DNA from: a virus
Length of the DNA stretch: 64,000 nt
IMG/VR virus record: IMGVR_UViG_3300017971_000031
Coordinates: 1-64,000 of that record
Reading direction: 5' to 3' (one strand)
Below the pieces are notes generated by a model. The model worked only from the letters and a program-made list of their open reading frames with translations. It did no database searches and was not told the DNA's origin. The position numbers were made by a program, and so were the translations under genes. Below are positions 1-64,000 of the stretch, in pieces (positions within the stretch are counted from its first letter, which is position 1; each line of letters begins with the position of its first letter).

Positions 1-1
1 C

Positions 2-1249
2 CCGGCGAACGGGACCAATGAAGCGTTCTCCGGGTTGTCTGGAAACCTATATGTGATGTGTCGGGGCGCTTATTATGGAGCTGCCCCGGATCAGACAGTC
101 AACTTCGGCGGCTCGGCTTTCACGTACAGTATTCCTTCTGGTTTCTCTGCTTGGGATGCGCCGATTGAAGTTTCCATTACTGAAGGGGTTTCACTCGGGG
201 ATACATTCGATGGCAACCATTTTTCTGAGAATCTTATTCAAGGAATCCTTCTCGGAGATACGTTTACTGATGAGCATTTTGTTGGAGCTCTAACCGAAGG
301 AATTCTTCTAGGGGATACGCTTGCTGATGACCACTTCGTGGTAGCATTAACAGAAGGAGCTAAACTCGGGGATACCCTCACAGCCGCACATACGTTTTTC
401 AAGGCTCTTACTGAAGGGGCCAGACTCGGAGACAGTATCGTTGATGAACATTTTGTCGGGGCTTTGTTAGAAGGTATCCTGCTCGGGGATGATATTGGAG
501 CAGCGGGCACTTATGAAAAAGCTCTGAGCGAAGGTACTCTCCTCGGGGATACGATTGCAGACAATCATTATGTAGAAGCCCTGACAGAAGGAATCAAACT
601 CGGTGAGGCCTTAGTTCGAACTCTGGAAGTCACAAAGGCCTTGACTGAAGGGGTCGTTCTCGGGGACGATATTGAAGGCCTGAACTGGACACAATGGCTG
701 GAAGAGAATGCCGAGAAATCTGTCAAACGGTATTACCTAACCCTTACGGGGGATGCAGATGGCACGACTGATATAGAGATTCCGATGAAATCCTTTCAGG
801 GCAGATTGAGGGATGGCGATCCGACTTGGCTGTCTTGTGTAGTCCCAGGAATCGTGATCAACGGGGTTGATTATGCGGCCGAGATTAACGCCCGATCAAA
901 TGGGGATCTGAAAGTCGAAATGGCTTACGTTCTAGACGGAGAGGTTCAGCAAAGAGAGACCTTGGTCGAGGTAGATTTCGAAGAGATAGTTTTGTATGAA
1001 GGCTCAATCAATGAATCCATAACACTGACCGGGCACAGAACGGAGACATTTGTTCCGAAGACGGTTCTGCTAGACAATAGCACATATTACAGTTTGAATG
1101 ACGGCAAGATCCTGTATAGGTACCCTGAGCCAGACCTGTTCCTTCGACCAGGGGATACAGTGGAAACCCGATCGGATACATTCACAGTAGGCCTGATCAC
1201 GTACTTCATTGATGTTGGCCGACCGCAAATGCAGTTAACCGAGGCATAG
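2..1249 (+). CDS. Tail appendage protein with SPRY domain and LGD repeats (5' end missing)
   Basis: The reading frame is open from the first bases of the window, so the true start lies outside. The first ~50 visible residues look like the end of a SPRY/concanavalin-type domain (VNFGGSAFTYSIPSGF resembles the usual VNFGQRPFAYTPPTGF end of that fold), which is common in phage tail proteins. Then follow about ten imperfect repeats of 20-24 residues with the core EG-x-x-LGD and an ALTEG linker (roughly bases 180-690), which suggest a repetitive stalk. The last ~180 residues form a separate globular part. The next gene starts after 1 bp. Role in the virion tail or fibre is inferred from the SPRY fold and position. 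Confidence 0.8.
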   Translation, partial: PANGTNEAFSGLSGNLYVMCRGAYYGAAPDQTVNFGGSAFTYSIPSGFSAWDAPIEVSITEGVSLGDTFDGNHFSENLIQGILLGDTFTDEHFVGALTEGILLGDTLADDHFVVALTEGAKLGDTLTAAHTFFKALTEGARLGDSIVDEHFVGALLEGILLGDDIGAAGTYEKALSEGTLLGDTIADNHYVEALTEGIKLGEALVRTLEVTKALTEGVVLGDDIEGLNWTQWLEENAEKSVKRYYLTLTGDADGTTDIEIPMKSFQGRLRDGDPTWLSCVVPGIVINGVDYAAEINARSNGDLKVEMAYVLDGEVQQRETLVEVDFEEIVLYEGSINESITLTGHRTETFVPKTVLLDNSTYYSLNDGKILYRYPEPDLFLRPGDTVETRSDTFTVGLITYFIDVGRPQMQLTEA

Positions 1250-1250
1250 T

Positions 1251-2645
1251 ATGGGTAAAGGCACGATACAATCTGATCTTGGAAGCGGACATTACTCCGT
1301 CGAACTGAACTTAGCGCGCGACGGATATAACGCAACTGTTGCCAGTATCAATGCTCAGATTACGACCTTGACTGCATATATTGCAACGCTGCCGGCTGGG
1401 GCTGAGAAGAACCTGGCTGAACTCAGGAAGACTGCTCTAGAGAAACGCCTGACTTATATGGCCGCAAACTTCCCGGCTGATCCCACAATTAATGCTTGGT
1501 GCGCGGATTCGACCGAAGGACTGTCAGGAGAGGTCGGCACGATTGAAGTTCCAGGTGAACGAGGTTCAGTCAATATCCAGCCCGGGTATGGTGGCAATGC
1601 TGTTTATGATTCTGCCCGGGACGGACAGCTCGGCCATCCGCTGAACAATCCACCGGAAGGAACTTGGTATAATTTGGCGATGCTTCCTGGCTGGCAGAAA
1701 TGGCAACCGACTTATCGGTATGGAACAATCACAGCTAAGCCAACTGTAGATACGGCAGATGTGACTCTGGATGCAGCCACAAGCAGTCAACAGTCATTAG
1801 ATGTTAATCAGACACCGACTTTGTCTGATGTTCCGATTTCGTATGAGGATTGCGATGGTGATGCGTTCAGTGTAACAGATGAGGTCTTAGTCAAATTCAC
1901 GAGTCAGAACTGGGCAAACCCGGTAATTGTGGGCTTTAAGGACAATCCCACTCCTTGCTATGTGGCTCCGACCGTTCAGCTAGGGAACCAGTTTGCGAAG
2001 GTTTATCAGTTGCAGCTATCATCCATGTTTGCTTATGGTGGGACAGGAGTGGGGCCGTTCAATTTCTCGGCTTCAGTAGGAACTTTTCTTACACCTAACA
2101 CGGGGCTCAATCATTCCGTATTAACTGTTTGGCAAGCTCCAACGGGTAGTGGATCTGCAACGATTACCGTGGATGATACGGGTCGGCCGCCTGATAAGGA
2201 TCAGCATACGATTACGTATCACAACACGCAACAGATCCCGAATGATACTCCGTTAACCGATAACTATTTGGGGGGTTGGACAGGTATTGTGTCCGCATCT
2301 ACTCAATACACGGGATATGTTTCATCAGGGTCACAGTGGTTCACACACCCTTCCCTAACTCCCGCAATAGGTACGATTAATATCGGGGATTTTGCAGTCA
2401 TGGGGATGAACCCAACTTGGACACCAGGCATGCCTTGTTATGATCTGTTTTTACCGTACCTTGCAAAAGGGGTTCCCTATATTGCATGCCAGATTATTGA
2501 TAAGGGGTATAATGGTGGGGTCGGATCTATAAAGACAGAATACAAGTGGTGCGAGAACTGTTCAGGTCAGTGGATAAACGTTTTCAGGGGCCGACCAGTT
2601 GTTGGCCGCGCATCTATGTCTATATTGCCAAATCAATTTTGCTAA
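1251..2645 (+). CDS. Virion structural (tail-region) protein, 464 aa
   Basis: The N-terminus (GKGTIQSDLGSGHYSVELNL, then a helical stretch with repeated TLTAYIATLP-like segments) resembles a family of tail-associated phage proteins that begin with a short beta strand and a coiled coil. The rest is rich in Gly, Thr, Asn and Pro, as in beta-structured appendages. It starts 1 bp after the SPRY-domain gene and is followed by three more appendage genes on the same strand. I cannot assign a precise position in the particle; host-facing baseplate or fibre component is an inference from context. Confidence 0.7.
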   Translation: MGKGTIQSDLGSGHYSVELNLARDGYNATVASINAQITTLTAYIATLPAGAEKNLAELRKTALEKRLTYMAANFPADPTINAWCADSTEGLSGEVGTIEVPGERGSVNIQPGYGGNAVYDSARDGQLGHPLNNPPEGTWYNLAMLPGWQKWQPTYRYGTITAKPTVDTADVTLDAATSSQQSLDVNQTPTLSDVPISYEDCDGDAFSVTDEVLVKFTSQNWANPVIVGFKDNPTPCYVAPTVQLGNQFAKVYQLQLSSMFAYGGTGVGPFNFSASVGTFLTPNTGLNHSVLTVWQAPTGSGSATITVDDTGRPPDKDQHTITYHNTQQIPNDTPLTDNYLGGWTGIVSASTQYTGYVSSGSQWFTHPSLTPAIGTINIGDFAVMGMNPTWTPGMPCYDLFLPYLAKGVPYIACQIIDKGYNGGVGSIKTEYKWCENCSGQWINVFRGRPVVGRASMSILPNQFC

Positions 2646-2658
2646 AGGAGATAATAAA

Positions 2659-2991
2659 ATGGCCGTTCAAGCAATGGTAGAAAGAGCACTTGGTAGGAAA
2701 CCAGGATATCATCACACGGAGCAGTTAGCAGATGGGATCACAGGAGATCCCGTTGTTGTTCCCCCACTGAACGGGCAACCGGTCACGTGTACAATCAGGA
2801 TCACGGGAGTGAGTGGCAAGGTTCAGTTCACAACTTCGACCGATGCGGCCGTTGCAGCCGGCACGGCTGTCTGGCAGGATTGGCCAGAAGGAACTGTGAC
2901 CACAAATACTTCGGATACTCTGCTTGGTCCTGTTACGGCAGTTCGCGGTGTTTCGGTTTCCGGTGTTATTGACTTTGACGTTGTAGTATAA
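2659..2991 (+). CDS. Small virion-associated protein, 110 aa
   Basis: The start at 2659 is chosen because AAAGGAG lies 8-14 bases upstream; longer frames overlap the previous gene without a ribosome site. The protein is rich in Val, Thr and Gly and has no signal peptide or membrane segment. The pattern of alternating hydrophobic residues in the second half suggests a beta-sandwich. It lies between appendage genes, so a minor structural role is likely. No family is recognised. Confidence 0.6.
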   Translation: MAVQAMVERALGRKPGYHHTEQLADGITGDPVVVPPLNGQPVTCTIRITGVSGKVQFTTSTDAAVAAGTAVWQDWPEGTVTTNTSDTLLGPVTAVRGVSVSGVIDFDVVV

Positions 2992-3008
2992 CGGAAGGAA
3001 GGTGAAAC

Positions 3009-3368
3009 ATGGCACTTTGGTTAAGCGAACTAGGAGCAAATGGAGCAGCTGGTGGACTGGCCTGGGTAGATCGGGGAGTTGTTACTCTGAGTGGCGGAGT
3101 TCTAGATGCTTCTGCCGGCCCTGGGTTGTATACTGTTGCGGCAGAAACAGGCACGGCGGACAATCTTACTCAGATCACGGGGTTGACCCTATTTGAAGGG
3201 ATCAGGATCCAGCCTGATACAGGTGATACGATCACGGTCAAGGATGGGGCAAAACTGCATCTCCAAGGGGTCGACTTTCCCATGGATAACGTGAATGACC
3301 TGATGGAGCTAACATGCAATGTAGCTGGCGATGAATGTACTGAAGTATCGCGGGCTGATAACAACTAA
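3009..3368 (+). CDS. Small virion-associated protein, 119 aa
   Basis: GGAAGG upstream supports the start. The N-terminal ~45 residues are Gly- and Ala-rich (LGANGAAGG). The remainder reads as a short beta-rich domain with a DTITVKDGAKLHLQG segment of the kind seen in fibre or stalk proteins. It follows 2659-2991 after 17 bp and precedes the large fibre-like gene by 12 bp, so the genes are probably co-transcribed. Function is unknown; structural role is inferred from position. Confidence 0.6.
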   Translation: MALWLSELGANGAAGGLAWVDRGVVTLSGGVLDASAGPGLYTVAAETGTADNLTQITGLTLFEGIRIQPDTGDTITVKDGAKLHLQGVDFPMDNVNDLMELTCNVAGDECTEVSRADNN

Positions 3369-3380
3369 GGAGAACGCAAA

Positions 3381-6300
3381 ATGAAATTCAAGATCACAAC
3401 CCTACTGATGGTTGCCCTTCTCCTCTGCGCGTCTTCTGCTTTCGGTGGTATTGGGAGCCCGATGATTGAGGGGAAAGCACTCACAACTACCCTCATGGAA
3501 GCCCAGGGTGCAGATGTGGCCAGTGCAAATGCTCTGACCTTGGGAAACGACGGGAATGCTTTCGATATTACAGGCACGACCACGATTAATACTATTGCAA
3601 CCCAAGGTGTCGGGACTCGGGTCACGCTTCAGTTCGATGGTATTCTTCAGCTTACTCACAGTGCAGATCTTGTCTTGCCAACGGGTTCAAATATCACTAC
3701 AGCCGCGGGGGATATCGCAGTCTTCTACGAGTATGCATCAGGAGACTGGAGATGCGAGACTTATACCCGGGCAGATGGAACAGCCTTGTCGGCGGATGCT
3801 GCCTTGCTCCTCGACGGTTCTACTCAGATGACCGGCCCAGTGAAAATGGCTCAGGGATCTGATGTAGCCAGCGCGAATAATATGACCCTTGGGAATGATG
3901 GGAATTTTTTCGATATCACGGGAACTACAACCATTAATACCATTGCGACTAAGGCCGTTGGAACACGGGTCACGCTTCAGTTCGACGGGATCCTCCAATT
4001 GACCCATAGCGCAGATTTGGTTCTTCCTACGGGTGCGAATATTACAACAGCCGCGGGAGATATTGCTTCATTCTATGAGTATGCGACTGGTGATTGGCGG
4101 TGTGATACCTATCTTCGAGCAGATGGCACGGCCCTCGTAGATGATGATGGGTTGACCTCTGTAGCTGTCCAAACAGGAGCTTATTCAGCCAATGCGAATG
4201 AGTGGGTTCCGTGTAATGTTGCAGCAGGCGGATTTACGGTCACACTTCCTGCAACCCCGGCTAATGGAACTCGGATGGTCATAGCAAATGTTACAGTTGC
4301 CGCAGGAAATACAAATGTTCTTCAGATCGATTCGGCTGGTGGAGATACCTTTGCGATTGCCGCTGGTCCTACAAGTTTGTATTCAACAGAGTTTCTCGAA
4401 GTATATAATCTTCAGTATGATGCTTCAAAAGCAACCTGGGAACTTATTCAAACAGCAGCTCCTTCAAATTATGCTGTTAATTTCCCCGGTATAGATGCTC
4501 AAACCCCCTTAACTAGTGCTGATATTTCAGTAGATACAGGAACTCGAGTGCTTACAGTTACCCCTCCCTTAGGATACTTTAATATCGTAGTAAATGGGGA
4601 TGGAAGAGCTCGGAAGTTTAGAAAGGACGGTGCTCAGGCATTCCCTGCCTTCACAGATACTTCGGGGATGTGGTATTTCTATTTCAACTCCTCGGGAACA
4701 GCAACGACCACTCAAACTCCATGGACAGGTGCAGATTTCCATACTAGTGCTCTTGTATATCGGTTATACTGGAATGCTACGGAAACGGGTGCAGACAAAT
4801 TGGTGGATGAATATGTCGAGTACCATGAGAATGATATCCCGGCCGATACTCACCAATGGTTGCATTTGTATGGAGCTGTCTGGGTATCGGGTGGAGTGAT
4901 GACCAATAATGCTCTTACTTCAGGAGCACCGGCTGCGGATGGAAGCGAGACAGTTATCGGCCTTTCTACTGTCACGGTGACTGATGACAACCTAGAATAT
5001 ACAGTTACAAATGCAAGTTCTCCCTCGGCTGATTGGGAGCAGGATCTGGGTGAAACGAATGCCGGATCCTTGGATGCAACCAATAGCGGCCAGTTTGAAA
5101 TCTTCGTTCAAGATGGGGCTGGGCTAGTTACGTATTTGCCTGCAACTCGGTTCCCGTTTGACTGGGGATCAGGGGACAATATTCCTCAGTATATCACTTC
5201 GACAGGTACACGAACCGATGTTACGAATACCTATTACATGGTTTGGTTTGTTTATGCTACTCAGAATCCTAACCAGGGCGTAGCCGTCAAGCTTGTTTCG
5301 GCTCCAACTGAGTACGCAGATATTACTTCTGCGCGGAGTGTTACTTGGACGACTATTCAGAACACTTATTCGATTCTGAACGATGGGGAGATCCGGCCAC
5401 TTTACAGGTTGATTTCTCAAGTTCGGCATTCTGCCAGTCCGTATCCGGCAGGGGCTAAGTATACAGCTCTCCGTGAGACTCAGGACTTGAGGAAGGCCGA
5501 GGTTACCTCGACCACTGTTGCAACAGGTTCACTTCCTGCTTCATCTGTTACAGTCGTTGCCGCGGGGAACATATCCTCGACGAATGCGCAAGCAGCTCTG
5601 GAAGAACTGGACACTGAGAAATTCCAGTTGGCAGGAGTTGCGGGTGGCCAGACCGCGATTGGTGGAACTGCATCAGGGGATGACCTGATTCTTCAATCGA
5701 CTTCTGATGCAACTAAAGGGCTCTTCGGTTTTGATATTCCAACTCCAACGGCCAAGTATCATTTTGGTCATAATGCTGCTTACAGTGCAGTATTTGATAT
5801 GTATAGTACTACTAATTCAACGATGGCTGATATCGCGATCAGGAAGAGCTCAAGTGGAACCCTGGAAACGCTTGCTCAAACAGCCGATGGTGAGGATCTT
5901 GGAAGCATAAGCTGGTACGGAGTTAAAGGCACTCTAGCTTGGGCAATCGGTGCTAGGATTCGGGTCGCTCAGGACTCGACCACGAATGTATATACACCTG
6001 GGGCTTTGATCTTTGAAACATATGAGCGAACAAGCGGCGTAAGAACAAACGCATATCGGATCAATTCATCAGGCGGTTCGAGCTGGAACGTTTCAGCAGT
6101 GTCAATAGCGGACTTTGATATGAGGTCTAGTTCTGGAGCCACAGAACTAGCCTTAGCCTCCAATTCATCTGATGCCGATGTTACTCTTTCCTTTGCAGAT
6201 AATGCTGTAATCGAGTGGAATATCAAACGGGAAGAGACTGGCAACTATTTGGAGATCTGGGAGACCGGCGTGGGGATGTACACGCAGTATGCACCGGGTG

Positions 6301-7241
6301 GCAATATTGGTTGGGGCGGTGTGACTCCAACACAGAAGTATGAGTTTGCACATACTTCGGATTTCAAGTTTGCTGTTGATCTGTATAGTGTAACCAATAC
6401 AGACGAGGCAGAAATCGCTATTCGGAAAAACGGGAACGCCACTTATGGTGGTTGGACGAAAACCGTGGATGAAGAGGAAATTGGAGATCTTACTTTCTAT
6501 GGTGTCAATACGGGTGAGACTGATTGGGCTCCAATGGCTCGGATGCGGGTCGAACAGGAAGGGAATGCAGGGGCAACTTATAACCCATCTAAGCTGATCC
6601 TTGAACCGACAAGTTCTTCCGGCTACCTATCTTATAAGCTCGTGCTTGATACGAACGGGCTGTCTGGTATTAATACCGGTGGCAATCCTGCTTATGAGTG
6701 GCATGTTGGCGGAGCTAGTGTTTCGAGGATAGGTCTGACGACAGGCGGTTCTGATGATGCAACAATCCACTTCGCTGATGGGACCACGGATGAGTGGGAA
6801 CTGAAACGAGAAGAGACAGGGAACTATTTTGAGATCTATGAAACAGGGGTCGGCACGCACTTTCAGATGGCGCCTGGCGGGGCTGCGACCTTTGCCAGTA
6901 CAGTAGATGGGGAGACTGTTGTGAACCTGTCCACGGCTGCTACAGTGACCGTATCGGGTACAAATCAGTTCTATGTAAATAATGATGATGATGCAATCGA
7001 GTTTGATCTGCCGGCAGATCCCACGGGTAATATGTTTTGCTTCCGAAACCGGTATGCTCAGGCTATCACGATTGATCCGAATGGAACAGACGTGATCACA
7101 ATGACCGATACAGCGGCATCGGCAGGAGAGGCTGTAGTCTCAACAGGCGCGGCAGATGAATATATATGCCTGGCTGGTGTGGATACCTCCAACTGGATCG
7201 GTATGGGGATCGTCGGAACGTGGGCAGAAGAAACACCGTAA
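3381..7241 (+). CDS. Large tail-fibre-like protein with an N-terminal Sec signal peptide, 1286 aa
   Basis: The first 22 residues form a textbook Sec signal (MKFKITTLLMVALLLC then ASSAFGG), which is unusual for a tail fibre. Residues ~35-130 and ~145-245 are a near-identical duplicated module (AQGADVASAN, LGNDGN, TLQFDGILQLTHSADLVLPTG) typical of repeated beta modules in phage fibres. Later parts contain two copies of a module starting KYHFGH/KYEFAH followed by a DMYSTTNS/DLYSVTNT segment, also common in fibre proteins. AAGGAG lies upstream of the ATG. Whether the signal is used, or is only a hydrophobic virion-anchoring segment, cannot be told from sequence. Confidence 0.75.
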   Translation: MKFKITTLLMVALLLCASSAFGGIGSPMIEGKALTTTLMEAQGADVASANALTLGNDGNAFDITGTTTINTIATQGVGTRVTLQFDGILQLTHSADLVLPTGSNITTAAGDIAVFYEYASGDWRCETYTRADGTALSADAALLLDGSTQMTGPVKMAQGSDVASANNMTLGNDGNFFDITGTTTINTIATKAVGTRVTLQFDGILQLTHSADLVLPTGANITTAAGDIASFYEYATGDWRCDTYLRADGTALVDDDGLTSVAVQTGAYSANANEWVPCNVAAGGFTVTLPATPANGTRMVIANVTVAAGNTNVLQIDSAGGDTFAIAAGPTSLYSTEFLEVYNLQYDASKATWELIQTAAPSNYAVNFPGIDAQTPLTSADISVDTGTRVLTVTPPLGYFNIVVNGDGRARKFRKDGAQAFPAFTDTSGMWYFYFNSSGTATTTQTPWTGADFHTSALVYRLYWNATETGADKLVDEYVEYHENDIPADTHQWLHLYGAVWVSGGVMTNNALTSGAPAADGSETVIGLSTVTVTDDNLEYTVTNASSPSADWEQDLGETNAGSLDATNSGQFEIFVQDGAGLVTYLPATRFPFDWGSGDNIPQYITSTGTRTDVTNTYYMVWFVYATQNPNQGVAVKLVSAPTEYADITSARSVTWTTIQNTYSILNDGEIRPLYRLISQVRHSASPYPAGAKYTALRETQDLRKAEVTSTTVATGSLPASSVTVVAAGNISSTNAQAALEELDTEKFQLAGVAGGQTAIGGTASGDDLILQSTSDATKGLFGFDIPTPTAKYHFGHNAAYSAVFDMYSTTNSTMADIAIRKSSSGTLETLAQTADGEDLGSISWYGVKGTLAWAIGARIRVAQDSTTNVYTPGALIFETYERTSGVRTNAYRINSSGGSSWNVSAVSIADFDMRSSSGATELALASNSSDADVTLSFADNAVIEWNIKREETGNYLEIWETGVGMYTQYAPGGNIGWGGVTPTQKYEFAHTSDFKFAVDLYSVTNTDEAEIAIRKNGNATYGGWTKTVDEEEIGDLTFYGVNTGETDWAPMARMRVEQEGNAGATYNPSKLILEPTSSSGYLSYKLVLDTNGLSGINTGGNPAYEWHVGGASVSRIGLTTGGSDDATIHFADGTTDEWELKREETGNYFEIYETGVGTHFQMAPGGAATFASTVDGETVVNLSTAATVTVSGTNQFYVNNDDDAIEFDLPADPTGNMFCFRNRYAQAITIDPNGTDVITMTDTAASAGEAVVSTGAADEYICLAGVDTSNWIGMGIVGTWAEETP

Positions 7242-7267
7242 ACCCTAAACAACCCCTGAGGTACAAA

Positions 7268-10200
7268 ATGAAAAAGATACTTTGCCTAATTCTGGCATTT
7301 TGCCTGATTATCCCAGCTCCATCGTTTGCTCTGATGATAACCGCTCTCACGCCAAGTGGGAGCGGTGCCGAAACGGTGGGCTGGTTAGAGGACTGGGAAA
7401 AACGGGTTGAAATCACTCTTTCCAATACCAATGTGGATTCGGAGTTGACCAATTTCCCTGTCCTCGTTTATCTGAGTGCAAGCTCAGGAACTGGAACAGA
7501 TGATGTGAGTTTTGTCTTTGACGAACTTACATCAGATGATAATCGCAAACGAATAGCCTTAACTTCCTCGGATGGAACCACCCAGCTATACGGGGAGATT
7601 GAGCGCTGGGATGATGCGAATGAGAAAGCGTGGATCTGGGTCAAAGTCCCCACTGTTAGTGACTCGGAAGATACCACGATCTTTCTTTACTTTGATGACA
7701 ATCAGCCTGAAAACACGACCTATATTGGAGACTCGACTGATGACGTAGCACATAATGTATGGGACTCAAATTACGTGGCTGTCATGCATATGGCTCAGGA
7801 TCCGGATGGCGATGCAACGGATGCCATGAAGGATTCCACGTCCAATGAGAATGACGGTACTCCAACAGGGACCATGACCTCGGCTGATCTGGTTGACGGT
7901 AAGATCGGCAAGGCAATCGAGTTTGATGGGTCTGATGATGGGATTGAACTCAAGAACGAAAGTCAGTTCGATTTTGCTACTGAGTCCTTCACCCTGGAAG
8001 CATTTTTCTATACTGAGACTGTCGCATCTGGAAATTATGAGATTGCAGGGAAGCACCATGATGCAGATCCTTCGGGTTATTTTATGCGGGAAGATGGAAC
8101 GAATGGTGATTTCAATGCATGGATTTATGATTCGGGTGGTTATGAAAGTGCTGGGAGTTCGGGCGGAGTTATGTCTGTTCAAACTTGGTATTACGGCTCG
8201 ATGATGTATGATGCTACAGGCAATAATTTGTATGCAAACTTCAACGGGACAGATTATGGACCGACAGGAAGCGTGCTTTCTCCCGTCGGGAATAATAACC
8301 CGTTCACAATCGGTAAGGAAAACGACGGCACAGATTTCCCATGGGAAGGGCAGATTGACGAAGTCCGTGTTTCCAATATCAAACGAACAGATGATTGGTT
8401 GAAGGCCAGCCGTATCTCAGGCACGGATGGTCTTGCAAGCTACGGGTCTGAAGAAGAGTATGCAAATGTGTGGTTAGGGAGCTGGGAGAACAGGATTCCT
8501 TTGACTATATCCAATACAAATGTCGATTCCGACCTGACCGATTTTCCTGTCCTTGTTTATCTGTCAACCTCATCCGGGACAGGCACGACTGATGTAAGTG
8601 CAGTATTTGATGAACTGAAGTTCGACGGGAACAGGAAGAAAATCGCAATCACTTCAGCCGACAAACTCACACAGTTATACGTGGAGATTGAGCGCTGGGA
8701 TGATGCAAATGAGAAGGCCTGGCTCTGGGTAAAGGTTCCCACTGTTTCTTCATCCGCTTCTACTCTGCTTTATCTGTATTATGATATCAATCAGCCAGAC
8801 AATGCAGTCTATGTCGGGGATACAACCGAGACGGCTGCTCAGAATGTTTGGGATGCTAACTTTCTAAATGTCTATCATATGGCTCAGGATCCAAATGGAG
8901 ATGTAGCTGATTCGGTCAAGGACTCTACTTCTAATGCAACCCATGCAGATCCCGAAGGAACCATGACAACCGATGATCTTGTGGATGGAAAAATCGGCAA
9001 AGCAATTGAATTTGATGGATCTGATGATGCTTTAGGTGGGATCGGAAACTTTGCCGTTGCAACCGGAACAACAGAAGCTTATATCAATATGACGACCGAT
9101 ATTAGCGGTAATTACATGTGGGTCGGTAATGGAAATGGATCAAGTGATACGGTTTGGTTCAGTGGATTCGTAAGTTCGATTGACGATGTTCGGACATCGG
9201 TCTACAATAGCGGATGGACAGACCTTGACACAACAACGGGCGATTGGGAGACAAATACATATTACAGTATGGCAACCCTTTGGGGAACGGGTGGGATGAG
9301 CATCTGGGTTGGTGGTGCAGAATCTATAAACAATGCAACTACAACCTTGCCCGCTTCTCCCACGACTGGCTGGATTGCGGACTCATCTCCTAATGGAAAT
9401 CAACATTTTAAGGGGATCATTGATGAAGTTCGAATCTCAGATATCCAGAGATCTGATGAATGGCTAAAGGCGACTTACTATTCCAATGAAGACGGCCTGA
9501 TTGCTTATGGATCTGCATCCACTTCGGCACCGGGTTGGTTATCAGGGGAATGGGACAGTCGTATCCTGATCACTCTCGATGATACAAATGTTGACGGATC
9601 CTTGGCCAATATTCCTGTGCTCCTGTATATTAGTGCAGCCTCCGGTCCGGGTTCCGCTGATCTGTCTCCCGTGTTTGATGAACTGGCTTCTGATGCAAAT
9701 CGGAAGAAAATTGCAGTGACCAAAGCCGATGGCGTGACTGAACTGTATGTGGAGATTGAGCGCTGGGATGACGCAAATGAGAAGGCCTGGCTCTGGGTAA
9801 AGGTACCCAAACTATATATGAAAGGATCCAATTCACTATTCTTCTATTTTGATGCAGATCACGCAGACAATGATTCCTATGTGGGTGATACTACTGATGC
9901 AGTCGTTCATAATGTCTGGGATTCTAACTATGCCCTGGTTTACCATATGGCTCAGGATCCAAACGGGGATGTTGCAGATTCTATCAAGGACTCTACTTCC
10001 AACGAGAATGACGGAACTCCTGTCGGATCCATGACCACTGCGGATCTGGTTGACGCCTATATCGGCAAAGGTCTAGAGTTTGATGGGTCTAATGATTATA
10101 TCTCTGTAGGTGACCATACTTCCATTAGAGTTACAACAGGGCTCACGATTGAAATTGCAGCCAATTTGACAGCCACCACGGACGAGGGTATTATTCAGAA

Positions 10201-11668
10201 GGGCACGGACTTCAATAACGAGTACGGAGTCTATGCAATCTCAAATGCTGGCGGAGCTTGGAAGCTCAGATTGAATGCTTCAGACACAGAAGGGAATGGA
10301 AAAGAGTCCGGGGGATCTGCTTCGACAGGAACCTGGTACTCGGTATTTGGTAGTTATGGTGACCAAACTATGTCCTTGTCCGTGGACACGGCCAGCATCG
10401 GTTCGTCTTCCTTCACGGGACCACTGAACACTGACACAAATGCGATTCGGGTTGGTGATTACTGGTCCTCCTTATTCACAATTAACGGGCTGCTTGACGA
10501 GGTCCGACTTTCAAATATAGCCCGAAGCGCTGATTATGAAAAGGCAACTTACTATTCCAATACGGATGACCTTGCTTATTACAGCTCGGTAGAAAACGAC
10601 CCTGATTTCCTGAGCGGCTGGGATCAGCGGCTTAGGATTGACCTGGACAATTCCTTCTTTACCTCTGCCGAGACTGATTTCCCTGTTCTCGTCTACTTGA
10701 GTGCGAGTTCAGGCAAAGGGGCGAGGGATGTAAGCTATGTGTTTGATGAACTGGCTTCAGATGCCAATCGGAAAAAGATTGCAGTTACGAGTTCTGATGG
10801 TGAGACAGAACTATACGCCGAGATTGAACGCTGGGACGATGCGAATGAGAAAGCATGGCTATGGGTCAAGATTCCAACCTTCAAAACAGAAGGGAATGCC
10901 ATGTCTCTGTTTTTCTATTTTGACGCAGACCACGCAGACAATACAACCTACATTGGAGACACAACTGATGCAGTAACTCATAATGTATGGAACTCGGATT
11001 TCTCAGTTGTCTACCATATGGCTCAGGATCCAAACGGGGATGTTGCGGGGTCTATAAAGGATTCGACTTCCAATGGCGACGATGCGGATCCAAACGGATC
11101 CATGGTCACGGCTGATCTGGTTGACGGCCAGATTGGTAAGGGTATTGAGTTCGACGGCTCCTCCCAATATTTGGATGGGATCACAGAAGTCTTCTTTGCT
11201 GATGCAACCGGCACGATAGAGGTCTGGGGCAAATGGACAGCTATTGCAGCAAACCGAACACTGGTTGGAGTTCAGAATGGAAGCAGTGATGGAGTCGGAG
11301 CTATTCAGTATCAAAATGCACAAGATGCTTTGCGATTGGCCATACACGATGGTGGCTGGGACACGATTGATTGTGTGGGCTGTATTTCCGCAGGAACATT
11401 CTATGGTGGTGCAGGAACCTGGGACGGTAGCGGAAAGATACTTTATCTCAACGGCACCGCTGTTGGAACTAACTCAGATACAGGCGGCTCGGTTGGTGCA
11501 GCCTCTTCATCAGTCGGTCGCCATTCTGGCAATGGTCCTGAGTATATGTACGGAATAATTGATGAGGTTAGATATTCGACAATCAGCCGGGATGCGGAGT
11601 ATCTGAAGGCAACCTATAATTCTAATATTGACAATATAGGATATTTCAGCGCAGAAGAAACCCCATAA
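7268..11668 (+). CDS. Exported giant protein with four DUF2341 + LamG-like units, 1466 aa
   Basis: The start at 7268 gives an N-terminal signal peptide (MKKILCLILAFCLIIPAPSF). The rest consists of four units of about 340-380 residues. Each begins with a DUF2341-type domain (W-x-x-R-I-x-I-T-L, FPVLVYLS, then ERWDDANEKAW in every unit, FLYFD) followed by a LamG/concanavalin-like jelly roll ending in DEVRxSxIxR and YGS. The DUF2341-LamG pairing is known from bacterial and archaeal surface proteins, where LamG folds often bind glycans. In this phage it follows the fibre-like gene, so host adsorption or cell-surface binding is the likely role. The four units are close enough at DNA level to recombine with each other. 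Confidence 0.8.
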   Translation: MKKILCLILAFCLIIPAPSFALMITALTPSGSGAETVGWLEDWEKRVEITLSNTNVDSELTNFPVLVYLSASSGTGTDDVSFVFDELTSDDNRKRIALTSSDGTTQLYGEIERWDDANEKAWIWVKVPTVSDSEDTTIFLYFDDNQPENTTYIGDSTDDVAHNVWDSNYVAVMHMAQDPDGDATDAMKDSTSNENDGTPTGTMTSADLVDGKIGKAIEFDGSDDGIELKNESQFDFATESFTLEAFFYTETVASGNYEIAGKHHDADPSGYFMREDGTNGDFNAWIYDSGGYESAGSSGGVMSVQTWYYGSMMYDATGNNLYANFNGTDYGPTGSVLSPVGNNNPFTIGKENDGTDFPWEGQIDEVRVSNIKRTDDWLKASRISGTDGLASYGSEEEYANVWLGSWENRIPLTISNTNVDSDLTDFPVLVYLSTSSGTGTTDVSAVFDELKFDGNRKKIAITSADKLTQLYVEIERWDDANEKAWLWVKVPTVSSSASTLLYLYYDINQPDNAVYVGDTTETAAQNVWDANFLNVYHMAQDPNGDVADSVKDSTSNATHADPEGTMTTDDLVDGKIGKAIEFDGSDDALGGIGNFAVATGTTEAYINMTTDISGNYMWVGNGNGSSDTVWFSGFVSSIDDVRTSVYNSGWTDLDTTTGDWETNTYYSMATLWGTGGMSIWVGGAESINNATTTLPASPTTGWIADSSPNGNQHFKGIIDEVRISDIQRSDEWLKATYYSNEDGLIAYGSASTSAPGWLSGEWDSRILITLDDTNVDGSLANIPVLLYISAASGPGSADLSPVFDELASDANRKKIAVTKADGVTELYVEIERWDDANEKAWLWVKVPKLYMKGSNSLFFYFDADHADNDSYVGDTTDAVVHNVWDSNYALVYHMAQDPNGDVADSIKDSTSNENDGTPVGSMTTADLVDAYIGKGLEFDGSNDYISVGDHTSIRVTTGLTIEIAANLTATTDEGIIQKGTDFNNEYGVYAISNAGGAWKLRLNASDTEGNGKESGGSASTGTWYSVFGSYGDQTMSLSVDTASIGSSSFTGPLNTDTNAIRVGDYWSSLFTINGLLDEVRLSNIARSADYEKATYYSNTDDLAYYSSVENDPDFLSGWDQRLRIDLDNSFFTSAETDFPVLVYLSASSGKGARDVSYVFDELASDANRKKIAVTSSDGETELYAEIERWDDANEKAWLWVKIPTFKTEGNAMSLFFYFDADHADNTTYIGDTTDAVTHNVWNSDFSVVYHMAQDPNGDVAGSIKDSTSNGDDADPNGSMVTADLVDGQIGKGIEFDGSSQYLDGITEVFFADATGTIEVWGKWTAIAANRTLVGVQNGSSDGVGAIQYQNAQDALRLAIHDGGWDTIDCVGCISAGTFYGGAGTWDGSGKILYLNGTAVGTNSDTGGSVGAASSSVGRHSGNGPEYMYGIIDEVRYSTISRDAEYLKATYNSNIDNIGYFSAEETP

Positions 11669-11733
11669 TCTTCTTTCTTGCCGATCCCGAAACCGGAGCT
11701 CAAACGACTAATCCATGACAAGGGAGAACAGTT

Positions 11734-12078
11734 ATGCCGAAAGATGACTTGAAACTTAGCTTGCAACGACGGTCAACAGAGAACGGAATCACAAGTGCTA
11801 ATTTCGAGGCCATGGATGATGTCACCCGGGCCTGGCACCTCTATTCACGGATCAATGCCGTCGGGGGAGCTGTTGAAAGTCTTGTAGATCATCTGTCCGA
11901 TCACTGTCCTGCTCAGCAAGATGAATGTGTAGACAAATTCATCAAGTTAGAAGCAAAAGTGGATAAGATAAAGATCGGAGCAATCATCTGTATTTCTCTC
12001 TCGCTAGGAACGGCAATCGGGATGGGAGTACTCAACCACGATAAAGCAATCGGGATCTTGCTTAAGCTCTTTGCCTGA
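11734..12078 (+). CDS. Membrane protein with one C-terminal transmembrane segment, 114 aa
   Basis: AGGGAGAAC precedes the ATG. The first ~75 residues are soluble and acidic, with a possible coiled coil (ECVDKFIKLEAKVDKIK). They are followed by one membrane segment (GAIICISLSLGTAIGMGVL) and a short tail. It sits directly before the amidase gene, the usual place for holin or antiholin-like proteins. A lysis role is inferred from context only. Confidence 0.65.
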   Translation: MPKDDLKLSLQRRSTENGITSANFEAMDDVTRAWHLYSRINAVGGAVESLVDHLSDHCPAQQDECVDKFIKLEAKVDKIKIGAIICISLSLGTAIGMGVLNHDKAIGILLKLFA

Positions 12079-12105
12079 TCCCACAATTAGCCAGGAGACC
12101 GGGAT

Positions 12106-12528
12106 ATGAAACCAGCAGCAATTGTGATACACCACAGTTTGACAAAAGATTCGAAATCTGTTTCATGGTCAGCCATCCGTCGCTATCACAAACAAACCTG
12201 CGGGTGGCGTGAAATTGGTTATCACTATGGAATCGAAATGGTCGGCACAGAACCTGAGATCTTTGTCGGGCGTATGATGAATGAATACGGCGCTCATTGC
12301 AAGGACTCGGGCATGAATCGCATTTCACTAGGGATCTGTTTAGTCGGGAACTTTGACGAGGAAGCTCCGCCCACAATTCTCTGGGAGCGAGGGTTAGTTC
12401 TAGTTCGGAGCTTGCTCGATCTGCTGGACATTAGTCCATCTGATGTTTACGGCCACCGGGATTTTTCTGACAAGTCCTGCCCTGGGGATATGTTTGATAT
12501 GGATCAGTTCAGAAAGGATTTGATATGA
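12106..12528 (+). CDS. N-acetylmuramoyl-L-alanine amidase (endolysin), 140 aa
   Basis: This is an Amidase_2 / PGRP-fold enzyme of T7-lysozyme size that cleaves the bond between MurNAc and L-alanine in peptidoglycan. The zinc ligands are visible: a His in IVIHHS (residue 9 or 10), His117 in YGHRDF and Cys125 in DKSCPG. There is no signal peptide or cell-wall-binding domain, so export would depend on a holin, which fits the membrane-protein genes on both sides. The stop codon overlaps the next start (ATGA), indicating translational coupling. Confidence 0.93.
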   Translation: MKPAAIVIHHSLTKDSKSVSWSAIRRYHKQTCGWREIGYHYGIEMVGTEPEIFVGRMMNEYGAHCKDSGMNRISLGICLVGNFDEEAPPTILWERGLVLVRSLLDLLDISPSDVYGHRDFSDKSCPGDMFDMDQFRKDLI

Positions 12529-12683
12529 ACCCGGAAATCAGGGAAATTATCCAGACAATCAAACCCGAGATCTTTATGCTGTTAGGCTGGGCGTCAATTG
12601 TGGGATTCCTAGCCCTAGTAGCACAGGGGATCATCAGGAGCTATGTGGCGTATTATTTCTTCCTGACGAATGAGCAACTCTGA
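12525..12683 (+). CDS. Small membrane protein, holin-like, 52 aa
   Basis: The start overlaps the amidase stop by four bases (ATGA). The peptide has a polar N-terminus, one or two hydrophobic segments (IFMLLGWASIVGFLALVAQ and SYVAYYFFL) and ends directly before the GTG of the next gene. Size, hydrophobicity and coupling to the amidase make a holin or holin accessory role plausible. No sequence family is recognised. Confidence 0.7.
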   Translation: MNPEIREIIQTIKPEIFMLLGWASIVGFLALVAQGIIRSYVAYYFFLTNEQL

Positions 12684-12875
12684 GTGAACACAAAGGTCCG
12701 AGTTCGCGGACACGACGGAGTGATCACGAAATACAACAGGAAGAATATCATCATCCGAGTGGCTGATGGCGTGGAGCTGATTGATATGCGCGATTGGCGA
12801 AAGGAGAAATGGGCAATCCTGTATAACGGAGAGTTCAAACGTGTAGCTGATATAGGAAAAGGAGAAGAATCATGA
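12684..12875 (+). CDS. Small hypothetical protein, 63 aa
   Basis: It starts with GTG immediately after the preceding stop codon, and its own stop overlaps the next ATG by four bases, so it belongs to a tightly coupled lysis-region operon. The sequence is short and basic, with a beta-like repeat pattern (TKVRVRGHDGVITKYNRKNI) that resembles a small SH3-like or KOW-like barrel. There is no membrane segment. Function unknown. Confidence 0.6.
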   Translation: MNTKVRVRGHDGVITKYNRKNIIIRVADGVELIDMRDWRKEKWAILYNGEFKRVADIGKGEES

Positions 12876-13075
12876 AACCGATGAAGGGATGGAAGACATG
12901 GACAGGGGCCGTGCTGATTATTCTATCAGCATTTGCAGCGAAGATCTGTGTGGCATTAACCGTACCTGAGTACGCGGCGGATGCTTCCAATATTTGTATG
13001 AAGGCAGGAATGGCTCTCGGCGGAGTGGGCGTTGCTCACAAGGTTGAGAAATTGATGACAGCTCTGAAGAGCTAA
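12872..13075 (+). CDS. Predicted holin, 67 aa
   Basis: AAAGGAG lies upstream of the ATG. The protein begins with GWKTW and has two hydrophobic segments (TGAVLIILSAFAAKICVAL and AGMALGGVGVAH) and a basic end, EKLMTALKS. This order (short amphipathic start ending in GWKTW, two membrane segments, GxVGVAHKVEK) is common among small phage holins. Together with the amidase four genes upstream it would form the pore for endolysin release. Assignment rests on topology and context, not on a tested family match. Confidence 0.7.
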   Translation: MKPMKGWKTWTGAVLIILSAFAAKICVALTVPEYAADASNICMKAGMALGGVGVAHKVEKLMTALKS

Positions 13076-13113
13076 CAGACGGTCAGGACTAAGGCCAGGA
13101 AAGGAGAACCAAA

Positions 13114-13578
13114 ATGAAAGCAATTGTAACGAGACGAATGATTCGGTGGAGTTTGTTGGGCGTATTCATGTTTCTGTGTCTGATCTTCGGGTGCGCACAT
13201 CTGCCCGGGGCGCCTTCTGTTTGTGATGATATTAAGGGCAGGTCATTGCTCTGCCAAATGTCTGAGCAAAGTGGGGTGGCCTTGGAAGATATTGGCAATG
13301 CATTCGTGATTGCGAATGCAGTGGCCATCGGTGAGGGTTTGTATACCAAAGATCAGGCGCTGGACGTGATGCAGGAATTTCTACGCTTCCTAGAGGCTCC
13401 AGTTTCATATGTATTTGTCCGGAATACAGTGAAGCAATATACGGACAAATACCCCGGTCTTCTGGTCGTTTCTCAGATGTATGTGGACCGCTTCATCAGT
13501 GGGCGGATCATGTATAAGGACGACCAGGAAATTCTCAAGGCTTGGCTGGCTAAGCAAGTCAAAACACTCTCATCCTAA
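13114..13578 (+). CDS. Lipoprotein, possible outer-membrane spanin component, 154 aa
   Basis: AAAGGAG precedes the start. The N-terminus is a lipoprotein signal: basic residues, a hydrophobic stretch and the lipobox LIFGC around residue 27. The mature part (~125 residues) is mostly helical and has two early cysteines. Lipoproteins next to an endolysin are often the outer-membrane spanin subunit, but this one is longer than most and has no clear inner-membrane partner beside it, so spanin is only a possibility. Confidence 0.65.
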   Translation: MKAIVTRRMIRWSLLGVFMFLCLIFGCAHLPGAPSVCDDIKGRSLLCQMSEQSGVALEDIGNAFVIANAVAIGEGLYTKDQALDVMQEFLRFLEAPVSYVFVRNTVKQYTDKYPGLLVVSQMYVDRFISGRIMYKDDQEILKAWLAKQVKTLSS

Positions 13579-13589
13579 AGGAGGACCGT

Positions 13590-13823
13590 ATGAAGAGGAC
13601 CATTTTGATTTTGACCTTGAGCCTGCTCTTTGTGGCTGTTGCAACGGCTGGTCCGATCATTGAGGAGGATCTTCTCCCGGAAGTTACAGAGGAAGAAGTC
13701 CAGGACCAGTTTGAGATGGAAGGACAGAAACAGAAAATCGATGATCCGAAGTTCAAGAAGATCATCGTCAAGAAACCCGAAAAGCTGGTGAAAACCAAAA
13801 ACAAGGATAAGGAGGAGCTATGA
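13590..13823 (+). CDS. Small exported charged protein, 77 aa
   Basis: AAAGGAGG precedes the ATG. A signal peptide (MKRTILILTLSLLFVAVATA) is followed by ~55 mostly charged residues: acidic first (EEDLLPEVTEEEVQDQ), then Lys-rich (KKIIVKKPEKLVKTKNKDK). The stop overlaps the start of the 399-aa exported gene by four bases. No conserved domain is seen. It resembles 15035-15196 in layout (signal peptide plus short charged tail in front of a large exported partner). Confidence 0.65.
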   Translation: MKRTILILTLSLLFVAVATAGPIIEEDLLPEVTEEEVQDQFEMEGQKQKIDDPKFKKIIVKKPEKLVKTKNKDKEEL

Positions 13824-15019
13824 AAAAACAAATGATACTTAGTTGGGTTCTGTTCCTTCTTTTGGTTTTCTCGGGATCGGCAGGGGCAACCATCACCCAG
13901 TTGTATTTCTTTGATGATACTGAAGGCACGACAAAGATGCTCACGGGCACGGGTGATATGGCCTTCTACCACGGGACCGTCGGCAATCAGCATTACAAGA
14001 GTGCTAGCAAGGCCTACACAGATGGCGTTACAGAAGGTGCCCCGTATGCAGATAATACACTGAGGTTCCTTCGGACACCGAATATAGATCTGTCAAAGCA
14101 CTCAGGGAGTCTGTATGCTAGCTATTCAATTTGGCATCAGTTGTTCGAGGGGGATACCCTTCGGGTTATGTCCTGCAAAGATGCCACGACTTGCTATCTG
14201 ATGGCAACTCGGGAGTGTGCACTCACTTCCAGTATGACATCCTATTATTTCACGATTCCCCAGGACCATAAGACGTCGACCTGGCATTTGCGCTTCCAGC
14301 TGGATACGGAATCAGATAATGCAGATGGTGTCTATATTGATGATATCATCATCAGTGACGACCAGAATGCAAATATGACTGCCGTGAATGCTCTTGGTCC
14401 TCCGACCACTCCTTGGTGTTCGGGCGGTTGCCCCGACGGGCCTGATCTGGAACCCAAGCTTTTGTCGGGATGGGATAACAAAATCATCCCTTCCAAGGTT
14501 ACCGGCACACGAACTTCTGTGACCGAGTTCACAACTTCAGATACGATCTATGTGGACTACAATTGCGGGAACACTGATGCAAGTCAGGCTGTCTCTGGCA
14601 CTTGGCGCTATGGGTTATATCTGAATGATACCCGAATCAAGTATTTCGAACGGACGGCGGACCTTGCTGCCGGATCGACTTCCTATATCAGTGATTCGGA
14701 TATCGGAACTTTGTCCGCGGGCACTCATTCCCTGAAAGTCGTATGTGATTACGATTCGAACATCGGGGAGGATGATGAAACTAACAACTCCTATACACGG
14801 AGTAGCATCACGGTCACAAGTGATTCAACAGGTACTTGGACATTGACTGCCACCCAGCAATGCACTCCGGTTACTCAAGATGATGGTCCTCAGTCCGGCG
14901 GCTGTGATTACGATCCGCAGGATCCTCCGAAATGGGACGTGCTCTGCACGAGCTGTTGCCAAGGTCCGATGGGAATGATGTGGAATATCGTCGATACATG
15001 GGCTTGTATCGAAAACTAG
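13820..15019 (+). CDS. Exported cysteine-rich protein with CARDB-like insert, 399 aa
   Basis: Signal peptide at residues 1-24 (ending SGSAGA). Residues ~25-190 form a jelly-roll-like domain that ends in DDIIISDDQNANM. Residues ~215-325 look like a CARDB (adhesion-type Ig-like) domain (DTIYVDYNCGNTD, LSAGTHSLKVVCDYD). The last ~65 residues are a cysteine-rich module with DDGPQSG and KWDVLCTSCC. The first and last modules are shared with 15253-16047, so the two genes are paralogues and this one has gained the CARDB part. It is coupled to the small exported protein upstream. The protein probably acts outside the host cytoplasm or on the particle surface; its function is unknown. Confidence 0.75.
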   Translation: MKKQMILSWVLFLLLVFSGSAGATITQLYFFDDTEGTTKMLTGTGDMAFYHGTVGNQHYKSASKAYTDGVTEGAPYADNTLRFLRTPNIDLSKHSGSLYASYSIWHQLFEGDTLRVMSCKDATTCYLMATRECALTSSMTSYYFTIPQDHKTSTWHLRFQLDTESDNADGVYIDDIIISDDQNANMTAVNALGPPTTPWCSGGCPDGPDLEPKLLSGWDNKIIPSKVTGTRTSVTEFTTSDTIYVDYNCGNTDASQAVSGTWRYGLYLNDTRIKYFERTADLAAGSTSYISDSDIGTLSAGTHSLKVVCDYDSNIGEDDETNNSYTRSSITVTSDSTGTWTLTATQQCTPVTQDDGPQSGGCDYDPQDPPKWDVLCTSCCQGPMGMMWNIVDTWACIEN

Positions 15020-15034
15020 AAAGGAGATGATACC

Positions 15035-15196
15035 ATGAAAAGAATCGCGATTATACTGATCATTCTCGGTTTGGTTTTTAGCCCGGTAGTCTATGCAAAA
15101 AAGAAAGCTGCAAAGGCTACTCCCGTGGATCAGCAGGAAGAGGTCCAGAAGGACAAGGATATTCGACCTGTCAAGGAATCCAAGAAGTCGAAATGA
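15035..15196 (+). CDS. Small exported charged peptide, 53 aa
   Basis: AAAGGAGATG lies just upstream of the ATG. The first ~21 residues are a signal peptide (MKRIAIILIILGLVFSPVVYA). The remaining 32 residues are highly charged (AKKKAAKATP, then KDKDIRPVKESKKSK). Layout matches 13590-13823, each placed directly before or after one of the two large exported paralogues, suggesting that a pair (small charged peptide plus large cysteine-rich protein) was duplicated. Function unknown. Confidence 0.65.
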   Translation: MKRIAIILIILGLVFSPVVYAKKKAAKATPVDQQEEVQKDKDIRPVKESKKSK

Positions 15197-15252
15197 GGCC
15201 AAGCTAAGAACTGGGATACGGTCGTAGAACCTAGAAAGGAGAACTGATTATT

Positions 15253-16047
15253 ATGAAACGATTTTTGATTATCCTCTTGGCCTTTGGCCTGATGGCAGGG
15301 TATGCTTCGGCAGAAATCACGAAGCTATATTATTATACGGATTTCGAAAGCAATCCGAGCTGGGGCCAGGGGAGTCCGTACAATTGGGAGCTGGCCATGC
15401 GGCCTTCTGCATATCCTCAGTATATGGAGAGCGGCTGGTCAGGTTTTGCTCATTACAGCTTAACCGGCCATGATCCGTGGGATACTTACGATGCCAACTA
15501 TGACACGGGCAGGTTATACTCGCCTGAGATTGATCTGTCGAGTGAATCAGATCCGATCTATGTCACATATTCCATGTATTACGGGATTGCAAAAGATGGT
15601 GACCTTCTCAAGATTTGGGTTTGCAATGATGGGACTTGCACACTCAGATTCTCAGCCGAGTGTTCTACCTTTGGAAAGCAAACCAGATTCTATTTCCAGA
15701 TCCCGTCGGAAGATTATGATACGGATACGCAGATTGCCTTCCAGCTCATTACCAATTCCTCGGGAAATGCTTTCGGTGTAATTCTTGACGATTTCATCAT
15801 CAGTGATGACCCGCAGGCTGATATGGATGACATAGATAATCTTGGCAATCCCTCGGTCCCTTGGTTCGACGGGGGAACATGGACAAAAACCCTTAGCTAT
15901 GAATGCCTCCCGATTACTACTGATGATGGTCCACAAAGTGGTAACTGTCCAACAGTAGATGAAATCAAATGGGATATCCTGTGCTACAATTGCTGTGATG
16001 AGTTCAATATGTGGCACAGGATGGACCAATGGAAGTGCGTTGATTAG
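15253..16047 (+). CDS. Exported cysteine-rich protein, 264 aa, paralogue of 13820-15019
   Basis: Signal peptide at residues 1-20 (MKRFLIILLAFGLMAGYASA). The N-terminal domain matches its paralogue in spacing and motifs (ITKLYYYTDFE against ITQLYFFDDTE; DDFIISDDPQADM against DDIIISDDQNANM). The C-terminal module has the same motifs (TTDDGPQSGNC, IKWDILCYNCC, then W-K-C at the end). The CARDB-like insert of the longer copy is absent. Eight or more cysteines in the mature protein suggest disulphides formed in the periplasm. Function unknown. Confidence 0.75.
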   Translation: MKRFLIILLAFGLMAGYASAEITKLYYYTDFESNPSWGQGSPYNWELAMRPSAYPQYMESGWSGFAHYSLTGHDPWDTYDANYDTGRLYSPEIDLSSESDPIYVTYSMYYGIAKDGDLLKIWVCNDGTCTLRFSAECSTFGKQTRFYFQIPSEDYDTDTQIAFQLITNSSGNAFGVILDDFIISDDPQADMDDIDNLGNPSVPWFDGGTWTKTLSYECLPITTDDGPQSGNCPTVDEIKWDILCYNCCDEFNMWHRMDQWKCVD

Positions 16048-16056
16048 GAGTCAGCC

Positions 16057-16497
16057 ATGAGAGGCGAAATCCGAGACCATAATGGGATCAGGTATAAGGT
16101 CCTGACGAACTGGCACCTGTTCCGCAATAGGTATGAACTGCTTGAGCCCTATTTTATTCGCACGGGGTTCATCGGTTATGATATCGAGACGGATCGGGTT
16201 AAATTGACCCCTGACGGAATGCTGTGCCTGAAAGCAGGATATACATGGGACGGTCCGTCAGGTCCCACAGTTGACACGAAGAACTTCATGCGCGGATCGC
16301 TAGGGCACGATGGGAAGTATGAGCTATTCCGATTAGGTCTGCTTCCTCACACAGGCCGGATCATTGCAGATTTGGAACTTCAGAAGGATTGCTTGAAGGA
16401 TGGAATGTCAGGACTTCGAGCCATGTGGGTCTTCTGGGGTGTGCATCTGTTTGCTTCATTTGCAGCTCGGCCCACGGTCATAATGAAAGGAGTATGA
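16057..16497 (+). CDS. DUF1353 family phage protein, 146 aa
   Basis: The segment GYTWDGPSGPTVDTKNFMRG followed by SLGHDGKYEL is the hallmark of DUF1353, a family found next to lysis and tail genes in many phages; its biochemical role is not established. The conserved His-Asp (LGHDGKY) could bind a metal. The C-terminal end has a short hydrophobic stretch (MWVFWGVHLFASFAA). AGGAG lies upstream of the ATG. The gene ends just ahead of the next lipoprotein gene. Confidence 0.85.
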   Translation: MRGEIRDHNGIRYKVLTNWHLFRNRYELLEPYFIRTGFIGYDIETDRVKLTPDGMLCLKAGYTWDGPSGPTVDTKNFMRGSLGHDGKYELFRLGLLPHTGRIIADLELQKDCLKDGMSGLRAMWVFWGVHLFASFAARPTVIMKGV

Positions 16498-16499
16498 AG

Positions 16500-16820
16500 A
16501 TGAAACTACTGCCAGGATTTTTGATGATAACTGTCCTCGTATTCTCGGGGTGTGGAACAGCCAAGAGGATCGGGCTGGCCAAGCTGGGGATGACCACGAC
16601 CACAATTGAACTAAGCGAGGACAAGAAGAAAGCAGAAATTGTATCCAAGTCGGATTCAAAGGTCACATTCACGGCGGATGCGAATGGAATTACTGGAGCA
16701 ACCGTGGATAATCAGGGCCGGCCAGGTTTGCCTGAACGATTGGCCGAATCCCTGGTCAACAGGACCTCGCTTGTGGTCGGATCCGGGGTGGATACCATTA
16801 AGCAAGATTCCGATGATTAA
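16500..16820 (+). CDS. Small lipoprotein, 106 aa
   Basis: The start at 16500 is favoured because AAAGGAG is 8 bases upstream; an ATG two codons earlier overlaps the previous stop. The N-terminus is a lipoprotein signal (MKLLPGFLMITVLVFSGC, lipobox VFSGC). The mature part is short, with a beta-like middle and an acidic end. It is the last + strand gene before the convergent region. A role in envelope disruption or surface exclusion is possible, but nothing in the sequence decides it. Confidence 0.65.
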   Translation: MKLLPGFLMITVLVFSGCGTAKRIGLAKLGMTTTTIELSEDKKKAEIVSKSDSKVTFTADANGITGATVDNQGRPGLPERLAESLVNRTSLVVGSGVDTIKQDSDD

Positions 16821-17095
16821 GGTCTGGATCCTGTCCCTAGCGGGCTACGCCAGCCCGTGCAAGCGACAGTTTCTAACCTTTTCCCATGGGTATACACGGC
16901 CAAGGGCCTTGAGGCCCTTAAAACGGCTCTGAGCGCGTCGGATTATGGGTGATCTGGCCGCGTTCAGAGCCGATCTAGGCACCGTTCTGTTTGGGGGATA
17001 TATCAGTATGGGTATTCTCTCGGGCGGGCAGGGTGCGTACGTGGGGGAGCCCGGCAGGGGTGTTTCAGGGGTTGGACACCCCTGCCCGGCACACG
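16821..17095 (+). other. Convergent intergenic region with four stem-loops
   Basis: No gene is visible in these 275 bp between the last late gene (+) and the last early gene (-). Four inverted repeats are present: 16841-16857 (6-bp stem), 16902-16919 (7-bp stem, TTGA loop), 16924-16937 with 16959-16972 (14-bp stem with one G-U pair), and 17053-17063 with 17076-17086 (11-bp perfect stem). None is followed by a long T run, so intrinsic termination is not certain. The region may end transcription in both directions or form a stable 3' end. Confidence 0.7.
17053..17086. terminator. Possible bidirectional terminator hairpin
   Basis: A perfect 11-bp stem (GGCAGGGGTGT pairing with ACACCCCTGCC) around a 12-nt loop lies 10 bp past the stop of the last - strand gene and ends the + strand unit as well. 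There is no good T tract on either side, so its terminator function is inferred from position and stability. Confidence 0.5.
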
Positions 17096-17431
17096 TTACT
17101 TTTTGCGGCGTTTCTTGCCACTTGGTTGACCTTCCTCTTTCTCCTTTGCCTCGGCTTCTTCATCAGCTAGCCGCTTCTGCTCTGTAGCAATTGCAGCTTG
17201 GGTCTCCTGCATCTGTTGACGAAGCTGTTTCGACCGAAGTTGCAGCAAGGCCTGCCGGTTCCTCAGTTGAACCAGAATGACAGCCAAGTGCTCATTCTCC
17301 TCTCCGAGGTACTGATCCATTTGTTGAATAGCGGTCAACTTGGCCTTCAGTGCGTCGAGGGGTTCTGCTTGACTGATCCCGCACCAAAAGAGCAGGCCGA
17401 TCAAAGTTAATACTACTAGCATCCGTTTCAT
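17096..17431 (-). CDS. Exported coiled-coil protein, 111 aa
   Basis: The N-terminus is a signal peptide (MKRMLVVLTLIGLLFWCGISQA), with a possible lipobox at LLFWC. The rest is a long predicted coiled coil (ALLQLRSKQLRQQMQETQAA) ending in a very basic tail (SGKKRRKK). It is the last gene of the early strand, overlaps the nuclease gene upstream by four bases, and is the only clear Sec-type product on this strand. Function unknown; a periplasmic or envelope role is inferred. Confidence 0.65.
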   Translation of the reverse strand: MKRMLVVLTLIGLLFWCGISQAEPLDALKAKLTAIQQMDQYLGEENEHLAVILVQLRNRQALLQLRSKQLRQQMQETQAAIATEQKRLADEEAEAKEKEEGQPSGKKRRKK

Positions 17432-17865
17432 ATTATTCTCCTTTTGTTTTTGCGGTCCAGGATCTCAACCAGTTCCGTAACAGGGATCGACCTCGACCAG
17501 TGTTGAACAGCATTCTCGATTAGTCCCGATCGGGGAACCTCCCCGAGGAATCCGTGACAAAGGTAATCGAAGATGAAATACTCCCGATCTACCTGAAGCA
17601 GAACAAACACATTTGCTCCAGCCATCCCGTGCCTCTTCAGCCAGCCTTTTTGGGCCGGGGTGAAATGGTCTAGCCTAAGCGGAGTAGTTGGACGCTTTGG
17701 CCATCTGTGAGCATACTTTAGCTCGATCCAGCCCATGGATCCATTCACGGTAGTTGTGAAGTATACATCCGGCGTCCCTTCATCAACTAGGTTCTCAATT
17801 CGTTCAGCAATCCAAACAGGCTTCATTCGATTATACAGATATCTCCAAAAACCAGATTCATTCAT
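17428..17865 (-). CDS. PD-(D/E)xK family nuclease (VRR-NUC-like), 145 aa
   Basis: The motif GTPDVYF followed by GWIELKYA matches the GxPD...ExK metal-binding core of small PD-(D/E)xK nucleases of the VRR-NUC or phage endonuclease type. An upstream Glu (residues ~20-27, ERIENLVDEGTPD) could complete the site. It overlaps the polymerase gene upstream and the coiled-coil gene downstream by four bases each, so it is translated with the replication genes. Likely work on branched or nicked DNA during replication or recombination; the exact substrate cannot be read from the sequence. Confidence 0.75.
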   Translation of the reverse strand: MNESGFWRYLYNRMKPVWIAERIENLVDEGTPDVYFTTTVNGSMGWIELKYAHRWPKRPTTPLRLDHFTPAQKGWLKRHGMAGANVFVLLQVDREYFIFDYLCHGFLGEVPRSGLIENAVQHWSRSIPVTELVEILDRKNKRRII

Positions 17866-19796
17866 TTTACATCACTCCAATCTCTTCCCGTGTCAGGATC
17901 CACGACAACGGGAAGCTTCAGGGGGATTGCTCGTTCCATCAGTCGGGCCGATTCTGCAAAGGCCTCTTTTCCTGCGGGCGTGTTAGGAACCGACCAATCC
18001 AATTCATCGTGGACTGTCAGAAGAGGAAATCCAAGCTCGTCAAATATCCCTGCTTCAGCAATATCAACCATGGCCTGCTTCATGATATCGGCTGCGCTGC
18101 CCTGATCGATAGCATTGAAGGCCTTATAACAGCCGGCCCGCTGAACTCCCCAACCGCCCATCTTCTTGGTAATTTCCAGCATCTTTTGTTTGTCTTTCAT
18201 GGCCGTTACCTCTTTGGCCAGATCAAACTTGTTTGGCTCCCACAGATCAAACCTTCGTTTCCGACCGAGGATAGTTCGGACATATCCTTTCTTCATTGCC
18301 TGAGATGAGGCCGTATTCAAAGTTCGCTTCAGGAAGGGGAGCTTCTCATAGTACATTCTGATGAAGCTCTCGGCCTCATCCTTGGGAATCCCGAGGGAAA
18401 CAGCCAGCTTTGCAGCTCCCATGCCATATATGATCCCGAAGTTAATAGTCTTCGCAGCCTTCCGGCTGATCCCCGCGGTGTCTGCGCACCACTGATGATA
18501 ATCGAGGGCCCGGTCATTCTTGAATGCTTCCCGAATATCATCTGCTCCTTCCCCGATAGCAAAATGGGCCAAGACCCGAATCTCAATCTGAGAATAGTCA
18601 GCCCTGCCCCACAGTTCCCCTTCATCAGGAATGAAGATGGATCTGCACAGAGGACCGAGCTCAGGATCTCGGCCAGGGATAAACTGCAAGTTAGGATTGG
18701 AAGAACTGAAACGGCCAGTCACCGTCCCACCCTCGTCTCCCTTGAGCTGGTTGAACTGGCAGTGGATCCGATCCCCGATTACCTGGTCAAGCAAGGATCC
18801 TCGAAGGAAAGTACCGATGAATTTGTCGACCTTCCGATAGTCCACAATTAGCTTTGTGACATCAGATCCGTGCCGCTCGAGCCATGTTTGTTGGAAGGAT
18901 GGTTGACCTGTCTTGGTCCTTGGATAATCCCAGCCTTGCTTTTTGAAATAGCGGCCAATGGACTGGTTTGCCCACGGGTCAATATCGAACTTCGTTAATT
19001 GGTGGCTCAGGCGCTTAAGTTCCTGCTCCTTTCTGTCAATGGCCACATGCAATTTCTGCATGTCTACACGGACGCCACGCTGTCTCATTCCGAGCAAGAT
19101 AGGTATTAAGGCAGATTCCATTTTGAACAGATCTATCAGCCCTTCACGTTGCATTTTATCCCATTGCTTGAGAAAGATCTGAATCGGTTGGATAGCATCA
19201 GACTCGGCATATGGGCCGACAATGTTCGAGGGGAGTTTCCAGAGGTGTTCTTGGGGCTTGGATTTCTTGCTCTTTCTGAAGGGCCGGGTCGCTTCCTCGA
19301 TCAGGTCTTCATTTTTAGTTTCACCCAAATACTCCTGGCATAAACTGTCGAGGGAATAGACCCGTTTGTTCTCATCAATCAGGGGTTCTGCCACTTGGAC
19401 GTCATAAAATGGACCTGCAACAGGCACGCCCTCTGCATATAACCAGTCAAGGTCATAGAGCAGGTTTGCCCCGATCTTAGGTTGGTTGGGTCTGCACAGT
19501 TCTTGCCGGGCCCATTTGAGGACCACTTTCTTATTGAACTGCGGACCCTCAAAATGGCCGAATGGCAAATACCATGTCTGTCCTTCAGGAACCGCGATCG
19601 AAATCCCGAGAATATAGTTCCCCTCCCGACGGACACCAGGTCCTTTTGTTGTCAGGTCTTTGTCTCGGGTCTCGATATCCAGCCCAATAGCTCTTGCGTC
19701 TCCGAGTCGGGGGAGCTGTTCCGGAATTTCCCAATCTGATTTGGGCTGGAATAAAGGTTGCTGAAAGGCATCCACAGTCGACCTTGAGATTTCCAT
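17862..19796 (-). CDS. polA: Family A DNA polymerase with 3'-5' exonuclease domain, 644 aa
   Basis: Residues ~30-215 are a DnaQ-like proofreading exonuclease (exo I at D40-I-E-T, exo II NLLYDLDWL at ~111, exo III YAESD at 196-200). The polymerase domain shows motif A (DYSQIEIRVLAH, ~400-411), motif B (RKAAKTINFGIIYG, 445-458, with Phe at the sugar-discriminating site) and motif C (VHDE, 595-598). There is no 5'-3' exonuclease domain, as in other phage replicative polymerases. AAGGAAAGGA lies just upstream of the ATG, although this start is 145 bp inside the dCMP deaminase gene. It presumably replicates the phage genome together with the AEP primase and helicases encoded further up the strand. 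Confidence 0.95.
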   Translation of the reverse strand: MEISRSTVDAFQQPLFQPKSDWEIPEQLPRLGDARAIGLDIETRDKDLTTKGPGVRREGNYILGISIAVPEGQTWYLPFGHFEGPQFNKKVVLKWARQELCRPNQPKIGANLLYDLDWLYAEGVPVAGPFYDVQVAEPLIDENKRVYSLDSLCQEYLGETKNEDLIEEATRPFRKSKKSKPQEHLWKLPSNIVGPYAESDAIQPIQIFLKQWDKMQREGLIDLFKMESALIPILLGMRQRGVRVDMQKLHVAIDRKEQELKRLSHQLTKFDIDPWANQSIGRYFKKQGWDYPRTKTGQPSFQQTWLERHGSDVTKLIVDYRKVDKFIGTFLRGSLLDQVIGDRIHCQFNQLKGDEGGTVTGRFSSSNPNLQFIPGRDPELGPLCRSIFIPDEGELWGRADYSQIEIRVLAHFAIGEGADDIREAFKNDRALDYHQWCADTAGISRKAAKTINFGIIYGMGAAKLAVSLGIPKDEAESFIRMYYEKLPFLKRTLNTASSQAMKKGYVRTILGRKRRFDLWEPNKFDLAKEVTAMKDKQKMLEITKKMGGWGVQRAGCYKAFNAIDQGSAADIMKQAMVDIAEAGIFDELGFPLLTVHDELDWSVPNTPAGKEAFAESARLMERAIPLKLPVVVDPDTGRDWSDVK

Positions 19797-20185
19797 AAAT
19801 CCTTTCCTTCTGTCGGGTAATCCTCATCAAAGACAAGGATCGTGCATGAAGTGTTGAGGAGCATGGCCGTACAGATAAGGCAAGGGGCCGTTGTAATGAA
19901 GGCCATTTGTATGCTGTAAGGATCCTGGCATTGCAATACAGCATTTACCTCAGCATGTACGGCCACGCATTTATCAAGATCCTGTCCACTTCTGCCGATC
20001 CTCGGGCACGATGCTTCAGTGCAGTGGGGCATCCCGGCTGGAATACCGTTATACCCCGTTGCCTTGATATGGTTCCGCTCATTGACGAGGACACAACCGA
20101 CTTTCCGGGTCAGGCAAGTGGATCGCTGTGCAACCAACTTGGCCAGCTCCATAAAGTATTCATATTGGTCCAGTCTGGGTTTCAT
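19652..20185 (-). CDS. dCMP deaminase, 177 aa
   Basis: The enzyme converts dCMP to dUMP. The zinc site is complete: H77-A-E79 and P-C102-L-I-C105, with the usual dCMP-deaminase fingerprint TGYNGIPAGMPHC before it. Family members usually end soon after the VFDEDYP segment; this one runs ~45 residues further, and that extension overlaps the start of the polymerase gene in another frame. Its start overlaps the stop of the dCMP-hydroxymethylase-like gene. In T4-type phages the deaminase supplies dUMP for dTMP synthesis and balances the dCMP pool; here ThyX would use the dUMP. Confidence 0.93.
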   Translation of the reverse strand: MKPRLDQYEYFMELAKLVAQRSTCLTRKVGCVLVNERNHIKATGYNGIPAGMPHCTEASCPRIGRSGQDLDKCVAVHAEVNAVLQCQDPYSIQMAFITTAPCLICTAMLLNTSCTILVFDEDYPTEGKDLWKSQGRLWMPFSNLYSSPNQIGKFRNSSPDSETQELLGWISRPETKT

Positions 20186-20901
20186 TAGAAGATATTCCTG
20201 TCCTTCAGATCCCCGTGGAATGCATGCAAAGATCCAAGAAAGTGAGTGAAGTTCCCCGCTTCGATACGGAGTTCTTCTGCAATGTGCTTCATCAGTTGGA
20301 TTGTAAGGAAAACGTCCGCGCCGAAGAACTTGATGAAATCACAGGATCGCTGGTTGTAGATCAGATGCAGCTTGTTTGCCCGAATCATGAACTGGTAGGT
20401 CAAACTGCACGGAACTCTGTCACGTCCGCCCCAGTTCATCATATCCTGGTGCCGATCATACATGGTCATGATGGCCTGCCGGGAGTTCGGCCGAAGTCGG
20501 AGTTCATTTACGACATAGCTGATCTGTTCTTGCCACCGCTCCGCGTATGAATAGGAGAACTTGCCGTCACGAAGGAAAGGTTCCCACAATTGCTTGTTCT
20601 CTTTCCAAGCTGTGCCGGGGTTCAGGGTTGCCCCGACCGGCATTCCGAACAGACCGCCCAGCCGTTCTCGCTCTTCGGCCTTCAGCCAAGCAGCATTCAA
20701 ATTGAGGTACTGAATGAGCTCGGACAGGTCTTCATATTTGGTAAGTGTGTATGCGTACCCGAAAAGCTCGATGGTCTGGAAGTCTGGGTTATCCGCAACC
20801 TCCTGATCCTGAACCGTGGCCGTTTGGTATCTGATCCCCATTTCAAACAGATCCCGCTCGACCTCTTTCACCATTTCTAACGTGTTCTGATAAATCCTCA
20901 T
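20185..20901 (-). CDS. ThyA-fold pyrimidine C5 enzyme, predicted dCMP hydroxymethylase, 238 aa
   Basis: This is a thymidylate-synthase-fold protein: arginine pair region RPNSRQAI (~138-144), catalytic Cys165 in RVPCSLTYQF, the phosphate-binding QRSCD (184-188) and His226 in SLHAF. An ungapped comparison from memory with E. coli ThyA (RSCDVFLGLPFN against RSCDFIKFFGAD) puts Asp196 where ThyA has Asn177, the residue that reads uracil. Asp there is the known mark of dCMP (cytosine) specificity, as in T4 gp42. I therefore predict hydroxymethylation (or methylation) of dCMP; dUMP as substrate is the alternative. AAGGAGG precedes the start and the gene is coupled to the dCMP deaminase. Confidence 0.8.
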   Translation of the reverse strand: MRIYQNTLEMVKEVERDLFEMGIRYQTATVQDQEVADNPDFQTIELFGYAYTLTKYEDLSELIQYLNLNAAWLKAEERERLGGLFGMPVGATLNPGTAWKENKQLWEPFLRDGKFSYSYAERWQEQISYVVNELRLRPNSRQAIMTMYDRHQDMMNWGGRDRVPCSLTYQFMIRANKLHLIYNQRSCDFIKFFGADVFLTIQLMKHIAEELRIEAGNFTHFLGSLHAFHGDLKDRNIF

Positions 20902-21078
20902 TCATGCCTCCTTTTTGACTTTCTGAGGGTTAAGATATAACTTGCAAAACGACTTCATATAAAGACGATAGCATTTCACGGTACATACATGGTCGCCATT
21001 ATCTAATTTCCACATGGATCGGCAGTTTGTGAGATTTGTCCCGCATTCTGCACAGTATATTTCTTGCTCAGTTTCCAT
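20902..21078 (-). CDS. Small zinc-ribbon-like protein, 58 aa
   Basis: The sequence starts METEQEIYCAECG and carries CxxC, a further Cys (NCRSMW) and CTVKC, suggesting one bound zinc. It ends directly before the hydroxymethylase-like gene. The ATG at 21078 is only 6-7 bases below the -10 box of the promoter at 21085-21113, so the transcript may be leaderless or the start may lie elsewhere. Function unknown. Confidence 0.55.
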   Translation of the reverse strand: METEQEIYCAECGTNLTNCRSMWKLDNGDHVCTVKCYRLYMKSFCKLYLNPQKVKKEA

Positions 21079-21084
21079 GGGTTC

Positions 21085-21113
21085 TTTATACCATAAAGAA
21101 ATTATTCTGTAAA
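21085..21113 (-). promoter_or_regulatory. Sigma-70-like early promoter
   Basis: On the - strand: TTTACA, 17 bp, TATAAA. The spacer (GAATAATTTCTTT) is shared with the promoters at 37921 and 54056. It lies immediately behind the terminator at 21123-21165 and drives the zinc-ribbon, hydroxymethylase, deaminase and polymerase genes. Confidence 0.75.
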
Positions 21114-21122
21114 CCATTTTTC

Positions 21123-21165
21123 AAAAAAGGACGCCCGACCAGGGAGGTAGTCTGGCCAGGCGCCC
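21123..21165 (-). terminator. Rho-independent terminator after the C5-methyltransferase gene
   Basis: On the - strand a 13-bp stem (21153-21165 with 21129-21141; three of the pairs are G-U) is followed directly by TTTTTT. A second, weaker stem lies just upstream. It separates the methyltransferase block from the hydroxymethylase-polymerase block. Confidence 0.75.
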
Positions 21166-21202
21166 GAACTCGGATCTGGTTGGCGGCGAGAACCAGTCCG
21201 AG

Positions 21203-22426
21203 CTACCTCTTACAAGGCAACCAGCAAGTTTGACAGATGAGCTTTTGCCGTGCCTTGGGTTTGTATCCGTGGGTCTCACAATACCATTTCTTCGCCTCAT
21301 CGATATAGGGATTCGGGTTGATGACCCGCTGATTGAAGAGCTTCTCCCGGGTTTCCACAACGGGTTTCCCCGCGATATGGGCTGCAATAAGTTCAGCCAC
21401 ATACGTGCAGAACTGAACCGGCATGAATTTGCCGATCTGCTTATAGACAGCCGAATAGGTTTTGAAGTCCCTCAGGTAATCCAGCGGATAGAAAATGAAA
21501 TCATCCGGGCATCCTTGGATCCTTGCCCGTTCCCGCATGGTCAGGGGATTCAACGTGTCCTCTCTGTAGTGGTTATCGAGAGCAGATCCCCCGCCGGTCA
21601 TAACGGGGCAGGTATTGTCCAGACAGATCTTCGAATAGCCGGGTTTGAAATGCTGGACACCCTGCTTGTTGTAGTACTGAAAGTTCCGCTTTGAAGGATA
21701 ATCCCTGATGACCTCTTTGAAGTCGCCCAGGGTCACAACCTCCTTGTCTCGGGTCTCAGCGAAATTGTGTGGGCTGAACCCGTGCAGCCGATCCTTATCC
21801 TTCACATGCACGTGATTGATCTTTTTGATGTCCCTCTTCGGAGGTAGTCCTTTGAGCATATGCCGCAAATGGGTAATGTGCTCAAATTCCCCCGGGACAA
21901 AAACGAACTTTTCCTTCTTCAGTGCACCGATCATGAAGAACCGCCGACGGAAGAACTGCGAATTGCCGTAATGGTAATTCGAAATCCATTCGGGGAACAA
22001 ATCGTAGTCGGGCAGGGCCTCTTTCCATTGCTGAATTGTCCAGCCGATCAGTGACTTCGGAAGGTTGTCCTGAACGAAGAACCGTGGCTTCAGGCGATTG
22101 ACCAGTTCACAAAATAGCGGAATATCTCCCGGGTCTTTCAGCTTAGCCGTCTTGTTCGGCCTGAGGTTGGAATAGGATCCACACTCGGGATGACCCATGG
22201 CCAGATCTATCTTCCCCCGAAGAGCACGGATCTGTTTCTCATCCAGTTCATCTATCTTATGGACGAGGAATGCTCCGGGGAAATTCTCGGTGAATGTGTT
22301 CCGGCCTTGGTCGTCCTGCCAATGGTAGTATGGACGCCATTCAATATTTCCGAGGACAGTAAATCCTGCCGCTCGGGCTCCGATCAGCATCGAGCCGATC
22401 CCTGATGTTAGTCCAATTGCCCTCAT
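21203..22426 (-). CDS. Variant C5-cytosine DNA methyltransferase, 407 aa
   Basis: The start at 22426 is chosen for its AAGGAG and because motif I begins at residue 4 (GLTSGIGSMLIGARAAGF). Motif IV is GHPECGSYS with the catalytic Cys at 82, motif VI is VQDN (Asp-Asn in place of Glu-Asn), motif VIII is QFFRRRFFMIG, and motif X is IGKFMPVQFCTYVAELI. The C-terminus adds a small Cys/His cluster (CQTCWLPC). The family methylates C5 of cytosine in DNA; the changed motif IV and VI residues make altered chemistry or substrate possible. It is followed by a terminator and preceded 2 bp upstream by a second methyltransferase gene. Confidence 0.8.
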   Translation of the reverse strand: MRAIGLTSGIGSMLIGARAAGFTVLGNIEWRPYYHWQDDQGRNTFTENFPGAFLVHKIDELDEKQIRALRGKIDLAMGHPECGSYSNLRPNKTAKLKDPGDIPLFCELVNRLKPRFFVQDNLPKSLIGWTIQQWKEALPDYDLFPEWISNYHYGNSQFFRRRFFMIGALKKEKFVFVPGEFEHITHLRHMLKGLPPKRDIKKINHVHVKDKDRLHGFSPHNFAETRDKEVVTLGDFKEVIRDYPSKRNFQYYNKQGVQHFKPGYSKICLDNTCPVMTGGGSALDNHYREDTLNPLTMRERARIQGCPDDFIFYPLDYLRDFKTYSAVYKQIGKFMPVQFCTYVAELIAAHIAGKPVVETREKLFNQRVINPNPYIDEAKKWYCETHGYKPKARQKLICQTCWLPCKR

Positions 22427-22428
22427 AA

Positions 22429-23298
22429 CTATTTCTCCTTCCTGAATACCAAAATGGTTTGGTATGCCGGAACTTTGATATCCAGATCCGGAAACCGTTT
22501 GTTGTATGTGTTCATGAACAGGGTCGGCGGATAATGGGGCAGGAGCGCCATACAAACGAACTCCATCCCGAGGCCGAGAAGAATCTCCCCGTACATCTTA
22601 TGGAGCAGGTACGGGGCTTTGTTCTGAACCATGTCCTTCACGCCGATGCAGAAATGCCCGCCAGCCTTCAGCATGCCCAAGCTGTCCTCATAGATCTGCC
22701 GAATGTCGTCCCAATATTGTGGAGTTTCCTTCATCCGGCCGAGACCCTTCTGTTGCAAATAGAACGCGGTGCTGGGTTTCCCGAAGATCTTTTGATGCTG
22801 ATCCCCGGAGTACGGGGGATTGTTTACAATTAGGCCGAACTTCCTGCGACCGAGATGCTTGCGGATATCCCGTGCGTCTCCATCCACGATGTTCCACTGA
22901 ATGGACTTGGGGAGTCCCTGCTCCTTCCAGACATAGTTCACATTTGCCTGAGCATACTCGGCAAACTCCAGTTCAACACCGGCTGCACACCTGCCCAGCA
23001 TCATGGCTTCGACGGCTGTTGTCCCGACGCCAATTGTGGGATCAAGCACCCAGTCTTTCGGTTTGGAAAATTCCTGAATGCACCAGCGGGCAACATGGAG
23101 AGGAGTCTTGGCAATATGGGCGAGGTCGGCCTGTTTGTTGTAATACTGCCGGCGCTCCAGTTTGCTATACGGGGTTCCATCAGGACGGATCAGGACGCCG
23201 CGGAATGTCTTGGGCTTGCAGAAGTCACAGTTGCAGTGATAATCCTTTGGCGTCCGTTTGAGGGGCTTTACTTCAACAGTCTCAATCTCATACTTCAT
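22429..23298 (-). CDS. DNA N6-adenine or N4-cytosine methyltransferase, 289 aa
   Basis: AAGGAGG precedes the ATG. An N-terminal Cys cluster (CNCDFC, residues ~22-27) leads to motif I (LDPTIGVGTTAVEA, ~90-103) and motif IV (NNPPYS, ~159), the amino-methyltransferase signature. The order motif I before NPPY differs from beta-class enzymes, where the DPPY motif comes first. No restriction endonuclease gene is adjacent, so it is an orphan methyltransferase. It could protect phage DNA or act on an already modified base; target site unknown. Confidence 0.8.
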   Translation of the reverse strand: MKYEIETVEVKPLKRTPKDYHCNCDFCKPKTFRGVLIRPDGTPYSKLERRQYYNKQADLAHIAKTPLHVARWCIQEFSKPKDWVLDPTIGVGTTAVEAMMLGRCAAGVELEFAEYAQANVNYVWKEQGLPKSIQWNIVDGDARDIRKHLGRRKFGLIVNNPPYSGDQHQKIFGKPSTAFYLQQKGLGRMKETPQYWDDIRQIYEDSLGMLKAGGHFCIGVKDMVQNKAPYLLHKMYGEILLGLGMEFVCMALLPHYPPTLFMNTYNKRFPDLDIKVPAYQTILVFRKEK

Positions 23299-23672
23299 AA
23301 TTCCTCCTTATCGTAATGTCTTGTGGATATGCGTTTTCGTTCGGGGTTGTATCCTGTGTCACCCTTCCCGATCGGCACGATTACAGAGAAGCCGAAAAGC
23401 AGGGGCATCCCTTCTGCGGATAGGATATTGTTGCAGCAAAACTCGAGCAGGGATTCCATGCCGTGCAGTCTCTCGACGAAGTCCGCTAGTTTCCGCTTTC
23501 GGTAATCAACCTCACCGGCCAAGGAAATAGCTTTGAGTATATTCTCCTTCAATACTTCTTCAGGGGAATGCTCATCCATGATCCCGACCAAAAGCCAGGA
23601 CAGCAATTCCGATCCCTTATAAACCGGGAGTGGTTCACTGCCCTGGATCTTTACCCAAGCTTGAACTCGCAT
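23295..23672 (-). CDS. Hypothetical protein in the modification block, 125 aa
   Basis: It overlaps the methyltransferase gene by four bases and starts just after the NTP-pyrophosphatase gene ends, so it belongs to the same transcription unit. The sequence has a helical middle (ENILKAISLAGEVDYRKRKL) and a beta-like C-terminal part. There are no signal or membrane segments and no recognisable motif. Position suggests a role in nucleotide or base modification, but nothing in the sequence shows it. Confidence 0.6.
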   Translation of the reverse strand: MRVQAWVKIQGSEPLPVYKGSELLSWLLVGIMDEHSPEEVLKENILKAISLAGEVDYRKRKLADFVERLHGMESLLEFCCNNILSAEGMPLLFGFSVIVPIGKGDTGYNPERKRISTRHYDKEEL

Positions 23673-23673
23673 A

Positions 23674-24102
23674 TTAGTACTCGGACCGCTGGCGGAATTT
23701 GTTGACGAGGGATTTCTTCAGATACAGCATGGCCACATCCTTCGCATCCAGACCGGACAGGATAAACAGTTCGACCATGAAGTGAAGTGCATCTGCCAGC
23801 TCTTCATAGAAGTGATCCCGGTCGGTGAGCATCTGTGTCTGTTTCCAGGGTTTGTTCTTCAGGCAGTTCATGGCTTCGCCGAGCTCCTCGGTCACTCTCC
23901 AGGCGAAGTCTTTCAGTCGGGCCTGACCCTTGGCCGAGTCCAGATCAACAGGCACATCGGGCGAAAGGAGTAGGTCATTTGCAGCCTCAATCGGATGGTA
24001 CTTTTCCATGAGTTCTTTCTGCCGATCGAAGATAGCCTCGAGCATATCTGTATCCCCGAGGAAGTCCAGAATGTCTTCATCAGTTACATCGTTGATGTTC
24101 AT
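23674..24102 (-). CDS. All-alpha NTP pyrophosphatase, dCTPase/dUTPase-like, 142 aa
   Basis: The metal-binding pattern of the dimeric dUTPase / MazG superfamily is visible: EELGEAMN (~74-81) and YEELADALHFMVELF (~99-113). Members hydrolyse dNTPs to dNMPs and pyrophosphate. In T4, gp56 of this superfamily destroys dCTP and dUTP so that only modified cytosine enters DNA. Given the hydroxymethylase-like gene in the same block, a dCTPase role is the favoured inference; plain dUTPase is the alternative. It overlaps the asparagine synthetase gene by 23 bp. Confidence 0.75.
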   Translation of the reverse strand: MNINDVTDEDILDFLGDTDMLEAIFDRQKELMEKYHPIEAANDLLLSPDVPVDLDSAKGQARLKDFAWRVTEELGEAMNCLKNKPWKQTQMLTDRDHFYEELADALHFMVELFILSGLDAKDVAMLYLKKSLVNKFRQRSEY

Positions 24103-25462
24103 AGTACATTTCCTCCGCTAATCCTTTGAATTGGTTGATTAAGTGTAGCCGCCAGCTCATTTTGTCCTGACGGATGGCTGGGATCTTCAGGGCTTCTTTC
24201 TTCCGTGCTTGTATAGCTTGGGGGACAATATCTGCAAAGGTCTTCTTCAGGATTCGCTTGTTCATACGCCTCTCGTAAGGGATCTGTAGGGCGTTATTCA
24301 CGACATCCGGGGCTAAGAACGGGCTCCTGAGCTCCACGGTACTGGCCATCATCAGCCGATCCAACCGGGGCAAATGGTAATATACCAGTTCATCAAAGAT
24401 GTCCGTGTATTGGCTGTCATACTGCGCTATACGACGGTATCCGCCGAACAGCTCATCAGCCCCATCACCTGAGATTGCTACGTCGAATCCTTCCTTCCTG
24501 ATTGCCCGACCTAACAGATATTGGGGGAGCATGGATCCAAGGTCGACTGGTGTCTGGTTTGCAGCCAATGCCCCGAGCAGATCATCCCCCTCGAGTTCAA
24601 TCTGCTTCAGTTCCACACCTGAGAAGTCAATGTAGTTCAGCCACTCAGCCTCGTCGTTGTCCACGTGGAACACGGTCAGGGGTTGGTTGGAGAATTCTCG
24701 GGTGAGGTAATACACGATTGTGCTGTCCAGTCCTCCTGATACTAATAAGGAGACTGGCACATCTGATACCAGCCGATTCTTGACTGCTTCCTCAATGGCT
24801 GTTCTGAGCTCCCGGGTAGGTTGCCGTGGCCATTGGAGATTCTGCCTGAGGATATGCTCGACTTGCAGGTTCTCCATATTCAGGATCATATGGCAGTTCG
24901 CTGGGATCTTCATTATGTTTTTGAACGGGGTGGTCTCGGCTGGGTGATAGCCCCATTTAGCAGTGGCCGACATATTGTGCTGATCCCATTCCAGCTCATC
25001 AAGGAGCAGCATCAGTGGGAGAATCTCCGAGCAGATTGCTACAGATTCCTCGGCCACCATAATGTATAGGGGTTTCTTTGCAAGATGGTCAGTGAAGATA
25101 TGGGCGCGCTTGCCCGTGATTCTGCGATGGCCGTCTATATGCACAATAGACCAGAAGCCATCAAACCACTCAAAACTCTGGATGGGAATCCTGCCCATCA
25201 TCAGATCGTGGACGGCCTCGATATCTGAGGAATAGTCCCCGAACGTTTTGTAGTTGAATATCTCTCCGACGAATAAGGTCTGATCCCGAAACGGTTGGTC
25301 AAACTCAGGATCCAATCCTTGAATAGGCAGGCGGACGTGCCCCAGGGAATAGGTCGCGAAATGTTCGGCCCGCGACCTGATCCCCCGATGGGTCATGTGG
25401 TTGATCAGGGTGAGTAGATTTTCTTCATGGTTTTTTCCGATACATAGGGCTAATCCACACAT
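24080..25462 (-). CDS. asnB: Glutamine-dependent asparagine synthetase, 460 aa
   Basis: A complete class II amidotransferase domain starts at the required Cys2 (MCGLAL), with RLPIQG (~44), GEIFNY (~66) and DGFW (~101). The synthetase domain has the ATP pyrophosphatase loop SGGLDS (242-247) and SGDGADELFGGY (331-342). It is shorter than cellular AsnB (~550 aa) but keeps the key motifs. GGAGG precedes the start. The gene overlaps the dNMP kinase by 38 bp and the NTP pyrophosphatase by 23 bp, so it is embedded in the nucleotide-modification operon. It may make asparagine for the infected cell, or amidate a carboxyl group in DNA-base modification; the second idea is speculative. Confidence 0.9.
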   Translation of the reverse strand: MCGLALCIGKNHEENLLTLINHMTHRGIRSRAEHFATYSLGHVRLPIQGLDPEFDQPFRDQTLFVGEIFNYKTFGDYSSDIEAVHDLMMGRIPIQSFEWFDGFWSIVHIDGHRRITGKRAHIFTDHLAKKPLYIMVAEESVAICSEILPLMLLLDELEWDQHNMSATAKWGYHPAETTPFKNIMKIPANCHMILNMENLQVEHILRQNLQWPRQPTRELRTAIEEAVKNRLVSDVPVSLLVSGGLDSTIVYYLTREFSNQPLTVFHVDNDEAEWLNYIDFSGVELKQIELEGDDLLGALAANQTPVDLGSMLPQYLLGRAIRKEGFDVAISGDGADELFGGYRRIAQYDSQYTDIFDELVYYHLPRLDRLMMASTVELRSPFLAPDVVNNALQIPYERRMNKRILKKTFADIVPQAIQARKKEALKIPAIRQDKMSWRLHLINQFKGLAEEMYYEHQRCN

Positions 25463-25970
25463 CGTGCAATTCCTCCGTTGGCATGGTATCCCGATTGAAC
25501 CAGAGAATATTCAAACCCGATCGGACCATCCTCATCATCACCCGGTCGTACTGGTAGATGAGACGCAGTCGCTGAGCCTGAACCTTCTCCACATGGTCGG
25601 GCAGTTTGTGTGCTTTGGCTGTTATAAGGTGCCCCGTGATCGTCTTGATTGATGGACGACAGAAGACGATGAGAGGATCCTCTTTGAGTAGCCGACCAGT
25701 AAAGGACTGGATATCCTCATCTGATAGGAGACAGCCATCGCGGACAATGGGACCATATACCTGCTCGGAAAAGAGTGCGAACCGATCCACAAGGGTCTCT
25801 TTCCCGGGCTGTTGCAGATCCAGGACGGAGTCCATACGGCAGAGCAAATCCGCCCTCGATTTCGGTGGTCCCTGGGTCGGAAACAGGGAGAAGCTATCTG
25901 GGGCTTTTTCGAGTAGGTACTGCACCAGATAACTCTTCCCTGAACCGTCCGGGCCTTCGAAGATGATCAT
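25425..25970 (-). CDS. Deoxynucleoside monophosphate kinase (thymidylate-kinase-like), 181 aa
   Basis: The P-loop GPDGSGKS is at residues 5-12, and a DR pair (VDRFALFSEQVYG) resembles the substrate-binding region of thymidylate kinases. It would phosphorylate dNMPs, including a modified dCMP if one is made, to dNDPs. In T4 the unrelated gp1 kinase does this for hydroxymethyl-dCMP. The start follows the stop of the preceding gene by one base, and its end overlaps asnB by 38 bp. Confidence 0.85.
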   Translation of the reverse strand: MIIFEGPDGSGKSYLVQYLLEKAPDSFSLFPTQGPPKSRADLLCRMDSVLDLQQPGKETLVDRFALFSEQVYGPIVRDGCLLSDEDIQSFTGRLLKEDPLIVFCRPSIKTITGHLITAKAHKLPDHVEKVQAQRLRLIYQYDRVMMRMVRSGLNILWFNRDTMPTEELHDVWISPMYRKKP

Positions 25971-25971
25971 C

Positions 25972-26445
25972 TTAGGCCTCGTCCCCCGTTGCCACGGAGT
26001 AGGTCTTATCCTTCCGGTTGAACTGAATGTCGATCATGTTCTCCGGCTTGGTTCGCTTGGCGTTCCGGAGAATGGCACAGGCGGTGACCAGATTCTTGGC
26101 ATCATACCCGGTCCGCTCAATGAGCTCTTCCTGCTTCCAGACAGGCTTCTCATCGAAGGCGGACTTCAGGAGACTGGACTTGGTAATCCGCGGTGCCGGT
26201 TTGCCGAGGGCCTTCAGCCCCTCGAAGATGGTGCTGGTCAGCTCCCCTTTGTTCTTCCCGGGGCCGTCCAGTTCGAGGGCCTTCTTCAGGCGTTTCAGAT
26301 CCCCGACGGACAGTTCAGCGAGGTCTTCCTCTTTCGCGATTTCCATGTAAACATCGTCGGCGCAGATCTCTTTTGCGGCCTTCGCGCTGTTCACGGTTTC
26401 CTTCAGTGTCATTTCGTTTGTGTCAATGATAAATCTCTTAGCCAT
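25972..26445 (-). CDS. SAP-like plus winged-helix-like protein, 157 aa (family member 1)
   Basis: AAAAGGAGG lies six bases before the ATG at 26445, and a good promoter (26525-26553) sits ~75 bp upstream, so this is probably the main product. Residues ~50-90 (LSVGDLKRLKKALEL and following) resemble a SAP-type helix-loop-helix. The C-terminal ~70 residues contain SLLKSAFDEK, RTGYDAKNL, AILRNAKRTK and a beta hairpin, as expected for a winged helix. The same C-terminal module is found in 30908-31444 and 32371-32973. DNA binding is inferred. The frame stays open upstream to 26832. Confidence 0.75.
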   Translation of the reverse strand: MAKRFIIDTNEMTLKETVNSAKAAKEICADDVYMEIAKEEDLAELSVGDLKRLKKALELDGPGKNKGELTSTIFEGLKALGKPAPRITKSSLLKSAFDEKPVWKQEELIERTGYDAKNLVTACAILRNAKRTKPENMIDIQFNRKDKTYSVATGDEA

Positions 26446-26832
26446 GGTGGGCCTCCTTTTAGTGTTGGGTCTCGATGACCCGAAGTTAGATTTGATGAAA
26501 GCTTCCTGATCTTCCACGCTGAGTACTATATCACCTTTCAAGCGCCTTGTAAATAAATTTTTCCGTATTTCTTTGTTATTTTTCACGCAATTACGGCAGT
26601 ATACGTCCGTCTCTGCCTTGAAGAAGCACCATCGTTTGTTGACCAACCATCCATGGAAGGGACAGTTGAAATCATCAGGCACGAACTCCCGATCAGTCTT
26701 CTTCGTGCAGTCCTCGACACATGGCCAGACATTACCCTTAGACTCCCGATGGTAGTATTGCCTGTATGCGCATTCGAGGACGGTAATCTGATCTTCCTCT
26801 TTCTCCTGATTCGGACAGATGAACTCGGTCAT
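25972..26832 (-). CDS. Longer in-frame form with Cys-rich N-terminus, 286 aa
   Basis: The frame of the previous entry continues upstream without a stop to an ATG at 26832. The extra part has a Cys/His-rich segment (ICPN, LECAYR, PCVEDC, NCPFHG, VYCRNC), suggesting zinc binding. The stretch between it and the internal ATG contains the promoter boxes and reads as low-quality coding sequence. Either a zinc-binding protein is fused to the winged-helix protein, as in 32371-32973, or a once separate gene has lost its stop. Both forms may be made. Confidence 0.45.
   Translation of the reverse strand: MTEFICPNQEKEEDQITVLECAYRQYYHRESKGNVWPCVEDCTKKTDREFVPDDFNCPFHGWLVNKRWCFFKAETDVYCRNCVKNNKEIRKNLFTRRLKGDIVLSVEDQEAFIKSNFGSSRPNTKRRPTMAKRFIIDTNEMTLKETVNSAKAAKEICADDVYMEIAKEEDLAELSVGDLKRLKKALELDGPGKNKGELTSTIFEGLKALGKPAPRITKSSLLKSAFDEKPVWKQEELIERTGYDAKNLVTACAILRNAKRTKPENMIDIQFNRKDKTYSVATGDEA
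26525..26553 (-). promoter_or_regulatory. Sigma-70-like promoter inside the long frame
   Basis: On the - strand: TTTACA, 17 bp, TATAGT. It is placed ~75 bp before the ATG at 26445. It lies within the 25972-26832 frame, supporting the internal start as an independent gene. Confidence 0.65.
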
Positions 26833-26841
26833 GGTTCCCCC

Positions 26842-27015
26842 TTAGATAAAATCCGCCTGACGGCGAGCAATGGCTTTGTCCAGATCCGACCAATTCTCAT
26901 TCTCCAGTTCCGGGTGATGCTTCAGAATGGCCTTGCGGATTTCCTGAGGATCTCCGTCTGGCCCACAGTGTTTGATGTATTCTGAAATTTCGAATTCGGC
27001 GTCTGAACTTATCAT
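26842..27015 (-). CDS. Small acidic protein, 57 aa
   Basis: An ATG at 27015 opens a 57-codon frame (MISSDAEFEISEYIKHCGPD) that ends with ARRQADFI before the stop at 26842. It is the first gene below the promoter at 27049-27077 and is followed after 9 bp by the Cys-rich frame. GGGGG upstream is a weak ribosome site. No family is recognised; composition and position are those of the small early genes in this region. Confidence 0.5.
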   Translation of the reverse strand: MISSDAEFEISEYIKHCGPDGDPQEIRKAILKHHPELENENWSDLDKAIARRQADFI

Positions 27016-27048
27016 TTAGTTTCCCCCTTGTTTGATTGTGTTAAGTGT

Positions 27049-27077
27049 ACTCTACCACACCTGCAAACGTTTGTAAA
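27049..27077 (-). promoter_or_regulatory. Sigma-70-like early promoter
   Basis: On the - strand: TTTACA, 17 bp (AACGTTTGCAGGTGTGG), TAGAGT, preceded by a short A-rich tract and GGGG. Same cassette type as at 29584, 35534, 35966, 37068 and 38835. Confidence 0.75.
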
Positions 27078-27086
27078 CCCCTTTTT

Positions 27087-27653
27087 TCATCTTTTTTCAA
27101 ATCTTTCGATAATTTCCCACCACTTCAGTTTCGGGGCTTGGGGATCTGCCACGGGGGACATGCCGGCCATCAGCTCCTCATAAAGGCCTTGGCTGTAGTC
27201 GGGCTGAGTCGGTTTAGCATCAGGCGCATCCGGACCGAATAAATGGTTTATGTTGAGGAAGGCTGCAAAGGTTGCACGGGCTGTTTTATCCAGTTCCGCG
27301 CTCAGAGCCGTTTTAAGCAGGTCGAATTTCCTCTGGAGGGTTTCCCCTTCCTTAGGGTTCAACTGGACAAGGACAACCATCTGGCCGTCCTTTTCATGGG
27401 ACTGGTGCGGCATATTGAATGTGTCAAACTCGCTGCAATAGATCTGAACCAGAAGGAGCTTCTCGAACGGGGTAGAATACGGGAAGATGAATGTCTCCTC
27501 ATCTTCAACGGCCAGCCTAACCTGATCAATCGTGACCCCGTGCTTGTCCATCAGTCGGACGAGCAGAGCCTTTGCAGACTCTTGCTCGCCCTCGTGACCC
27601 ATTGCAGCAAGCTTATAGACCTTGCCGAGCTTGCTGAGTAGTTTCTTATCCAT
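27087..27653 (-). CDS. DUF2786-like protein, 188 aa (tandem copy 2)
   Basis: The start at 27653 has AAGGA upstream and matches the layout of its neighbour. The N-terminal ~45 residues (KLLSKLGKVYKLAAMGHEG, then ALLVRLMDKHGVT) fit the DUF2786 helical domain, found in phages and bacteria without a settled function. The body aligns with 27646-28188 along its length (YKLA/YNLA, IQVYCSEF/IQVYCKVL, LFGPDAPDA/LFGDPDPDA), so the two are tandem duplicates. The start overlaps the stop of the upstream copy, implying coupled translation. Confidence 0.75.
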   Translation of the reverse strand: MDKKLLSKLGKVYKLAAMGHEGEQESAKALLVRLMDKHGVTIDQVRLAVEDEETFIFPYSTPFEKLLLVQIYCSEFDTFNMPHQSHEKDGQMVVLVQLNPKEGETLQRKFDLLKTALSAELDKTARATFAAFLNINHLFGPDAPDAKPTQPDYSQGLYEELMAGMSPVADPQAPKLKWWEIIERFEKR

Positions 27654-28188
27654 TGGATATTTTCCTTGCGTTAGGATCCGCCACGGCCCACATCGAGTTG
27701 TAAATCTGGGAGAAGACATCCATATCAAATCCCGGGTCTTGAGTCTCTGCATCAGGATCCGGATCACCGAACAAATTGTTCTTCGAGAAGAATGCTTGCT
27801 GGGTCATTTCCATGACCTCTTTAAGCTGAACCCGGAGGGCCTTCTTCAAGAGCGTGTATCGCTGGCTGATTTCCTTATACTGACTCGGGGTCAATTTGAT
27901 CCTGATCCGCCTCTTGCGGTCTCTGTTTGCCCGGAACTCCATGCTATTACAGTTCAGGACTTTGCAATAGACCTGGATCAAAAGGGATTTCTCCATTTTG
28001 TCAAAGTATGGGAACTCGTAATATTGCTCCTGCTCAATCACCTCTCGGAGCTCCTCGATGGTCATGTTGTGAGCGGCCATCAGTTCTGCCAATTTCCGGC
28101 CGGCAGTTTCCTTCTCACCACCGATCCCGCGAGTTGCCAAATTGTAGATCTTCTCCAGCCGACTGATCAATTTCTTGTTGTCTCTCAT
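27646..28188 (-). CDS. DUF2786-like protein, 180 aa (tandem copy 1)
   Basis: GGAGG eight bases before the ATG at 28188 fixes the start. It has the same architecture as 27087-27653: N-terminal DUF2786-like helices (KLISRLEKIYNLATRGIGGE), a central domain with IQVYCKVLNCNSMEF, a long helix (RYTLLKKALRVQLKEVMEM) and an acidic tail. Identity between the copies is moderate, so the duplication is not recent. Function unknown. Confidence 0.75.
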   Translation of the reverse strand: MRDNKKLISRLEKIYNLATRGIGGEKETAGRKLAELMAAHNMTIEELREVIEQEQYYEFPYFDKMEKSLLIQVYCKVLNCNSMEFRANRDRKRRIRIKLTPSQYKEISQRYTLLKKALRVQLKEVMEMTQQAFFSKNNLFGDPDPDAETQDPGFDMDVFSQIYNSMWAVADPNARKISNG

Positions 28189-28208
28189 CAGGGTATCCTC
28201 CAATTAGC

Positions 28209-28541
28209 TTAGACGGTTCTCCAGGAGTTCCGAACATCCTGTCTCATTTCTTCCATAACATTCTGAGCTAAGGAAACCTCAGAACCCCACTCACTGTGGG
28301 ACTCGCACCAGGCTTCCATTTCTCTTAATGCTGCCATCTGATCCTCAGTGGTCCGATGCCTGACCGAACAGGTCATTTCTAATTCTCTCCGCCAGACTCT
28401 GTTTCCGCCCTCATCCCAGACGACTGTCATTGACTGCCATTCCTCTTCAGAGACCATGACCTCAACTTCCATCTGGCCTCGGCCTGTGCAGCGCCTGACG
28501 GCGACTGTTTGGTTTTCGGAGTTTCTCATTTCAGTTGACAT
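28209..28541 (-). CDS. Hypothetical protein, 110 aa
   Basis: It lies directly below the promoter at 28574-28602, with GGGGATAC before the ATG as a weak ribosome site. The protein is acidic and Trp-rich, with a beta-like first half (VEVMVSEEEWQSMTVVW) and a helical second half. There are no signal, membrane or metal motifs. No family is recognised. Confidence 0.6.
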   Translation of the reverse strand: MSTEMRNSENQTVAVRRCTGRGQMEVEVMVSEEEWQSMTVVWDEGGNRVWRRELEMTCSVRHRTTEDQMAALREMEAWCESHSEWGSEVSLAQNVMEEMRQDVRNSWRTV

Positions 28542-28573
28542 TGTGTATCCCCTTTCTCATTGTGTTTAGAAAG

Positions 28574-28602
28574 ATTATATCACAGAGAAATCTTTTTGTA
28601 AA
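28574..28602 (-). promoter_or_regulatory. Sigma-70-like early promoter with consensus -10
   Basis: On the - strand: TTTACA, 17 bp, TATAAT. The -10 box is the full consensus. The upstream part carries the same GCAAAAAAGGGG block as the other cassettes. Confidence 0.8.
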
Positions 28603-28632
28603 CCCCTTTTTTGCATTTTTTGCAAAAAAGTT

Positions 28633-28983
28633 TTAGGCTGACAGAAACCCGGACTCGCTGGAGCTGAAACGGGACAGCTCAATAGAGACAGATTGGAACT
28701 TCCTAATCCGGTCAATGCTGAAGATCACCCGAAGAATCACGCCCTGATATCGTCCCTCATCCTGCTCGAACGGGATCTGGAATGCGATGGATTTCCCCGT
28801 GCTCCAGGTCTGTTCTTCTTGCACCTTATAAATACCCTTCAGACCATTGACAGCCCAACCGACGCGGGCTTTCATCTGAGGATTGACCTTGACCCCGAGG
28901 TCGCATGCATCAGGGTAAAGACGAACCTGTTTCTTCATCAGGCCTTCTAAGAAGTGATAGTACTGATCCCCGGCGATACTCAT
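28633..28983 (-). CDS. Hypothetical protein, 116 aa
   Basis: GAGG precedes the ATG and the start overlaps the end of the HNH gene by four bases. The protein is mostly beta-like in its second half (GVILRVIFSIDRIRKFQSVSIEL). No known motif is visible. It ends just before the promoter cassette at 28574. Confidence 0.6.
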   Translation of the reverse strand: MSIAGDQYYHFLEGLMKKQVRLYPDACDLGVKVNPQMKARVGWAVNGLKGIYKVQEEQTWSTGKSIAFQIPFEQDEGRYQGVILRVIFSIDRIRKFQSVSIELSRFSSSESGFLSA

Positions 28984-29303
28984 TTGACTAACCTCCTCTT
29001 TGTGTTGCGGCGGATTCTCCGCCCGATCTTATCAGTGGCCACCCCGCGCTTCCTCAGATATGCGAAGAACTGCCGGATGGTCTTGGATCCTTTTTGGCTG
29101 TTGCAGGTCTTGCAAGCGGTGACCAGATTAGACTCGTGATTGGATCCGCCGAGCTCCTGGGGGATCAGATGGTCGAGGGTGAAGATGATTCCATCCTCAA
29201 TCCCCTTTCCGCAGTATACACAGGCCAGATCATCGCGGACATAAATAGCTTTCCGTTTTTTAGGCCTGATCCATTTCCCACCGTTGTTAGCTGCATTAGC
29301 CAT
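28980..29303 (-). CDS. HNH endonuclease, 107 aa
   Basis: A compact HNH module is visible: CVYCG, LDHLIPQELGG, SNLVTACKTCN, with two CxxC zinc knuckles framing the DH...N...C core. The N-terminus is basic (RPKKRKAIYVRDD). Such free-standing HNH proteins nick or cut DNA. It lies in an early operon far from the terminase, so a packaging role is unlikely; host DNA attack or homing is possible. Confidence 0.88.
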   Translation of the reverse strand: MANAANNGGKWIRPKKRKAIYVRDDLACVYCGKGIEDGIIFTLDHLIPQELGGSNHESNLVTACKTCNSQKGSKTIRQFFAYLRKRGVATDKIGRRIRRNTKRRLVK

Positions 29304-29314
29304 TCTGATCTCCC

Positions 29315-29551
29315 CTATGCTACGGCCTGAATGATAATGGTATGGGTTTCTACATAAGCAAATCCAGTCCCGAGCTCCAGACCAGAATCAAAAGCATTAC
29401 AGGCTGCATCATGATCTGCAAAACTTGCGATGGCGTGAACTGTATCTTCCCCCATCTGGTTCCGCCCGCCGCGGTATTCAATTACCTCACCTGCGAGCTC
29501 TTCTACCTGAATCATGATGTCCAGAATTTTCTCTTCTTGTTGGTTGGTCAT
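29315..29551 (-). CDS. Hypothetical protein, 78 aa
   Basis: The start is ~33 bases below the promoter at 29584-29612, with GGGGGAAAC before the ATG. The short acidic protein has a helical N-terminus (EEKILDIMIQVEELAGEVIE) and a beta-like end (AYVETHTIIIQAV). No family is recognised. Confidence 0.55.
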   Translation of the reverse strand: MTNQQEEKILDIMIQVEELAGEVIEYRGGRNQMGEDTVHAIASFADHDAACNAFDSGLELGTGFAYVETHTIIIQAVA

Positions 29552-29583
29552 TTTGTTTCCCCCTGTGTTATTGTGTTAAGTGT

Positions 29584-29612
29584 ACAATAACACACCTGCA
29601 AACATTTGTAAA
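29584..29612 (-). promoter_or_regulatory. Sigma-70-like early promoter
   Basis: On the - strand: TTTACA, 17 bp (AATGTTTGCAGGTGTGT), TATTGT. Confidence 0.75.
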
Positions 29613-29646
29613 CCCCTTTTTTGCATTTTTTTGAAAAAAGTTTGCA

Positions 29647-29814
29647 CTACTTGAATTTGCCCTGGTCCTTCAGATCCCGGAAGGCCTTATCGCTCGCGGC
29701 CTCTCTGTCCATCCCTTCTGCCATCAGCTGGTCCATCAGTTCCTTGTGGATCCTCAGGTTGTGCCTGATCCGTCTATCGTGGGTTTTGTAGTCCCGATTC
29801 GTGCCGAGTCCCAT
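29647..29814 (-). CDS. Small basic protein, 55 aa
   Basis: GGAGG seven bases before the ATG at 29814 supports this 55-codon gene. The sequence begins MGLGTNRDYKTHDRRIRHNL and continues with a helical segment (HKELMDQLMAEGMDREAASD). It is placed between the zinc-binding gene and a promoter cassette. No family is recognised. Confidence 0.6.
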   Translation of the reverse strand: MGLGTNRDYKTHDRRIRHNLRIHKELMDQLMAEGMDREAASDKAFRDLKDQGKFK

Positions 29815-29840
29815 GGGTATCCTCCAATTAGGTTTTTGCC

Positions 29841-29864
29841 GATCCCCCGCCGTAGCAGGGGATC
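29841..29864 (-). terminator. Intergenic stem-loop with GATCCCC arms
   Basis: A 10-bp stem (one G-U pair) with a 4-base loop lies between the stop at 29879 and the next ribosome site. No T run follows, so it is more likely an mRNA-processing or stabilising element than a terminator. It belongs to a family of GATC-containing hairpins in this strand. Confidence 0.45.
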
Positions 29865-29878
29865 AGCTAATTGTGGGC

Positions 29879-30763
29879 TTAAGCAGCCTGGCAGGATTCT
29901 TCGGCTGCGTCCTCGATCCCGATCAGGTGAGGTCTGGATCCGAAAGCGAAATGAGGATCATCTTTGCTGACGGAGAAGGTTGCGCGGAAATGGATTTTGA
30001 TCCCGCGGTCAATCCCTTCGCCGTAGTTAGGAGCCGTGCACCATACCTTGCTGTTGTTAGCCAGTTTGACCAGCATCTTCAGGGAGCCGCCGAAATCGTT
30101 GTCGCGCCATTTGACTGAGAGGACCTCTCCCTTGACCTCGACCCGACCTTCTGGGGCTGGTCCTTTTTCCTCATTGTCCTCGGCCTGCCGTTTGGCCTCG
30201 TACTCGTGATCCCGGGCAACGGCCTGAACGAATGCGGTGATCTGCCGTTCGGACAGTTTGTGATAGCGGAAGAACTTGGCCTGGATATCCCGTGCGAAGG
30301 TGTTCCGCATATGGGTGCTGTCCTTGTGCTCATCCAAGCATTTTATAGCAGCCTCTAGCCCCGGGTTCTCGTCCATGATCTTCTGCCGGGCCTCGGCATT
30401 TTTCTTGGCCTGCCTCTCTAGGTTGGCGCGGGTTCTGATGTGCTTGGATTTGAACTCGCTGGCATTCGCGAAGCCTAATCTGTTCACGCATACATCGCCG
30501 AAGGTAACGACCTCACCTGAGGGGATGTGCTCACAGGCCACGATATACCGAACATTGCCCTGACCGCAGTGCACGCAGCGGTGGATTTTGCTGCGGAAGT
30601 CTGGACCATAAACCCTCTCCAGATCAGCCTTCCACTGTTCTACCATGTGCGCGAAGTGATCCATATCCATTCCGAAGTAGTACTCGGGCGGATGGTTGTC
30701 GAAATACTCAATAACGCGGTAGTCTCGGGGTTCGAAATTTTTGGGATTGTGTACGGTTGACAT
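29879..30763 (-). CDS. Zinc-binding early protein, 294 aa
   Basis: GGAGG precedes the ATG at 30763. Residues ~60-95 carry CVHCG, ACEH and FGDVC, a treble-clef-like zinc site of the kind found in a common but uncharacterised group of phage proteins. A charged helical linker follows (ANLERQAKKNAEARQKIMDE). The C-terminal ~90 residues look like a small beta-barrel (GRVEVKGEVLSVKWRDNDFG, then SLKMLVKLANNSKVWC) reminiscent of an OB fold, so nucleic-acid binding is possible. Function not established. Confidence 0.7.
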   Translation of the reverse strand: MSTVHNPKNFEPRDYRVIEYFDNHPPEYYFGMDMDHFAHMVEQWKADLERVYGPDFRSKIHRCVHCGQGNVRYIVACEHIPSGEVVTFGDVCVNRLGFANASEFKSKHIRTRANLERQAKKNAEARQKIMDENPGLEAAIKCLDEHKDSTHMRNTFARDIQAKFFRYHKLSERQITAFVQAVARDHEYEAKRQAEDNEEKGPAPEGRVEVKGEVLSVKWRDNDFGGSLKMLVKLANNSKVWCTAPNYGEGIDRGIKIHFRATFSVSKDDPHFAFGSRPHLIGIEDAAEESCQAA

Positions 30764-30807
30764 ATTTTCCTCCTGGCTGTTGGGTTGATGTTTGATTGTT
30801 AAGAAAG

Positions 30808-30836
30808 AATATATCATCAGTACGAATGTTTGTAAA
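30808..30836 (-). promoter_or_regulatory. Sigma-70-like early promoter
   Basis: On the - strand: TTTACA, 17 bp (AACATTCGTACTGATGA), TATATT. It lies directly behind the terminator at 30857-30890. Confidence 0.75.
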
Positions 30837-30856
30837 CCCCTTTTTTGCATTTTTTG

Positions 30857-30890
30857 AAAAAAAATTAGGGCCACCCTTTCGGGTGACCCT
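30857..30890 (-). terminator. Rho-independent terminator
   Basis: On the - strand a 10-bp stem (AGGGTCACCC pairing with GGGTGGCCCT, one G-U pair) with a GAAA loop is followed by AA and eight T residues. It ends the 30908-31444 gene and is joined to the next promoter. Confidence 0.85.
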
Positions 30891-30907
30891 GATGGGGCTG
30901 GCTGGGA

Positions 30908-31444
30908 TCAGTCAACCAGCAGATAGGTCTTCGAGACCCGATCATACTTCACCCGAAGGATCTGATCCTCTTTGGTCCGTTTGGGGTTCCGAAGGATGGC
31001 TAGGGCCACGGTCAGGTTATTCTTATCATAACCGGTCCGCTTCAGAAGCTCATCCCGAGTCCAGACCACCTTCTCATCAAAGGCGGATCTGAGCAACGAG
31101 GCCTTAGTAATACGGACAGGCTTATCATCCGCCTTTGGGGCCTCATCAGCCTTCGGGGTTTCAGGGATCAGGTCTTCCGGTTTGGTATCCGGTGCCACAG
31201 TGTTCTCATCCTCTTCCTCGAGGGTCGGGACAGATTCCATCTCATCCCAGAGCATCTGAGCAAGCTCTGCCTTCTTCATATTGGCAGCTCCCACCTTATT
31301 ACCGAGGACCTTCTTCAGCTTACGGAGGGTCGGGATGGACAGAGCCTTGCAGAGTTCCTCTGCGCTGTTCACTACGGCCACGTGATCCTGGTTATTGTCA
31401 TTGCTCTCGATTGCCCCTGTTTCCTTATTGATGTGAACGGTCAT
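30908..31444 (-). CDS. SAP-like plus winged-helix-like protein, 178 aa (family member 2)
   Basis: AAGGAGAT before the ATG at 31444 fixes the start. Residues ~28-70 (VNSAEELCKALSIPTLRKL and following) match the SAP-like part of 25972-26445. A linker rich in Glu, Pro and Lys follows. The C-terminal ~70 residues contain SLLRSAFDEK, RTGYDKNNL, AILRNPKRTK and a final hairpin, nearly identical in pattern to the other two members. A DNA-binding regulator or DNA-organising protein is inferred. It ends at a strong terminator. Confidence 0.78.
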   Translation of the reverse strand: MTVHINKETGAIESNDNNQDHVAVVNSAEELCKALSIPTLRKLKKVLGNKVGAANMKKAELAQMLWDEMESVPTLEEEDENTVAPDTKPEDLIPETPKADEAPKADDKPVRITKASLLRSAFDEKVVWTRDELLKRTGYDKNNLTVALAILRNPKRTKEDQILRVKYDRVSKTYLLVD

Positions 31445-31813
31445 TTTGATCTCCTTTCTGTGTTGTGTATGTGGTTTGTTTTGTCTCATGATCTAGCAAT
31501 AGTATACTGCCAAACCTGTGCCAAAAAGGAGAAAACTGCGAAACTTTTTTCGATGCAAATATTCGCAATGATTCTAAGATGTTAGCAGGCTATGTGTTTC
31601 TTTGGGGATCAGGGGATGGGTAGCAGGTAGGCCTGAAAATTCACGTATATGAATCACATTTTTGTAGGAAACGAATATTTGCAATGATCATAAGGACTTA
31701 TGCGGATTTTGCGAAATTCACGTATTTGAACCGAAAAATCGCAGATTTGCATAAGCCCTTATAATCATTAGCAATATGCACAGTTCACGATATTCTGTTT
31801 TTTGAACCCTTTA
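31445..31813. other. Non-coding gap with three copies of a CATAAG/ATGATTGCA motif
   Basis: No gene is visible in 369 bp. Near 31496-31524 is a possible promoter for the gene below. The rest is AT-rich and holds three copies of an element (31554-31577, 31672-31701, 31748-31780), two of them with the perfect 12-bp palindrome type ATAAG-nn-CTTAT (31690-31701 and 31751-31762). The same element recurs between terS and terL. It could be a replication origin or a regulator binding region. Confidence 0.6.
31496..31524 (-). promoter_or_regulatory. Possible second-class early promoter
   Basis: On the - strand: TTGGCA, 17 bp, TATTGC. The block TTGGCACAGGTTTGGCA is repeated with one change near 35127-35143. 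The -10 choice is uncertain. Confidence 0.4.
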
Positions 31814-32374
31814 CTATTTCGACAGGATCCAGGTCGCTATCTGATCCTCGGGGCCATATTTTGCATGTAACTCGACCCGAAGACTGTGATCAGAAAAGAA
31901 GGAATTGTAATCATGATAAAAGCAATGCTTCGACGGAACCCGTCCTTCGATTCCGACTGATGAAGTTAGGAAGATCAGCCCGTTGGAAATCCGAACGTGC
32001 TCTGCAAAGATCCCGGCCAGGTCCTGAGGAGGAACATGCAGAAGGACATATGAAGAGATAACCAGATCAAATGCCCCCTCTGCTTCAGGGATCTGGTGGC
32101 CGTCCCATCCATTTGGCCGTTGCCCTGTTGCAGCTAGACAGCACGTTCGCATGGATTCCACAAAGTCATACATGGTCAGCCGAGCGCGGAACAGCAAACC
32201 TTTCTTCTCTAGGGCTGAATAGATCCGACCATAGCCAGACCCCACCTCGCAAATCTTTCGGAGAGGTTCCGTTTGCAGCAAGGCGGACAGGTAGTCCAGT
32301 TCAATATCATGGGTTTCTCCGCGGTAGGACTTCCCCCGCGCTTCCCAGTATTCTTTCGGATTGTAAGTGGTCAC
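31814..32374 (-). CDS. Class I SAM-dependent methyltransferase, 186 aa
   Basis: The Rossmann-fold motif I is CEVGSGYGRI (~42-51), followed by an acidic strand end (TMYDFVESM) and a motif IV-like FDLVISSYVLLHV. The fold is clear, but the substrate (nucleic acid, protein or small molecule) cannot be deduced. It overlaps the start of the gene coded below it by a few bases of 32371-32973, so it is co-translated with the third winged-helix-family member. Confidence 0.8.
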   Translation of the reverse strand: MTTYNPKEYWEARGKSYRGETHDIELDYLSALLQTEPLRKICEVGSGYGRIYSALEKKGLLFRARLTMYDFVESMRTCCLAATGQRPNGWDGHQIPEAEGAFDLVISSYVLLHVPPQDLAGIFAEHVRISNGLIFLTSSVGIEGRVPSKHCFYHDYNSFFSDHSLRVELHAKYGPEDQIATWILSK

Positions 32375-32973
32375 TTTCCCTCCTGAAGGGTATAGGTTTT
32401 TGCAGCCCGGTCGAACTTGACTTCGAGGATCAGATCGGGCTTTGTCCGTTTGGGGTTTCTCATTATGGCTAGAGCCGTGTTCAGATTACGAGCATCGTAT
32501 CCGGTCTTCGTTAGCAGATCATCCTGAGCCCATGTGGGCTGTTCTGCAAAGGCCTCTCGGAGTAGGGCTGTCTTGGTCTTCTTCTTGGGCCCGGTCGGCT
32601 GCTTCCGTGGTGGCCGTTTGTTTGCAACGGGTCCTCTGGGTTTCCGATCCCGTTTCCCTGCGTTCGGGTTGCTATAACTGAAGATCAGGGGCACATCTGA
32701 TGCTTCCCGGTTGGCCAGATCCTCGGCCGTGATTGTCTTCGGGGGATTGTCCTTCGCGTACTGAATCCCTGCACAGATCGGGCAGGACTTGATATGCTCC
32801 CAGAAGTTATATTCAGGATGCTTCGGGCATTTGAAGTTACCCACTTTCATATCCTCCTTTCGGTGATGGCAGATCGGACAGTTGTCCTCTTTCCAATCAT
32901 AATGAGGAAATCCACAGAACTTGCAGAAGTGATGGAACTGGGGATCGAAGATGAACCGCCGTTCTTCAGTCAT
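32371..32973 (-). CDS. Zinc-finger plus winged-helix-like protein, 200 aa (family member 3)
   Basis: The start at 32973 has GGGAGA 12 bases upstream. The N-terminal ~90 residues carry three Cys pairs (CKFCG, CPICHH, CPICAG) plus KCPKHP, suggesting two zinc sites. A basic linker (RDRKPRGPVANKRPPRKQP) follows. The C-terminal ~65 residues have the family pattern ALLREAFAEQ, KTGYDARNL, AIMRNPKRTK. A DNA-binding role is inferred. The SAP-like part of the other members is absent. Confidence 0.75.
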   Translation of the reverse strand: MTEERRFIFDPQFHHFCKFCGFPHYDWKEDNCPICHHRKEDMKVGNFKCPKHPEYNFWEHIKSCPICAGIQYAKDNPPKTITAEDLANREASDVPLIFSYSNPNAGKRDRKPRGPVANKRPPRKQPTGPKKKTKTALLREAFAEQPTWAQDDLLTKTGYDARNLNTALAIMRNPKRTKPDLILEVKFDRAAKTYTLQEGK

Positions 32974-33160
32974 TGTCTTTGGCCTCATTCTCCCGCTGGA
33001 TCTGCTTGGCCATCCAGCATATCATAATAAAGAACAGAACTAGCCAAATGAGGAAGCAGGGCATAGTGGGGAATGAGTCCGCGATCAGAATCAGCATACT
33101 CGCCCCAAGTGTTGCACCTACCAAAACTTTACCCGCGTTGCATATGAATTGCCGTATCAT
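32966..33160 (-). CDS. Small membrane protein, 64 aa
   Basis: Two hydrophobic segments (VLVGATLGASMLILIA and FLIWLVLFFIMICWM) are followed by a charged cytoplasmic-type tail. The start overlaps the stop of the 56-aa gene upstream (ATGA). Function unknown; early phage membrane peptides often alter host envelope functions or exclude other phages. Confidence 0.65.
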   Translation of the reverse strand: MIRQFICNAGKVLVGATLGASMLILIADSFPTMPCFLIWLVLFFIMICWMAKQIQRENEAKDND

Positions 33161-33327
33161 CCTGTTAGCTCCTTATCCAGAAAATCCTGAAGGACCTGGA
33201 CAATCGTCAGAGCATCCTCGATTGGGTGATGCATCTGATATGAGATGGAATGGTTTTCATTGTGGATCAGTTTCAGCCACGTGCCGTCTCGATCCTCAAC
33301 AACCTCTGCTCGGATAGGGTCACGCAT
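33157..33327 (-). CDS. Small hypothetical protein, 56 aa
   Basis: AGGAGA precedes the ATG at 33327. The peptide (MRDPIRAEVVEDRDGTWLKL, then a His-containing middle) ends in DKELTG with a stop that overlaps the membrane-protein start. Tight overlap on both sides supports that it is translated. No family recognised. Confidence 0.6.
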   Translation of the reverse strand: MRDPIRAEVVEDRDGTWLKLIHNENHSISYQMHHPIEDALTIVQVLQDFLDKELTG

Positions 33328-33547
33328 CGGGATTCTCCTCGTAGAATTTCTCCCATCGTTTGGACTCGCCCGGCTTGCAGGTCAGATGGTGCTCAACCTG
33401 TTCGGGGGATTCTGCATATGCGCCACAGTCATTACAGACATGGACACCAGCCTCTTCGATTTCGGTATATTCCCGTTCGGGGATCTGTTCATCAGGAAAG
33501 CAGGTCTCGCACATCGGGTCACCGCATTTCTCTTCCCATTCGCCCAT
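33320..33547 (-). CDS. Small zinc-binding protein, 75 aa
   Basis: GGAGG precedes the ATG at 33547. Cysteine pairs CGDPMCETC and CNDCG, and a later HHLTC, suggest zinc binding, the second part resembling a C2H2-type finger. The stop overlaps the next start. Function unknown. Confidence 0.6.
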   Translation of the reverse strand: MGEWEEKCGDPMCETCFPDEQIPEREYTEIEEAGVHVCNDCGAYAESPEQVEHHLTCKPGESKRWEKFYEENPDA

Positions 33548-33602
33548 TGATCTAACCTCCGTGGGCAGGATCCGAAGACCCTGCCCTGGTGTCAATTGTG
33601 GG

Positions 33603-34343
33603 TTAAGCAGCCTTCAGGGCTACCATATAGTCGTCAGCGACCCCGTGAAGGGTATCAGTCTGGCGAGCAATCTGCCACAGGCTGGTCTCTCTCATCAGCC
33701 GGGTGGCTGCACCGTGCCAGGTGTACAGAGTCGGGGCCTCGGTCTGCGCGACCTTCAGCTCCTCATCATGGCAGGCCAAGAACTGGGGGAATTTCCCCGG
33801 GCTGAAGACCCCGCGGTCCATTGCATCATAGGTCAGGACCTTGAAGGCTTCCGATTCCAGGGGGAACTGATTGAGCTCATCCAGCCAGTCCACCTGATAC
33901 TGGATCTTCGAAATGAGCTGGCCGACTGCCCGATGAGCAACCTCGTGGATCTCGGCCTCATCCAGATGAGCAGTGTGCCGACGGAACTCCAGGAACTCTC
34001 CCGAGAAGGCCATGTTAGAACAGACGAAGACCTTCGTGCCGGCTGTGATTCCCAACGCGAAAGTCTTACGGATGGAGTTGCGGAAGCCGATCTGCCAACC
34101 GATCTTGTCCGTGCCGCCGTCCAGACCCCATGTGCCGAAGAGGTTATCCCCATCGGCTGCGAGGGAGTAGTCCCGATCCGTTACCACCAGCCCGTGGTCC
34201 TGAACTGCCTTGCCCAAGCAATCGAGCACCTTGCCGTGGCTGTACGGGCGCCAGGTTTCGGTGAACTCAGGTTCCTTGACTGCCCTTACCGCTGCCTCAC
34301 TTACCCTTGTACCGTGTCCGTGTTCTGCGATCCTTGCTGTCAT
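33603..34343 (-). CDS. DUF932 family protein, 246 aa
   Basis: The sequence matches the DUF932 (phage/plasmid-like protein) family in length and motifs: a central FALGITAGTKVFVCSNMAFSG, typical of the family, and a C-terminal YDAMDRG/TLYTWHGAATR region. The family is widespread on phages and plasmids, is often highly expressed early, and has no settled function. AGGAGG precedes the ATG, and the promoter at 34388-34416 is just upstream. Confidence 0.85.
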   Translation of the reverse strand: MTARIAEHGHGTRVSEAAVRAVKEPEFTETWRPYSHGKVLDCLGKAVQDHGLVVTDRDYSLAADGDNLFGTWGLDGGTDKIGWQIGFRNSIRKTFALGITAGTKVFVCSNMAFSGEFLEFRRHTAHLDEAEIHEVAHRAVGQLISKIQYQVDWLDELNQFPLESEAFKVLTYDAMDRGVFSPGKFPQFLACHDEELKVAQTEAPTLYTWHGAATRLMRETSLWQIARQTDTLHGVADDYMVALKAA

Positions 34344-34387
34344 GTTGACCTCCTTATTTAAGTGTGAATATCTGAACTGTTAAAATG

Positions 34388-34416
34388 AATGTATCACGGA
34401 ATAATTTCTTTGTAAA
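34388..34416 (-). promoter_or_regulatory. Sigma-70-like early promoter
   Basis: On the - strand: TTTACA, 17 bp (AAGAAATTATTCCGTGA), TACATT. It drives the DUF932 gene. Confidence 0.75.
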
Positions 34417-34446
34417 CCCCTTTTTTGAAAAAAGATCAAAAAAGTT

Positions 34447-34590
34447 TCAGCCTAACTTCGCGGCCTCTTTCAGACGGTCGATGGCCTTTAGAAGAGCATT
34501 GATCTCCCGGTTGTGGGATTTCTTCTCATTATCGGCTGCGATAATATGGTCGGCGATTTCCAGTCTCAGAAGATTGATTGCACGTTCCAT
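34447..34590 (-). CDS. Small helical protein, 47 aa
   Basis: AAAGGAGA precedes the ATG at 34590. The peptide is predicted to be all helix (MERAINLLRLEIADHIIAAD, then EINALLKAIDRLKEAAKL) and may form a coiled coil. It is preceded by the hairpin at 34605-34626. No family recognised. Confidence 0.6.
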   Translation of the reverse strand: MERAINLLRLEIADHIIAADNEKKSHNREINALLKAIDRLKEAAKLG

Positions 34591-34604
34591 TTGATTCTCC
34601 TTTC

Positions 34605-34626
34605 GGGGATCTGCGGACAGATCCCC
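34605..34626 (-). repeat. Stem-loop directly upstream of a ribosome site
   Basis: A perfect 9-bp stem (GGGGATCTG with CAGATCCCC) and a 4-base loop lie 4 bases before the AAAGGAG of the 47-aa gene. It is one of the recurrent GGGGATC hairpins of the early strand and may stabilise a processed mRNA. Confidence 0.6.
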
Positions 34627-34632
34627 AGTCGG

Positions 34633-34854
34633 TTAGTAGATTGAATCCCCATCACAGATGGAGTGGCTCAGGATAACCTCTTTGCAGTTGATGATTGCGG
34701 GCATCTGAACGACCGCAATGGGCTGAACTGCCCGACAAGGATCAAACTCAGGGAACTGCACCGAGGCCTGCTCGGGGTATAGGATCCGACCAGACTTCTG
34801 AAGGTTGCGAGTGGCTGTTTTGATCATTTCGGATTCGATTAGGTCCTGATTCAT
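34633..34854 (-). CDS. Hypothetical protein, 73 aa
   Basis: GGAGG six bases before the ATG at 34854 sets the start. The sequence begins MNQDLIESEMIKTATRNLQK, has two cysteines and no membrane segment. It ends just upstream of the GGGGATC hairpin. No family recognised. Confidence 0.6.
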   Translation of the reverse strand: MNQDLIESEMIKTATRNLQKSGRILYPEQASVQFPEFDPCRAVQPIAVVQMPAIINCKEVILSHSICDGDSIY

Positions 34855-34900
34855 TTTCCCCTCCTTGGGGTGCCCTGCCCGAAGGCAGGGCGGTTGAGGA

Positions 34901-35083
34901 TTAGATTGACTGAACATAACCCATTTTGGTAAGTTTCTTTTCCAGTTCCACTCGGGTCTTTGCTCGGGCGAGGTAGCTGATGCTGAGGGAATCCTTAGCA
35001 TTCTTTGCATACCAGTGTCCGCTGAAGCCGATTCGGAAGATTTTGATCTGGATGAGTTTTCCTTCTCGTTCGTAGTATGGCAT
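34901..35083 (-). CDS. Hypothetical protein, 60 aa
   Basis: GGAGG precedes the ATG at 35083. The sequence (MPYYEREGKLIQIKIFRIGF, then YLARAKTRVELEKKLTKMGY) suggests a small beta-beta-alpha fold. An IR (GCCCTGCC with GGCAGGGC) lies between this gene and the next. Function unknown. Confidence 0.6.
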   Translation of the reverse strand: MPYYEREGKLIQIKIFRIGFSGHWYAKNAKDSLSISYLARAKTRVELEKKLTKMGYVQSI

Positions 35084-35115
35084 GTTTTTGACCTCCGGGT
35101 TGTTGTTAGTGTTAC

Positions 35116-35143
35116 CATTTAATATATGCCAAATCTGTGCCAA
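35116..35143 (-). promoter_or_regulatory. Possible second-class early promoter
   Basis: On the - strand TTGGCACAGATTTGGCA followed by an AT-rich stretch, resembling the site at 31496-31524. The -10 box is poor (TAAATG at 16 bp), so this is a tentative call. Confidence 0.3.
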
Positions 35144-35230
35144 GTTAGCAGGATTTATTGAGTTATTATTTGCAATCATTTCAATCATTTAGCGATCTGT
35201 GGTTTTTGGGTTGTCCCGATTCCTGCTGGG

Positions 35231-35272
35231 AGTTACAAAAGGATGCAATCTGAATTACATCCTTTTGTAACT
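35231..35272. repeat. Perfect 15-bp inverted repeat
   Basis: AGTTACAAAAGGATG and its exact reverse complement flank a 12-bp spacer. A second hairpin (GGGGGATC with GATCCCCC, 35273-35294) follows without a gap. There is no T run after the stems on the - strand. It may be a protein-binding palindrome or an RNA structure at the end of the 35302-35502 transcript. Confidence 0.7.
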
Positions 35273-35301
35273 GGGGGATCGGTTCAGATCCCCCGAGCAA
35301 G

Positions 35302-35502
35302 TTAGCCAATGTCCCCATTCTCCATTGCCAGCCCCATCTGAATTTCCCCGATCGGTTCTTCAGTATTCATCAGGGTAGCTGCAACCGCCTCACCCTCTGC
35401 CGAGTAGTCAGTTCCCTTGGTGGCGAACTTCATCAGTTTGGCAGCGCGCTCGATCAGTTCCTCAGCCTGTCTCATTGCCTTTTTTCGATCTTCGTATCTC
35501 AT
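35302..35502 (-). CDS. Hypothetical protein, 66 aa
   Basis: GGGAGGAAAAATG marks the start at 35502. The N-terminal half is helical and basic (MRYEDRKKAMRQAEELIERA); the rest is acidic. Its ribosome site and start codon are complementary over 16 bases, with one bulge, to the candidate small RNA at 54226-54303. Function unknown. Confidence 0.6.
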   Translation of the reverse strand: MRYEDRKKAMRQAEELIERAAKLMKFATKGTDYSAEGEAVAATLMNTEEPIGEIQMGLAMENGDIG

Positions 35503-35533
35503 TTTTCCTCCCTGTTTGATTGTTGTTGAGTGC

Positions 35534-35562
35534 ATTGTATACTATCTGCAAACGTTTGTAAA
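35534..35562 (-). promoter_or_regulatory. Sigma-70-like early promoter
   Basis: On the - strand: TTTACA, 17 bp (AACGTTTGCAGATAGTA), TACAAT. Directly behind the terminator at 35584-35619. Confidence 0.78.
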
Positions 35563-35583
35563 CCCCTTTTTTGCATTTTTTTG

Positions 35584-35619
35584 AAAAAAGTTTGCGGGGG
35601 ATCAGATCAGATCCCCCGC
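35584..35619 (-). terminator. Rho-independent terminator joined to a promoter
   Basis: On the - strand a 10-bp perfect stem (GCGGGGGATC with GATCCCCCGC, 6-base loop) is followed by AAACTTTTTTC. It ends the 35628-35933 gene and is 22 bp from the next -35 box. Confidence 0.75.
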
Positions 35620-35627
35620 TTGCGGGG

Positions 35628-35933
35628 TTAGATTTGTCGGGTGAGTTCTGTCAGATCAGACGGAATTTCGGACTGGGATTCGGTTAGCTGTTTCACAAGC
35701 TGGATCAGTTTGTGAATGTCAGGCTGGATCTGAATCAGAACAGCGCGAAGGATACAGGATTCGGCAGAATCGATAGCAAGATATCCTTCGTACAGTTCAG
35801 TTGTCAGAGTATCTAAGTCTGATCGGCTGTAGATGGTGAGCAGTTTTTTCATTTGCTCAGGAACGACGGAATCCATCTGGCTGTAGTTTTCAGAGTTGAA
35901 AAGGTCTGTCATTTCTTGAATTAGGTCAGTCAT
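35628..35933 (-). CDS. Hypothetical protein, 101 aa
   Basis: GGGAGG precedes the ATG. The protein is largely helical and acidic (MTDLIQEMTDLFNSENYSQM), with no cysteine cluster or membrane segment. It forms a single-gene unit between its own promoter (35966-35994) and terminator (35584-35619). Function unknown. Confidence 0.6.
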   Translation of the reverse strand: MTDLIQEMTDLFNSENYSQMDSVVPEQMKKLLTIYSRSDLDTLTTELYEGYLAIDSAESCILRAVLIQIQPDIHKLIQLVKQLTESQSEIPSDLTELTRQI

Positions 35934-35965
35934 TTTTTCCTCCCTTTTGAATTGTTGTTAAGTAT

Positions 35966-35994
35966 ACAATAACACATTTCCTAACCTTTGTAAA
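35966..35994 (-). promoter_or_regulatory. Sigma-70-like early promoter
   Basis: On the - strand: TTTACA, 17 bp (AAGGTTAGGAAATGTGT), TATTGT. Confidence 0.75.
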
Positions 35995-36037
35995 CCCCTT
36001 TTTTGCATTTTTTTTGAAAAAGTTCAAACTTTTTTTG

Positions 36038-36090
36038 TACCACAAAGTGCAGCCATGTCCTACCACACTGTGTTATACCACAAAGTGGTA
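36038..36090. promoter_or_regulatory. Operator-like cluster of TACCACA repeats
   Basis: TACCACA occurs at 36038, 36061 and 36076. The third copy is the palindrome TACCAC-AAA-GTGGTA (36076-36090). The related TACCACAAAG sequence also overlaps the -10 region of the promoters at 37921 and 54056. This looks like a binding site array for a regulator. Confidence 0.5.
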
Positions 36091-36148
36091 AGTCGCGATT
36101 GGAGCCTGCCTACTTCCTAAAGGTTCGAAAGAAAGTCCGGCAAAGGAA

Positions 36149-36170
36149 ATCCCCTGCCGGAGCAGGGGAT
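36149..36170. repeat. Stem-loop with CCCCTGC arms
   Basis: A perfect 9-bp stem (ATCCCCTGC with GCAGGGGAT) around CGGA lies between the 36205-36411 gene and the TACCACA cluster. It is of the same family as the other GATC hairpins. No T run follows. Confidence 0.55.
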
Positions 36171-36204
36171 CGGGTGGAAGGACGACGGGCGGAGTTGGGG
36201 TGGG

Positions 36205-36411
36205 TTAGAAGTATTTGGCCTTTGCTTCCTCGTAATCTACCTCCTCGAATTCGGGGCCTTCCTGATAGACGAGGAAACCCAGTTTGTCTTCGTGGCTGAT
36301 GATCAGATAGCTGGTCATGTCTGCTCGGACCGAGGTGTCGTCCAGATCAGAATCAACCTGCTCGCGGAGCCATTCAATAGCATCTGATGAATTCACAAAG
36401 TGGTAATTCAT
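36205..36411 (-). CDS. Hypothetical protein, 68 aa
   Basis: The start overlaps the stop of the upstream gene by four bases, with GGAGG-type sequence before it. The protein is acidic (SDLDDTSVRADMTSYLIISH, then EEVDYEEAKAKYF). No family recognised. Confidence 0.6.
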   Translation of the reverse strand: MNYHFVNSSDAIEWLREQVDSDLDDTSVRADMTSYLIISHEDKLGFLVYQEGPEFEEVDYEEAKAKYF

Positions 36412-36809
36412 CTGGAGAACCTCCTCTCGGTCTTCTTGATAGCAGTTAGGACTTCATGCATCCGGATCGTGGCCGTGCTGATCGTGGCCATATGGGCCGG
36501 GCTGTCACCATTGATGATTGTCCATTGGAACAGATACCCTCGGGAACTTGCCCCATAGTCGGGCTGAACCCCATCAAACCGAACTCCCGGTAGCGAGGTA
36601 CGGGCTTTGAAATCCTGTCCTGCCGTAAAGGCTGCTTTCCCGAATTTGGTCAGGGCTGTATTTTTGTGGCCGTCAAACCCCATCCAGAACATCTTAAAGA
36701 TAGGGTTGTCTACTGATCTGGAACCATCCTCCAAATCATACGGGGGATGGTCCACCAAATACTGCCTGAGCTCCGAAGGATTAGTATTTCTGATCTGATT
36801 GCTGGTCAT
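36408..36809 (-). CDS. Hypothetical protein, 133 aa
   Basis: AGGAGG lies before the ATG. The sequence has a polar N-terminus, a middle with GFDGHKNTALTKFGKAAF and a basic C-terminus (AIKKTERRFSR). No motif that I recognise. It is coupled to the 68-aa gene below. Confidence 0.6.
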   Translation of the reverse strand: MTSNQIRNTNPSELRQYLVDHPPYDLEDGSRSVDNPIFKMFWMGFDGHKNTALTKFGKAAFTAGQDFKARTSLPGVRFDGVQPDYGASSRGYLFQWTIINGDSPAHMATISTATIRMHEVLTAIKKTERRFSR

Positions 36810-36821
36810 GAGGATTCCTCC

Positions 36822-37034
36822 TTAAGAAATAATATGGGCCTCATCAATGTATCCCCAGTAGCTACCAGCAAAAATCTTCGGGGCCAACCCCTTAGCTTTG
36901 CAGTCTTCTTCTGAGAATTCATAACCGAAAGTTCCGTCTTCCTCATTTATACTGGAGACGGTTACGATGTTTTCGTCGAGGCTTACGTTGTAGATTCTAA
37001 CTCTGTTTCCTATTTGCAGTTTATTCTCGGTCAT
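36822..37034 (-). CDS. Hypothetical protein, 70 aa
   Basis: The start at 37034 is used because a longer frame would run through the promoter at 37068-37096. The beta-rich pattern (LQIGNRVRIYNVSLDENIVT) with a final YIDEAHIIS resembles a small SH3-like or KOW-like barrel. Function unknown. Confidence 0.6.
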   Translation of the reverse strand: MTENKLQIGNRVRIYNVSLDENIVTVSSINEEDGTFGYEFSEEDCKAKGLAPKIFAGSYWGYIDEAHIIS

Positions 37035-37067
37035 TTTGTTTCCCCCTTGTGTTATTGTGTTAAGAAT

Positions 37068-37096
37068 ACAATAACACATCTGCAAACGTTTGTAAA
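37068..37096 (-). promoter_or_regulatory. Sigma-70-like early promoter
   Basis: On the - strand: TTTACA, 17 bp (AACGTTTGCAGATGTGT), TATTGT. Confidence 0.75.
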
Positions 37097-37125
37097 CCCC
37101 TTTTTTGCATTTTTTTGAAAAAAGT

Positions 37126-37302
37126 TCAAACTTTTTTCTGAGGACGAAATCCATCGGCCTCGGTCGGCTGACCGGCCAGCAGCTTGCGGAGCTCCTGAGC
37201 ACAGTGGGAATATACCGGGCCGGATCCGTTCTCGGCCTTATCTGCCCGCTCTGTCCATTTGTCAATCAGCTCCTGAACCCTAACTTTGTCCCGTCGTTGC
37301 AT
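37126..37302 (-). CDS. Small hypothetical protein, 58 aa
   Basis: AAAGGAG precedes the ATG at 37302. The basic peptide starts MQRRDKVRVQELIDKWTERA, continues with a helical part and ends FRPQKKV, its stop lying inside the A/T block that precedes the promoter cassette. No family recognised. Confidence 0.55.
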   Translation of the reverse strand: MQRRDKVRVQELIDKWTERADKAENGSGPVYSHCAQELRKLLAGQPTEADGFRPQKKV

Positions 37303-37306
37303 GTTC

Positions 37307-37678
37307 CTAATCTCCTTTGACCTGTTCTAGGGATTTGATAAATCTCATCAGCCCCTTCTCTGTCTTGGGGATCTTCAGACCCCGAATGGCATGGGCTGCT
37401 CGTATGCGAAGTCTCTTCAATCGGATTCTCTTCTGGAACTGCTCATCATATTCTTGGATCCTGTTCCGGTGCCACGTGTCCCCTGGTTCGCGGCCATCCG
37501 ACCGCCGAAACCTGTACTCGATCTCGGGGTCCTCAGGATGGATCTGATGCACGATGAACTGGGTCTTTGTCAGCCGTTTGACCCTGCCCGTATAGATCCG
37601 ATCCCCGCGGGTGCTGCTCAGGGTTACTCCCACAATTGACCCAATCTGAAGTCTGCTCATCCATTCACTAAGTTCCAT
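37307..37678 (-). CDS. Basic hypothetical protein, 123 aa
   Basis: GGAGA precedes the ATG at 37678. The first ~60 residues are beta-like (IGSIVGVTLSSTRGDRIYTG, then VKRLTKTQFIVHQI); the rest is a very basic helical part (KRIRLKRLRIRAAHAIRGLK). Nucleic-acid binding is possible. Ends overlap neighbours closely, consistent with one operon. Confidence 0.6.
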   Translation of the reverse strand: MELSEWMSRLQIGSIVGVTLSSTRGDRIYTGRVKRLTKTQFIVHQIHPEDPEIEYRFRRSDGREPGDTWHRNRIQEYDEQFQKRIRLKRLRIRAAHAIRGLKIPKTEKGLMRFIKSLEQVKGD

Positions 37679-37892
37679 TGTAAATCTCCATGACTTTTTG
37701 GACTTGATCCTCGGACAGTTCCCGACGAAGTTTGGCACCGCTCAGGATCCTGATCTCTCTGCCTGTCCTCATATTGGTTGCTCGCCAGCCTTGCTTATTC
37801 TTCCGGATTTGTTTTTCAATCCGAACGGCTGTCAACCGCCCACTCACCTTAGCCACGTACAGTGCCCCAACTTTGACTTCCTTCTTCAGCAT
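37668..37892 (-). CDS. Small basic protein, 74 aa
   Basis: GGAGGAAGG before the ATG at 37892 fixes the start. The sequence (KVGALYVAKVSGRLTAVRIE, then NKQGWRATNMRTGREIRI) fits a small beta barrel with many basic residues. The stop overlaps the next gene by 11 bp. Function unknown. Confidence 0.6.
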   Translation of the reverse strand: MLKKEVKVGALYVAKVSGRLTAVRIEKQIRKNKQGWRATNMRTGREIRILSGAKLRRELSEDQVQKVMEIYNGT

Positions 37893-37920
37893 GTTCCTTC
37901 CTCCGATTTGTTTCAAACAG

Positions 37921-37949
37921 ATTGTACCACAAAGAAATTATTCTGTAAA
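37921..37949 (-). promoter_or_regulatory. Sigma-70-like early promoter
   Basis: On the - strand: TTTACA, 17 bp (GAATAATTTCTTTGTGG), TACAAT. Shares its spacer with 54056-54084 and 21085-21113. A stem-loop (37961-37983) lies upstream. Confidence 0.78.
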
Positions 37950-37987
37950 CCATTATTTTGGGGCCGGCCGAAACCGACCCCGTTTGG

Positions 37988-38293
37988 TTAGTTAGTAATC
38001 TCTACCCAGCCGACCATGTCGCACTGCCAGGCGGTGTCTGTTTCCATATCCCAGACAACGTCCCCGACCGACATGGACGTGTGCTTCAGGCCGAGGCCTT
38101 GGATCAGTTCGCGGGCCTCTCCCATCGGGCTCCAAACCTCTCCCTGCATCAGGCGGAACACGTCCCCATATTCTTCTGCCTGGATCTCTTTGACCTGACG
38201 GTGTGTCCGTTCTGACAGAACGTCCTCGCGGGTTAGGTTCTTGTCTAGCATGAAGGTCGGTTCTGTTCGGTAGTATACGGTGAATTCTTTCAT
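37988..38293 (-). CDS. Hypothetical protein, 101 aa
   Basis: GGAGG precedes the ATG at 38293. The protein begins MKEFTVYYRTEPTFMLDKNL and ends WQCDMVGWVEITN; a mixed alpha/beta fold is likely. It follows the hairpin at 38306-38327. No family recognised. Confidence 0.6.
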   Translation of the reverse strand: MKEFTVYYRTEPTFMLDKNLTREDVLSERTHRQVKEIQAEEYGDVFRLMQGEVWSPMGEARELIQGLGLKHTSMSVGDVVWDMETDTAWQCDMVGWVEITN

Positions 38294-38305
38294 TGTTACC
38301 TCCGT

Positions 38306-38327
38306 GGGGGATCTGAACAGATCCCCC
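38306..38327. repeat. Palindromic stem-loop upstream of a ribosome site
   Basis: GGGGGATCTG and CAGATCCCCC are separated by two bases, immediately before the GGAGG of 37988-38293. Same family as 34605, 35273 and 35593. Confidence 0.6.
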
Positions 38328-38336
38328 GAGTTTGGG

Positions 38337-38537
38337 TTAGGCCAATTCTTCCAGGGCCGTCGCGATGGTTTCAATCAGGTACTCAGGAAGATCTGCATCA
38401 TCCAGAATATCCGCCCCTTCACATTCCTCTTTGAAATCCTGGAACCGTTCCATCAGGCGGCTTGTGATATACTCAGCCTTTATAATCTGAATCCCTCTCT
38501 TTACTGAACCGCAGTTTGAACTGTCATAATGTAGCAT
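38337..38537 (-). CDS. Hypothetical acidic protein, 66 aa
   Basis: AGGAGG before the ATG supports the start. The sequence (MLHYDSSNCGSVKRGIQIIK, then acidic helices ending ATALEELA) shows no known motif. It lies in a run of small early genes. Confidence 0.6.
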   Translation of the reverse strand: MLHYDSSNCGSVKRGIQIIKAEYITSRLMERFQDFKEECEGADILDDADLPEYLIETIATALEELA

Positions 38538-38546
38538 TTGAACCTC

Positions 38547-38801
38547 CTAATTTTGGGGAATGGTTATAAACTTCTGGCTATTTGAACTCCAAGCAATCTG
38601 GATTCCGTAATCTCTCAGCACGCCCTCAATCCCGGTTTCCACCCGACCCTTAAGAAAACTGATCCGATCAGCAACCCCTTTCCACTCACGGTCAGGAACT
38701 TCCCCGTTAGCAATTCGGTTGCACAGTTCTTCGTAGGTCTGTTGGAAATCGGTGAGCTGGCTGATCTCTTTTCTCATTTCTTTCATTTCGTTTTTGGTCA
38801 T
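38547..38801 (-). CDS. Hypothetical protein, 84 aa
   Basis: GGGAG lies upstream of the ATG at 38801, and the promoter at 38835-38863 is just above. The N-terminal half is a helical, charged segment (MTKNEMKEMRKEISQLTDFQ), possibly a coiled coil. No family recognised. Confidence 0.6.
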   Translation of the reverse strand: MTKNEMKEMRKEISQLTDFQQTYEELCNRIANGEVPDREWKGVADRISFLKGRVETGIEGVLRDYGIQIAWSSNSQKFITIPQN

Positions 38802-38834
38802 TTTGTTTTCTCCCTGTTTGATTGTTGTAAGTAC

Positions 38835-38863
38835 ACTATACACCATCTGCAAATGTTTGTAAA
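38835..38863 (-). promoter_or_regulatory. Sigma-70-like early promoter
   Basis: On the - strand: TTTACA, 17 bp (AACATTTGCAGATGGTG), TATAGT. Joined to the terminator at 38895-38927. Confidence 0.78.
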
Positions 38864-38894
38864 CCCCTTTTTTGCATTTTTTTGAAAAAAGTGC

Positions 38895-38927
38895 AAAAAA
38901 AATCGACCCCGGTTTCCCGAGGCCGAT
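38895..38927 (-). terminator. Rho-independent terminator
   Basis: On the - strand an 11-bp stem (two G-U pairs) with a GAAA loop is followed by eight T residues. It ends the operon that begins near 42.6-46.6 kb and precedes the next promoter. Confidence 0.85.
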
Positions 38928-38979
38928 CAGTATTATATTATAGAATATAGTTCAATTTCGTGGATGGAGCCAGCCGAGG

Positions 38980-39198
38980 TTAGTCCTCCCAGTCTATCCG
39001 TCGCCAGACACTTCTGCTCTTTCTGAACCCGCGGCCAGTCTCAGTCTTATTCGGATTTCTCCTCTCGAAAGTATAGTACTTGTGACCACAGGCCAAGCAT
39101 TTGATTCGCCGACGGATCATAATTCGTTTTGTATTCTTGTGCTGTAGAACCCGGGTCTCGATTGTCTTTATATAGGTAGCGCATTTTGAACAGGGCAT
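38980..39198 (-). CDS. Zinc-ribbon protein, 72 aa
   Basis: CSKC near the N-terminus and CLACG near residue 37 frame a basic strand region (TRVLQHKNTKRIMIRRRIK), followed by KYYTFERR. The layout recalls the zinc ribbon of NrdR-type proteins, without the ATP-cone. DNA or RNA binding is likely; function unknown. Confidence 0.65.
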   Translation of the reverse strand: MPCSKCATYIKTIETRVLQHKNTKRIMIRRRIKCLACGHKYYTFERRNPNKTETGRGFRKSRSVWRRIDWED

Positions 39199-39208
39199 CC
39201 AGATCCTC

Positions 39209-39664
39209 CTAATAGCAGAGGTTCATGAATGGATGTTGCCCCTGTCGGTAATACTGCTCCTTAGTGATCCCGACTCCATACGGGATCAGGTATTGCAGAT
39301 TGCCGATCGTGTTCAGTTCGGGGATTGCTTCCACGGAATAGATCCGGAGGACCTCATCCTCAATCTGTTGGAAGTCATTCACCCGATCAGTGAAAGCATA
39401 ATACACGTGGCAGATAAATAGCCCGCTGTCATTATTGACACCGGACAAGCAAGCTGCATTCAGCCACGGGATATCATCCAGCCCCGTTTCCTCTTTGCAC
39501 TCCCGCTGGATTGCTTCCCAGCCTTCCTCACCATCTTCAATATGTCCACCGATCCCGTTCAGTTTCCCAGCCTGCCAGTCAGGCCGATTCTTCTTGACCA
39601 GAAGAACCCGAGATGCATCCTCGGTGAATATGAATCCAACTACATATTTTGACATCTCAGTCAT
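39209..39664 (-). CDS. NUDIX hydrolase, 151 aa
   Basis: The Nudix box is intact: GGHIEDGEEGWEAIQRE followed by CKEETGL. Family members hydrolyse nucleoside diphosphates linked to another group. The protein is of typical single-domain size. The substrate cannot be predicted; a modified dNTP or an NAD-type compound would both be plausible in this phage. The start overlaps the end of the PDG-like gene. Confidence 0.9.
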   Translation of the reverse strand: MTEMSKYVVGFIFTEDASRVLLVKKNRPDWQAGKLNGIGGHIEDGEEGWEAIQRECKEETGLDDIPWLNAACLSGVNNDSGLFICHVYYAFTDRVNDFQQIEDEVLRIYSVEAIPELNTIGNLQYLIPYGVGITKEQYYRQGQHPFMNLCY

Positions 39665-40122
39665 GTGCTTCCTCCCTTCTTAGGTTTCGGCGGATAATAC
39701 GGTTCCAGATCAGGTGGGATATCTTTGAAGACTGTTCCATACCTGACCGGGTTCTTAGCCACCAATTGACTTTGTTGAAATTTATGATACTGAGGATCAC
39801 CAACAAAATGCGGTTTCACTGCATACCCCATATGGGGCACGTACGGGATCTTCTGTTCGAACCCTCGCTCTTCCCACAAGGCCAAAGCTGTGTTGCAGTA
39901 GAATGTAAGTGAGCGAGAATACCCTTTCCATAAAAGGACGTCCGGGTGCTGAGCATATTTCTCCCAGAAGACCTTCTTCTGGATCGGCAAATGGTTCGTG
40001 AACTGAAACCCTGTCAACATCCCGACGATCGTGTAAGCATCTCGGCACTGCTTCCTCAGATCCTCATCGCTCAGGATCCGAAGAGAAGCCGTGTATGACT
40101 GGTATGGCAGATGGATATTCAT
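39661..40122 (-). CDS. Pyrimidine-dimer glycosylase-like protein (MSMEG_6728-type), 153 aa
   Basis: The N-terminus MNIHLPYQSYTASLRILSDE and the later HPDVLLWKGYSRSL match a family usually annotated as pyrimidine dimer DNA glycosylase/endonuclease V on distant similarity. The start at 40122 has GGAGGG upstream. A DNA repair role is plausible but the biochemical activity of this branch is not established. It is coupled to the NUDIX gene. Confidence 0.65.
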   Translation of the reverse strand: MNIHLPYQSYTASLRILSDEDLRKQCRDAYTIVGMLTGFQFTNHLPIQKKVFWEKYAQHPDVLLWKGYSRSLTFYCNTALALWEERGFEQKIPYVPHMGYAVKPHFVGDPQYHKFQQSQLVAKNPVRYGTVFKDIPPDLEPYYPPKPKKGGST

Positions 40123-40352
40123 CGCATTTCCCTCCAATCGTCTTCGGGGTAGTCCGGCGGATCTGGTTCATCATACTCAGGGTTGCTTACATCAGCATCA
40201 CAACAGCATGATATCTCGACCCACTGAACATCAACCCCGGGTGCGCCCCAATATTCATAGGATCCTATCCCCACGTCTTCCATATAGAATTCGCATTCCT
40301 CGCCGCATTCGTCACAGATCCCCGTGCCACTTCTAACTGGTTGCTGTGCCAT
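40119..40352 (-). CDS. Small acidic zinc-binding protein, 77 aa
   Basis: CDECGEEC and a CCCD cluster suggest metal binding. The C-terminal third is strongly acidic (EYDEPDPPDYPEDDWREM). The start overlaps the gene above. No family recognised. Confidence 0.6.
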   Translation of the reverse strand: MAQQPVRSGTGICDECGEECEFYMEDVGIGSYEYWGAPGVDVQWVEISCCCDADVSNPEYDEPDPPDYPEDDWREMR

Positions 40353-40497
40353 GAGTAGTCTCCCAAAGTTTCCGCTCTGTTCTGTTCAGGAACTTCTGGT
40401 ACTTCCCGCAGGCCTTGCAATACAGTTCCTTGTGCGGTCCGTTATCCCGAACATCCAGATCAGAGCTTCCACAGTCTTTGCAGTTTGTGGGCAGCAT
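40333..40497 (-). CDS. Small zinc-ribbon protein, 54 aa
   Basis: GGAGG before the ATG at 40497 fixes the start. Two knuckles (CKDCGS and CKACGK) with a spacer of ~20 residues make a classic zinc ribbon. The end overlaps the next gene by 20 bp. Function unknown. Confidence 0.65.
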   Translation of the reverse strand: MLPTNCKDCGSSDLDVRDNGPHKELYCKACGKYQKFLNRTERKLWETTHGTATS

Positions 40498-40513
40498 TAG
40501 CCTTATCCTCCAA

Positions 40514-40801
40514 TTAGGATTTCTTCTTAAGCCATCGGTCATATGACTTGGGCTCCTGTTTTGCTTTTGCCGGGTTCAGATACATGCTCAAAAGGATCGG
40601 TTCCCGTCGGACAGGGCACATAGCCCAGGATGTATATGGCTCGGCATGGACGACCTGAGGTCCTGATTTGAACTCTTTGAACTCAAGCGAATTGTGGTTT
40701 TTCCCGCAACGGGAGCAGTTCTTGATTCGGATCAGAACGACAGTTTGCTTGCCCTGTTTCTTAGTGCTGAGTACCTCGGCTGATGGTTTATTCGTCGGCA
40801 T
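40514..40801 (-). CDS. Hypothetical zinc-knuckle protein, 95 aa
   Basis: GGAGA precedes the ATG at 40801, inside the end of the previous gene. CSRCGKNH and a later MCP suggest a zinc knuckle. The rest is basic. No family recognised. Confidence 0.6.
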   Translation of the reverse strand: MPTNKPSAEVLSTKKQGKQTVVLIRIKNCSRCGKNHNSLEFKEFKSGPQVVHAEPYTSWAMCPVRREPILLSMYLNPAKAKQEPKSYDRWLKKKS

Positions 40802-41144
40802 CTGTCTCTCCAAAACGTTTGTTGAATTCATCAACAGCCTCGTTAGCATTTTTGGTCGCGGTCAGGTATCCGCTATCCGTACCGAGGGTCTTCAAAAAGC
40901 ATTCCATCCAAAGGGTTTCCTCTTTGTTGAAGATCTCCCCATCGCATTCACAGTCGTCCGGATCCGGATCCTCAAGGGACAGTTCCCCTGTATCAGCCAA
41001 CGGGTGAATGACCTCATCCAGAATTTGCTGGGATAAATCCATTAGCATCAGTTGGACCTTTGCATCGGCCTCCCGGATGTTGTGCTCGGACAGCGCGTGC
41101 TCTCCTAGTGAAATGATCATTCCTTGGATCTCTTTGTCTTCCAT
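40788..41144 (-). CDS. Hypothetical acidic protein, 118 aa
   Basis: AAGGAG precedes the ATG. The protein is helical and acidic (ELSLEDPDPDDCECDGEIFN). It lies between the UvrD-like helicase gene and a zinc-knuckle gene in one operon. No family recognised. Confidence 0.6.
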   Translation of the reverse strand: MEDKEIQGMIISLGEHALSEHNIREADAKVQLMLMDLSQQILDEVIHPLADTGELSLEDPDPDDCECDGEIFNKEETLWMECFLKTLGTDSGYLTATKNANEAVDEFNKRFGETDADE

Positions 41145-41156
41145 TTCTTTCTCCTT

Positions 41157-42611
41157 TCAAAAGCGGTAGTATAAATCGGTTTGCGGTCTGATGATGAACA
41201 GGTTCTTTCGGGCCCGGGTTACTCCCACATAGAAGACCCGGTGTTCTGCGTCTGGATTCTGATCCATCCCCTCTTTGGTCCTGAACGAAATATCTGACAT
41301 GACTGCCACATTGTCAGCCTCTCCGCCCTTTACCCCGTGGATAGTATCGATATGAATGTTCGGCTGTCGAGCGAGGTTTCCCCCGTTCCTGAGGATGGCC
41401 TGATAATATGCCCGGCGTCCTGGCGGCATCTTAACCAGCGCGTCGAACCATGGGCGGTTCAGATGAAGGCCCACGTCCGTGTGGCTGATCTGATCCTTGT
41501 CGGGTAATGGTAACTTATGGCCAAGGGCTTTGCACATCGTCTGCGCGTCCTCAGCAAGCACCTGCTTGCCCTTCCGCAGTCTTTCATAGGTATATATGGC
41601 CACTCTGTCTTTCGGGTCTACAGATCCGCCCGACTTAGTTGTGTACGGATATCCTTGAAGTCGAACCTCGTCAATATATGTGTCAAGCAGGTATCTGTTC
41701 CGAGCCAGAAGCAGCCAAGACTCATCATTGAACTGTAACAGATCCGGAAAGGAAACCAGCTCCACGTGGCCTGCTTCCTCTTTCGGTCTGAAGACCTTAG
41801 TATACCGGGAAACGATTTTGCTTGAGACGGACTGGCCGACCTGATGAATTGTTTTGGGGATTCTGTGCGACTGTGCAAGGATCTGTTTGGATCCTTGGAT
41901 GGACAGGAAGGAATCTACGTCCGCCCCTGACCACTGATATATAGCCTGATCATCATCCCCCGCAATATAGATCCGCTGGCAGTTCCGAAAAGCAATCCGG
42001 ACCATTTCCCACTGTAGCTTTGACAGGTCTTGGGCCTCATCAATGATGGCCACATCCACGGGGATCGGGTCACGATCCAGAACAAACTGCTCAATCATAT
42101 CAGTGAAATCGATCAGGGCAAACTTCTGTTTGTATTCCTCAAAGGTATCATTGAAATATTTGAGCTGCATCCAGTCCAGATCTCGGCCGATCAGTCGCCA
42201 GGTTTCTTCTAACGACTTGCGGATGTTCCGTGCGTATCCGCAGACAAAGTTGAGGGTATCCCCGAGAAGCGAACTGTAAGGATCATCCTCATTCACAAAT
42301 CCCCTGAACGGGAATCCTGTCAAGTTGGCGATCTCCTTATAATGCTCCCGCTGGATAACCCGATCGGATGAAGCACCTGTCCATTTGAAAGCGATACTGT
42401 GCAGGGTTCTGAACCACGGCAGTTCTCTCTGGCTATAGCCAAACTGCTCCATGATCCGATCCCGGCCTTCATACGCGCCCTTCTTGGTAAAGGACACAAA
42501 AGCAATTCTGTCGACAGGGGTTCCGCCTTGGATTTCTTCTTCAAGGACTTCTAATAAGGTGGTTGTTTTCCCGGTTCCTGGCGGACCGAGGATGAGCTTA
42601 TTTTCTGGCAT
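41157..42611 (-). CDS. UvrD/PcrA-like superfamily 1 helicase, 484 aa
   Basis: Walker A GPPGTGKT at residues 9-16, motif II DEAQD, motif III GDDDQAIYQW, motif V-like IDTIHGVKGGEAD and motif VI YVGVTRARKNLF are all present. It is shorter than cellular UvrD (~720 aa), with reduced 1B/2B subdomains. It would unwind DNA 3'-5' in replication or recombination. No DnaB-type helicase is visible in the window, so this protein or the SNF2 gene may serve the fork, or the replicative helicase lies outside. Confidence 0.93.
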   Translation of the reverse strand: MPENKLILGPPGTGKTTTLLEVLEEEIQGGTPVDRIAFVSFTKKGAYEGRDRIMEQFGYSQRELPWFRTLHSIAFKWTGASSDRVIQREHYKEIANLTGFPFRGFVNEDDPYSSLLGDTLNFVCGYARNIRKSLEETWRLIGRDLDWMQLKYFNDTFEEYKQKFALIDFTDMIEQFVLDRDPIPVDVAIIDEAQDLSKLQWEMVRIAFRNCQRIYIAGDDDQAIYQWSGADVDSFLSIQGSKQILAQSHRIPKTIHQVGQSVSSKIVSRYTKVFRPKEEAGHVELVSFPDLLQFNDESWLLLARNRYLLDTYIDEVRLQGYPYTTKSGGSVDPKDRVAIYTYERLRKGKQVLAEDAQTMCKALGHKLPLPDKDQISHTDVGLHLNRPWFDALVKMPPGRRAYYQAILRNGGNLARQPNIHIDTIHGVKGGEADNVAVMSDISFRTKEGMDQNPDAEHRVFYVGVTRARKNLFIIRPQTDLYYRF

Positions 42612-42628
42612 ATCTTCCTCCGAGAAGA

Positions 42629-43168
42629 TTAGTCAGGTAGTTTTGTTGTTTCATCAGGCCTCAGGTCTCTGTGCCTGTATGCCCAATATCTACCAAATTT
42701 ACGAACGGATGTAAACCATAAAGTTCGAGTTTCTGTGCTGATCCCTTCTTTCTTGTGTCTGATATGGGCATGCCCCATATATTCTTTGATCTCTCCTGAC
42801 AGCATAACCCGCGGCAGATACAGCCAGGGAGGTTCAATCCACATGCTCATCTTATCAGCCACGCACAGTCGGGAGAATCCGACCCCGTGCCGCTTAGCAA
42901 GGAAGCGACTGTGATACAGGCAGAACTCGTGCCACTTCTGTCCGAACCAATACCCCATCTTCTCAGCGGCCCACCATGGGTGCAGTTCCCCTTCTTCACC
43001 GTCCATGTTCGGGCATTCCCAATATCCCCAGTCGTGAATTACAAATGCAATCCAGAGCCGCGGGTCTGAAGGAAACCCGTACAATTTCCACCAAGCAAAG
43101 AAGACACAGATGGGGTGAATGATGAACTGATGTGCTCCAAATAGAATACTCTTCGTTCCGAGTTTCAT
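42629..43168 (-). CDS. HD-superfamily-like protein, 179 aa
   Basis: The spacing of His and Asp residues (H18 in FIIHP, HDWGYW at ~45, ELHPWW at ~62, YHSRFLAK at ~86, ADKMS at ~104) fits a metal-dependent HD phosphohydrolase core. AGGG-type ribosome site. It overlaps the gene upstream by four bases. A nucleotide-hydrolysing role is possible; not proven by sequence. Confidence 0.6.
   Translation of the reverse strand: MKLGTKSILFGAHQFIIHPICVFFAWWKLYGFPSDPRLWIAFVIHDWGYWECPNMDGEEGELHPWWAAEKMGYWFGQKWHEFCLYHSRFLAKRHGVGFSRLCVADKMSMWIEPPWLYLPRVMLSGEIKEYMGHAHIRHKKEGISTETRTLWFTSVRKFGRYWAYRHRDLRPDETTKLPD
42687..42715 (-). promoter_or_regulatory. Possible promoter before the UvrD-like gene
   Basis: On the - strand: TTTACA, 17 bp, TAGATA. 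It lies inside the end of the HD-like gene and lacks the A-rich upstream block of the other cassettes, so it may be chance. Confidence 0.4.
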
Positions 43169-43416
43169 ATCAACCCCTTTTCTTCAGCCAGCCACCGGGG
43201 AACTTCAATCGAATAGACAGCTCCCGGAATGAAATCATCTCGGTCATGCTCCTTTATTTGAGAATAAGGAATCCAGATCTCATCCCCCGTGTCAAAGATC
43301 GGATCCTCTTCCGCGACCTTCAGAGCATTCCGCCCGACCAGTTCAACCTCAATTCCTACATCCACCCATTCTTCCGATTCTGGATCTCTGTCCATGAATT
43401 CATCTACTCGTTTCAT
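43165..43416 (-). CDS. Hypothetical acidic protein, 83 aa
   Basis: GAGGAG lies in the end of the primase gene, 11 bases before the ATG at 43416. The protein is acidic with a beta-like middle (GIEVELVGRNALKVAEEDPI). It is coupled to the primase and to the HD-like gene. No family recognised. Confidence 0.6.
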   Translation of the reverse strand: MKRVDEFMDRDPESEEWVDVGIEVELVGRNALKVAEEDPIFDTGDEIWIPYSQIKEHDRDDFIPGAVYSIEVPRWLAEEKGLI

Positions 43417-43417
43417 T

Positions 43418-44938
43418 TCAAAATGGCTCCTCTTCCGGCCCATCAGGCCCGAATGGTTCTTCGATTTCTGGCAGGTCAAACTCTTCCACTTGCTTCTCGA
43501 ACTCAGGCACCCACCAAGTACGGATTTGCTTGCCTTTGACTTTCATTGGTTTGGTTTTGCCACCAATTGACGAGATTGCTTCATATATCTGGTTGGTACT
43601 GTATGCAGCAAACTTCTTGCTGCTAAGGTATTTGATCAGATCAGACGACAGGAAATAGGTCTTCTTTTCCTCGGCATTTGTCCACGGTCTCCCCCTCAGC
43701 AATCCGTCTCGCTGATCATCCACACCGGACGTGCAGAAAGTCTGCAAATGAAATAAGAACTGTCCTCGAGGTCCTGCATCTACCGGGGCATCAATGATCT
43801 CACACTTGTCCAGTTTCTCACCTAACAGACGATCCCAAGTATCAGCCTTCATGCGCGGCGGAATCTTCTTCACTCGTTCCATGCACACTCTGCGAAATCT
43901 GTTCTGGTCCATCAGGTCGGACGTGTCAAATTGAATGAGCGTGGATTCAACGCTCATATACCATATAGGGGGATCTGTCTCCAGACATTTCAAAATCCCC
44001 ATCTTCAACCGAGGCGTGGATTCTGATTGCCCTATTCCAAAGGGCTGAGTCATGCAGCGGTCCCGGTTGCAAAATTCCTTAATTGGTGGCTTATTGCACG
44101 TGTAGAAGTAGGTCTTCTTTTTGTGGGGTTTCATCACTTTGACCAAGGTTGAAGACTTGGCCGGCGGGTCAACATACGTTCTGTTTATCTCTTCTAAGTG
44201 CCCTTCCCAATCCTCCGGATATTTGAGCTTGCAGTAAACAGCAAAGTTGAAAAGGCTTGCATCTTTTTCCCCTGACTGAACCCCACGTGTGGCTAAGTAC
44301 TGCAAGCACGGCGGAGCATCAGACAGGGCCTCTACAAGTTTAGGTTCTATCTCCTCTAACTGTTCTTCCGTGACTGATAATTCCCCAGCATACTCAAGGA
44401 ACTCCTCCAATTCAAGCAGTGGCTCGCCATCCTTATAAGCATAGCGGGTCGTATGTTCAGCCTCGAAATATGGAAGGTTGATCCAGTTCCCTATCTCATC
44501 ATCGTCATTGATCTCAGTTTGTTTGGGGAATATCTCGGCATCGGGGTGACCGAGTGAGGCTGCATATTCGAACAGTTTGTTCCGAAGGATTATTGCAGAA
44601 ATCGGTTCATTGAGGAAGATGTACAGGTGTGCTCCGCCCGACTTACTCCGACACAGAACAAGGGGCAACTCCATGCTCACGAGCTGCCTGCTCAATGTCT
44701 CAAGGGGCAATTTGTAATCATCTACATCTATCGCGCCCCAGAAGCACGTGCCATCCGGTCTGATCGGAATAATGCCGAGACCTACCTTACCTTCGAGATG
44801 CTCTTGCCAGTGTTGGTCGGTCAGGGGCTCGACCTTGGTATAGGCTCGCCCCTGGACCTTTTGCTGAGCAGTCTTCTCAATAAGGTAGATCCCGAACGCA
44901 TCATCCCGACCCTGAAATAACTCAGGAAAGGATTTCAT
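43418..44938 (-). CDS. Archaeo-eukaryotic-type (TOTE) primase, 506 aa
   Basis: Residues ~55-185 match the AEP primase domain of the TOTE type: AIDVDDY (catalytic acidic pair), CRSKSGGAHLYIF, FPKQTEI and IGNWINLPYF. The C-terminal ~300 residues contain a small Cys motif (FYTCNKPP, CNRDRC) and end in an acidic tail (EEPFGPDGPEEEPF). It would make primers, or act as a primase-polymerase, for the phage replisome. It lies between the candidate SSB and the helicase genes. Confidence 0.82.
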   Translation of the reverse strand: MKSFPELFQGRDDAFGIYLIEKTAQQKVQGRAYTKVEPLTDQHWQEHLEGKVGLGIIPIRPDGTCFWGAIDVDDYKLPLETLSRQLVSMELPLVLCRSKSGGAHLYIFLNEPISAIILRNKLFEYAASLGHPDAEIFPKQTEINDDDEIGNWINLPYFEAEHTTRYAYKDGEPLLELEEFLEYAGELSVTEEQLEEIEPKLVEALSDAPPCLQYLATRGVQSGEKDASLFNFAVYCKLKYPEDWEGHLEEINRTYVDPPAKSSTLVKVMKPHKKKTYFYTCNKPPIKEFCNRDRCMTQPFGIGQSESTPRLKMGILKCLETDPPIWYMSVESTLIQFDTSDLMDQNRFRRVCMERVKKIPPRMKADTWDRLLGEKLDKCEIIDAPVDAGPRGQFLFHLQTFCTSGVDDQRDGLLRGRPWTNAEEKKTYFLSSDLIKYLSSKKFAAYSTNQIYEAISSIGGKTKPMKVKGKQIRTWWVPEFEKQVEEFDLPEIEEPFGPDGPEEEPF

Positions 44939-44947
44939 GGGAAGTCA

Positions 44948-45769
44948 CTAAAACGGAGGTTCGCTGTCGGGAGCATCATCATCGCCTTCGACTCCCTGTG
45001 CTCCATCAGCGGCCGCATAATCAACTTTAGCAACCCCACTGGCCAGAAGATCCCGAGCAGCCTTAACGGCCTCGAATTCCTCTGCATTGATCAGACGAGA
45101 GAACTCATACTTGCCGGCTGACTTGGAGCCGATCTGGTACCAGTTGCCCTCATCCCCTTCGTTCAGAACCGTGGACAGTTCCCAGACTCCCAGGAAGATA
45201 GGATTGTTGACTTTCTTGGTGACAGGGTTCACCAGCCGGCGCATCATCGACATCCACCGTTTGGAATGCCTGATCCCCGTGGATACGAGGGAGAAGATCA
45301 TCGGACCCTCTTCCAGCCGGTCGGGAAGCAGAATGAAGTGGTTGCGGGATTCCTGGAGGACATTCCCGTTGTCCATGATCTGCTCATTCTTCTCGGAGAC
45401 TTCCACGATTCGCTGTCGGATCCGCTCATCATCCCCGTGGGACATAACAAATCCGCCGCGATCAGGACGCCATTCGATGAAATCCCGGCCGAAGTGGCAG
45501 TTGATAACCTGAACGGTCTTGCCGTACACGTCACCGGTTAGTGTGTTGAAGAAGTGGCCAGCCTTGGCACCATCCAGATATGCGTCGGATTCTTCCAAGA
45601 GCTGCGGGCTGTTCTGCTGAAGGATCCGCAGAAACGGGACGGCAAAGGAATCTTGAGTTGCGTCCTCATATCCGTCCTGGCCATATCCTTCCATCTGGGC
45701 AACCAGTTCCTGAGCTGCTTTGGTCGCCAAGTCTTTGCCTGCTTGGGCATTTGCTTTCTTCTTTGCCAT
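44948..45769 (-). CDS. Candidate ssDNA-binding protein with SSB-type acidic tail, 273 aa
   Basis: AAGGAGG precedes the ATG at 45769. The N-terminus is basic (MAKKKANAQAGKDLATKAAQ), the middle is a mixed beta domain, and the C-terminus is acidic and ends DDDAPDSEPPF, closely resembling the DxxxPF tip of bacterial SSBs that docks partner proteins. It lies directly upstream of the primase gene. The fold is not a recognisable OB domain by eye, so SSB is inferred from tail and context. Confidence 0.6.
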   Translation of the reverse strand: MAKKKANAQAGKDLATKAAQELVAQMEGYGQDGYEDATQDSFAVPFLRILQQNSPQLLEESDAYLDGAKAGHFFNTLTGDVYGKTVQVINCHFGRDFIEWRPDRGGFVMSHGDDERIRQRIVEVSEKNEQIMDNGNVLQESRNHFILLPDRLEEGPMIFSLVSTGIRHSKRWMSMMRRLVNPVTKKVNNPIFLGVWELSTVLNEGDEGNWYQIGSKSAGKYEFSRLINAEEFEAVKAARDLLASGVAKVDYAAADGAQGVEGDDDAPDSEPPF

Positions 45770-45782
45770 GATAACTTCCTCC

Positions 45783-46427
45783 TTATTTGATCTTGGTGTA
45801 TTTGTATTCAAAAACAGAAACCGAATCCGGGTATTGCTTGCCCTTCTCCTTGAATTCGCCCATGAGCTTCTTCAAGGTTTGTGCGTGCACATCCTCCTTT
45901 TCCTTTAGGGTACACTTATCGCGATCTGCGTAGTACCGGTTAACATATTTGACGAACCGCTTGGACGACTTTCGGCCTTCCATGGGGAATAGGACCACGA
46001 CCTGATTCTTAATCGCGTCCTGGTACCCTGCCCGGATCAGAGCTTCTTTCAGGGCCTCCTTATCTTTGACCGTGACGGACAGTCCATCCTTCACTTCAAT
46101 CGATCCGCCGCTCTTCAGCGTAAACGATGAAAAACCGAGTTCCTCCATCTTCTCAGGAAGCTCGGTCATTCTAACCTGTTGGTAGACCTGGTTGACCTTG
46201 GTTTGTACCGCGCTGATTGTTGCCAGGGATACCCCGCGTTCGATCAGGGATTTGAAAAGCGACGCGACGATTTTCTCATCTGGTCCTGCTTCAAAAACCT
46301 TCTGTCGTTCTGCGAGGGCTGACAAACCTTCAAGGTCGGCCTCGGTGACAGACTTCTTGGCCTCTTCATCCATATCGGCGAAGATGTCCTGATCTGTCTT
46401 TGTGTCAGCTTTTTTCTTTTTTGCCAT
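45783..46427 (-). CDS. Hypothetical replication-region protein, 214 aa
   Basis: GGAGG before the ATG. The N-terminus is Lys-rich (MAKKKKADTKTDQD), as in the gene below. The central part (SFTLKSGGSIEVKDGLSVTV) is beta-like, and the C-terminus is charged and helical. It is the first full gene after the promoter at 46571-46599 and is separated from it by a leader with a minicistron and hairpin. Function unknown; co-transcribed with the SSB-like and primase genes. Confidence 0.65.
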   Translation of the reverse strand: MAKKKKADTKTDQDIFADMDEEAKKSVTEADLEGLSALAERQKVFEAGPDEKIVASLFKSLIERGVSLATISAVQTKVNQVYQQVRMTELPEKMEELGFSSFTLKSGGSIEVKDGLSVTVKDKEALKEALIRAGYQDAIKNQVVVLFPMEGRKSSKRFVKYVNRYYADRDKCTLKEKEDVHAQTLKKLMGEFKEKGKQYPDSVSVFEYKYTKIK

Positions 46428-46452
46428 GTTACCTCCGTGTAGTTTAAGGTTT

Positions 46453-46480
46453 GCTACCCGGCTATCACCAACCGGGTAGC
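46453..46480 (-). promoter_or_regulatory. Leader hairpin (possible attenuator)
   Basis: A perfect 9-bp stem (GCTACCCGG with CCGGGTAGC, 10-base loop) lies in the ~137-nt leader between the promoter at 46571 and the ATG at 46427. No T run follows. Confidence 0.5.
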
Positions 46481-46505
46481 TCCGTTGGATCTGCGTTGGG
46501 TTTAA

Positions 46506-46517
46506 TCAGCTAATCAT
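46506..46517 (-). CDS. Three-codon minicistron (Met-Ile-Ser) in a leader
   Basis: In the leader of 45783-46427, GGAGG is followed at normal spacing (8 bases) by ATG ATT AGC TGA. Such minimal reading frames can stall or load ribosomes and thereby affect a downstream hairpin. It may be chance, but the ribosome site is perfect and otherwise unexplained. Confidence 0.4.
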   Translation of the reverse strand: MIS

Positions 46518-46570
46518 AGTGACCACCTCCTTCACAAATCGTTGTTCGGTCGTTCTTAAAAACTGAACGC

Positions 46571-46599
46571 AGTATAACACAAATAAATTTATCTGTAAA
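46571..46599 (-). promoter_or_regulatory. Sigma-70-like early promoter for the replication operon
   Basis: On the - strand: TTTACA, 17 bp (GATAAATTTATTTGTGT), TATACT. It lies 9 bp beyond the stop of 46608-46859. Confidence 0.78.
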
Positions 46600-46607
46600 C
46601 CTCTTTT

Positions 46608-46859
46608 TTACGCACGGCGTATTCCCCGTTTGTTAGGCCATTTATACGGGTCACCGCCCCTTCCTCGTCTCGGAATACCTAGGAGTTCTAATCTGTGCAG
46701 GATACAGTTGCCCGATTTGCTGAACGCCCGGCCAATCTGACTGGCCGACCATCCCCGTTTTTGATACAAATGGACTACAGCCTTAGTCGGATCTGAGTAG
46801 CCGAGGCTGGCTGCTACAATCTGTGCATCTTCTGCATACTGCCAATCGCCCTTTCTCAT
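46608..46859 (-). CDS. Small HTH-like protein, 83 aa
   Basis: GGAGG before the ATG at 46859. The middle (HLYQKRGWSASQIGRAFSKS, then GNCILHRLELLGIPRRGRG) fits a helix-turn-helix resembling short resolvase- or sigma-type DNA-binding segments; the C-terminus is basic. It overlaps thyX upstream. A DNA-binding role is inferred. Confidence 0.65.
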   Translation of the reverse strand: MRKGDWQYAEDAQIVAASLGYSDPTKAVVHLYQKRGWSASQIGRAFSKSGNCILHRLELLGIPRRGRGGDPYKWPNKRGIRRA

Positions 46860-46872
46860 TCCCCCTCCGTTG

Positions 46873-47610
46873 TTACTCCCCATAGTTAATGTCCTCGAAC
46901 AGTTCGGGCAGATACCCTTTCACTTCATCTAGCAACGGCCGCATCAGGGCACGCATCTGAGGATGGGCAGCATTGGAGGTCCTGAATTGGAAGATGTGTC
47001 TCCATTCTCTGTAGTTGGCCATATGGCAGATCTCAGTCTTGAGGGAGTTCGGCAAAACTTCACGGGCTTGTTCCGGACGCCATCCCCCTGCAATCAAATC
47101 ATTGTAATCATCTTCCGAGTCCAGACAGGAATAGACCCATATTGCATCCTGCTTTGGAATGTGATTGATTACGAGGGAATCCTCATCCATAGGATCTTCC
47201 ATTGTATGAATGAAGTAATGTCGGCTCCTTTTGTCCTTTGCAGTAGGATCTCTGCGAAAAATCTGTCCCGAGTAATCAGGCGAAAACCAGACAGGACGGA
47301 TGAACTCAATATCATCCTTTCCGCCATAGTTAACATACCGAGTGGACTCCTGAGCGAAGGACGACAGGCGGTGTCTGACTTCCTCATGGGTCACTCCGCG
47401 GTTCGTAATGAACCGAACAGTCATTACCCCGAACTCAAGCATTGCGTGGTGTCCACGGTCCCTCAGCATGCGCAGAAACTTACTCGCCGAATCATCCGTG
47501 ATCTTATCTTCAGACTTATAGCAAGTTCTGCCGATTGTTTCCATTCGCCGAATGGCGCGTCCAGGATCCTCTAGGTCTAGAATCTCATACCCTTGTTCAA
47601 TGATCTTCAT
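46873..47610 (-). CDS. thyX: Flavin-dependent thymidylate synthase ThyX, 245 aa
   Basis: The ThyX signature RHR-x7-S is exact (R79-H-R81, S89: RHRLSSFAQES). The C-terminal FRTSNAAHPQMR segment also fits. It makes dTMP from dUMP with FAD and methylene-tetrahydrofolate. It overlaps the gene upstream by 14 bp. The presence of ThyX frees the ThyA-fold protein at 20185-20901 from dTMP synthesis and supports a different role for it. Confidence 0.95.
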   Translation of the reverse strand: MKIIEQGYEILDLEDPGRAIRRMETIGRTCYKSEDKITDDSASKFLRMLRDRGHHAMLEFGVMTVRFITNRGVTHEEVRHRLSSFAQESTRYVNYGGKDDIEFIRPVWFSPDYSGQIFRRDPTAKDKRSRHYFIHTMEDPMDEDSLVINHIPKQDAIWVYSCLDSEDDYNDLIAGGWRPEQAREVLPNSLKTEICHMANYREWRHIFQFRTSNAAHPQMRALMRPLLDEVKGYLPELFEDINYGE

Positions 47611-48226
47611 TTCTTCTCCTTTCTAATCCCCCAGACTGATCCATCTTGTCCGGGTCATAAGTTAATGGTTCATCTTCCGAGCACGGTTCAATCTTCAGAT
47701 CCTTAACATTTGAAAGCCCTTCAAACATCTCAGGATCCTTGGTCACGATTCTCCGAGATACCCAATGCTCATCATCCACATCCTCGATGGAAACGGCCAG
47801 CTGGCCAGGGCTATCGAAATACAAATCTTCATACTGATGACAGATGACCTTATAAGTTACTGCATATTTCTGCCCCTTTAATTTCACGTGGATATCCCCG
47901 TCGTCCGTGGCTTCCCAGTGCTTATTCGGATGTTCCCCCTCTTCAAATTCCAGAAGGAACATGTTCGCACCGTCCACCAGGTGTTCTGTGTTCCCTGTCT
48001 TCCGATACTCTTCCACGCACATGAGCACGCGTTCCATTCTGTCCCATTGGGGTTTCCCCTTTGCGTTCAACTTCCCGTACCTGAACGCCCCGATGATCAG
48101 CCGGTTGCGCATCAGCTTCTCAAACAGTCCAGACCACTCAGATTCAAGCAGGGCCTCATAGCTGAAATCCTCACCGAATAGTCCAGTCAGGATGTGCTCC
48201 CGAATATGCTCAGTCACAGTCTTCAT
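47597..48226 (-). CDS. Conserved hypothetical protein, 209 aa
   Basis: Residues ~38-115 (NRLIIGAFRYGKLN, DRMERVLMCVEEYRKTGNTE, LVDGANMFLLEFEEGEHPNK) match a pattern I know from uncharacterised proteins of bacteria and phages. The C-terminal half is acidic. It is coupled to thyX. No enzymatic motif is evident. Confidence 0.65.
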   Translation of the reverse strand: MKTVTEHIREHILTGLFGEDFSYEALLESEWSGLFEKLMRNRLIIGAFRYGKLNAKGKPQWDRMERVLMCVEEYRKTGNTEHLVDGANMFLLEFEEGEHPNKHWEATDDGDIHVKLKGQKYAVTYKVICHQYEDLYFDSPGQLAVSIEDVDDEHWVSRRIVTKDPEMFEGLSNVKDLKIEPCSEDEPLTYDPDKMDQSGGLERRRNEDH

Positions 48227-48228
48227 GG

Positions 48229-48756
48229 TTACTTCTCCTCAAACAGCTCATTTGCGATACTGGTCGGACCTGTAAACACGAGGGCTTTTCTGTTTCGGTC
48301 ATATTTGAAGCAGCCTTTGTAAGCCCGATTCATCAGGAGAGCCATCCGCCGCATTGGCCGCTCTTTGATAAGGACTATATTCTCAAAACTGGGATCAGCC
48401 ACCCGCAGCCTGCACACCTCAATCTCAACGATAGGATCCGATTTCCATTTCTCCGTTTCGGGGAGCTGGTCAAAGATCCTGTTCAAATCTTCAGCCTTGA
48501 CCGTGACCTCGGATCCCCGGTGATTGCGGCCCATCATATCAATCGTCAGATCTTTCTCAAATGGGTAGAACTGCATCAGGCTGTTGATATAGTAATCGCA
48601 AAAGGGAGGGCTGAAGCAGATCCTCCGACCCCACATACCGTTCGTGTTGTAGCCCCATTTATTAGGCTCCATCCGTCCGCTTATCGTGACTTCCCTGTCC
48701 ATCGTCCCCTTCTTATCGTAAAGCTGGATCTTCGCTATTGATTTGGATGCTTCCAC
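48229..48756 (-). CDS. Hypothetical protein, 175 aa
   Basis: The gene overlaps its upstream neighbour by 44 bp and stops 2 bp before the next gene, so it is well embedded in the operon. A mixed alpha/beta sequence with one pair of basic patches (KERPMRRMALLMNRAYKG). No family recognised. Confidence 0.6.
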   Translation of the reverse strand: MEASKSIAKIQLYDKKGTMDREVTISGRMEPNKWGYNTNGMWGRRICFSPPFCDYYINSLMQFYPFEKDLTIDMMGRNHRGSEVTVKAEDLNRIFDQLPETEKWKSDPIVEIEVCRLRVADPSFENIVLIKERPMRRMALLMNRAYKGCFKYDRNRKALVFTGPTSIANELFEEK

Positions 48757-49111
48757 GGGCTATTCCTCCTTTGAGTTTGGTATCAAGTCCACTGATAGAA
48801 TTCATGACTTTGTCAACCAGCATATCCTTAATCGGTCCTAATGTTTCGGTCAGGACATCCTTGTGAATCAGCTGGTATGAATACAGCCGTTGCCCACGAT
48901 ACATGGCCTGGATAAAATACAGCCGGCAGTCTAACTGGTCAGCAATCTTCTTCTTTGAAATCACCATGGCCATGGCTCGGGGATCTGTAGTCGGGGAAAC
49001 TGTCTCAATGAACAGATCAGTCACCTCATGTATCTGAACATGGCGCAGTTTTGCTTCCTTATGCTGCTTCACTGCGTGCCGCTGTTTTGTACTTTTCCTT
49101 TGTTTGGCCAT
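48713..49111 (-). CDS. Hypothetical basic protein, 132 aa
   Basis: AAGGAG-type site before the ATG. The N-terminus is very basic (MAKQRKSTKQRHAVKQHKEA), followed by an alpha/beta domain (RLYFIQAMYRGQRLYSYQLI). It overlaps both neighbours by about 43 bp. No family recognised. Confidence 0.6.
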   Translation of the reverse strand: MAKQRKSTKQRHAVKQHKEAKLRHVQIHEVTDLFIETVSPTTDPRAMAMVISKKKIADQLDCRLYFIQAMYRGQRLYSYQLIHKDVLTETLGPIKDMLVDKVMNSISGLDTKLKGGIARGSIQINSEDPALR

Positions 49112-49503
49112 CTTCCTTCTCCTGTTGTTAATCCATTCATAAGATTCATTTGTGCAAACATATGCGCCCGTTTACTTGGGGACCATGTATCAAGGTCTTC
49201 TGTTTCTTCCTCAATGAACTTCATCAAAGCAGGCGATGCATGATACCACTCAAGCTTGTGCCGATCCCGAGCAAACCTATTTTGGATCGTACGTTCCAAA
49301 TCTATCCCCTCCTGTATAAAGCCCTTCTTGCTCTTTCCTTGCTTATGCAGTTCTTCGATTTCGGGCTGATGAATGACACCCAAGAGCTTCAGCTCGTCAG
49401 GGTTGGCTGTTTGCATGGTTTGGATCCGCTGATGAATATGAGAAGATGAGCTATATCCAATTTTGATAAACGGCCGATCACCGCTTTGAATGAAATAAAT
49501 CAT
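49069..49503 (-). CDS. T5orf172 / GIY-YIG-related protein, 144 aa
   Basis: The start at 49503 has GGAGG upstream. The N-terminus MIYFIQSGDRPFIKIGYSSS followed by RIQTMQTANPDELKLLGV is the pattern of the T5orf172/MUG113 domain, a GIY-YIG-superfamily nuclease fold. A catalytic Arg and Glu cannot be fixed by eye, so activity is uncertain. It overlaps the next gene by 43 bp. Confidence 0.75.
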   Translation of the reverse strand: MIYFIQSGDRPFIKIGYSSSSHIHQRIQTMQTANPDELKLLGVIHQPEIEELHKQGKSKKGFIQEGIDLERTIQNRFARDRHKLEWYHASPALMKFIEEETEDLDTWSPSKRAHMFAQMNLMNGLTTGEGRWPNKGKVQNSGTQ

Positions 49504-49537
49504 GGGTTCTTCCTCCGGTTGCTGGGTTATCCCACAA

Positions 49538-49882
49538 TTAAAGGTAGGCCCTGAACAGGATCCTGCCTTGTTTGACTTCATTGGAATAGAAGATGGGCCG
49601 GTTCAGTAGGGACTCGATCCTAATTGTGGGATCAAGCATCACGTAGTCCCCTAGCTGTGTGAAGGCCTGAATCAGGAACTGGTCGACGGGATTTACTAGC
49701 CATATGAAGGTTTGGCGGGCTGCATATGACTGTGCGTTCCATAGATCCACGATTAAGTCTAGAATGGCCTCGGGCTCTTCCTCCTCTGTGAATGTCAGGG
49801 TTTGGGTTTCGAATATATACTGTTCTTGCTTGCGACCTTTTGCACCTACAACTCCGAGTTGCTTCTTCTGATCTGATCCCAT
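49538..49882 (-). CDS. Hypothetical protein, 114 aa
   Basis: The sequence has a helical middle (AILDLIVDLWNAQSYAARQT) and a hydrophobic stretch (FIWLVNPVDQFLIQAF) too polar for a membrane segment. CCCACAATT motifs flank its end (49531, 49622). No family recognised. Confidence 0.55.
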   Translation of the reverse strand: MGSDQKKQLGVVGAKGRKQEQYIFETQTLTFTEEEEPEAILDLIVDLWNAQSYAARQTFIWLVNPVDQFLIQAFTQLGDYVMLDPTIRIESLLNRPIFYSNEVKQGRILFRAYL

Positions 49883-49909
49883 TCGTTGTGCTCCGTATAT
49901 GTGTGGGTT

Positions 49910-50122
49910 TCACTGGATAACCTGTACGTCTGATTCTATCACTTCTTTGATCAGACCGGCTTCGGCATCGATTAGGCCAACGATGAATTTAGGATCCTTG
50001 ACAGCGGATCCGTCCTCGTCTGGAAATTCGAGGATCTCTGTTGCAATGACCCCGGGCGGAAACTCAGGTTTGAATTTGATATCGCAGTCCTTAACTTTCA
50101 CTGTGATTCGTATCTTCAGCAT
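49910..50122 (-). CDS. Hypothetical protein, 70 aa
   Basis: GGAGAG precedes the ATG at 50122. Beta-like N-terminus (MLKIRITVKVKDCDIKFKPE) and acidic C-terminus. It overlaps the gene upstream by 32 bp. No family recognised. Confidence 0.55.
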   Translation of the reverse strand: MLKIRITVKVKDCDIKFKPEFPPGVIATEILEFPDEDGSAVKDPKFIVGLIDAEAGLIKEVIESDVQVIQ

Positions 50123-50483
50123 GGTCTCTCCTGGCGATTTTGCGCAGCCGTTTCCTGAGCTTGGCCACCGCTGATTCATATGAAGGATCAGGATCCTTTG
50201 TATTTCGTTTGTGCTTGCGGAACAGTTCGTGCGACCTGTCTATTTCGCTTCTGAGAACAAACTGGATGGAATTCGGATGCGTGGGTGGGCTGAGATGATG
50301 GCTGCGTTCAGGGTAGGGATAAGACCCGTAAGTTGCGATCGTGATAGTTTGGTTTGTATCATCGATCAGGATTCCTGTCTTGAGCGGTGGCGGACAGTCA
50401 TAAGGGTAAACTCCGTCTTTCAGACCTAGCAGTCTTACAATGGCCTTGTGCTTACGGGGTGACAGCAAATTACAAGGTTGCAT
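50091..50483 (-). CDS. Hypothetical protein, 130 aa
   Basis: AGGAGA before the ATG. The first part is beta-like (LLGLKDGVYPYDCPPPLKTG); the C-terminus is basic and helical (KLRKRLRKIARRDHAED), possibly nucleic-acid binding. It overlaps its upstream neighbour by 14 bp. No family recognised. Confidence 0.6.
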   Translation of the reverse strand: MQPCNLLSPRKHKAIVRLLGLKDGVYPYDCPPPLKTGILIDDTNQTITIATYGSYPYPERSHHLSPPTHPNSIQFVLRSEIDRSHELFRKHKRNTKDPDPSYESAVAKLRKRLRKIARRDHAEDTNHSES

Positions 50484-50940
50484 ATCTCATCTCCTCTCGT
50501 TTGATCTGTTCTACTTTGATTCGGGTTAGCTGATGAAGAATCATCTGGTTGCGGGCGGTGTTATAGAACAGCCAGCGTTTTGCTCCTCGCTGGTCAGCCA
50601 TCCCGTGCCAATCTGCTATCATCTGGTAGATATACCTCATTGGCATTGGGACAGGTTCTTGCTTGCTCCCGTTCACCGCGACCCAATAATTCCAGTGGTG
50701 TTTGTTTCTGTTTTGATGATGGTTCCATGCCTTCTGAAATCTGAGTTCACGCCGTTTCTCTTCCCGAGCGTTTGCGGTCGGTTTACCATAGAACTTATCC
50801 GCGTACGCGAAGAATTCCCGAGGGGAGAACTTTGACAGATCATGGGTGATGGCGTGGATCCATAAACCGTCTGTAAAACATACTTTGCCAACGTACCATT
50901 TGTGCTTCAGGATGTACAGAAGATATCGCAAATATTTCAT
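50470..50940 (-). CDS. DUF5662 family protein, 156 aa
   Basis: The sequence has the family pattern: LKHKWYVGKVCF, then HAITHDLSKFSPREFFAYA, then FQKAWNHHQNRNKHHW. The many His residues with HD suggest an HD-like metal site, but no activity is established for the family. It overlaps the SNF2 gene by four bases. Confidence 0.82.
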   Translation of the reverse strand: MKYLRYLLYILKHKWYVGKVCFTDGLWIHAITHDLSKFSPREFFAYADKFYGKPTANAREEKRRELRFQKAWNHHQNRNKHHWNYWVAVNGSKQEPVPMPMRYIYQMIADWHGMADQRGAKRWLFYNTARNQMILHQLTRIKVEQIKREEMRYATL

Positions 50941-52652
50941 ATCAATTCCTCTATTTCATGGTCTCTGAAGAATTCGGCAATCTCAGTTTTAGTGTCACGA
51001 GATCGTTTGATCGTATCATCCACCGTACCGCGAATATAGATATCCTTATAAAGAACAGGATTATGTTGACCGCGCCGATGAGACCGATCTTCTGATTGCC
51101 ATCTATCTTCAAGCTTAAACGAATCTGAGAAGTAGTAGTGCAGGGTGGATGCTTGGAGATTGAGACCTGTCCCAGCTGTCGCTGGGTTAGCGACAAGGTA
51201 ATCGATTTCTCCCTGTTGGAAAAGGCTGACAATTTCATCTCGCTCCTTCCTCTTGGTTGCTCCGTAATAGGTAGCCGTAGCTCTCTCAGGATATGCCGCT
51301 CGTAAGGCACGTGCAATGTGGACTATCTGCACTGGGAAGACAGACCATATGATGACCTTAGCTCCATCTGTAACGTCCTCCAGATCATACATGAGCGCGT
51401 CCAGCTTAGGATTATTATCCCCTAACGGTTCATCGGTCTCGGGGAAAAATCCCCCGACGATCTGTTGGAACCGAATCAGGAGGGATACCTTATTCTTGAC
51501 CGTGAGCTCGTGGTCCTTGTAGACTGTCCGAAATTCCTCTTCAAGTTCCTGGTAGGCCTGCTTCTGAGCATCATTCATTTCGCAGTATATCGGGGTGTAG
51601 ATCTTGGGTGGCAAGTCAAGCGCGTCCTTCTTCAGGATCCTATAGGAATCCCGTTTGATCCGCTCCCGGAGTTCAGCCAGATTCTTGTATGTCAAGAGTT
51701 TTGGGAATTCTCTCAGGCCGCCCTTCTCATTGATGGTTCTGATTTCCCGGATGAGCTTGGTATTAGTAACCTCGAGTTTCTTTTCAGATCCCACCTTGTG
51801 CAAGAAGTAATGCATACGGCCTGATTTCTCCCTGAACGAAGTCCAGTCCAGAGGAGCCTGACACGCCTTGCATTCATATTTCGTTTTCCAGGCCTTGGTT
51901 CCGCGGTCGAAATAGCGGACAACCTTAAAGGCTGTCTTGCTACCGCACTCTCCGCATTCGGCCTTTTGCTTGGTTCCCTGAATCTTCACGAACTGGTTTT
52001 CATACTGGCCATAGTGCCGAGTGAACCAATAGTGAGACTTGCCACCCCAATACCCCTCGGCCAGGAATTCAAATTGACTGTATACGTCAAACGGGCTGTT
52101 TGTGACTTCGTTCCCGGTCAGGATTCTGCGATACGGGGCCATGTCCCTCAGTTTAGTTATAGACTTAGTCCTGTTTGAGCCGTGTCCTTTAATACGGGTG
52201 GATTCATCCACTGCTACTAGAGTGGTGTGGGTGCGACAGAAGTTGTAGGCCATATTCTTGGCCTTGCCCATCTGAAAGGATTCAACGTTCATAGTTAGGA
52301 TCTGAAGGACTCCAGGATCCTTGGCAAACACGGCTTCAAGTTCATCCATCCCCTTCTTGGTCTTGGCCTTGTGTGCAGCCCATACGGCTGCCCGCCACTC
52401 GATCCTGTCTGGCAGATGCTCTGGGATCTGTTCAGTCACCCAGCGTTCATGGACACCATTTGGAGCAATCAGAAGAAAGGCCTCAATTTGTCCCCTCTCA
52501 AATAGGATACCCACATTGTCGATAGTGACTTTAGTTTTCCCCGTGCCCCTGTCCATTAGGTAAGCAAAGAAAGGACGGTTCCAGCCTTTGGTCAATGCAG
52601 CCCGCTGGAAATCATATGGATTTGTTTTGAACTCGTATTTCTTCTCAGCCAT
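50937..52652 (-). CDS. SNF2-family helicase/ATPase with zinc ribbon insert, 571 aa
   Basis: Walker A is DRGTGKTKVT (~34-43), motif II is VDES (~150), and the C-terminal helicase half shows ATAGTGLNLQ and QSEDRSHRRGQ (motifs V and VI). An inserted CGECG...CKAC zinc ribbon lies at ~235-265. Phage SNF2 proteins of this size occur in replication modules and probably remodel or translocate on DNA. It is among the first genes transcribed from the divergent region. Confidence 0.92.
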   Translation of the reverse strand: MAEKKYEFKTNPYDFQRAALTKGWNRPFFAYLMDRGTGKTKVTIDNVGILFERGQIEAFLLIAPNGVHERWVTEQIPEHLPDRIEWRAAVWAAHKAKTKKGMDELEAVFAKDPGVLQILTMNVESFQMGKAKNMAYNFCRTHTTLVAVDESTRIKGHGSNRTKSITKLRDMAPYRRILTGNEVTNSPFDVYSQFEFLAEGYWGGKSHYWFTRHYGQYENQFVKIQGTKQKAECGECGSKTAFKVVRYFDRGTKAWKTKYECKACQAPLDWTSFREKSGRMHYFLHKVGSEKKLEVTNTKLIREIRTINEKGGLREFPKLLTYKNLAELRERIKRDSYRILKKDALDLPPKIYTPIYCEMNDAQKQAYQELEEEFRTVYKDHELTVKNKVSLLIRFQQIVGGFFPETDEPLGDNNPKLDALMYDLEDVTDGAKVIIWSVFPVQIVHIARALRAAYPERATATYYGATKRKERDEIVSLFQQGEIDYLVANPATAGTGLNLQASTLHYYFSDSFKLEDRWQSEDRSHRRGQHNPVLYKDIYIRGTVDDTIKRSRDTKTEIAEFFRDHEIEELI

Positions 52653-53067
52653 CAGAATCCTCTAGATAGGTAAATGCTTCTTCAGGGATATCGAAATGGA
52701 CCCGTTTGCCGTCCACTCTGTATTCCGTAATATGGATCATCTCAGCCGGCAGGGGCATTCCGTGAACAAAGGAATAGGCTACACACAACCTGCCCTTCGA
52801 CCTCTTGCTTCCTCTTCGGACGAGCTTGTTTGCTTCCCGCTGGTCTGTTTTGAATATCGAGGCCATTCCGTCCTCAGATCCAAAGGCCATGTTTACTCGA
52901 TCCCCGATCTTTAGGAATAGGCCTTGTGCGATCAGCTCCCCGATATAGATTTTGATCTCCTTGGGTTCCCCCTTGGATTTGCCGACCGAGATTGAAATGC
53001 AATTACTCAGGTCGACCCCTAGTTTCTCTGCTTTCTTCTGTTGAATCAAACCAGCCATTGTATGCAT
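52645..53067 (-). CDS. Hypothetical protein, 140 aa
   Basis: The start at 53067 overlaps the end of the membrane-protein gene region and has GAGG upstream. The pattern (GVDLSNCISISVGKSKGEPK, then LKIGDRVNMAFGSEDG) looks like a beta-rich domain with a Lys/Arg-rich middle (KLVRRGSKRSKGRL). It overlaps the SNF2 gene by eight bases. No family recognised. Confidence 0.6.
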   Translation of the reverse strand: MHTMAGLIQQKKAEKLGVDLSNCISISVGKSKGEPKEIKIYIGELIAQGLFLKIGDRVNMAFGSEDGMASIFKTDQREANKLVRRGSKRSKGRLCVAYSFVHGMPLPAEMIHITEYRVDGKRVHFDIPEEAFTYLEDSDG

Positions 53068-53068
53068 A

Positions 53069-53422
53069 TTATACCTCAATCCAGTGAAAAGTTACAATCA
53101 GGCAAATGAAATGGATGAGCTGATCCAGCCCAACCATATTGAAGAATCTGTTATGCATACCCTGGGTCGTGAAGGCCCAGCGGGTACCTTTCGAAGTTGC
53201 TGAGTCTACCAATATATGGAGGACGCAGTTCAGAAGCAGCCACGGCAGGCTGAAGAAATAGACGAACGGGAGGATATAGCAGAACCCGTGACAGAGCATC
53301 ATGACCCTGTTGGTTCCTTTGGTGTCGGCCATCCTGTCCCACTGAAGCAAAAAGTCACCGACGAAATGGAGTGTAAGCAGAGCGAGGATATTCATCGTAT
53401 AAGACAGTCCTAATGTTTCCAT
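53069..53422 (-). CDS. DUF3307-like membrane protein, 117 aa
   Basis: The sequence follows the DUF3307 pattern: LLTLHFVGDFLLQWDRMA, then CHGFCYILPF, LLNCVLHILVDS and VGLDQLIHFICL, with three or four membrane segments and conserved His/Asp residues inside them. The family is found in phages and bacteria; function unknown. GGAGG-type site before the ATG. Confidence 0.75.
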   Translation of the reverse strand: METLGLSYTMNILALLTLHFVGDFLLQWDRMADTKGTNRVMMLCHGFCYILPFVYFFSLPWLLLNCVLHILVDSATSKGTRWAFTTQGMHNRFFNMVGLDQLIHFICLIVTFHWIEV

Positions 53423-53784
53423 TATTTCCTCCTATTTCCGACCATCCTCCGGTTGTGATAATTTGGCGTGCATGTGAATTGACTTCGGATGTTCGGGATG
53501 AGGTTTCGGGGTGGCTTCTGATTGCCCCAATAGCGGGTTGAGTCCTTCTGGCGAATGTATTCATAATAGGTATCGTGTTCAAGGGTATCCGCAAATTTGC
53601 GAATCATTAAGGTGAGTGTTTCCTGAGCTTCAGCCAAATTTTCTAATGCGCCTACCAAGGATGTCAGGTCGGACGTACCGCATAAAATGGTCTGTTCTTC
53701 CTCAGCAATCATGGCGCAGACACGGGCCTCGATTTCTGCATAATCTCCAGCAAGAACGACCCCGCTCCATCCACTTCCAGGCAT
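53422..53784 (-). CDS. Hypothetical protein with polymerase motif-A-like N-terminus, 120 aa
   Basis: AAGGA precedes the ATG. Residues ~8-27 (VVLAGDYAEIEARVCAMIAE) resemble motif A of family A DNA polymerases (DYSQIEARVLA), but nothing else in the protein does. The middle is helical (DLTSLVGALENLAEAQETLT) and the C-terminus basic. Either a coincidence or a relic of a polymerase gene. It abuts both neighbours. Confidence 0.55.
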   Translation of the reverse strand: MPGSGWSGVVLAGDYAEIEARVCAMIAEEEQTILCGTSDLTSLVGALENLAEAQETLTLMIRKFADTLEHDTYYEYIRQKDSTRYWGNQKPPRNLIPNIRSQFTCTPNYHNRRMVGNRRK

Positions 53785-54005
53785 CAGGAATCCTTTCGCG
53801 GGCGACCGGGCGGTCTAGTTAAGGTATGGCCTTTGACCAGATCCTTTCTCAGGAAATAGTCCCGACCTATCCGCTCCGCTGTTAGCTTTCCCTCTTTGAT
53901 TAACTGAATCACCCGGGGCCTTGTTACCCCGAGCACTCTGGCCGCTTCATCAGTAGTAAACCAGCCGTCTCTTATTTTGGGGATTGTGGGTGTTTGAGTT
54001 TCCAT
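53784..54005 (-). CDS. Excisionase-like HTH DNA-binding protein, 73 aa
   Basis: The sequence GWFTTDEAARVLGVTRPRVI with QLIKEGKLTAERIGRDYFL is a MerR/excisionase-type HTH_17 domain. It is the first gene of the early strand, ~44 nt below its promoter at 54056-54084. Position at the divergent control region suggests a transcriptional regulator. No integrase is visible, so an excisionase role is unlikely. Confidence 0.85.
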   Translation of the reverse strand: METQTPTIPKIRDGWFTTDEAARVLGVTRPRVIQLIKEGKLTAERIGRDYFLRKDLVKGHTLTRPPGRPRKDS

Positions 54006-54055
54006 TTGTCTGTTCCTTTCGTCCTGCGTTACTCTTCCTCCCGATCTTCCCCCTT

Positions 54056-54084
54056 GTTATACCACAAAGAAATTATTCTGTAAA
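54056..54084 (-). promoter_or_regulatory. Sigma-70-like early promoter of the HTH gene
   Basis: On the - strand: TTTACA, 17 bp (GAATAATTTCTTTGTGG), TATAAC. The spacer is identical to that of 37921-37949. Behind it is an inverted repeat (ATCACGGG with CCCGTGAT). Confidence 0.78.
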
Positions 54085-54190
54085 CCATTAATCACGGGAG
54101 AAGGATCCTTGCCCTTGTCCCGTGATCAGACCCGCGCAGCGGGTCATTTAAGGCTGGCCAAGGCCACCCTCAAATTACTGAAAAAAGGGG

Positions 54191-54219
54191 TTTACAGATC
54201 CCCCGACCCGTGGTATACA
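54191..54219 (+). promoter_or_regulatory. Early-type promoter on the + strand
   Basis: GGGG-TTTACA at 54191-54196, 17 bp, TATACA at 54214-54219, with an A-rich block (AAAAAAGGGG) upstream as in the early cassettes. It is the only one of the series that points to the + strand. Confidence 0.72.
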
Positions 54220-54225
54220 AGGAAC

Positions 54226-54303
54226 CATGATGGACGACGGGCTTTACCACATCTCATTTCTTCCTCCGGCGGAAGGCCTCTCGGGAAACCGAGGGGCCTT
54301 TTT
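54226..54303 (+). ncRNA. Candidate small regulatory RNA (~78 nt)
   Basis: The promoter at 54191-54219 and the strong terminator at 54275-54303 delimit a transcript of about 78 nt. It contains ATCTCATTTC and TTCCTCC (54251-54267), the complement of early ribosome site plus start codon sequences; with 35302-35502 it could form 7 and 9 bp around a one-base bulge. The CTTCC/GGAAG pair (54260-54275) could form a small second hairpin that shields part of this. A short frame from the ATG at 54227 runs past the terminator, so coding is unlikely. Confidence 0.6.
54275..54303 (+). terminator. Rho-independent terminator of the small RNA
   Basis: A 10-bp stem (GGCCTCTCGG with CCGAGGGGCC, one G-U pair), a GAAA loop and five T residues. 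Near-ideal intrinsic terminator. Confidence 0.9.
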
Positions 54304-54318
54304 GCTTCTGCAAAAGAG

Positions 54319-54722
54319 GCATACGGGGGTTACGGCCCACCTCAAAAACACCCCAAATACAACCTACTGAAATCATTTCATAAAATCGGCACGAGCATAC
54401 GGCCGTATGCTGGCCGTATGCCGCCCCGTATGCCGTTGGGGTAAATTCTCAAGTGACTGATATCATTACAGATCCGCTCAAAAACGGGTCGCCGATTCCC
54501 CTCGATTCACTGCATCAGACAGTATACGCGTGAAAATGGATTCGGTGAAAAAATTTTTCAAGAAATCCATTTTGGCCGTATGCCCGTATGCTTTTGGGAA
54601 TAATCAGTGATGATGCTAAATTGTTGATCGTCCAACGTCCCGTGATCATTACTGATATACGCGTGGGACCGAAATTGGAAACGGCATACGGGCAGGCATA
54701 CGGCTGGCATACGGCCGTATGC
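54319..54722. repeat. Iteron cluster GCATACGG / CCGTATGC (11 copies)
   Basis: The 8-mer occurs at 54319, 54395, 54403 (inverse), 54414, 54426, 54576, 54584, 54684, 54696, 54707 and 54715. Two pairs form perfect palindromes (54395-54410 and 54706-54723); the last is followed by TTTTT. Chance would give about 0.01 copies in this span. Binding array for an initiator or regulator is inferred. Confidence 0.85.
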
Positions 54723-54942
54723 CTTTTTCCTCGATTATTGGTGGAATGGATATAGAATTGTGGTTTATCTCCCCAGATCCTTATCCCACGCGAATTCTGA
54801 ACTGAAGAAAAGAGTTTCTGCTCTTTTCCCTCTACGCGCGTATAATCGCGGGCACGATCCTATTAGATGTCGGGGATCTGTTCAGATCAGCCACCTAGGT
54901 AGAAAATCTATATGTGGATTTTATTGCGGATATGACCGGGCT

Positions 54943-55084
54943 GGGCTGATCCCACAATTAGGTCCTAACTAAGGACATATATCCCACGGATATGACAGAA
55001 AAATGGGTGGACAGGGCTGATCCCACAATTAGGTCCTAACTAAGGACATATATCCCACGGATATGACAGAAAAAAGGGGTGGAC
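54943..55084 (+). repeat. 71-bp tandem duplication
   Basis: Positions 54943-55013 and 55014-55084 are the same sequence except for one substitution or insertion near the end. Each copy contains GGGCTGATCCCACAATTAGG, a phage-wide recurring motif, and the palindromic GGTCCTAACTAAGGACA. Confidence 0.9.
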
Positions 55085-55137
55085 AGGACTGGCCGACTGT
55101 GGTATGGATGTGTATCAATCCAGTAAGTAATTGGATT

Positions 55138-55198
55138 CTAGTTAGCAGCTCAGAAGAAAATGACTGATGCCGCCTAACTAGTTTTGCGTAGTCATTTT
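55138..55198 (+). repeat. Two interleaved inverted repeats upstream of terS
   Basis: CTAGTTAG (55138-55145) pairs with CTAACTAG (55174-55181), and AAAATGACT (55157-55165) pairs with AGTCATTTT (55190-55198). The interleaved order a-b-a'-b' is that of an H-type pseudoknot in RNA, ending ~22 bases before the terS start. A DNA-binding role is the alternative. Confidence 0.55.
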
Positions 55199-55220
55199 GC
55201 TAATAAGGAACTCAATCGGA

Positions 55221-55862
55221 ATGGCCAAAAAACCTGCTAAGAAATCAGATCAGAAACCAAGACCTCGGAAGAGAGGACCTGGGCGGCCTAAAGGCTCGCG
55301 GCCTAAAGGTCCTCCGAGAATTCCCAAAAAGGTCCTCTTTCGGGAGATGCTGGTCAAGTATATTGCCGATCCGAAGAATGAGTTTCCTACCCGTACGCAG
55401 ATGGCCACTGAAGTTTGCAAGACCACTGTTGGCAATTTCTACAAGCACTTCAACTTGGAAGAGATGCTGGAGATAGAACAGGAAGGATTTGACCTCAGGC
55501 AGAAAGCTCGGCTTCGGAACCTGACTCAAGTTTACGATGCGATGGAAGCAGCCGCGACAGGGTTCGAGCATGATGCCGTCCATATTTCACAATTCCAGGG
55601 ACAGGTCATTGAAACCCCGATCACGAAGAAGTATAAGCCAGATCCGGCCGCGGCCAGCTTACTGATGGACAGGCTGCAAGGCAAGGTACCTAGCAAGACT
55701 GAACTAACCGGAAAGGACGGGGCACCATTAGGGGCTGGCGTCCTCCCAATTGCCGCTTTGGACCTGACCTTATTGGATGACGATGAATTAGCTTTGGTTG
55801 AGAAGATCGGCATGAAACTCCTGAAGGCCAAAGAGGATGAGGAGCAGGGTTCTTCCTCATAA
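55221..55862 (+). CDS. terS: Terminase small subunit, 213 aa
   Basis: The start at 55221 gives a basic N-terminal tail (KKPAKKSDQKPRPRKRGPGR) followed by an HTH (FPTRTQMATEVCKTTVGNFY), then a helical oligomerisation part and a C-terminal TGKDG segment typical of small terminases. It recognises the packaging site on phage DNA and loads the large subunit. The gene precedes the large terminase, but three long tandem repeats separate them. GGAACT or TCGGA are only weak ribosome sites, so an upstream TTG start at 55197 remains possible. Confidence 0.85.
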   Translation: MAKKPAKKSDQKPRPRKRGPGRPKGSRPKGPPRIPKKVLFREMLVKYIADPKNEFPTRTQMATEVCKTTVGNFYKHFNLEEMLEIEQEGFDLRQKARLRNLTQVYDAMEAAATGFEHDAVHISQFQGQVIETPITKKYKPDPAAASLLMDRLQGKVPSKTELTGKDGAPLGAGVLPIAALDLTLLDDDELALVEKIGMKLLKAKEDEEQGSSS

Positions 55863-56367
55863 GGTCGCCAGTTGATTTCGATCGTCGTAAATGTGCAAAC
55901 ATAAGTCCTTATAATGATTGCATATTTTGCAACACCATTTTCAGAATCTTGACCGGTGGTCGACCTTTTCAGAAAACCTTGACCCACTACGAAGACCAGG
56001 GTTAGGATTCTGATCCCCCGCAAGGAACTAAGGTCGCCATCTGATTTCAGTCGTCGTAAATGTGCAAACATAAGAGACTGTAATGATTGCATATTTTGCA
56101 ATACAGTTTTCAGGATTTTGACCCGAGGTCGGGGTTTTCAGAAAACCTTGACCCACTACGAAAATCAAGGAATCTTGACCCACTACGAAGATCAGGGTTA
56201 GGATTCTGATCCCCACGAGGGATTAAGGTCGCCAGTTGATTTCAGTCGTCGAAGATGTGCAAACATAAGGTATTGAAATGATTGCATATTTTGAAACTTG
56301 ATATCTAGGATTTTGACCCAAGGTCAAGGTTTTCAAGAAACCGTGACCCACTACGAAAAAGGTCGGT
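55861..56367 (+). repeat. Three long tandem repeats between terS and terL
   Basis: Copies begin at 55861, 56030 and 56225 (AAGGTCGCCA or AAGGTCGCC start; 169, 195 and ~143 bp). Each carries TGTGCAAACATAAG, a TATAATGATTGCATATTTTGC-like segment and GACCCACTACGAA. The second has an internal duplication of the last element; the third is cut off by terL. No gene is visible. Position fits a packaging (pac/cos) site or a regulatory leader. Confidence 0.85.
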
Positions 56368-57912
56368 ATGTTAGACACTAACACGACAGATATATCCATC
56401 CAGAAAGCTGAGATCCTTCAGGCCGCGATTCACTCCCCATACGCGGTCAAGGCTGAGCGCTGTCGTCGGAGTTTCTTCCACTTCATGCAGGAGTTCTGGG
56501 ATACCGTTTCGAATGATGATCCCCAATGGAACTGGCATATGAAATACCTGTGCGATGAAATGCAAAAAGTCGCTGAACGGGTATTTGAAGGCCAGCCCAA
56601 ACTGTATGACCTTATCATTAATGTTCCCCCGGGCACGAGTAAGTCCACAATTTGCGTGATCATGTTCCCCGTTTGGTGCTGGATCAAGAAACACTGGATG
56701 AAATTCATTGCGACCTCATACTCTGCCGCATTGTCCCTAGAGCATGCTGACTATTCCCGCGAACTGATCCGATCGGATAAGTTTCAAAAGATATTCCCCG
56801 AAATTCAGATCAGGAAGGACAAGGACCAGAAGGGCAACTTTCAGATCCAGAAGGTCATGTATGATAAGGACACGGGTGAGGAAGTAGGCGCTGTGTTCGG
56901 CGGTAATCGTTTCTCCACCTCCGTTGGCGCTGTTCTGACCGGATTCCATGGGCACATATTGCTCGTGGATGATCCTTTGAATCCTGAGAAATCCTTCTCC
57001 GACGTTGAGCTGAAAACATCCAACCGCTGGATTGACCAAACCCTCTCCATGCGGAAGATTGATAAGGCCATTTGTCCTACGATCATGATTATGCAGCGCC
57101 TGCATCAGGACGATCCGACTGGCCATCTGATTACCAAGAAGAATAAACGCATCAAGCATATATGCCTGCCTGGCGAAATTAGAACGAAAGGATCCGAGAA
57201 GAAGGTTTCCCCTCCAGCCTTGAAAAAGTACTACACCGATGGGCTGTTGGATCCTCGGCGAATGGATGCTTCCGTTCTGAAGGAAATGGAAGCGGATCTA
57301 GGTCAATATGGATACGCGGGACAGGTCGGGCAAGATCCGTCGCCACCCAAGGGCGGCATGTTCAAGGTCGACCGATTTGTAATCATCGACCGGATGCCCG
57401 CGGCTGAGCACCTCGGCCTCGTGGTCCGATATTGGGATAAGGCAGGAACAGAAGACGACGGAGCATTCACATCAGGCAGTAAGATGTGGAAGCTAGTTGG
57501 TGATGAATATGAAGGGAAATTCCTCGTATCAAACGTGAGGAAGGGGCAATGGAGCTCTGAGGTTAGGGAGAAGAATATCAAATCAACAACGGAAGCGGAT
57601 GGTAAAGACTGTGTTGTCTGGATTGAGCAAGAGCCTGGATCAGGGGGAAAGGAATCAGCCGAATCTACTGTCAGGAATTTAGCCGGCTTTAGTGTGAGGA
57701 AGGATAAGGTTACCGGGAGCAAAGTCAAACGGGCTGATACATACAGTGTGCAAGTAAACGATGGCAATGTCCTTTTACTGAACGGACCATGGGTGCAAGA
57801 GTTCATCGATAATCACCGGTTCTTCCCGTTCGGTAAGTACAAGGATGATATTGATTCCACAAGTGGCGCATTCAACGCGCTTACATCCTCCGGCAAGGTA
57901 TTCGTTAGCTAG
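56368..57912 (+). CDS. terL: Terminase large subunit, 514 aa
   Basis: The ATPase domain has an atypical Walker A (PPGTSKST, 87-94) and Walker B HILLVDDP (~193-200). The C-terminal nuclease (RNase H-like) domain shows VVRYWDKAG (~350), IEQEPGSGGK (~420) and a final acidic segment (YKDDIDSTSG). It drives DNA translocation into the prohead and cuts it. AAAAAGGT before the ATG is a modest ribosome site. Confidence 0.95.
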   Translation: MLDTNTTDISIQKAEILQAAIHSPYAVKAERCRRSFFHFMQEFWDTVSNDDPQWNWHMKYLCDEMQKVAERVFEGQPKLYDLIINVPPGTSKSTICVIMFPVWCWIKKHWMKFIATSYSAALSLEHADYSRELIRSDKFQKIFPEIQIRKDKDQKGNFQIQKVMYDKDTGEEVGAVFGGNRFSTSVGAVLTGFHGHILLVDDPLNPEKSFSDVELKTSNRWIDQTLSMRKIDKAICPTIMIMQRLHQDDPTGHLITKKNKRIKHICLPGEIRTKGSEKKVSPPALKKYYTDGLLDPRRMDASVLKEMEADLGQYGYAGQVGQDPSPPKGGMFKVDRFVIIDRMPAAEHLGLVVRYWDKAGTEDDGAFTSGSKMWKLVGDEYEGKFLVSNVRKGQWSSEVREKNIKSTTEADGKDCVVWIEQEPGSGGKESAESTVRNLAGFSVRKDKVTGSKVKRADTYSVQVNDGNVLLLNGPWVQEFIDNHRFFPFGKYKDDIDSTSGAFNALTSSGKVFVS

Positions 57913-57932
57913 TACCAGACCGAGGGGGATCT

Positions 57933-58133
57933 GTGGCGGAGATCACTAAGGAAACGTTTGAGATGATTATTACAAACCAAGCCGACGGGCTGATCATCGC
58001 ACATCAAACATTATCGTTTGTTAAGTTGGGGGAGATATCTGACAAGCTCACCCGCTTACTGGAGAGGAAGAAAAATGAAGACAAGCCAGGTTGTCAGAAT
58101 ACGAAACGCGCAGATGGAGGTGACCCGGGCTGA
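57933..58133 (+). CDS. Small hypothetical protein, 66 aa
   Basis: A GTG at 57933 opens the frame (MAEITKETFEMIITNQADGL), with GGGGGATC upstream. The helical sequence overlaps the next gene by 59 bp. Terminase and portal genes often flank small unknown genes. Weak support. Confidence 0.45.
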   Translation: MAEITKETFEMIITNQADGLIIAHQTLSFVKLGEISDKLTRLLERKKNEDKPGCQNTKRADGGDPG

Positions 58134-58743
58134 CTTGCCTTATGGTCATATCCAAGCCAGTTGGCTTCACGGTAGGTTCTACGAGCAAAGAATGCTCGAT
58201 TATATAGCAGCCCGATATGCAGGGGGAGAGTTCCTTGACATCGGGGCGTGTATGGGGAATCACTCAGTCTATTTTGCTTTATACTGTAACCCTGACCACG
58301 TGTATGCTTTTGAACCTGTAGCCGAACATTACCAGCATATGCAAAGGAATATCCAGTTGAATCAGTCACAGATTAAATGCAAGGTCACGGGCTACTGTTT
58401 GGCCGTAGGAGCGGATGAGATCTGTGGCAGGATGATTCTGCCTGAGGACGGAAACGAGGGCATGTGGGAATTCACGGGAGACTGTGGCGGAGATACCCAG
58501 ATGCAGCCGATTGATTCTTTTGGATTCGGGAATGTGACCCTGATGAAGATTGATGCTGAGAAGCATGAGATGGCCATTCTGCATGGGGCAATGGAAACCA
58601 TCCGATTTTCAAAGCCAGCTATATTCGTTGAGGCTGTCACTGATGCAGATGTTGAACGGGTGATGGACCTGCTTTCTCCATTAGGGTATATGATCCACGG
58701 ACAGTTCAACCGCACCCCGACTTTCGAACTGGTGGCCGACTGA
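58075..58743 (+). CDS. FkbM-type SAM methyltransferase, 222 aa
   Basis: GAGGAAG precedes the ATG at 58075. The motif FLDIGACMGNHSVYFAL with YAFEPVAEHYQ matches the FkbM family core, followed by MKIDAEKHEMAIL. Family members O-methylate sugars and small molecules. In this phage it sits between terminase and portal genes, an unusual place; it may modify a virion glycan or host molecule. The stop overlaps the next start. Confidence 0.85.
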   Translation: MKTSQVVRIRNAQMEVTRADLPYGHIQASWLHGRFYEQRMLDYIAARYAGGEFLDIGACMGNHSVYFALYCNPDHVYAFEPVAEHYQHMQRNIQLNQSQIKCKVTGYCLAVGADEICGRMILPEDGNEGMWEFTGDCGGDTQMQPIDSFGFGNVTLMKIDAEKHEMAILHGAMETIRFSKPAIFVEAVTDADVERVMDLLSPLGYMIHGQFNRTPTFELVAD

Positions 58744-58964
58744 TGATTGATGAGATCCAAATACTGGACACGGTCAAAATCAATCCGATCCGAGTGAACG
58801 AAGGGGAATCGTTCTTCGTGGATATCCGAATCAATGGAAAAGAGGTTCGTTTGGCCGATACCATTCATTCATCTTCTTTGGTCCATGAACTGGTAGCCTA
58901 CAAGTACCGCGGGGCATACGGGGTAACTTACAATATCCTCGAGCATTACGGCTATCTACACTAA
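58743..58964 (+). CDS. Small hypothetical protein, 73 aa
   Basis: The start overlaps the stop of the methyltransferase gene (TGATGA). The sequence (VKINPIRVNEGESFFVDIRI) is beta-like in the first half and ends NILEHYGYLH. It precedes the portal gene by 10 bp. No family recognised. Confidence 0.6.
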   Translation: MIDEIQILDTVKINPIRVNEGESFFVDIRINGKEVRLADTIHSSSLVHELVAYKYRGAYGVTYNILEHYGYLH

Positions 58965-58974
58965 GGAATAAACC

Positions 58975-61005
58975 ATGGCAAACCGACTACGCAGATTCAC
59001 AAACTTCTTCAGAAGGAACTTTGCATTTGCCAATTCCTTCATTGCCCGCATGGGTGGTCCGCAATATTCTAACTGGACAATCCAGAAGGCCGTCAAGGAA
59101 GGTTATAAGGCTAATGGATGGGTATACAAAGCCGTGAATCTGACCGCAACCAGCGGCTCCTCTGTGCCCTGGGGCGTGGTTGATGAAGATGAGAACCGAA
59201 TTGAAGACAGCCATGTGGATCAGTTATTCCAACAGCCCAATCCTTATATCTCACGACAGGACTTTTTCGAATTGTGGATTTCCTGGCTTGAGCTAGGAGG
59301 GAATGCGCTTGCTCTGAAGGTTGAGGCCCAAGGGGAAACTCAGGAACTGTGGCCGATCAGCCCGGACCGAATTCACCCGATCAGTTCAAAAGAGGTAGCA
59401 AAATGGCTCGATGGTTACTCCTTGGATAACAAGAAATCCAAGGAATGGGAGCCAAACGAAATAGTTCATGCCAAATACTTCGACCCCGCAAATCCGTTCT
59501 GGGGGATTGCTCCTCTTCAGGCTGCGGCTAAGGTCGTTGATATTGATACAGATCAGAAGGACTGGAACAAGGCGGCCATGCAAAACATGGGCGTGCTGTC
59601 AGGTGTGTTTAGTTTCAAGCGAGATTTCAATAGCCAGGATGAAGCGGACGAGGTTGCAGAAAGCCTGAATGATCGATATGCCAAACCTGAGAATGCACGC
59701 AGGTTAGGCGTTGTCGGTTCAGAAGCCAAATATACTCGGATCGGGTCCACCCCTCAAGAACTCGATTTTGGTGCCAGTCGGCTTTCGAACCGGGATGAGA
59801 TCTTTATTATATTCGGGATTCCCCCACAGTACGCTGGAGCTATGGAATCGGCCACTTACAATAACTATCAGACGAGTGAATTGATTTTTTGGTTCCAGAA
59901 GGTTATCCCACTCCTGGATAACTTAAAAGACACTTTCAACCTGTCCTTCCGTGATGAACTGGAGAAAGGACAAACAATCACTTACTTCCTCAACGACATT
60001 CCGGCCATCCGACGGGCAATGCTTGAGAGGAGTAAGACGGCAAAGAACCTCTATTCAATGGGCGTACCATTTGACCGTCTGAACAAAGTCTTCAAATTTG
60101 ATATTGAGGAATTTGAAGGCTGGGATATTTCATATCCGGGCGGGAAGGTCGCTGGGCAGGCCATGCTTGTTGAGGAAAGGGGAAACCCAACCCAGACCGA
60201 AACACGTGCGGATACGCAGCCTGAGACCCCATCAGACAACAATTTGCTGGCTTTCGCAGCTCGGAATGTAGAAGCTGAGTTCAAGGCCCGCGAGGATTTT
60301 GCTGTTAAATGGTCACCGGCCATTGAGGATCTGCTAGCCGAACAGCGAGACCTGATCAACGCCGCCATTGATGAAGCATCAGATCAGTTTGACAGGGTTC
60401 ATGAAATCCGTCCCAGCGATGTCCTTCAGGAAACTTGGAAGAGGGATTGGGAGCCTGTCTATACTGATTTGATGAGCACGTACATGCGCACGGCCGCGGA
60501 TCAGATCTTGATTGAGAAACGGGCTGAAGAAGATGATGAGCTCCAGCTGGCCTTAGATAATTACCTTGAGGCTGAGGGCACAGTTCTGAGAGAACTCAGC
60601 ATGATCGAAAAGTCCACCGTGGATGCTGTTCTGCTTCAGGTCACCAGTGCAATTGAAGAAGGACTCAACGTGAATCAGTTGCAGCAAGCTATTCAGGATG
60701 CAGGTGTGTTTGAACCTGAAAGAGCGTTAAGACTGAGTCGGACCATTACCGGGACCGCAGGAAGCATGGGCCAATTTGTATCGGCCGGCCATGCTGGTGC
60801 AACCCATAAGAAGTGGGTCGATTCAGGATTTGAAGTAAGGCCAGAACACCAGACCAGGGCAGGCGAAGCTTCTGTAAAGCTAAACGCCAGATTCTCGCCT
60901 CAGTTCGGCCAGATCAATGGGCCGCGGTATCCGCTAGACCCGATGCTTGTTCCAGCGGACCGAGTGAATTGCAGGTGTTCGATGACTTTCGAAATAAGGG
61001 AGTAA
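58975..61005 (+). CDS. Portal protein fused to a MuF-type head-morphogenesis domain, 676 aa
   Basis: Residues ~1-430 form an HK97-type portal (GWVYKAVNLTATSGSSVPW near the N-terminus, later the HAKYFDPANPFWGIAPL and FGIPPQYAG segments). After a Glu/Thr-rich linker (~395-415), residues ~430-676 are a phage_Mu_F-like minor head domain with the C-terminal KWVDSGFEVRPEHQTRAGE and VNCRCSMTF pattern. In most phages these are two genes; a fusion joins portal and minor head functions in one chain. AAGGAAT precedes the ATG. Confidence 0.9.
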   Translation: MANRLRRFTNFFRRNFAFANSFIARMGGPQYSNWTIQKAVKEGYKANGWVYKAVNLTATSGSSVPWGVVDEDENRIEDSHVDQLFQQPNPYISRQDFFELWISWLELGGNALALKVEAQGETQELWPISPDRIHPISSKEVAKWLDGYSLDNKKSKEWEPNEIVHAKYFDPANPFWGIAPLQAAAKVVDIDTDQKDWNKAAMQNMGVLSGVFSFKRDFNSQDEADEVAESLNDRYAKPENARRLGVVGSEAKYTRIGSTPQELDFGASRLSNRDEIFIIFGIPPQYAGAMESATYNNYQTSELIFWFQKVIPLLDNLKDTFNLSFRDELEKGQTITYFLNDIPAIRRAMLERSKTAKNLYSMGVPFDRLNKVFKFDIEEFEGWDISYPGGKVAGQAMLVEERGNPTQTETRADTQPETPSDNNLLAFAARNVEAEFKAREDFAVKWSPAIEDLLAEQRDLINAAIDEASDQFDRVHEIRPSDVLQETWKRDWEPVYTDLMSTYMRTAADQILIEKRAEEDDELQLALDNYLEAEGTVLRELSMIEKSTVDAVLLQVTSAIEEGLNVNQLQQAIQDAGVFEPERALRLSRTITGTAGSMGQFVSAGHAGATHKKWVDSGFEVRPEHQTRAGEASVKLNARFSPQFGQINGPRYPLDPMLVPADRVNCRCSMTFEIRE

Positions 61006-61008
61006 GTC

Positions 61009-62655
61009 ATGGCAGTTCAACTGGTCAAGAAATCTGAGAAGTTTGCACGGTCACTGATCCATCAGGGCAAAATCAATGACAGCTCCTCATGGTCGTTTTC
61101 TGCCGCGGACGGTAACAAGCTGTTAGGAGATGGGAACTGGGAGAACTATGCCAAATGGCATTTGGGCAAGGACACGGATGCTAACAAGGAGACAAAGGCG
61201 TATTACAAGTATCCGTTTGGCAAAAATGGCAAGGTCTATATGTCTGCACTCAGGGCTATCAGGACCAGGGCCGCACAGGCAGGAGCGACCACGATCTTTG
61301 ATGCGGCGGGCCGGCTGTTGAATGCTGCTAAAGCAAAACTAGACAAAAGGGGAATCACAATGAAAAAGGAAATCAGATCTTATCACGTACCGGACGATTT
61401 GAAGATTCGGGCAAAAGACGGTGAAGGATCCGACGGCATATTTGAGGGATATGCAGTTGTATGGGATTCTGTCGACAGCCACGGCACCCGTTTCAAGAAA
61501 GGATCATTCACCAAGACACTTCAGGAGAGAGCCGACAAGGTCAAGGTCCTGTACAACCACCTCACCACCGAGCCGATCGGGAAACCGCTAGAGCTTCTGG
61601 AAGACGAAGTCGGTCTGTTTGTACGGGCTCAGTTGACCGAGGGCGTTCAGCGGGCCGATGAGACACGGCTGAACATTGAGGCCGAAGTCCTTGACACCCT
61701 GTCATTCGGATTTCAGACCATTGATTCGAAGCGTGCGGCTGATAAGGTGACCGATATCACTGAAGTCAAGTTGTACGAAATTTCTCCCGTGACCTTCGCT
61801 TCCAATGAGAAGGCCAAGATTACCGGGATTAGGTCCGAGGATATGGTTACAGCGGACAATGATCCTGACTCGATCAAGCTCGAAGACATTGCTGATCGGC
61901 TGGAGGAAGTTCGGAAGAGATTGCTAGAAGGCGATGATGGTGCTGCGCCTTCCAGCGATGATGACCTGGATACGCGGGATGATGATCAGGCAGGAGCGAA
62001 CTCTGCCGATGACCCGATTATCCCACAATTGAGGGCTACGGACTTTGACGAATCAGCCCTGATTGAAGAGCTGTATGAAAAGGGACAGCAATTGAATTAT
62101 GCATTGCGAGTTACCTTGTCCGATATCTGGTGGGCTGACGATATGGACAATGAGGCCACTTTGGCTTCCTTGGATACAGCCATTTCGAAATACCATGCAG
62201 CCTATTTGAATTGGTCCCGTGAGTTCATCGGCAAGTTCTGGGAAGAGCGCCATTCGGTCATGCAGTCGGACGATCTGGATGGGGTTTTCAATAAGGAACT
62301 CCGCACACTCGGGAAGACAATCGAAACCATAGCGGCCGAAACCTCTTTCACCGCTGATGAATTACGAACACTTTCGAGGGGTAACCTGTTATCGCTTGAA
62401 AGCCGTTCAAAACTGGCCGAGCTGCCTGAACCCATCCAAACAGCTCACCAGGAGAAGCGCAGGACGGTAGTGGAGATGCTCTGCAACGAACTGCGGTCGG
62501 GTAAGTTCACAAAAGCCGAGTCTGAACGATTCCGCTCACTTTTGGAACTGAACGATGCGCGGGCCGAGGATGAGCATCGGTCGACGGACAGCGAGCTTGC
62601 AACAACGGTCCTGTCGGCATTGGATCGCTTGAGATCGGATATCTCAGGATCCTAA
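61009..62655 (+). CDS. Prohead protease (S78) with N-terminal domain and long C-terminal extension, 548 aa
   Basis: Residues ~1-110 are a domain often placed before the protease in HK97-like phages (SSSWSFSAADGNKLLGDGNW). Residues ~120-275 are the HK97 S78 protease: FEGYAVVWD, VLYNH (catalytic His) and LDTLSFGFQ (catalytic Ser), then EISPVTFASN. The last ~270 residues are acidic and helical and probably act as a scaffold that is cut away on maturation. AAGG-type site before the ATG. Scaffold function of the extension is inferred. Confidence 0.9.
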   Translation: MAVQLVKKSEKFARSLIHQGKINDSSSWSFSAADGNKLLGDGNWENYAKWHLGKDTDANKETKAYYKYPFGKNGKVYMSALRAIRTRAAQAGATTIFDAAGRLLNAAKAKLDKRGITMKKEIRSYHVPDDLKIRAKDGEGSDGIFEGYAVVWDSVDSHGTRFKKGSFTKTLQERADKVKVLYNHLTTEPIGKPLELLEDEVGLFVRAQLTEGVQRADETRLNIEAEVLDTLSFGFQTIDSKRAADKVTDITEVKLYEISPVTFASNEKAKITGIRSEDMVTADNDPDSIKLEDIADRLEEVRKRLLEGDDGAAPSSDDDLDTRDDDQAGANSADDPIIPQLRATDFDESALIEELYEKGQQLNYALRVTLSDIWWADDMDNEATLASLDTAISKYHAAYLNWSREFIGKFWEERHSVMQSDDLDGVFNKELRTLGKTIETIAAETSFTADELRTLSRGNLLSLESRSKLAELPEPIQTAHQEKRRTVVEMLCNELRSGKFTKAESERFRSLLELNDARAEDEHRSTDSELATTVLSALDRLRSDISGS

Positions 62656-62705
62656 CTGATAACAGGGAACCAACCCACTTTTTCTACTGATAAGGAGACC
62701 AAATC

Positions 62706-63938
62706 ATGAAAGAAACAGACCTGAACAAAATCAATGACATGCTGGGCCGTACTTTCGAGGAGTTCAAGAAACGCAATGATCAGGCCCTCGAGGAAATGGA
62801 ACAGCGAAATGGCGTTGAGACCGGGGAGACCCGGGCGGCAGTCGAGAAGGTTGAATCGGATATCACCGAGATTCGCAAGGCCATGAAAGAGATTGAGGTC
62901 CGCATGAATCGACCCGACTTCAGCCCGGAAGGGGAGCAGACCGAGGAGCAACAGCTCCATCACCGCGCCTTCGAGAAGTACTTGCGCGTCGGTAAGAACC
63001 CTGATGAAGATTCCCAATTTGCCTTCACGCCTGATGAGCAGCGTGCTCTGACTTCGCAGTCGGACGGCTCCGGCGGATTCCTCGTGCCGATCGATTACGA
63101 GGGTGGGATCATCATGAATGCCTACAACCTTGCCGAACTGCGACCCATTTGTCAGGTCGGGACCACGGGCAGGGATGTTGTCCAGCTGGGTGCGCTTTCC
63201 AAACCCTCCGTCGGATGGGGCAGGGCCGGTGTGCAGATCAGTACGCAGACCTTGACCGCAGGCGGACGCCGAATCACCATATATCCTCTGTATGGTCTGA
63301 CGACCGTGGCCGTGGATACCTTGGATGATGCGGAAGCGAACATCGAGCAAGAACTGAATGACGCCTTCTCCCGGGCAATCGCCGAGGCCGAGGATGATGC
63401 CTATGCAGCCAGCGCGGGTGATGACAGCCCGAAGGGCGTGGTAGCGGATACGAATGTTCAGGCCAATTATGTTGCCTCGGGCGTTGCAGCCGCTATCTCG
63501 GACGCCAATAACAACGGCGTGGATGTCCTGATCGAAATGCTTCAGTCGCTGAACAAGATCTATCGTCGGAACGCGACCTGGGCCATGAACAGCACGACCG
63601 AGGGTCTGGTCCGTAAGCTGAAGAACGGTGAGGGTGACTACATTTGGGCAATGGGCGTGGGTGCTACCGGAACCGTCGGGGCCAATCCTCCGACTCTGCT
63701 TGGTCGCCCGATCGTGAATCCTGAAGGAATGCCTGATGTGTCCGCTGGTACCTACCCGATCGTAATCGGTGACTTTATGGCCGGCTACAAGATCCGGGAC
63801 AACCGCGGCCTGTCCGTGCAGCGTCTGGTGGAGAAGTATGCGGACTACGATCAAATCGGCTTCAAGGTCAAGAAGAGAACCGGCGGTATGGTTACTCTGC
63901 CCGAGGCCTTCGTCCCGATGAAAATCGCGACCAGCTAG
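62706..63938 (+). CDS. Major capsid protein, HK97 fold, 410 aa
   Basis: The N-terminal ~100 residues are a coiled-coil delta-domain-like region (FEEFKKRNDQALEEMEQRNG). A likely prohead protease cut would follow before the conserved capsid core (SQSDGSGGFLVPIDYEGGII). The core contains WAMNSTTEGLVRKL, LLGRPIVNPEGMP and GDFMAGYKI, all usual in HK97-like capsids. AAGGAG precedes the ATG. It assembles the head shell with the portal and protease encoded upstream. Confidence 0.95.
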   Translation: MKETDLNKINDMLGRTFEEFKKRNDQALEEMEQRNGVETGETRAAVEKVESDITEIRKAMKEIEVRMNRPDFSPEGEQTEEQQLHHRAFEKYLRVGKNPDEDSQFAFTPDEQRALTSQSDGSGGFLVPIDYEGGIIMNAYNLAELRPICQVGTTGRDVVQLGALSKPSVGWGRAGVQISTQTLTAGGRRITIYPLYGLTTVAVDTLDDAEANIEQELNDAFSRAIAEAEDDAYAASAGDDSPKGVVADTNVQANYVASGVAAAISDANNNGVDVLIEMLQSLNKIYRRNATWAMNSTTEGLVRKLKNGEGDYIWAMGVGATGTVGANPPTLLGRPIVNPEGMPDVSAGTYPIVIGDFMAGYKIRDNRGLSVQRLVEKYADYDQIGFKVKKRTGGMVTLPEAFVPMKIATS

Positions 63939-64000
63939 CAATAGCTGATTCGGTAATCCTCAGGAAAAGCTAACTCTCAGAAATCCGAAAAGGAGACCAA
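63939..64000 (+). other. Leader of the next late gene
   Basis: After the capsid stop there is no further gene in the window, but AAAAGGAGACC at 63988-63998 is a full ribosome site, so another gene starts just beyond the right edge. Confidence 0.7.

Follow-up and report, generated by a model that had tools for sequence, protein, structure and literature searches.

Two distant non-coding regions of one phage genome, near 31.5 kb and between terS and terL, carry the same long sequence motif, and this raises the question of which factor, if any, they share. The initial annotation placed three copies in each region and proposed a common factor for them: a replication initiator, a packaging protein or a regulator. 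The window that we analysed covers positions 1 to 64,000 of a virus record of 78,051 bp, here called G000, and we compared it with the genomes of related phages.

A motif family in non-coding control regions

At least eight copies of the motif are present in G000, every one in a non-coding control region. The three copies at 31.5 kb and the three at 55.9-56.3 kb were all found where they had been reported, and the copy at 35.16 kb, previously described as partial, is by its matrix ranks a genuine seventh. Weaker copies were found by matrix scan at 54448 and 54631, in addition to the full copy at the early/late junction. The motif copies and their immediate surroundings are as follows.

31556..31586, minus strand: motif copy a, 31 bp, GCTAACATCTTAGAATCATTGCGAATATTTG; 46 bp from its core to TTTGGCACAG
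31640..31653, no strand assigned: palindrome-like repeat TTCACGTATATGAA, between motif copies
31672..31702, minus strand: motif copy b, 31 bp, CATAAGTCCTTATGATCATTGCAAATATTCG
31717..31730, no strand assigned: palindrome-like repeat TTCACGTATTTGAA, between motif copies; a third, partial copy lies near 31784
31750..31780, plus strand: motif copy c, 31 bp, CATAAGCCCTTATAATCATTAGCAATATGCA
35163..35193, minus strand: motif copy, 31 bp, upstream of the second TTGGCAC box
54358..54388, plus strand: motif copy, 31 bp, TACAACCTACTGAAATCATTTCATAAAATCG, at the early/late junction upstream of terS
55197..55862, plus strand: terS
55861..56365, plus strand: tandem array of three units (about 169, 195 and 140 bp), from terS to terL
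55900..55930, plus strand: motif copy d, 31 bp
56069..56099, plus strand: motif copy e, 31 bp
56264..56294, plus strand: motif copy f, 31 bp
56368..57912, plus strand: terL

All copies share a near-palindrome of 13 bp, TGWAATSATTRCA, set between AT-rich flanks: YNTAAR precedes this core and AAATAWTT follows it to the right. Every copy carries AATSATT or a one-base variant, with half-sites TGW/RCA. The 13-bp palindrome is perfect in TGAAATCATTTCA at 54.37 kb and in TGTAATCATTACA of the related phage G001, where the copy TTGTAATCATTACAA forms a perfect 7-1-7 palindrome. The core had earlier been given as ATAAG-nn-CTTAT, kept in four copies exactly or as a close variant; this inner palindrome is exact in three only (31.67, 31.75 and 55.90 kb), and the shared part is better described by TGWAATSATTRCA.

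The tandem units between terS and terL (169/195 bp) start at the terS stop codon and are 85% and 77% identical. Since the three copies at 55.9-56.3 kb lie in these units, they are not independent and count as one region; it is the remaining regions that supply independent copies. Additionally, a direct repeat of 70 bp, with 96% identity and a spacing of 71, occupies 54938-55078, just upstream of terS.

A position matrix with a whole-genome scan, the check proposed at the outset, ranked all sites above every other position, and shuffles at the composition of the AT-rich gaps failed to reproduce this ranking. Equally many hits inside genes or in shuffled sequence had been named as the outcome that would refute a shared element; instead, every copy outscores all other genome positions. 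When each region was left out of the matrix in turn, the window sites scored 21.7-30.4 bits, as against 14.6-16.7 bits for the best other position, and all 14 sites of three genomes came first in their own genome, a rank that is partly circular for the sites at 54.36 kb and in the relatives G001 and L052, which were themselves discovered by matrix scan. The landing of top hits in non-coding regions at matching places is not built into the matrix. Trained only on the 55.9 kb copies, a matrix put those at 31.67 and 35.16 kb on top of all other positions in the 78-kb genome; one from the 31.5 kb copies ranked those at 55.90, 56.26 and 35.16 kb first; and for one trained on G001 only, the best eight hits in the 78-kb genome were the eight sites, the ninth falling elsewhere. 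We conclude that the motif is a real, conserved family of predicted binding sites. No Rfam families or tRNAs were found in the window.

Conservation in related phages

The relative G001 (61,951 bp, opposite orientation to G000) shares 63% identity in the polymerase, 63% in TerL, 61% in the helicase, 62% in the primase and 60% in a 294-aa protein. Its convincing motif copies are confined to two non-coding regions that match those of G000: the gap upstream of the homologue of a winged-helix gene (3215, 3346 and perhaps 3579) and a 740-bp gap beside terS (52322 and 52389, 67 bp apart). Matrices trained on either genome alone each find the sites of the other. As terS and terL overlap in G001, where the repeats between them are absent, only G000 of the two has the tandem units.

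A second relative, the 16-kb contig L052 (helicase 47% identical), has copies at 7175 and 7243, 68 bp apart, between the gene at the terS position and NUDIX-like, HTH_17 and helicase genes. The G000 matrix scores them above all shuffles, and the matrix from G001 only does not single them out. In a further phage, G002, one copy beside terS scores no higher than AT-rich chance and is non-significant. The scanned stretches of the distant isolates DSL-LC04, 023Pt_psg01 and ct3Et533 held no convincing copies, and the three control regions, searched as DNA, had no match among 50,697 phage records. Among viral contigs, the exact motif 20-mer matched a single unrelated sequence, where it falls in a gene region, and a degenerate pattern recovered G001 alone plus apparent chance matches in coding DNA. 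Searching GTDB genomes with the helicase did not yield a host.

An origin-like region beside terS

The junction between early and late genes, upstream of terS, carries a second class of repeats.

53784..54005, minus strand: HTH_17 protein, 73 aa, with an AT-hook-like GRP tail; first early gene and candidate binder
54319..54722, no strand assigned: origin-like repeats; GCATACGG occurs 11 times, in both orientations, surrounding an AT-rich palindrome at 54533-54573

The terS-side gap of each of four phages holds short repeats private to that phage: GCATACGG in G000, and GTGTTAC, GCCGCCAC and TTGTAC in the others. In G001, L052 and G002 these form inverted sets that flank a spacer of about 50 bp, which is AT-rich in L052 and G002 and only about 48% AT in G001. 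The G000 junction has repeat clusters in both orientations around its AT-rich palindrome, and no one simple inverted pair; by sequence composition, G000, L052 and G002 have AT-rich segments flanked by repeats at the junction. In both G000 and G001 the GC skew reaches its minimum at the early/late junction, where the switch of gene orientation confounds it. Taken together, the terS-side regions look like predicted theta origins. A DnaA-box origin was considered and rejected: TTATNCACA is not clustered, with 1 match in 64 kb as against 1.67 expected.

In SPP1, oriL and oriR are two distant regions that share repeats and are bound by one phage protein, gp38; one origin is within the early region, the second occupies a long gap between late genes, and their elements are direct repeats and an AT-rich unwinding element (PMC6316719). 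Like SPP1, G000 has the same repeat boxes in at least two distant regions. Unlike SPP1, the constant motif of the G000 type pairs with partner repeats that vary between phages and regions, and one motif copy keeps a fixed distance from a promoter-like box. Nor was a gp38-like initiator found here, where the candidates are HTH_17 and winged-helix proteins, so the likeness to SPP1 holds in outline only.

Next to this region, the segment 54190-54303 folds with a z of -3.15. By eye, it contains a plus-strand sigma-70-like promoter (about 54190-54219, TTTACA-17-TATACA), with a terminator-like hairpin, GGCCTCTCGGGAAACCGAGGGGCC-TTTTT, no more than about 80 nt downstream. A small RNA beside the predicted origin is possible.

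Promoter-like boxes and candidate binding proteins

The motif regions at 31.5 and 35.1 kb both lie close to promoter-like boxes.

29879..30763, minus strand: 294-aa conserved protein, downstream of the winged-helix gene in the same direction
30908..31444, minus strand: winged-helix protein, 178 aa, the domain being C-terminal; ATG at 31444, downstream of the TTGGCACAGGTTTGGCA box
31508..31524, minus strand: promoter-like box TTGGCACAGGTTTGGCA (GG-N10-GC)
35127..35143, minus strand: promoter-like box TTGGCACAGATTTGGCA

G000 and G001 each have just two matches to TTGGCAC-N7-GCA, and all four lie next to copies of the motif, with a gene downstream. At the winged-helix operon the spacing from AATCATT to TTTGGCACAG is 46 bp in both phages, even though most of the sequence in between has diverged. 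At 35.1 kb the distance from the motif to the first box is off by 12 bp, and the second TTTGGCA of that box comes within 1 bp of the 46-bp spacing. The G001 homologue of the 178-aa winged-helix protein is also downstream of the same box, and that of the 294-aa protein (60% identical) sits behind the other TTTGGCACAG box. A sigma-70 reading of the TTGGCAC box was discarded, as no -10 element is seen by eye at the proper spacing. Elsewhere, at 35540-36020, leaders GGGGTTTACAAA with TTTTTTGCATTTTTTTGAAAAA recur before several of the small genes on the minus strand; this repeated early-promoter unit was recognized by eye and partly also by computation.

Of the candidate binders we rate highest the HTH_17 protein, whose gene opens the early operon. 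With its GRP tail it is the first early gene in both G000 and G001, and it adjoins the helicase in L052; each of the five phages examined has HTH_17 domains, and the domain is common among phages. The second candidate is the 178-aa winged-helix protein, which has the site in its own promoter. Its C-terminal domain is confidently predicted (pLDDT about 90), and its structural matches, many winged-helix proteins among them, are weak (best E 0.09). One C-terminal winged-helix domain is common to three window proteins (25972-26832, 30908-31444 and 32371-32988), and homologues of the window's proteins with this domain are found in G001, G002, G003 and G006. The early region also encodes an asparagine-synthase-like/glutamine amidotransferase protein (24080-25462), 54% identical in G001.

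Discussion

A site common to independent regions and to the matching regions of relatives, all of them non-coding, gives good support to the proposed common factor, which could be an initiator or a regulator, or one protein serving as both. The explanation that we favour, with about an even chance of being correct, is a single phage DNA-binding protein that recognizes the motif and works both at promoters and at a predicted origin. One sequence-specific protein, most likely phage-encoded, would read TGWAATSATTRCA as a dimer together with the AT-rich flank. It would bind at the predicted theta-replication origin at the early/late junction upstream of terS, beside the phage-specific inverted repeats, and at early/middle operon promoters, chiefly that of the winged-helix operon, at fixed spacing from the TTTGGCACAG box. 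Binding would thereby couple origin function to operon transcription. The sequence itself shows the site, that it is confined to control regions, that two relatives keep it in matching places, the repeats resembling an origin and the constant spacing; the binding, the origin, the sign of regulation and the identity of the binder are what we infer. Counting against this explanation, partner repeats differ between regions even inside G000, so a classical pairing of a single initiator with its iteron is not evident, and the copies between terS and terL are a lineage-specific triplication.

A purely transcriptional role is somewhat unlikely. The motif would be an operator or enhancer through which a phage regulator acts on early, middle and late promoters; the TTGGCACAG box at 31.5 and 35.1 kb would be a sigma54-like -24/-12 promoter, and the motifs its upstream activator sites. 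The 46-bp spacing to TTTGGCACAG fixed in two phages, the restriction of TTGGCAC-N7-GCA to these promoters and the multiple upstream copies in both orientations all suit such a role. As in sigma54 promoters, TTGGCAC and GG-N10-GC are kept at all four boxes of G000 and G001, with multiple palindromic sites upstream. However, sigma54 promoters have TGGCAC(G) at -24 and TTGC(A/T) at -12, and here the -12 half is poorly kept and variable (TGGCA, CCGCA), with the TT missing. The domain of the AAA+ sigma54 activators (PF00158) is absent from G000 and G001, a result that covers phage-encoded activators only, and the other motif regions have no box. With a poor -12 half and no phage activator gene, the sigma54 likeness stays a lead; the literature on sigma54-type phage promoters yielded nothing bearing on these boxes. 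Although the junction and the terS-terL gap precede late genes and contain promoter-like hexamers (TTGACC-18-TAGGAT), promoter-like hits at 54-56 kb equal the shuffle mean, the 54-56 kb stretch lacks a TGGCAC box, and the paired inverted repeats of the junction are left unexplained.

We consider it improbable that the motif serves a DNA-binding protein of the host as its box at origins and promoters, whether of the Fur/Zur/PerR 7-1-7 type, DnaA, IHF or another nucleoid protein. The TAATNATTA-like, palindromic motif core resembles the 7-1-7 boxes of Bacillus Fur, Zur and PerR, the perfect palindrome TTGTAATCATTACAA of G001 being close to Zur/PerR boxes, and a single factor at sites with differing partner repeats suits a host protein. 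Unlike such boxes, the motif has extra conserved flanks outside the palindrome, and its sites are limited to phage control regions. Neither G000 nor G001 has a FUR domain (PF01475), which rules out a phage-encoded FUR only; DnaA boxes are not enriched, and the pattern search of viral contigs gave no other phage using the motif in control regions, its hits looking like chance matches in coding DNA. The packaging role suggested by the initial annotation, with the motif as a TerS recognition element (pac or cos) and the terS-terL repeats as the main site, is disfavoured and very improbable. Packaging sites are often located at terS; a copy adjoins terS in G000, G001 and L052, with the non-significant one in the terS-side gap of G002, and the window's TerS has an AT-hook-like N-terminus. 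Yet copies at 31.5 and 35.2 kb, and at 3.2-3.4 kb in G001, are remote from the terminase genes, so the motif is not confined to the terS end; G001 lacks the terS-terL repeats, and the AT-hook-like tail is missing from its TerS. In L052, two motif copies lie upstream of a terS-position protein that by eye appears unrelated to the window's TerS. Given this unlikeness and the distance of copies from the terminase genes, TerS is an unlikely binder.

We suggest, speculatively and as an unlikely prospect, a modular origin/operator system in this phage clade, in which one constant core is the docking site in all replication and transcription control regions, while the specificity repeats next to it are exchanged freely from phage to phage and from region to region. 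The origin and control network of an uncultured phage group can be predicted from its DNA alone, with candidate proteins named. If the layout of constant core and changing partners is true, phage origins can switch specificity yet retain one component.

Follow-up and report, generated by a model that had tools for sequence, protein, structure and literature searches.

The window analyzed here (bases 1–64,000 of the 78,051-base record of an uncultivated bacterial virus) carries two gene blocks that point in opposite directions. A leftward (−) early block at ~17–54 kb holds replication and nucleotide functions, including a SNF2-type helicase, a UvrD helicase, a primase, DNA polymerase A, and ThyX, while a rightward (+) late block from 55.2 kb encodes terminase, portal, protease, and capsid, its first gene being that of the terminase small subunit (55221–55862, +). 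The candidate RNA unit sits in the ~1.2-kb non-coding control stretch that has these early and late blocks on either side. Elsewhere in the window, ThyX and ThyA-like thymidylate synthase genes occur in the same phage (46873–47610 and 20185–20901), with two DNA methylase genes (21203–22426 and 22429–23298) and an asparagine-synthase-like gene (24080–25462) near the thymidylate synthase genes, a combination that may relate to DNA modification.

The unit begins with an early-type promoter on the + strand (54181–54219), which comprises an A6G4 element, a −35 box TTTACA (54191–54196), a 17-nt spacer, and a −10 box TATACA (54214–54219), and reads, in order, AAAAAAGGGG, TTTACA, 17 nt, and TATACA. 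The −10 box is weak (four of six matches to TATAAT), and a TG one base 5′ of it helps. The family of this promoter has 14 scored sites in the 78-kb record. Of these, 13 point leftward and precede early genes, leaving the 54191 promoter as the sole full family match pointing right. The family module consists of AAAAAAGGGGTTTACA followed by a TATA-like box, and a scan of other viral contigs for the 16-mer AAAAAAGGGGTTTACA returned, among the matches listed, 83 distinct sites whose downstream sequence was long enough to examine. A TATAAT-like box (at least five of six positions) lay 15–17 nt downstream in 54 of the 83, 31 of those 54 being perfect TATAAT, and about 0–6 such boxes were seen at most other spacings. 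Because the boxes are concentrated at this spacing, we take AAAAAAGGGGTTTACA to be a real promoter module. Together with TATAAT, it recurs across many otherwise unlike viral contigs (L005–L118); this phage promoter module is widespread, and its A6G4 element is fixed.

About 50 nt past the inferred RNA start, on the same strand as the promoter, lies an intrinsic terminator (54269–54303, +) with a 12-bp stem (54269–54299), a GAAA loop, and a short U run, i.e., AAGGCCTCTCGG, GAAA, CCGAGGGGCCTT, and then TTTGC, with a folding energy of about −24 kcal/mol. Few hairpins in the record are as strong, though on the other strand a similar one, GGCCTCGGGAAACCGGGGTC, has its end near 38902. The run after the stem amounts to just three T, a length that argues against a classical Hfq tail. 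A generic promoter/terminator scan listed neither the 54191 promoter nor the 54269 terminator; the promoter–terminator unit that the earlier note had placed on the + strand of this divergent region is nonetheless there, with a promoter from a family of 14 and a stable hairpin. The unit would yield a small RNA of ~78 nt (54227–54305, +), its start near 54226–54228 being deduced from the −10 box, and it has the attributes of a small-RNA gene: its own promoter, an intrinsic terminator, a predicted length within ~50–300 nt, and no conserved reading frame. A leaderless peptide from the AUGAUG at the 5′ end of the RNA was considered and rejected, as the frame passes through the terminator without a stop.

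A divergent member of the promoter family (54055–54084, −) drives the leftward operon, and its leader contains, near 54041, GGAGGAAGA, which complements the candidate RNA perfectly over 9 nt. This may be an additional target or may have arisen by chance, as a 9-mer complement of this kind also occurs in 36 of 2000 shuffles. Between the divergent promoters lies an inverted repeat, ATCACGGGA...TCCCGTGAT, which is a possible regulator site, as is the direct repeat GTCCCGTGATCA at 54117–54128 and 54637–54648.

The 5′ half of the predicted RNA folds weakly. The antisense seed AUCUCAUUUCUUCCUCCG (54251–54268, +; reverse complement CGGAGGAAGAAATGAGAT) is complementary to the Shine-Dalgarno sequence and start codon of early genes, and mirrors, in antisense, a phage consensus ribosome site of GGAGGAA, 3–5 nt, and AUGAGA. 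When 94 gene starts were ranked by accessibility-corrected pairing, the top four were 46608–46859 (rank 1; predicted target in its ribosome site and start, 46850–46875, −), 35302–35502 (rank 2; ribosome site and start, 35486–35513, −), 50091–50483 (rank 3; ribosome site, 50480–50500, −), and 22429–23298, and the ribosome site and start of 35628–35933 (35925–35946, −) ranked sixth. The two pairings described in the earlier note proved exact, namely 7 + 9 pairs around one bulged base for 35302–35502 (partners GGAGGAA and AAATGAGAT) and 14 positions with one mismatch for 35628–35933 (partner GGAGGAAAAAATGA). Seventeen of the 20 best pairings use the seed or fall inside it, and most span the Shine-Dalgarno sequence and the AUG. 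Pairing is stronger for leftward than for rightward genes (p 0.003, and p 0.03 once Shine-Dalgarno strength is corrected for). The predicted targets gave no family match.

Pairing exceeds chance once the accessibility of both partners is considered. Gene starts were picked by a simple script, and the final chance test, which was fixed after several variants had been tried, takes account of the opening energies of both partners in 18-nt windows at the 94 gene starts and is the form closest to IntaRNA. The best and second-best energies were −17.8 and −16.9 kcal/mol, compared with −9.8 and −8.6 kcal/mol in shuffles, and the top-five mean was −13.7 kcal/mol. For the best, second-best, and top-five mean energies, respectively, equal or better values were reached by 3, 0, and 0 of 1000 dinucleotide shuffles; among 500 random genome segments, and likewise among 150 CCTCC-bearing segments, the counts were 0, 0, and 1. 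By contrast, when the entire 42-nt 5′ part was run against 108 gene starts with plain RNAduplex, the result was not significant (p 0.11–0.15) and 35302 ranked ninth. Scoring by the longest contiguous helix gave mean and top-ten energies better than ~99% of shuffles, but not a better best target; it showed no advantage over CCTCC-bearing genomic fragments, a control that includes true ribosome-site antisense, and ranked 35302 22nd. A 24-nt core, chosen post hoc, had a mean energy better than 300 of 300 shuffles and, in its preference for ribosome sites over internal mRNA, beat 200 of 200 pyrimidine-rich and 150 of 150 CCTCC-bearing segments. As a correction for this post hoc choice, every sequence was allowed its own best 24-nt window, and the ribosome-site preference of the candidate was then −5.05 kcal/mol, versus minima of −2.70 kcal/mol among 150 shuffles and −4.01 kcal/mol among 200 genomic segments. 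With accessibility counted, the largely unpaired seed thus complements ribosome sites better than chance would give, a result that plain RNAduplex on the whole 5′ part did not reproduce. The earlier note had asked whether the pairing is better than for shuffled sequences; in the accessibility form it is (better than 997 and 1000 of 1000 shuffles), so the candidate survives that challenge there, but the plain form does not support it.

These results also bear on whether the unit specifies a short transcript without a role in trans, e.g., a spacer or transcription insulator with a coincidental seed. The plain RNAduplex result and the occurrence of CCTCC alone in ~2.6% of 42-nt windows would suit such a transcript, as would the lack of detected conservation in phage records, viral contigs, and L130/L137 (described below), but the accessibility-corrected test gives only ~1–3 per 1000 and the ribosome-site specificity exceeds that of CCTCC-bearing controls, and we find this account highly improbable.

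The true antisense of real ribosome sites matches the score of the RNA in 6–15% of cases. Since the RNA beats shuffles and genome segments and is about level with true antisense, it scores as a genuine anti-ribosome-site sequence. Such a score could arise on the opposite strand, where GGAGGAAGAAATG opens a 21-codon frame, MRCGKARRPSWFLVYHGSGDL, so that the + RNA would look antisense to ribosome sites in general; the complementarity would then be the shadow of a minus-strand ribosome site, or the + RNA a cis-antisense regulator of that frame. The Shine-Dalgarno sequence and ATG at 54257 on the minus strand are indeed well spaced, and the RNA scores like the antisense of real ribosome sites; of the 30 GGAGG-N3-7-ATG sites in the record, 21 are listed gene starts. 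However, the frame is only 21 codons long, its end falls within the + promoter, and none of the family promoters reads it; the weak TTCACC/TATACT match at 54549–54521, the only one found upstream, sits behind a −30.6 kcal/mol hairpin followed by a T run at 54385. The likeness to the 35302 gene also ends after ~17 nt, and we assign this origin of the complementarity a low probability.

Directly 3′ of the terminator are 12 GCATACGG/CCGTATGC sites (54318–54723), in an array that contains 43-nt inverted arms and ends in a second + strand terminator hairpin. The 12 sites fall within ~400 bp, compared with two elsewhere in the 78 kb, and the array is a candidate replication origin, operator array, or partition site. 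Further downstream, two 70-bp direct repeats with palindromes (54938–55108) were observed. After the second comes a promoter-like site at 55080, AAAAAAGGGGTGGACA...TATGGA (TGGACA/TATGGA), a degenerate relative of the early promoter and a candidate late promoter. Past these, the interval separating the terminase small- and large-subunit genes is occupied by three 149-nt direct repeats (79–82% alike; 55847–56359), a possible packaging or control site. As the array, the 70-bp repeats, the degenerate promoter, and the terminase small-subunit gene all adjoin downstream, an origin-linked or late-leader role for the unit is possible.

In an origin-linked layout resembling that of lambda OOP, the RNA or its transcription would serve an origin formed by the GCATACGG array. 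The concentration of sites in 54318–54723, the inverted 43-nt arms, and a cumulative GC-skew minimum at 54–55 kb are consistent with this, but the skew tracks gene direction too, operators or a partition site would account for the array just as well, and the RNA ends 14 nt short of the first repeat without crossing the array. An origin transcript would also leave the antisense seed unexplained, and we regard it as quite unlikely.

Lambda 6S RNA arises from pR′–tR′, a promoter–terminator pair upstream of the late operon, and the candidate likewise places a promoter and a terminator 5′ of a late operon. The unit might accordingly be a late-operon leader with a regulated terminator, the short RNA being a by-product until an antiterminator lets polymerase reach the terminase and structural genes. 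The 54191 promoter would suit this role as the lone full-strength family promoter pointing right, and the block downstream opens with the terminase small subunit, followed by the terminase large subunit, portal, protease, and capsid. Here the late operon lies 0.9 kb on, and, unlike at lambda pR′–tR′, a second terminator stands between and there is a nearer late-promoter candidate. That second + strand terminator (54724) is strong, ~900 nt of non-coding DNA intervene, and the 55080 site is the better late-promoter candidate. No antiterminator gene was noticed, and the non-random antisense seed would again be left unexplained, making a late leader unlikely in our view.

Searches for conserved copies covered several levels. 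Phage records gave no DNA-level match to the RNA region, viral contigs held no exact copy of the seed–terminator junction, and Rfam covariance models gave nothing at the gathering score (the top model, sX12, reached 19.7 bits, the cut-off being 106). Among the matches listed, the other viral contigs carrying the 16-mer AAAAAAGGGGTTTACA had no promoter–terminator unit (≤100 nt) of similar strength. Relatives were found via terminase, capsid, and portal, and none via the HTH gene, primase, or helicase. Two of them, L130 and L137, have portals 58–69% identical and reach the corresponding divergent region; their large terminase is merely 32% identical, so the terminase module has possibly been exchanged. 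Neither such a promoter nor a terminator was found in the divergent region of L130 and L137, and a comparable unit was absent from all relatives reaching that region (L130, L137, L131, and L158). The nearest of these have portal identities no higher than 69%, so conservation of the unit does not extend to that distance, L130 and L137 being without promoter and terminator there.

Weighing these lines of evidence, we tentatively favor, at a little less than even confidence, a stand-alone phage small-RNA gene whose product would act in trans as an antisense repressor of several early genes. Host RNA polymerase would start at the early-type promoter (54191) and stop at the 54269–54303 hairpin to give the ~78-nt RNA, and the seed AUCUCAUUUCUUCCUCCG would then pair in trans over the Shine-Dalgarno sequence and start codon of a few early mRNAs, with 46608–46859 and 35302–35502 as the best targets and 50091–50483 and 35628–35933 next. 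Such pairing would block 30S binding and thereby repress the early genes; we infer from these features that the transcript exists, finds its partners in the cell, and acts as a repressor. Because its 5′ end is antisense to their start signals, the RNA may switch early genes off. Counting against this, the putative targets are driven by the same promoter type as the RNA, so RNA and targets would be made together and not sequentially. An early-translation shut-off, as first suggested in the earlier note, draws support from ribosome-site pairing beyond shuffles and from the early-gene bias (p 0.03), but a conserved copy was not found. The accompanying suggestion that the RNA mimics the anti-Shine-Dalgarno sequence is weak, as the overlap with the 3′ end of 16S rRNA amounts to CCUCC alone, while complementarity to the targets instead runs on downstream of the Shine-Dalgarno sequence into the start codon; with the overlap limited to CCUCC, we do not favor it. 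An antisense regulator of early translation is thus plausible from the sequence. More doubtfully, though still a real possibility, a generic anti-ribosome-site seed would turn down a group of early genes of the same phage simultaneously, as an RNA counterpart of T4 RegA.

Known systems supply parts of this picture. In phages, the antisense RNAs sar (P22) and c4 (P1/P7) occlude the ribosome site of ant (PMC12197685), and like them the candidate is a small phage RNA for which a translation block by pairing around a ribosome-binding site is proposed. Sar and c4 each act on one mRNA, in lysogeny or immunity, whereas several unlinked early genes are predicted for the candidate, which shows no sequence relation to them (no Rfam match at the gathering score). 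Lambda OOP is likewise a short RNA with its own promoter and a strong terminator near the replication region, but it overlaps the cII 3′ end on the opposite strand as a cis-antisense RNA (PMC12197685, PMC5869508), whereas the candidate overlaps no normal-size gene (an OOP-type overlap with an opposite-strand protein gene was not found, only the 21-codon frame) and has its predicted targets elsewhere. In Firmicutes, RoxS/RsaE and FsrA also direct a single-stranded C-rich stretch at many Shine-Dalgarno sequences; these are chromosomal, serve host metabolism, and have several C-rich regions (PMC10433868), whereas the candidate is phage-borne and has one pyrimidine-rich seed that covers the start codon too. 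T4 RegA does the job proposed here, competing with ribosomes at many early mRNA starts (PMC3014915), but is a protein, whereas the candidate would be an RNA.

We would class the unit within the known general kind of phage antisense RNAs, as a candidate that is unusual for its several predicted self-targets. The reviewed phage antisense RNAs that block ribosome sites each act on single mRNAs (PMC12197685), and broad translational repression of early genes is known from a protein, T4 RegA (PMC3014915). If the proposed role is true, one short RNA would coordinate the repression of several early genes by way of the sequence that their ribosome sites have in common. The analysis also shows that promoter–terminator pairs in phage control regions can be screened for antisense seeds, with accessibility correction, against the gene starts of the phage itself.
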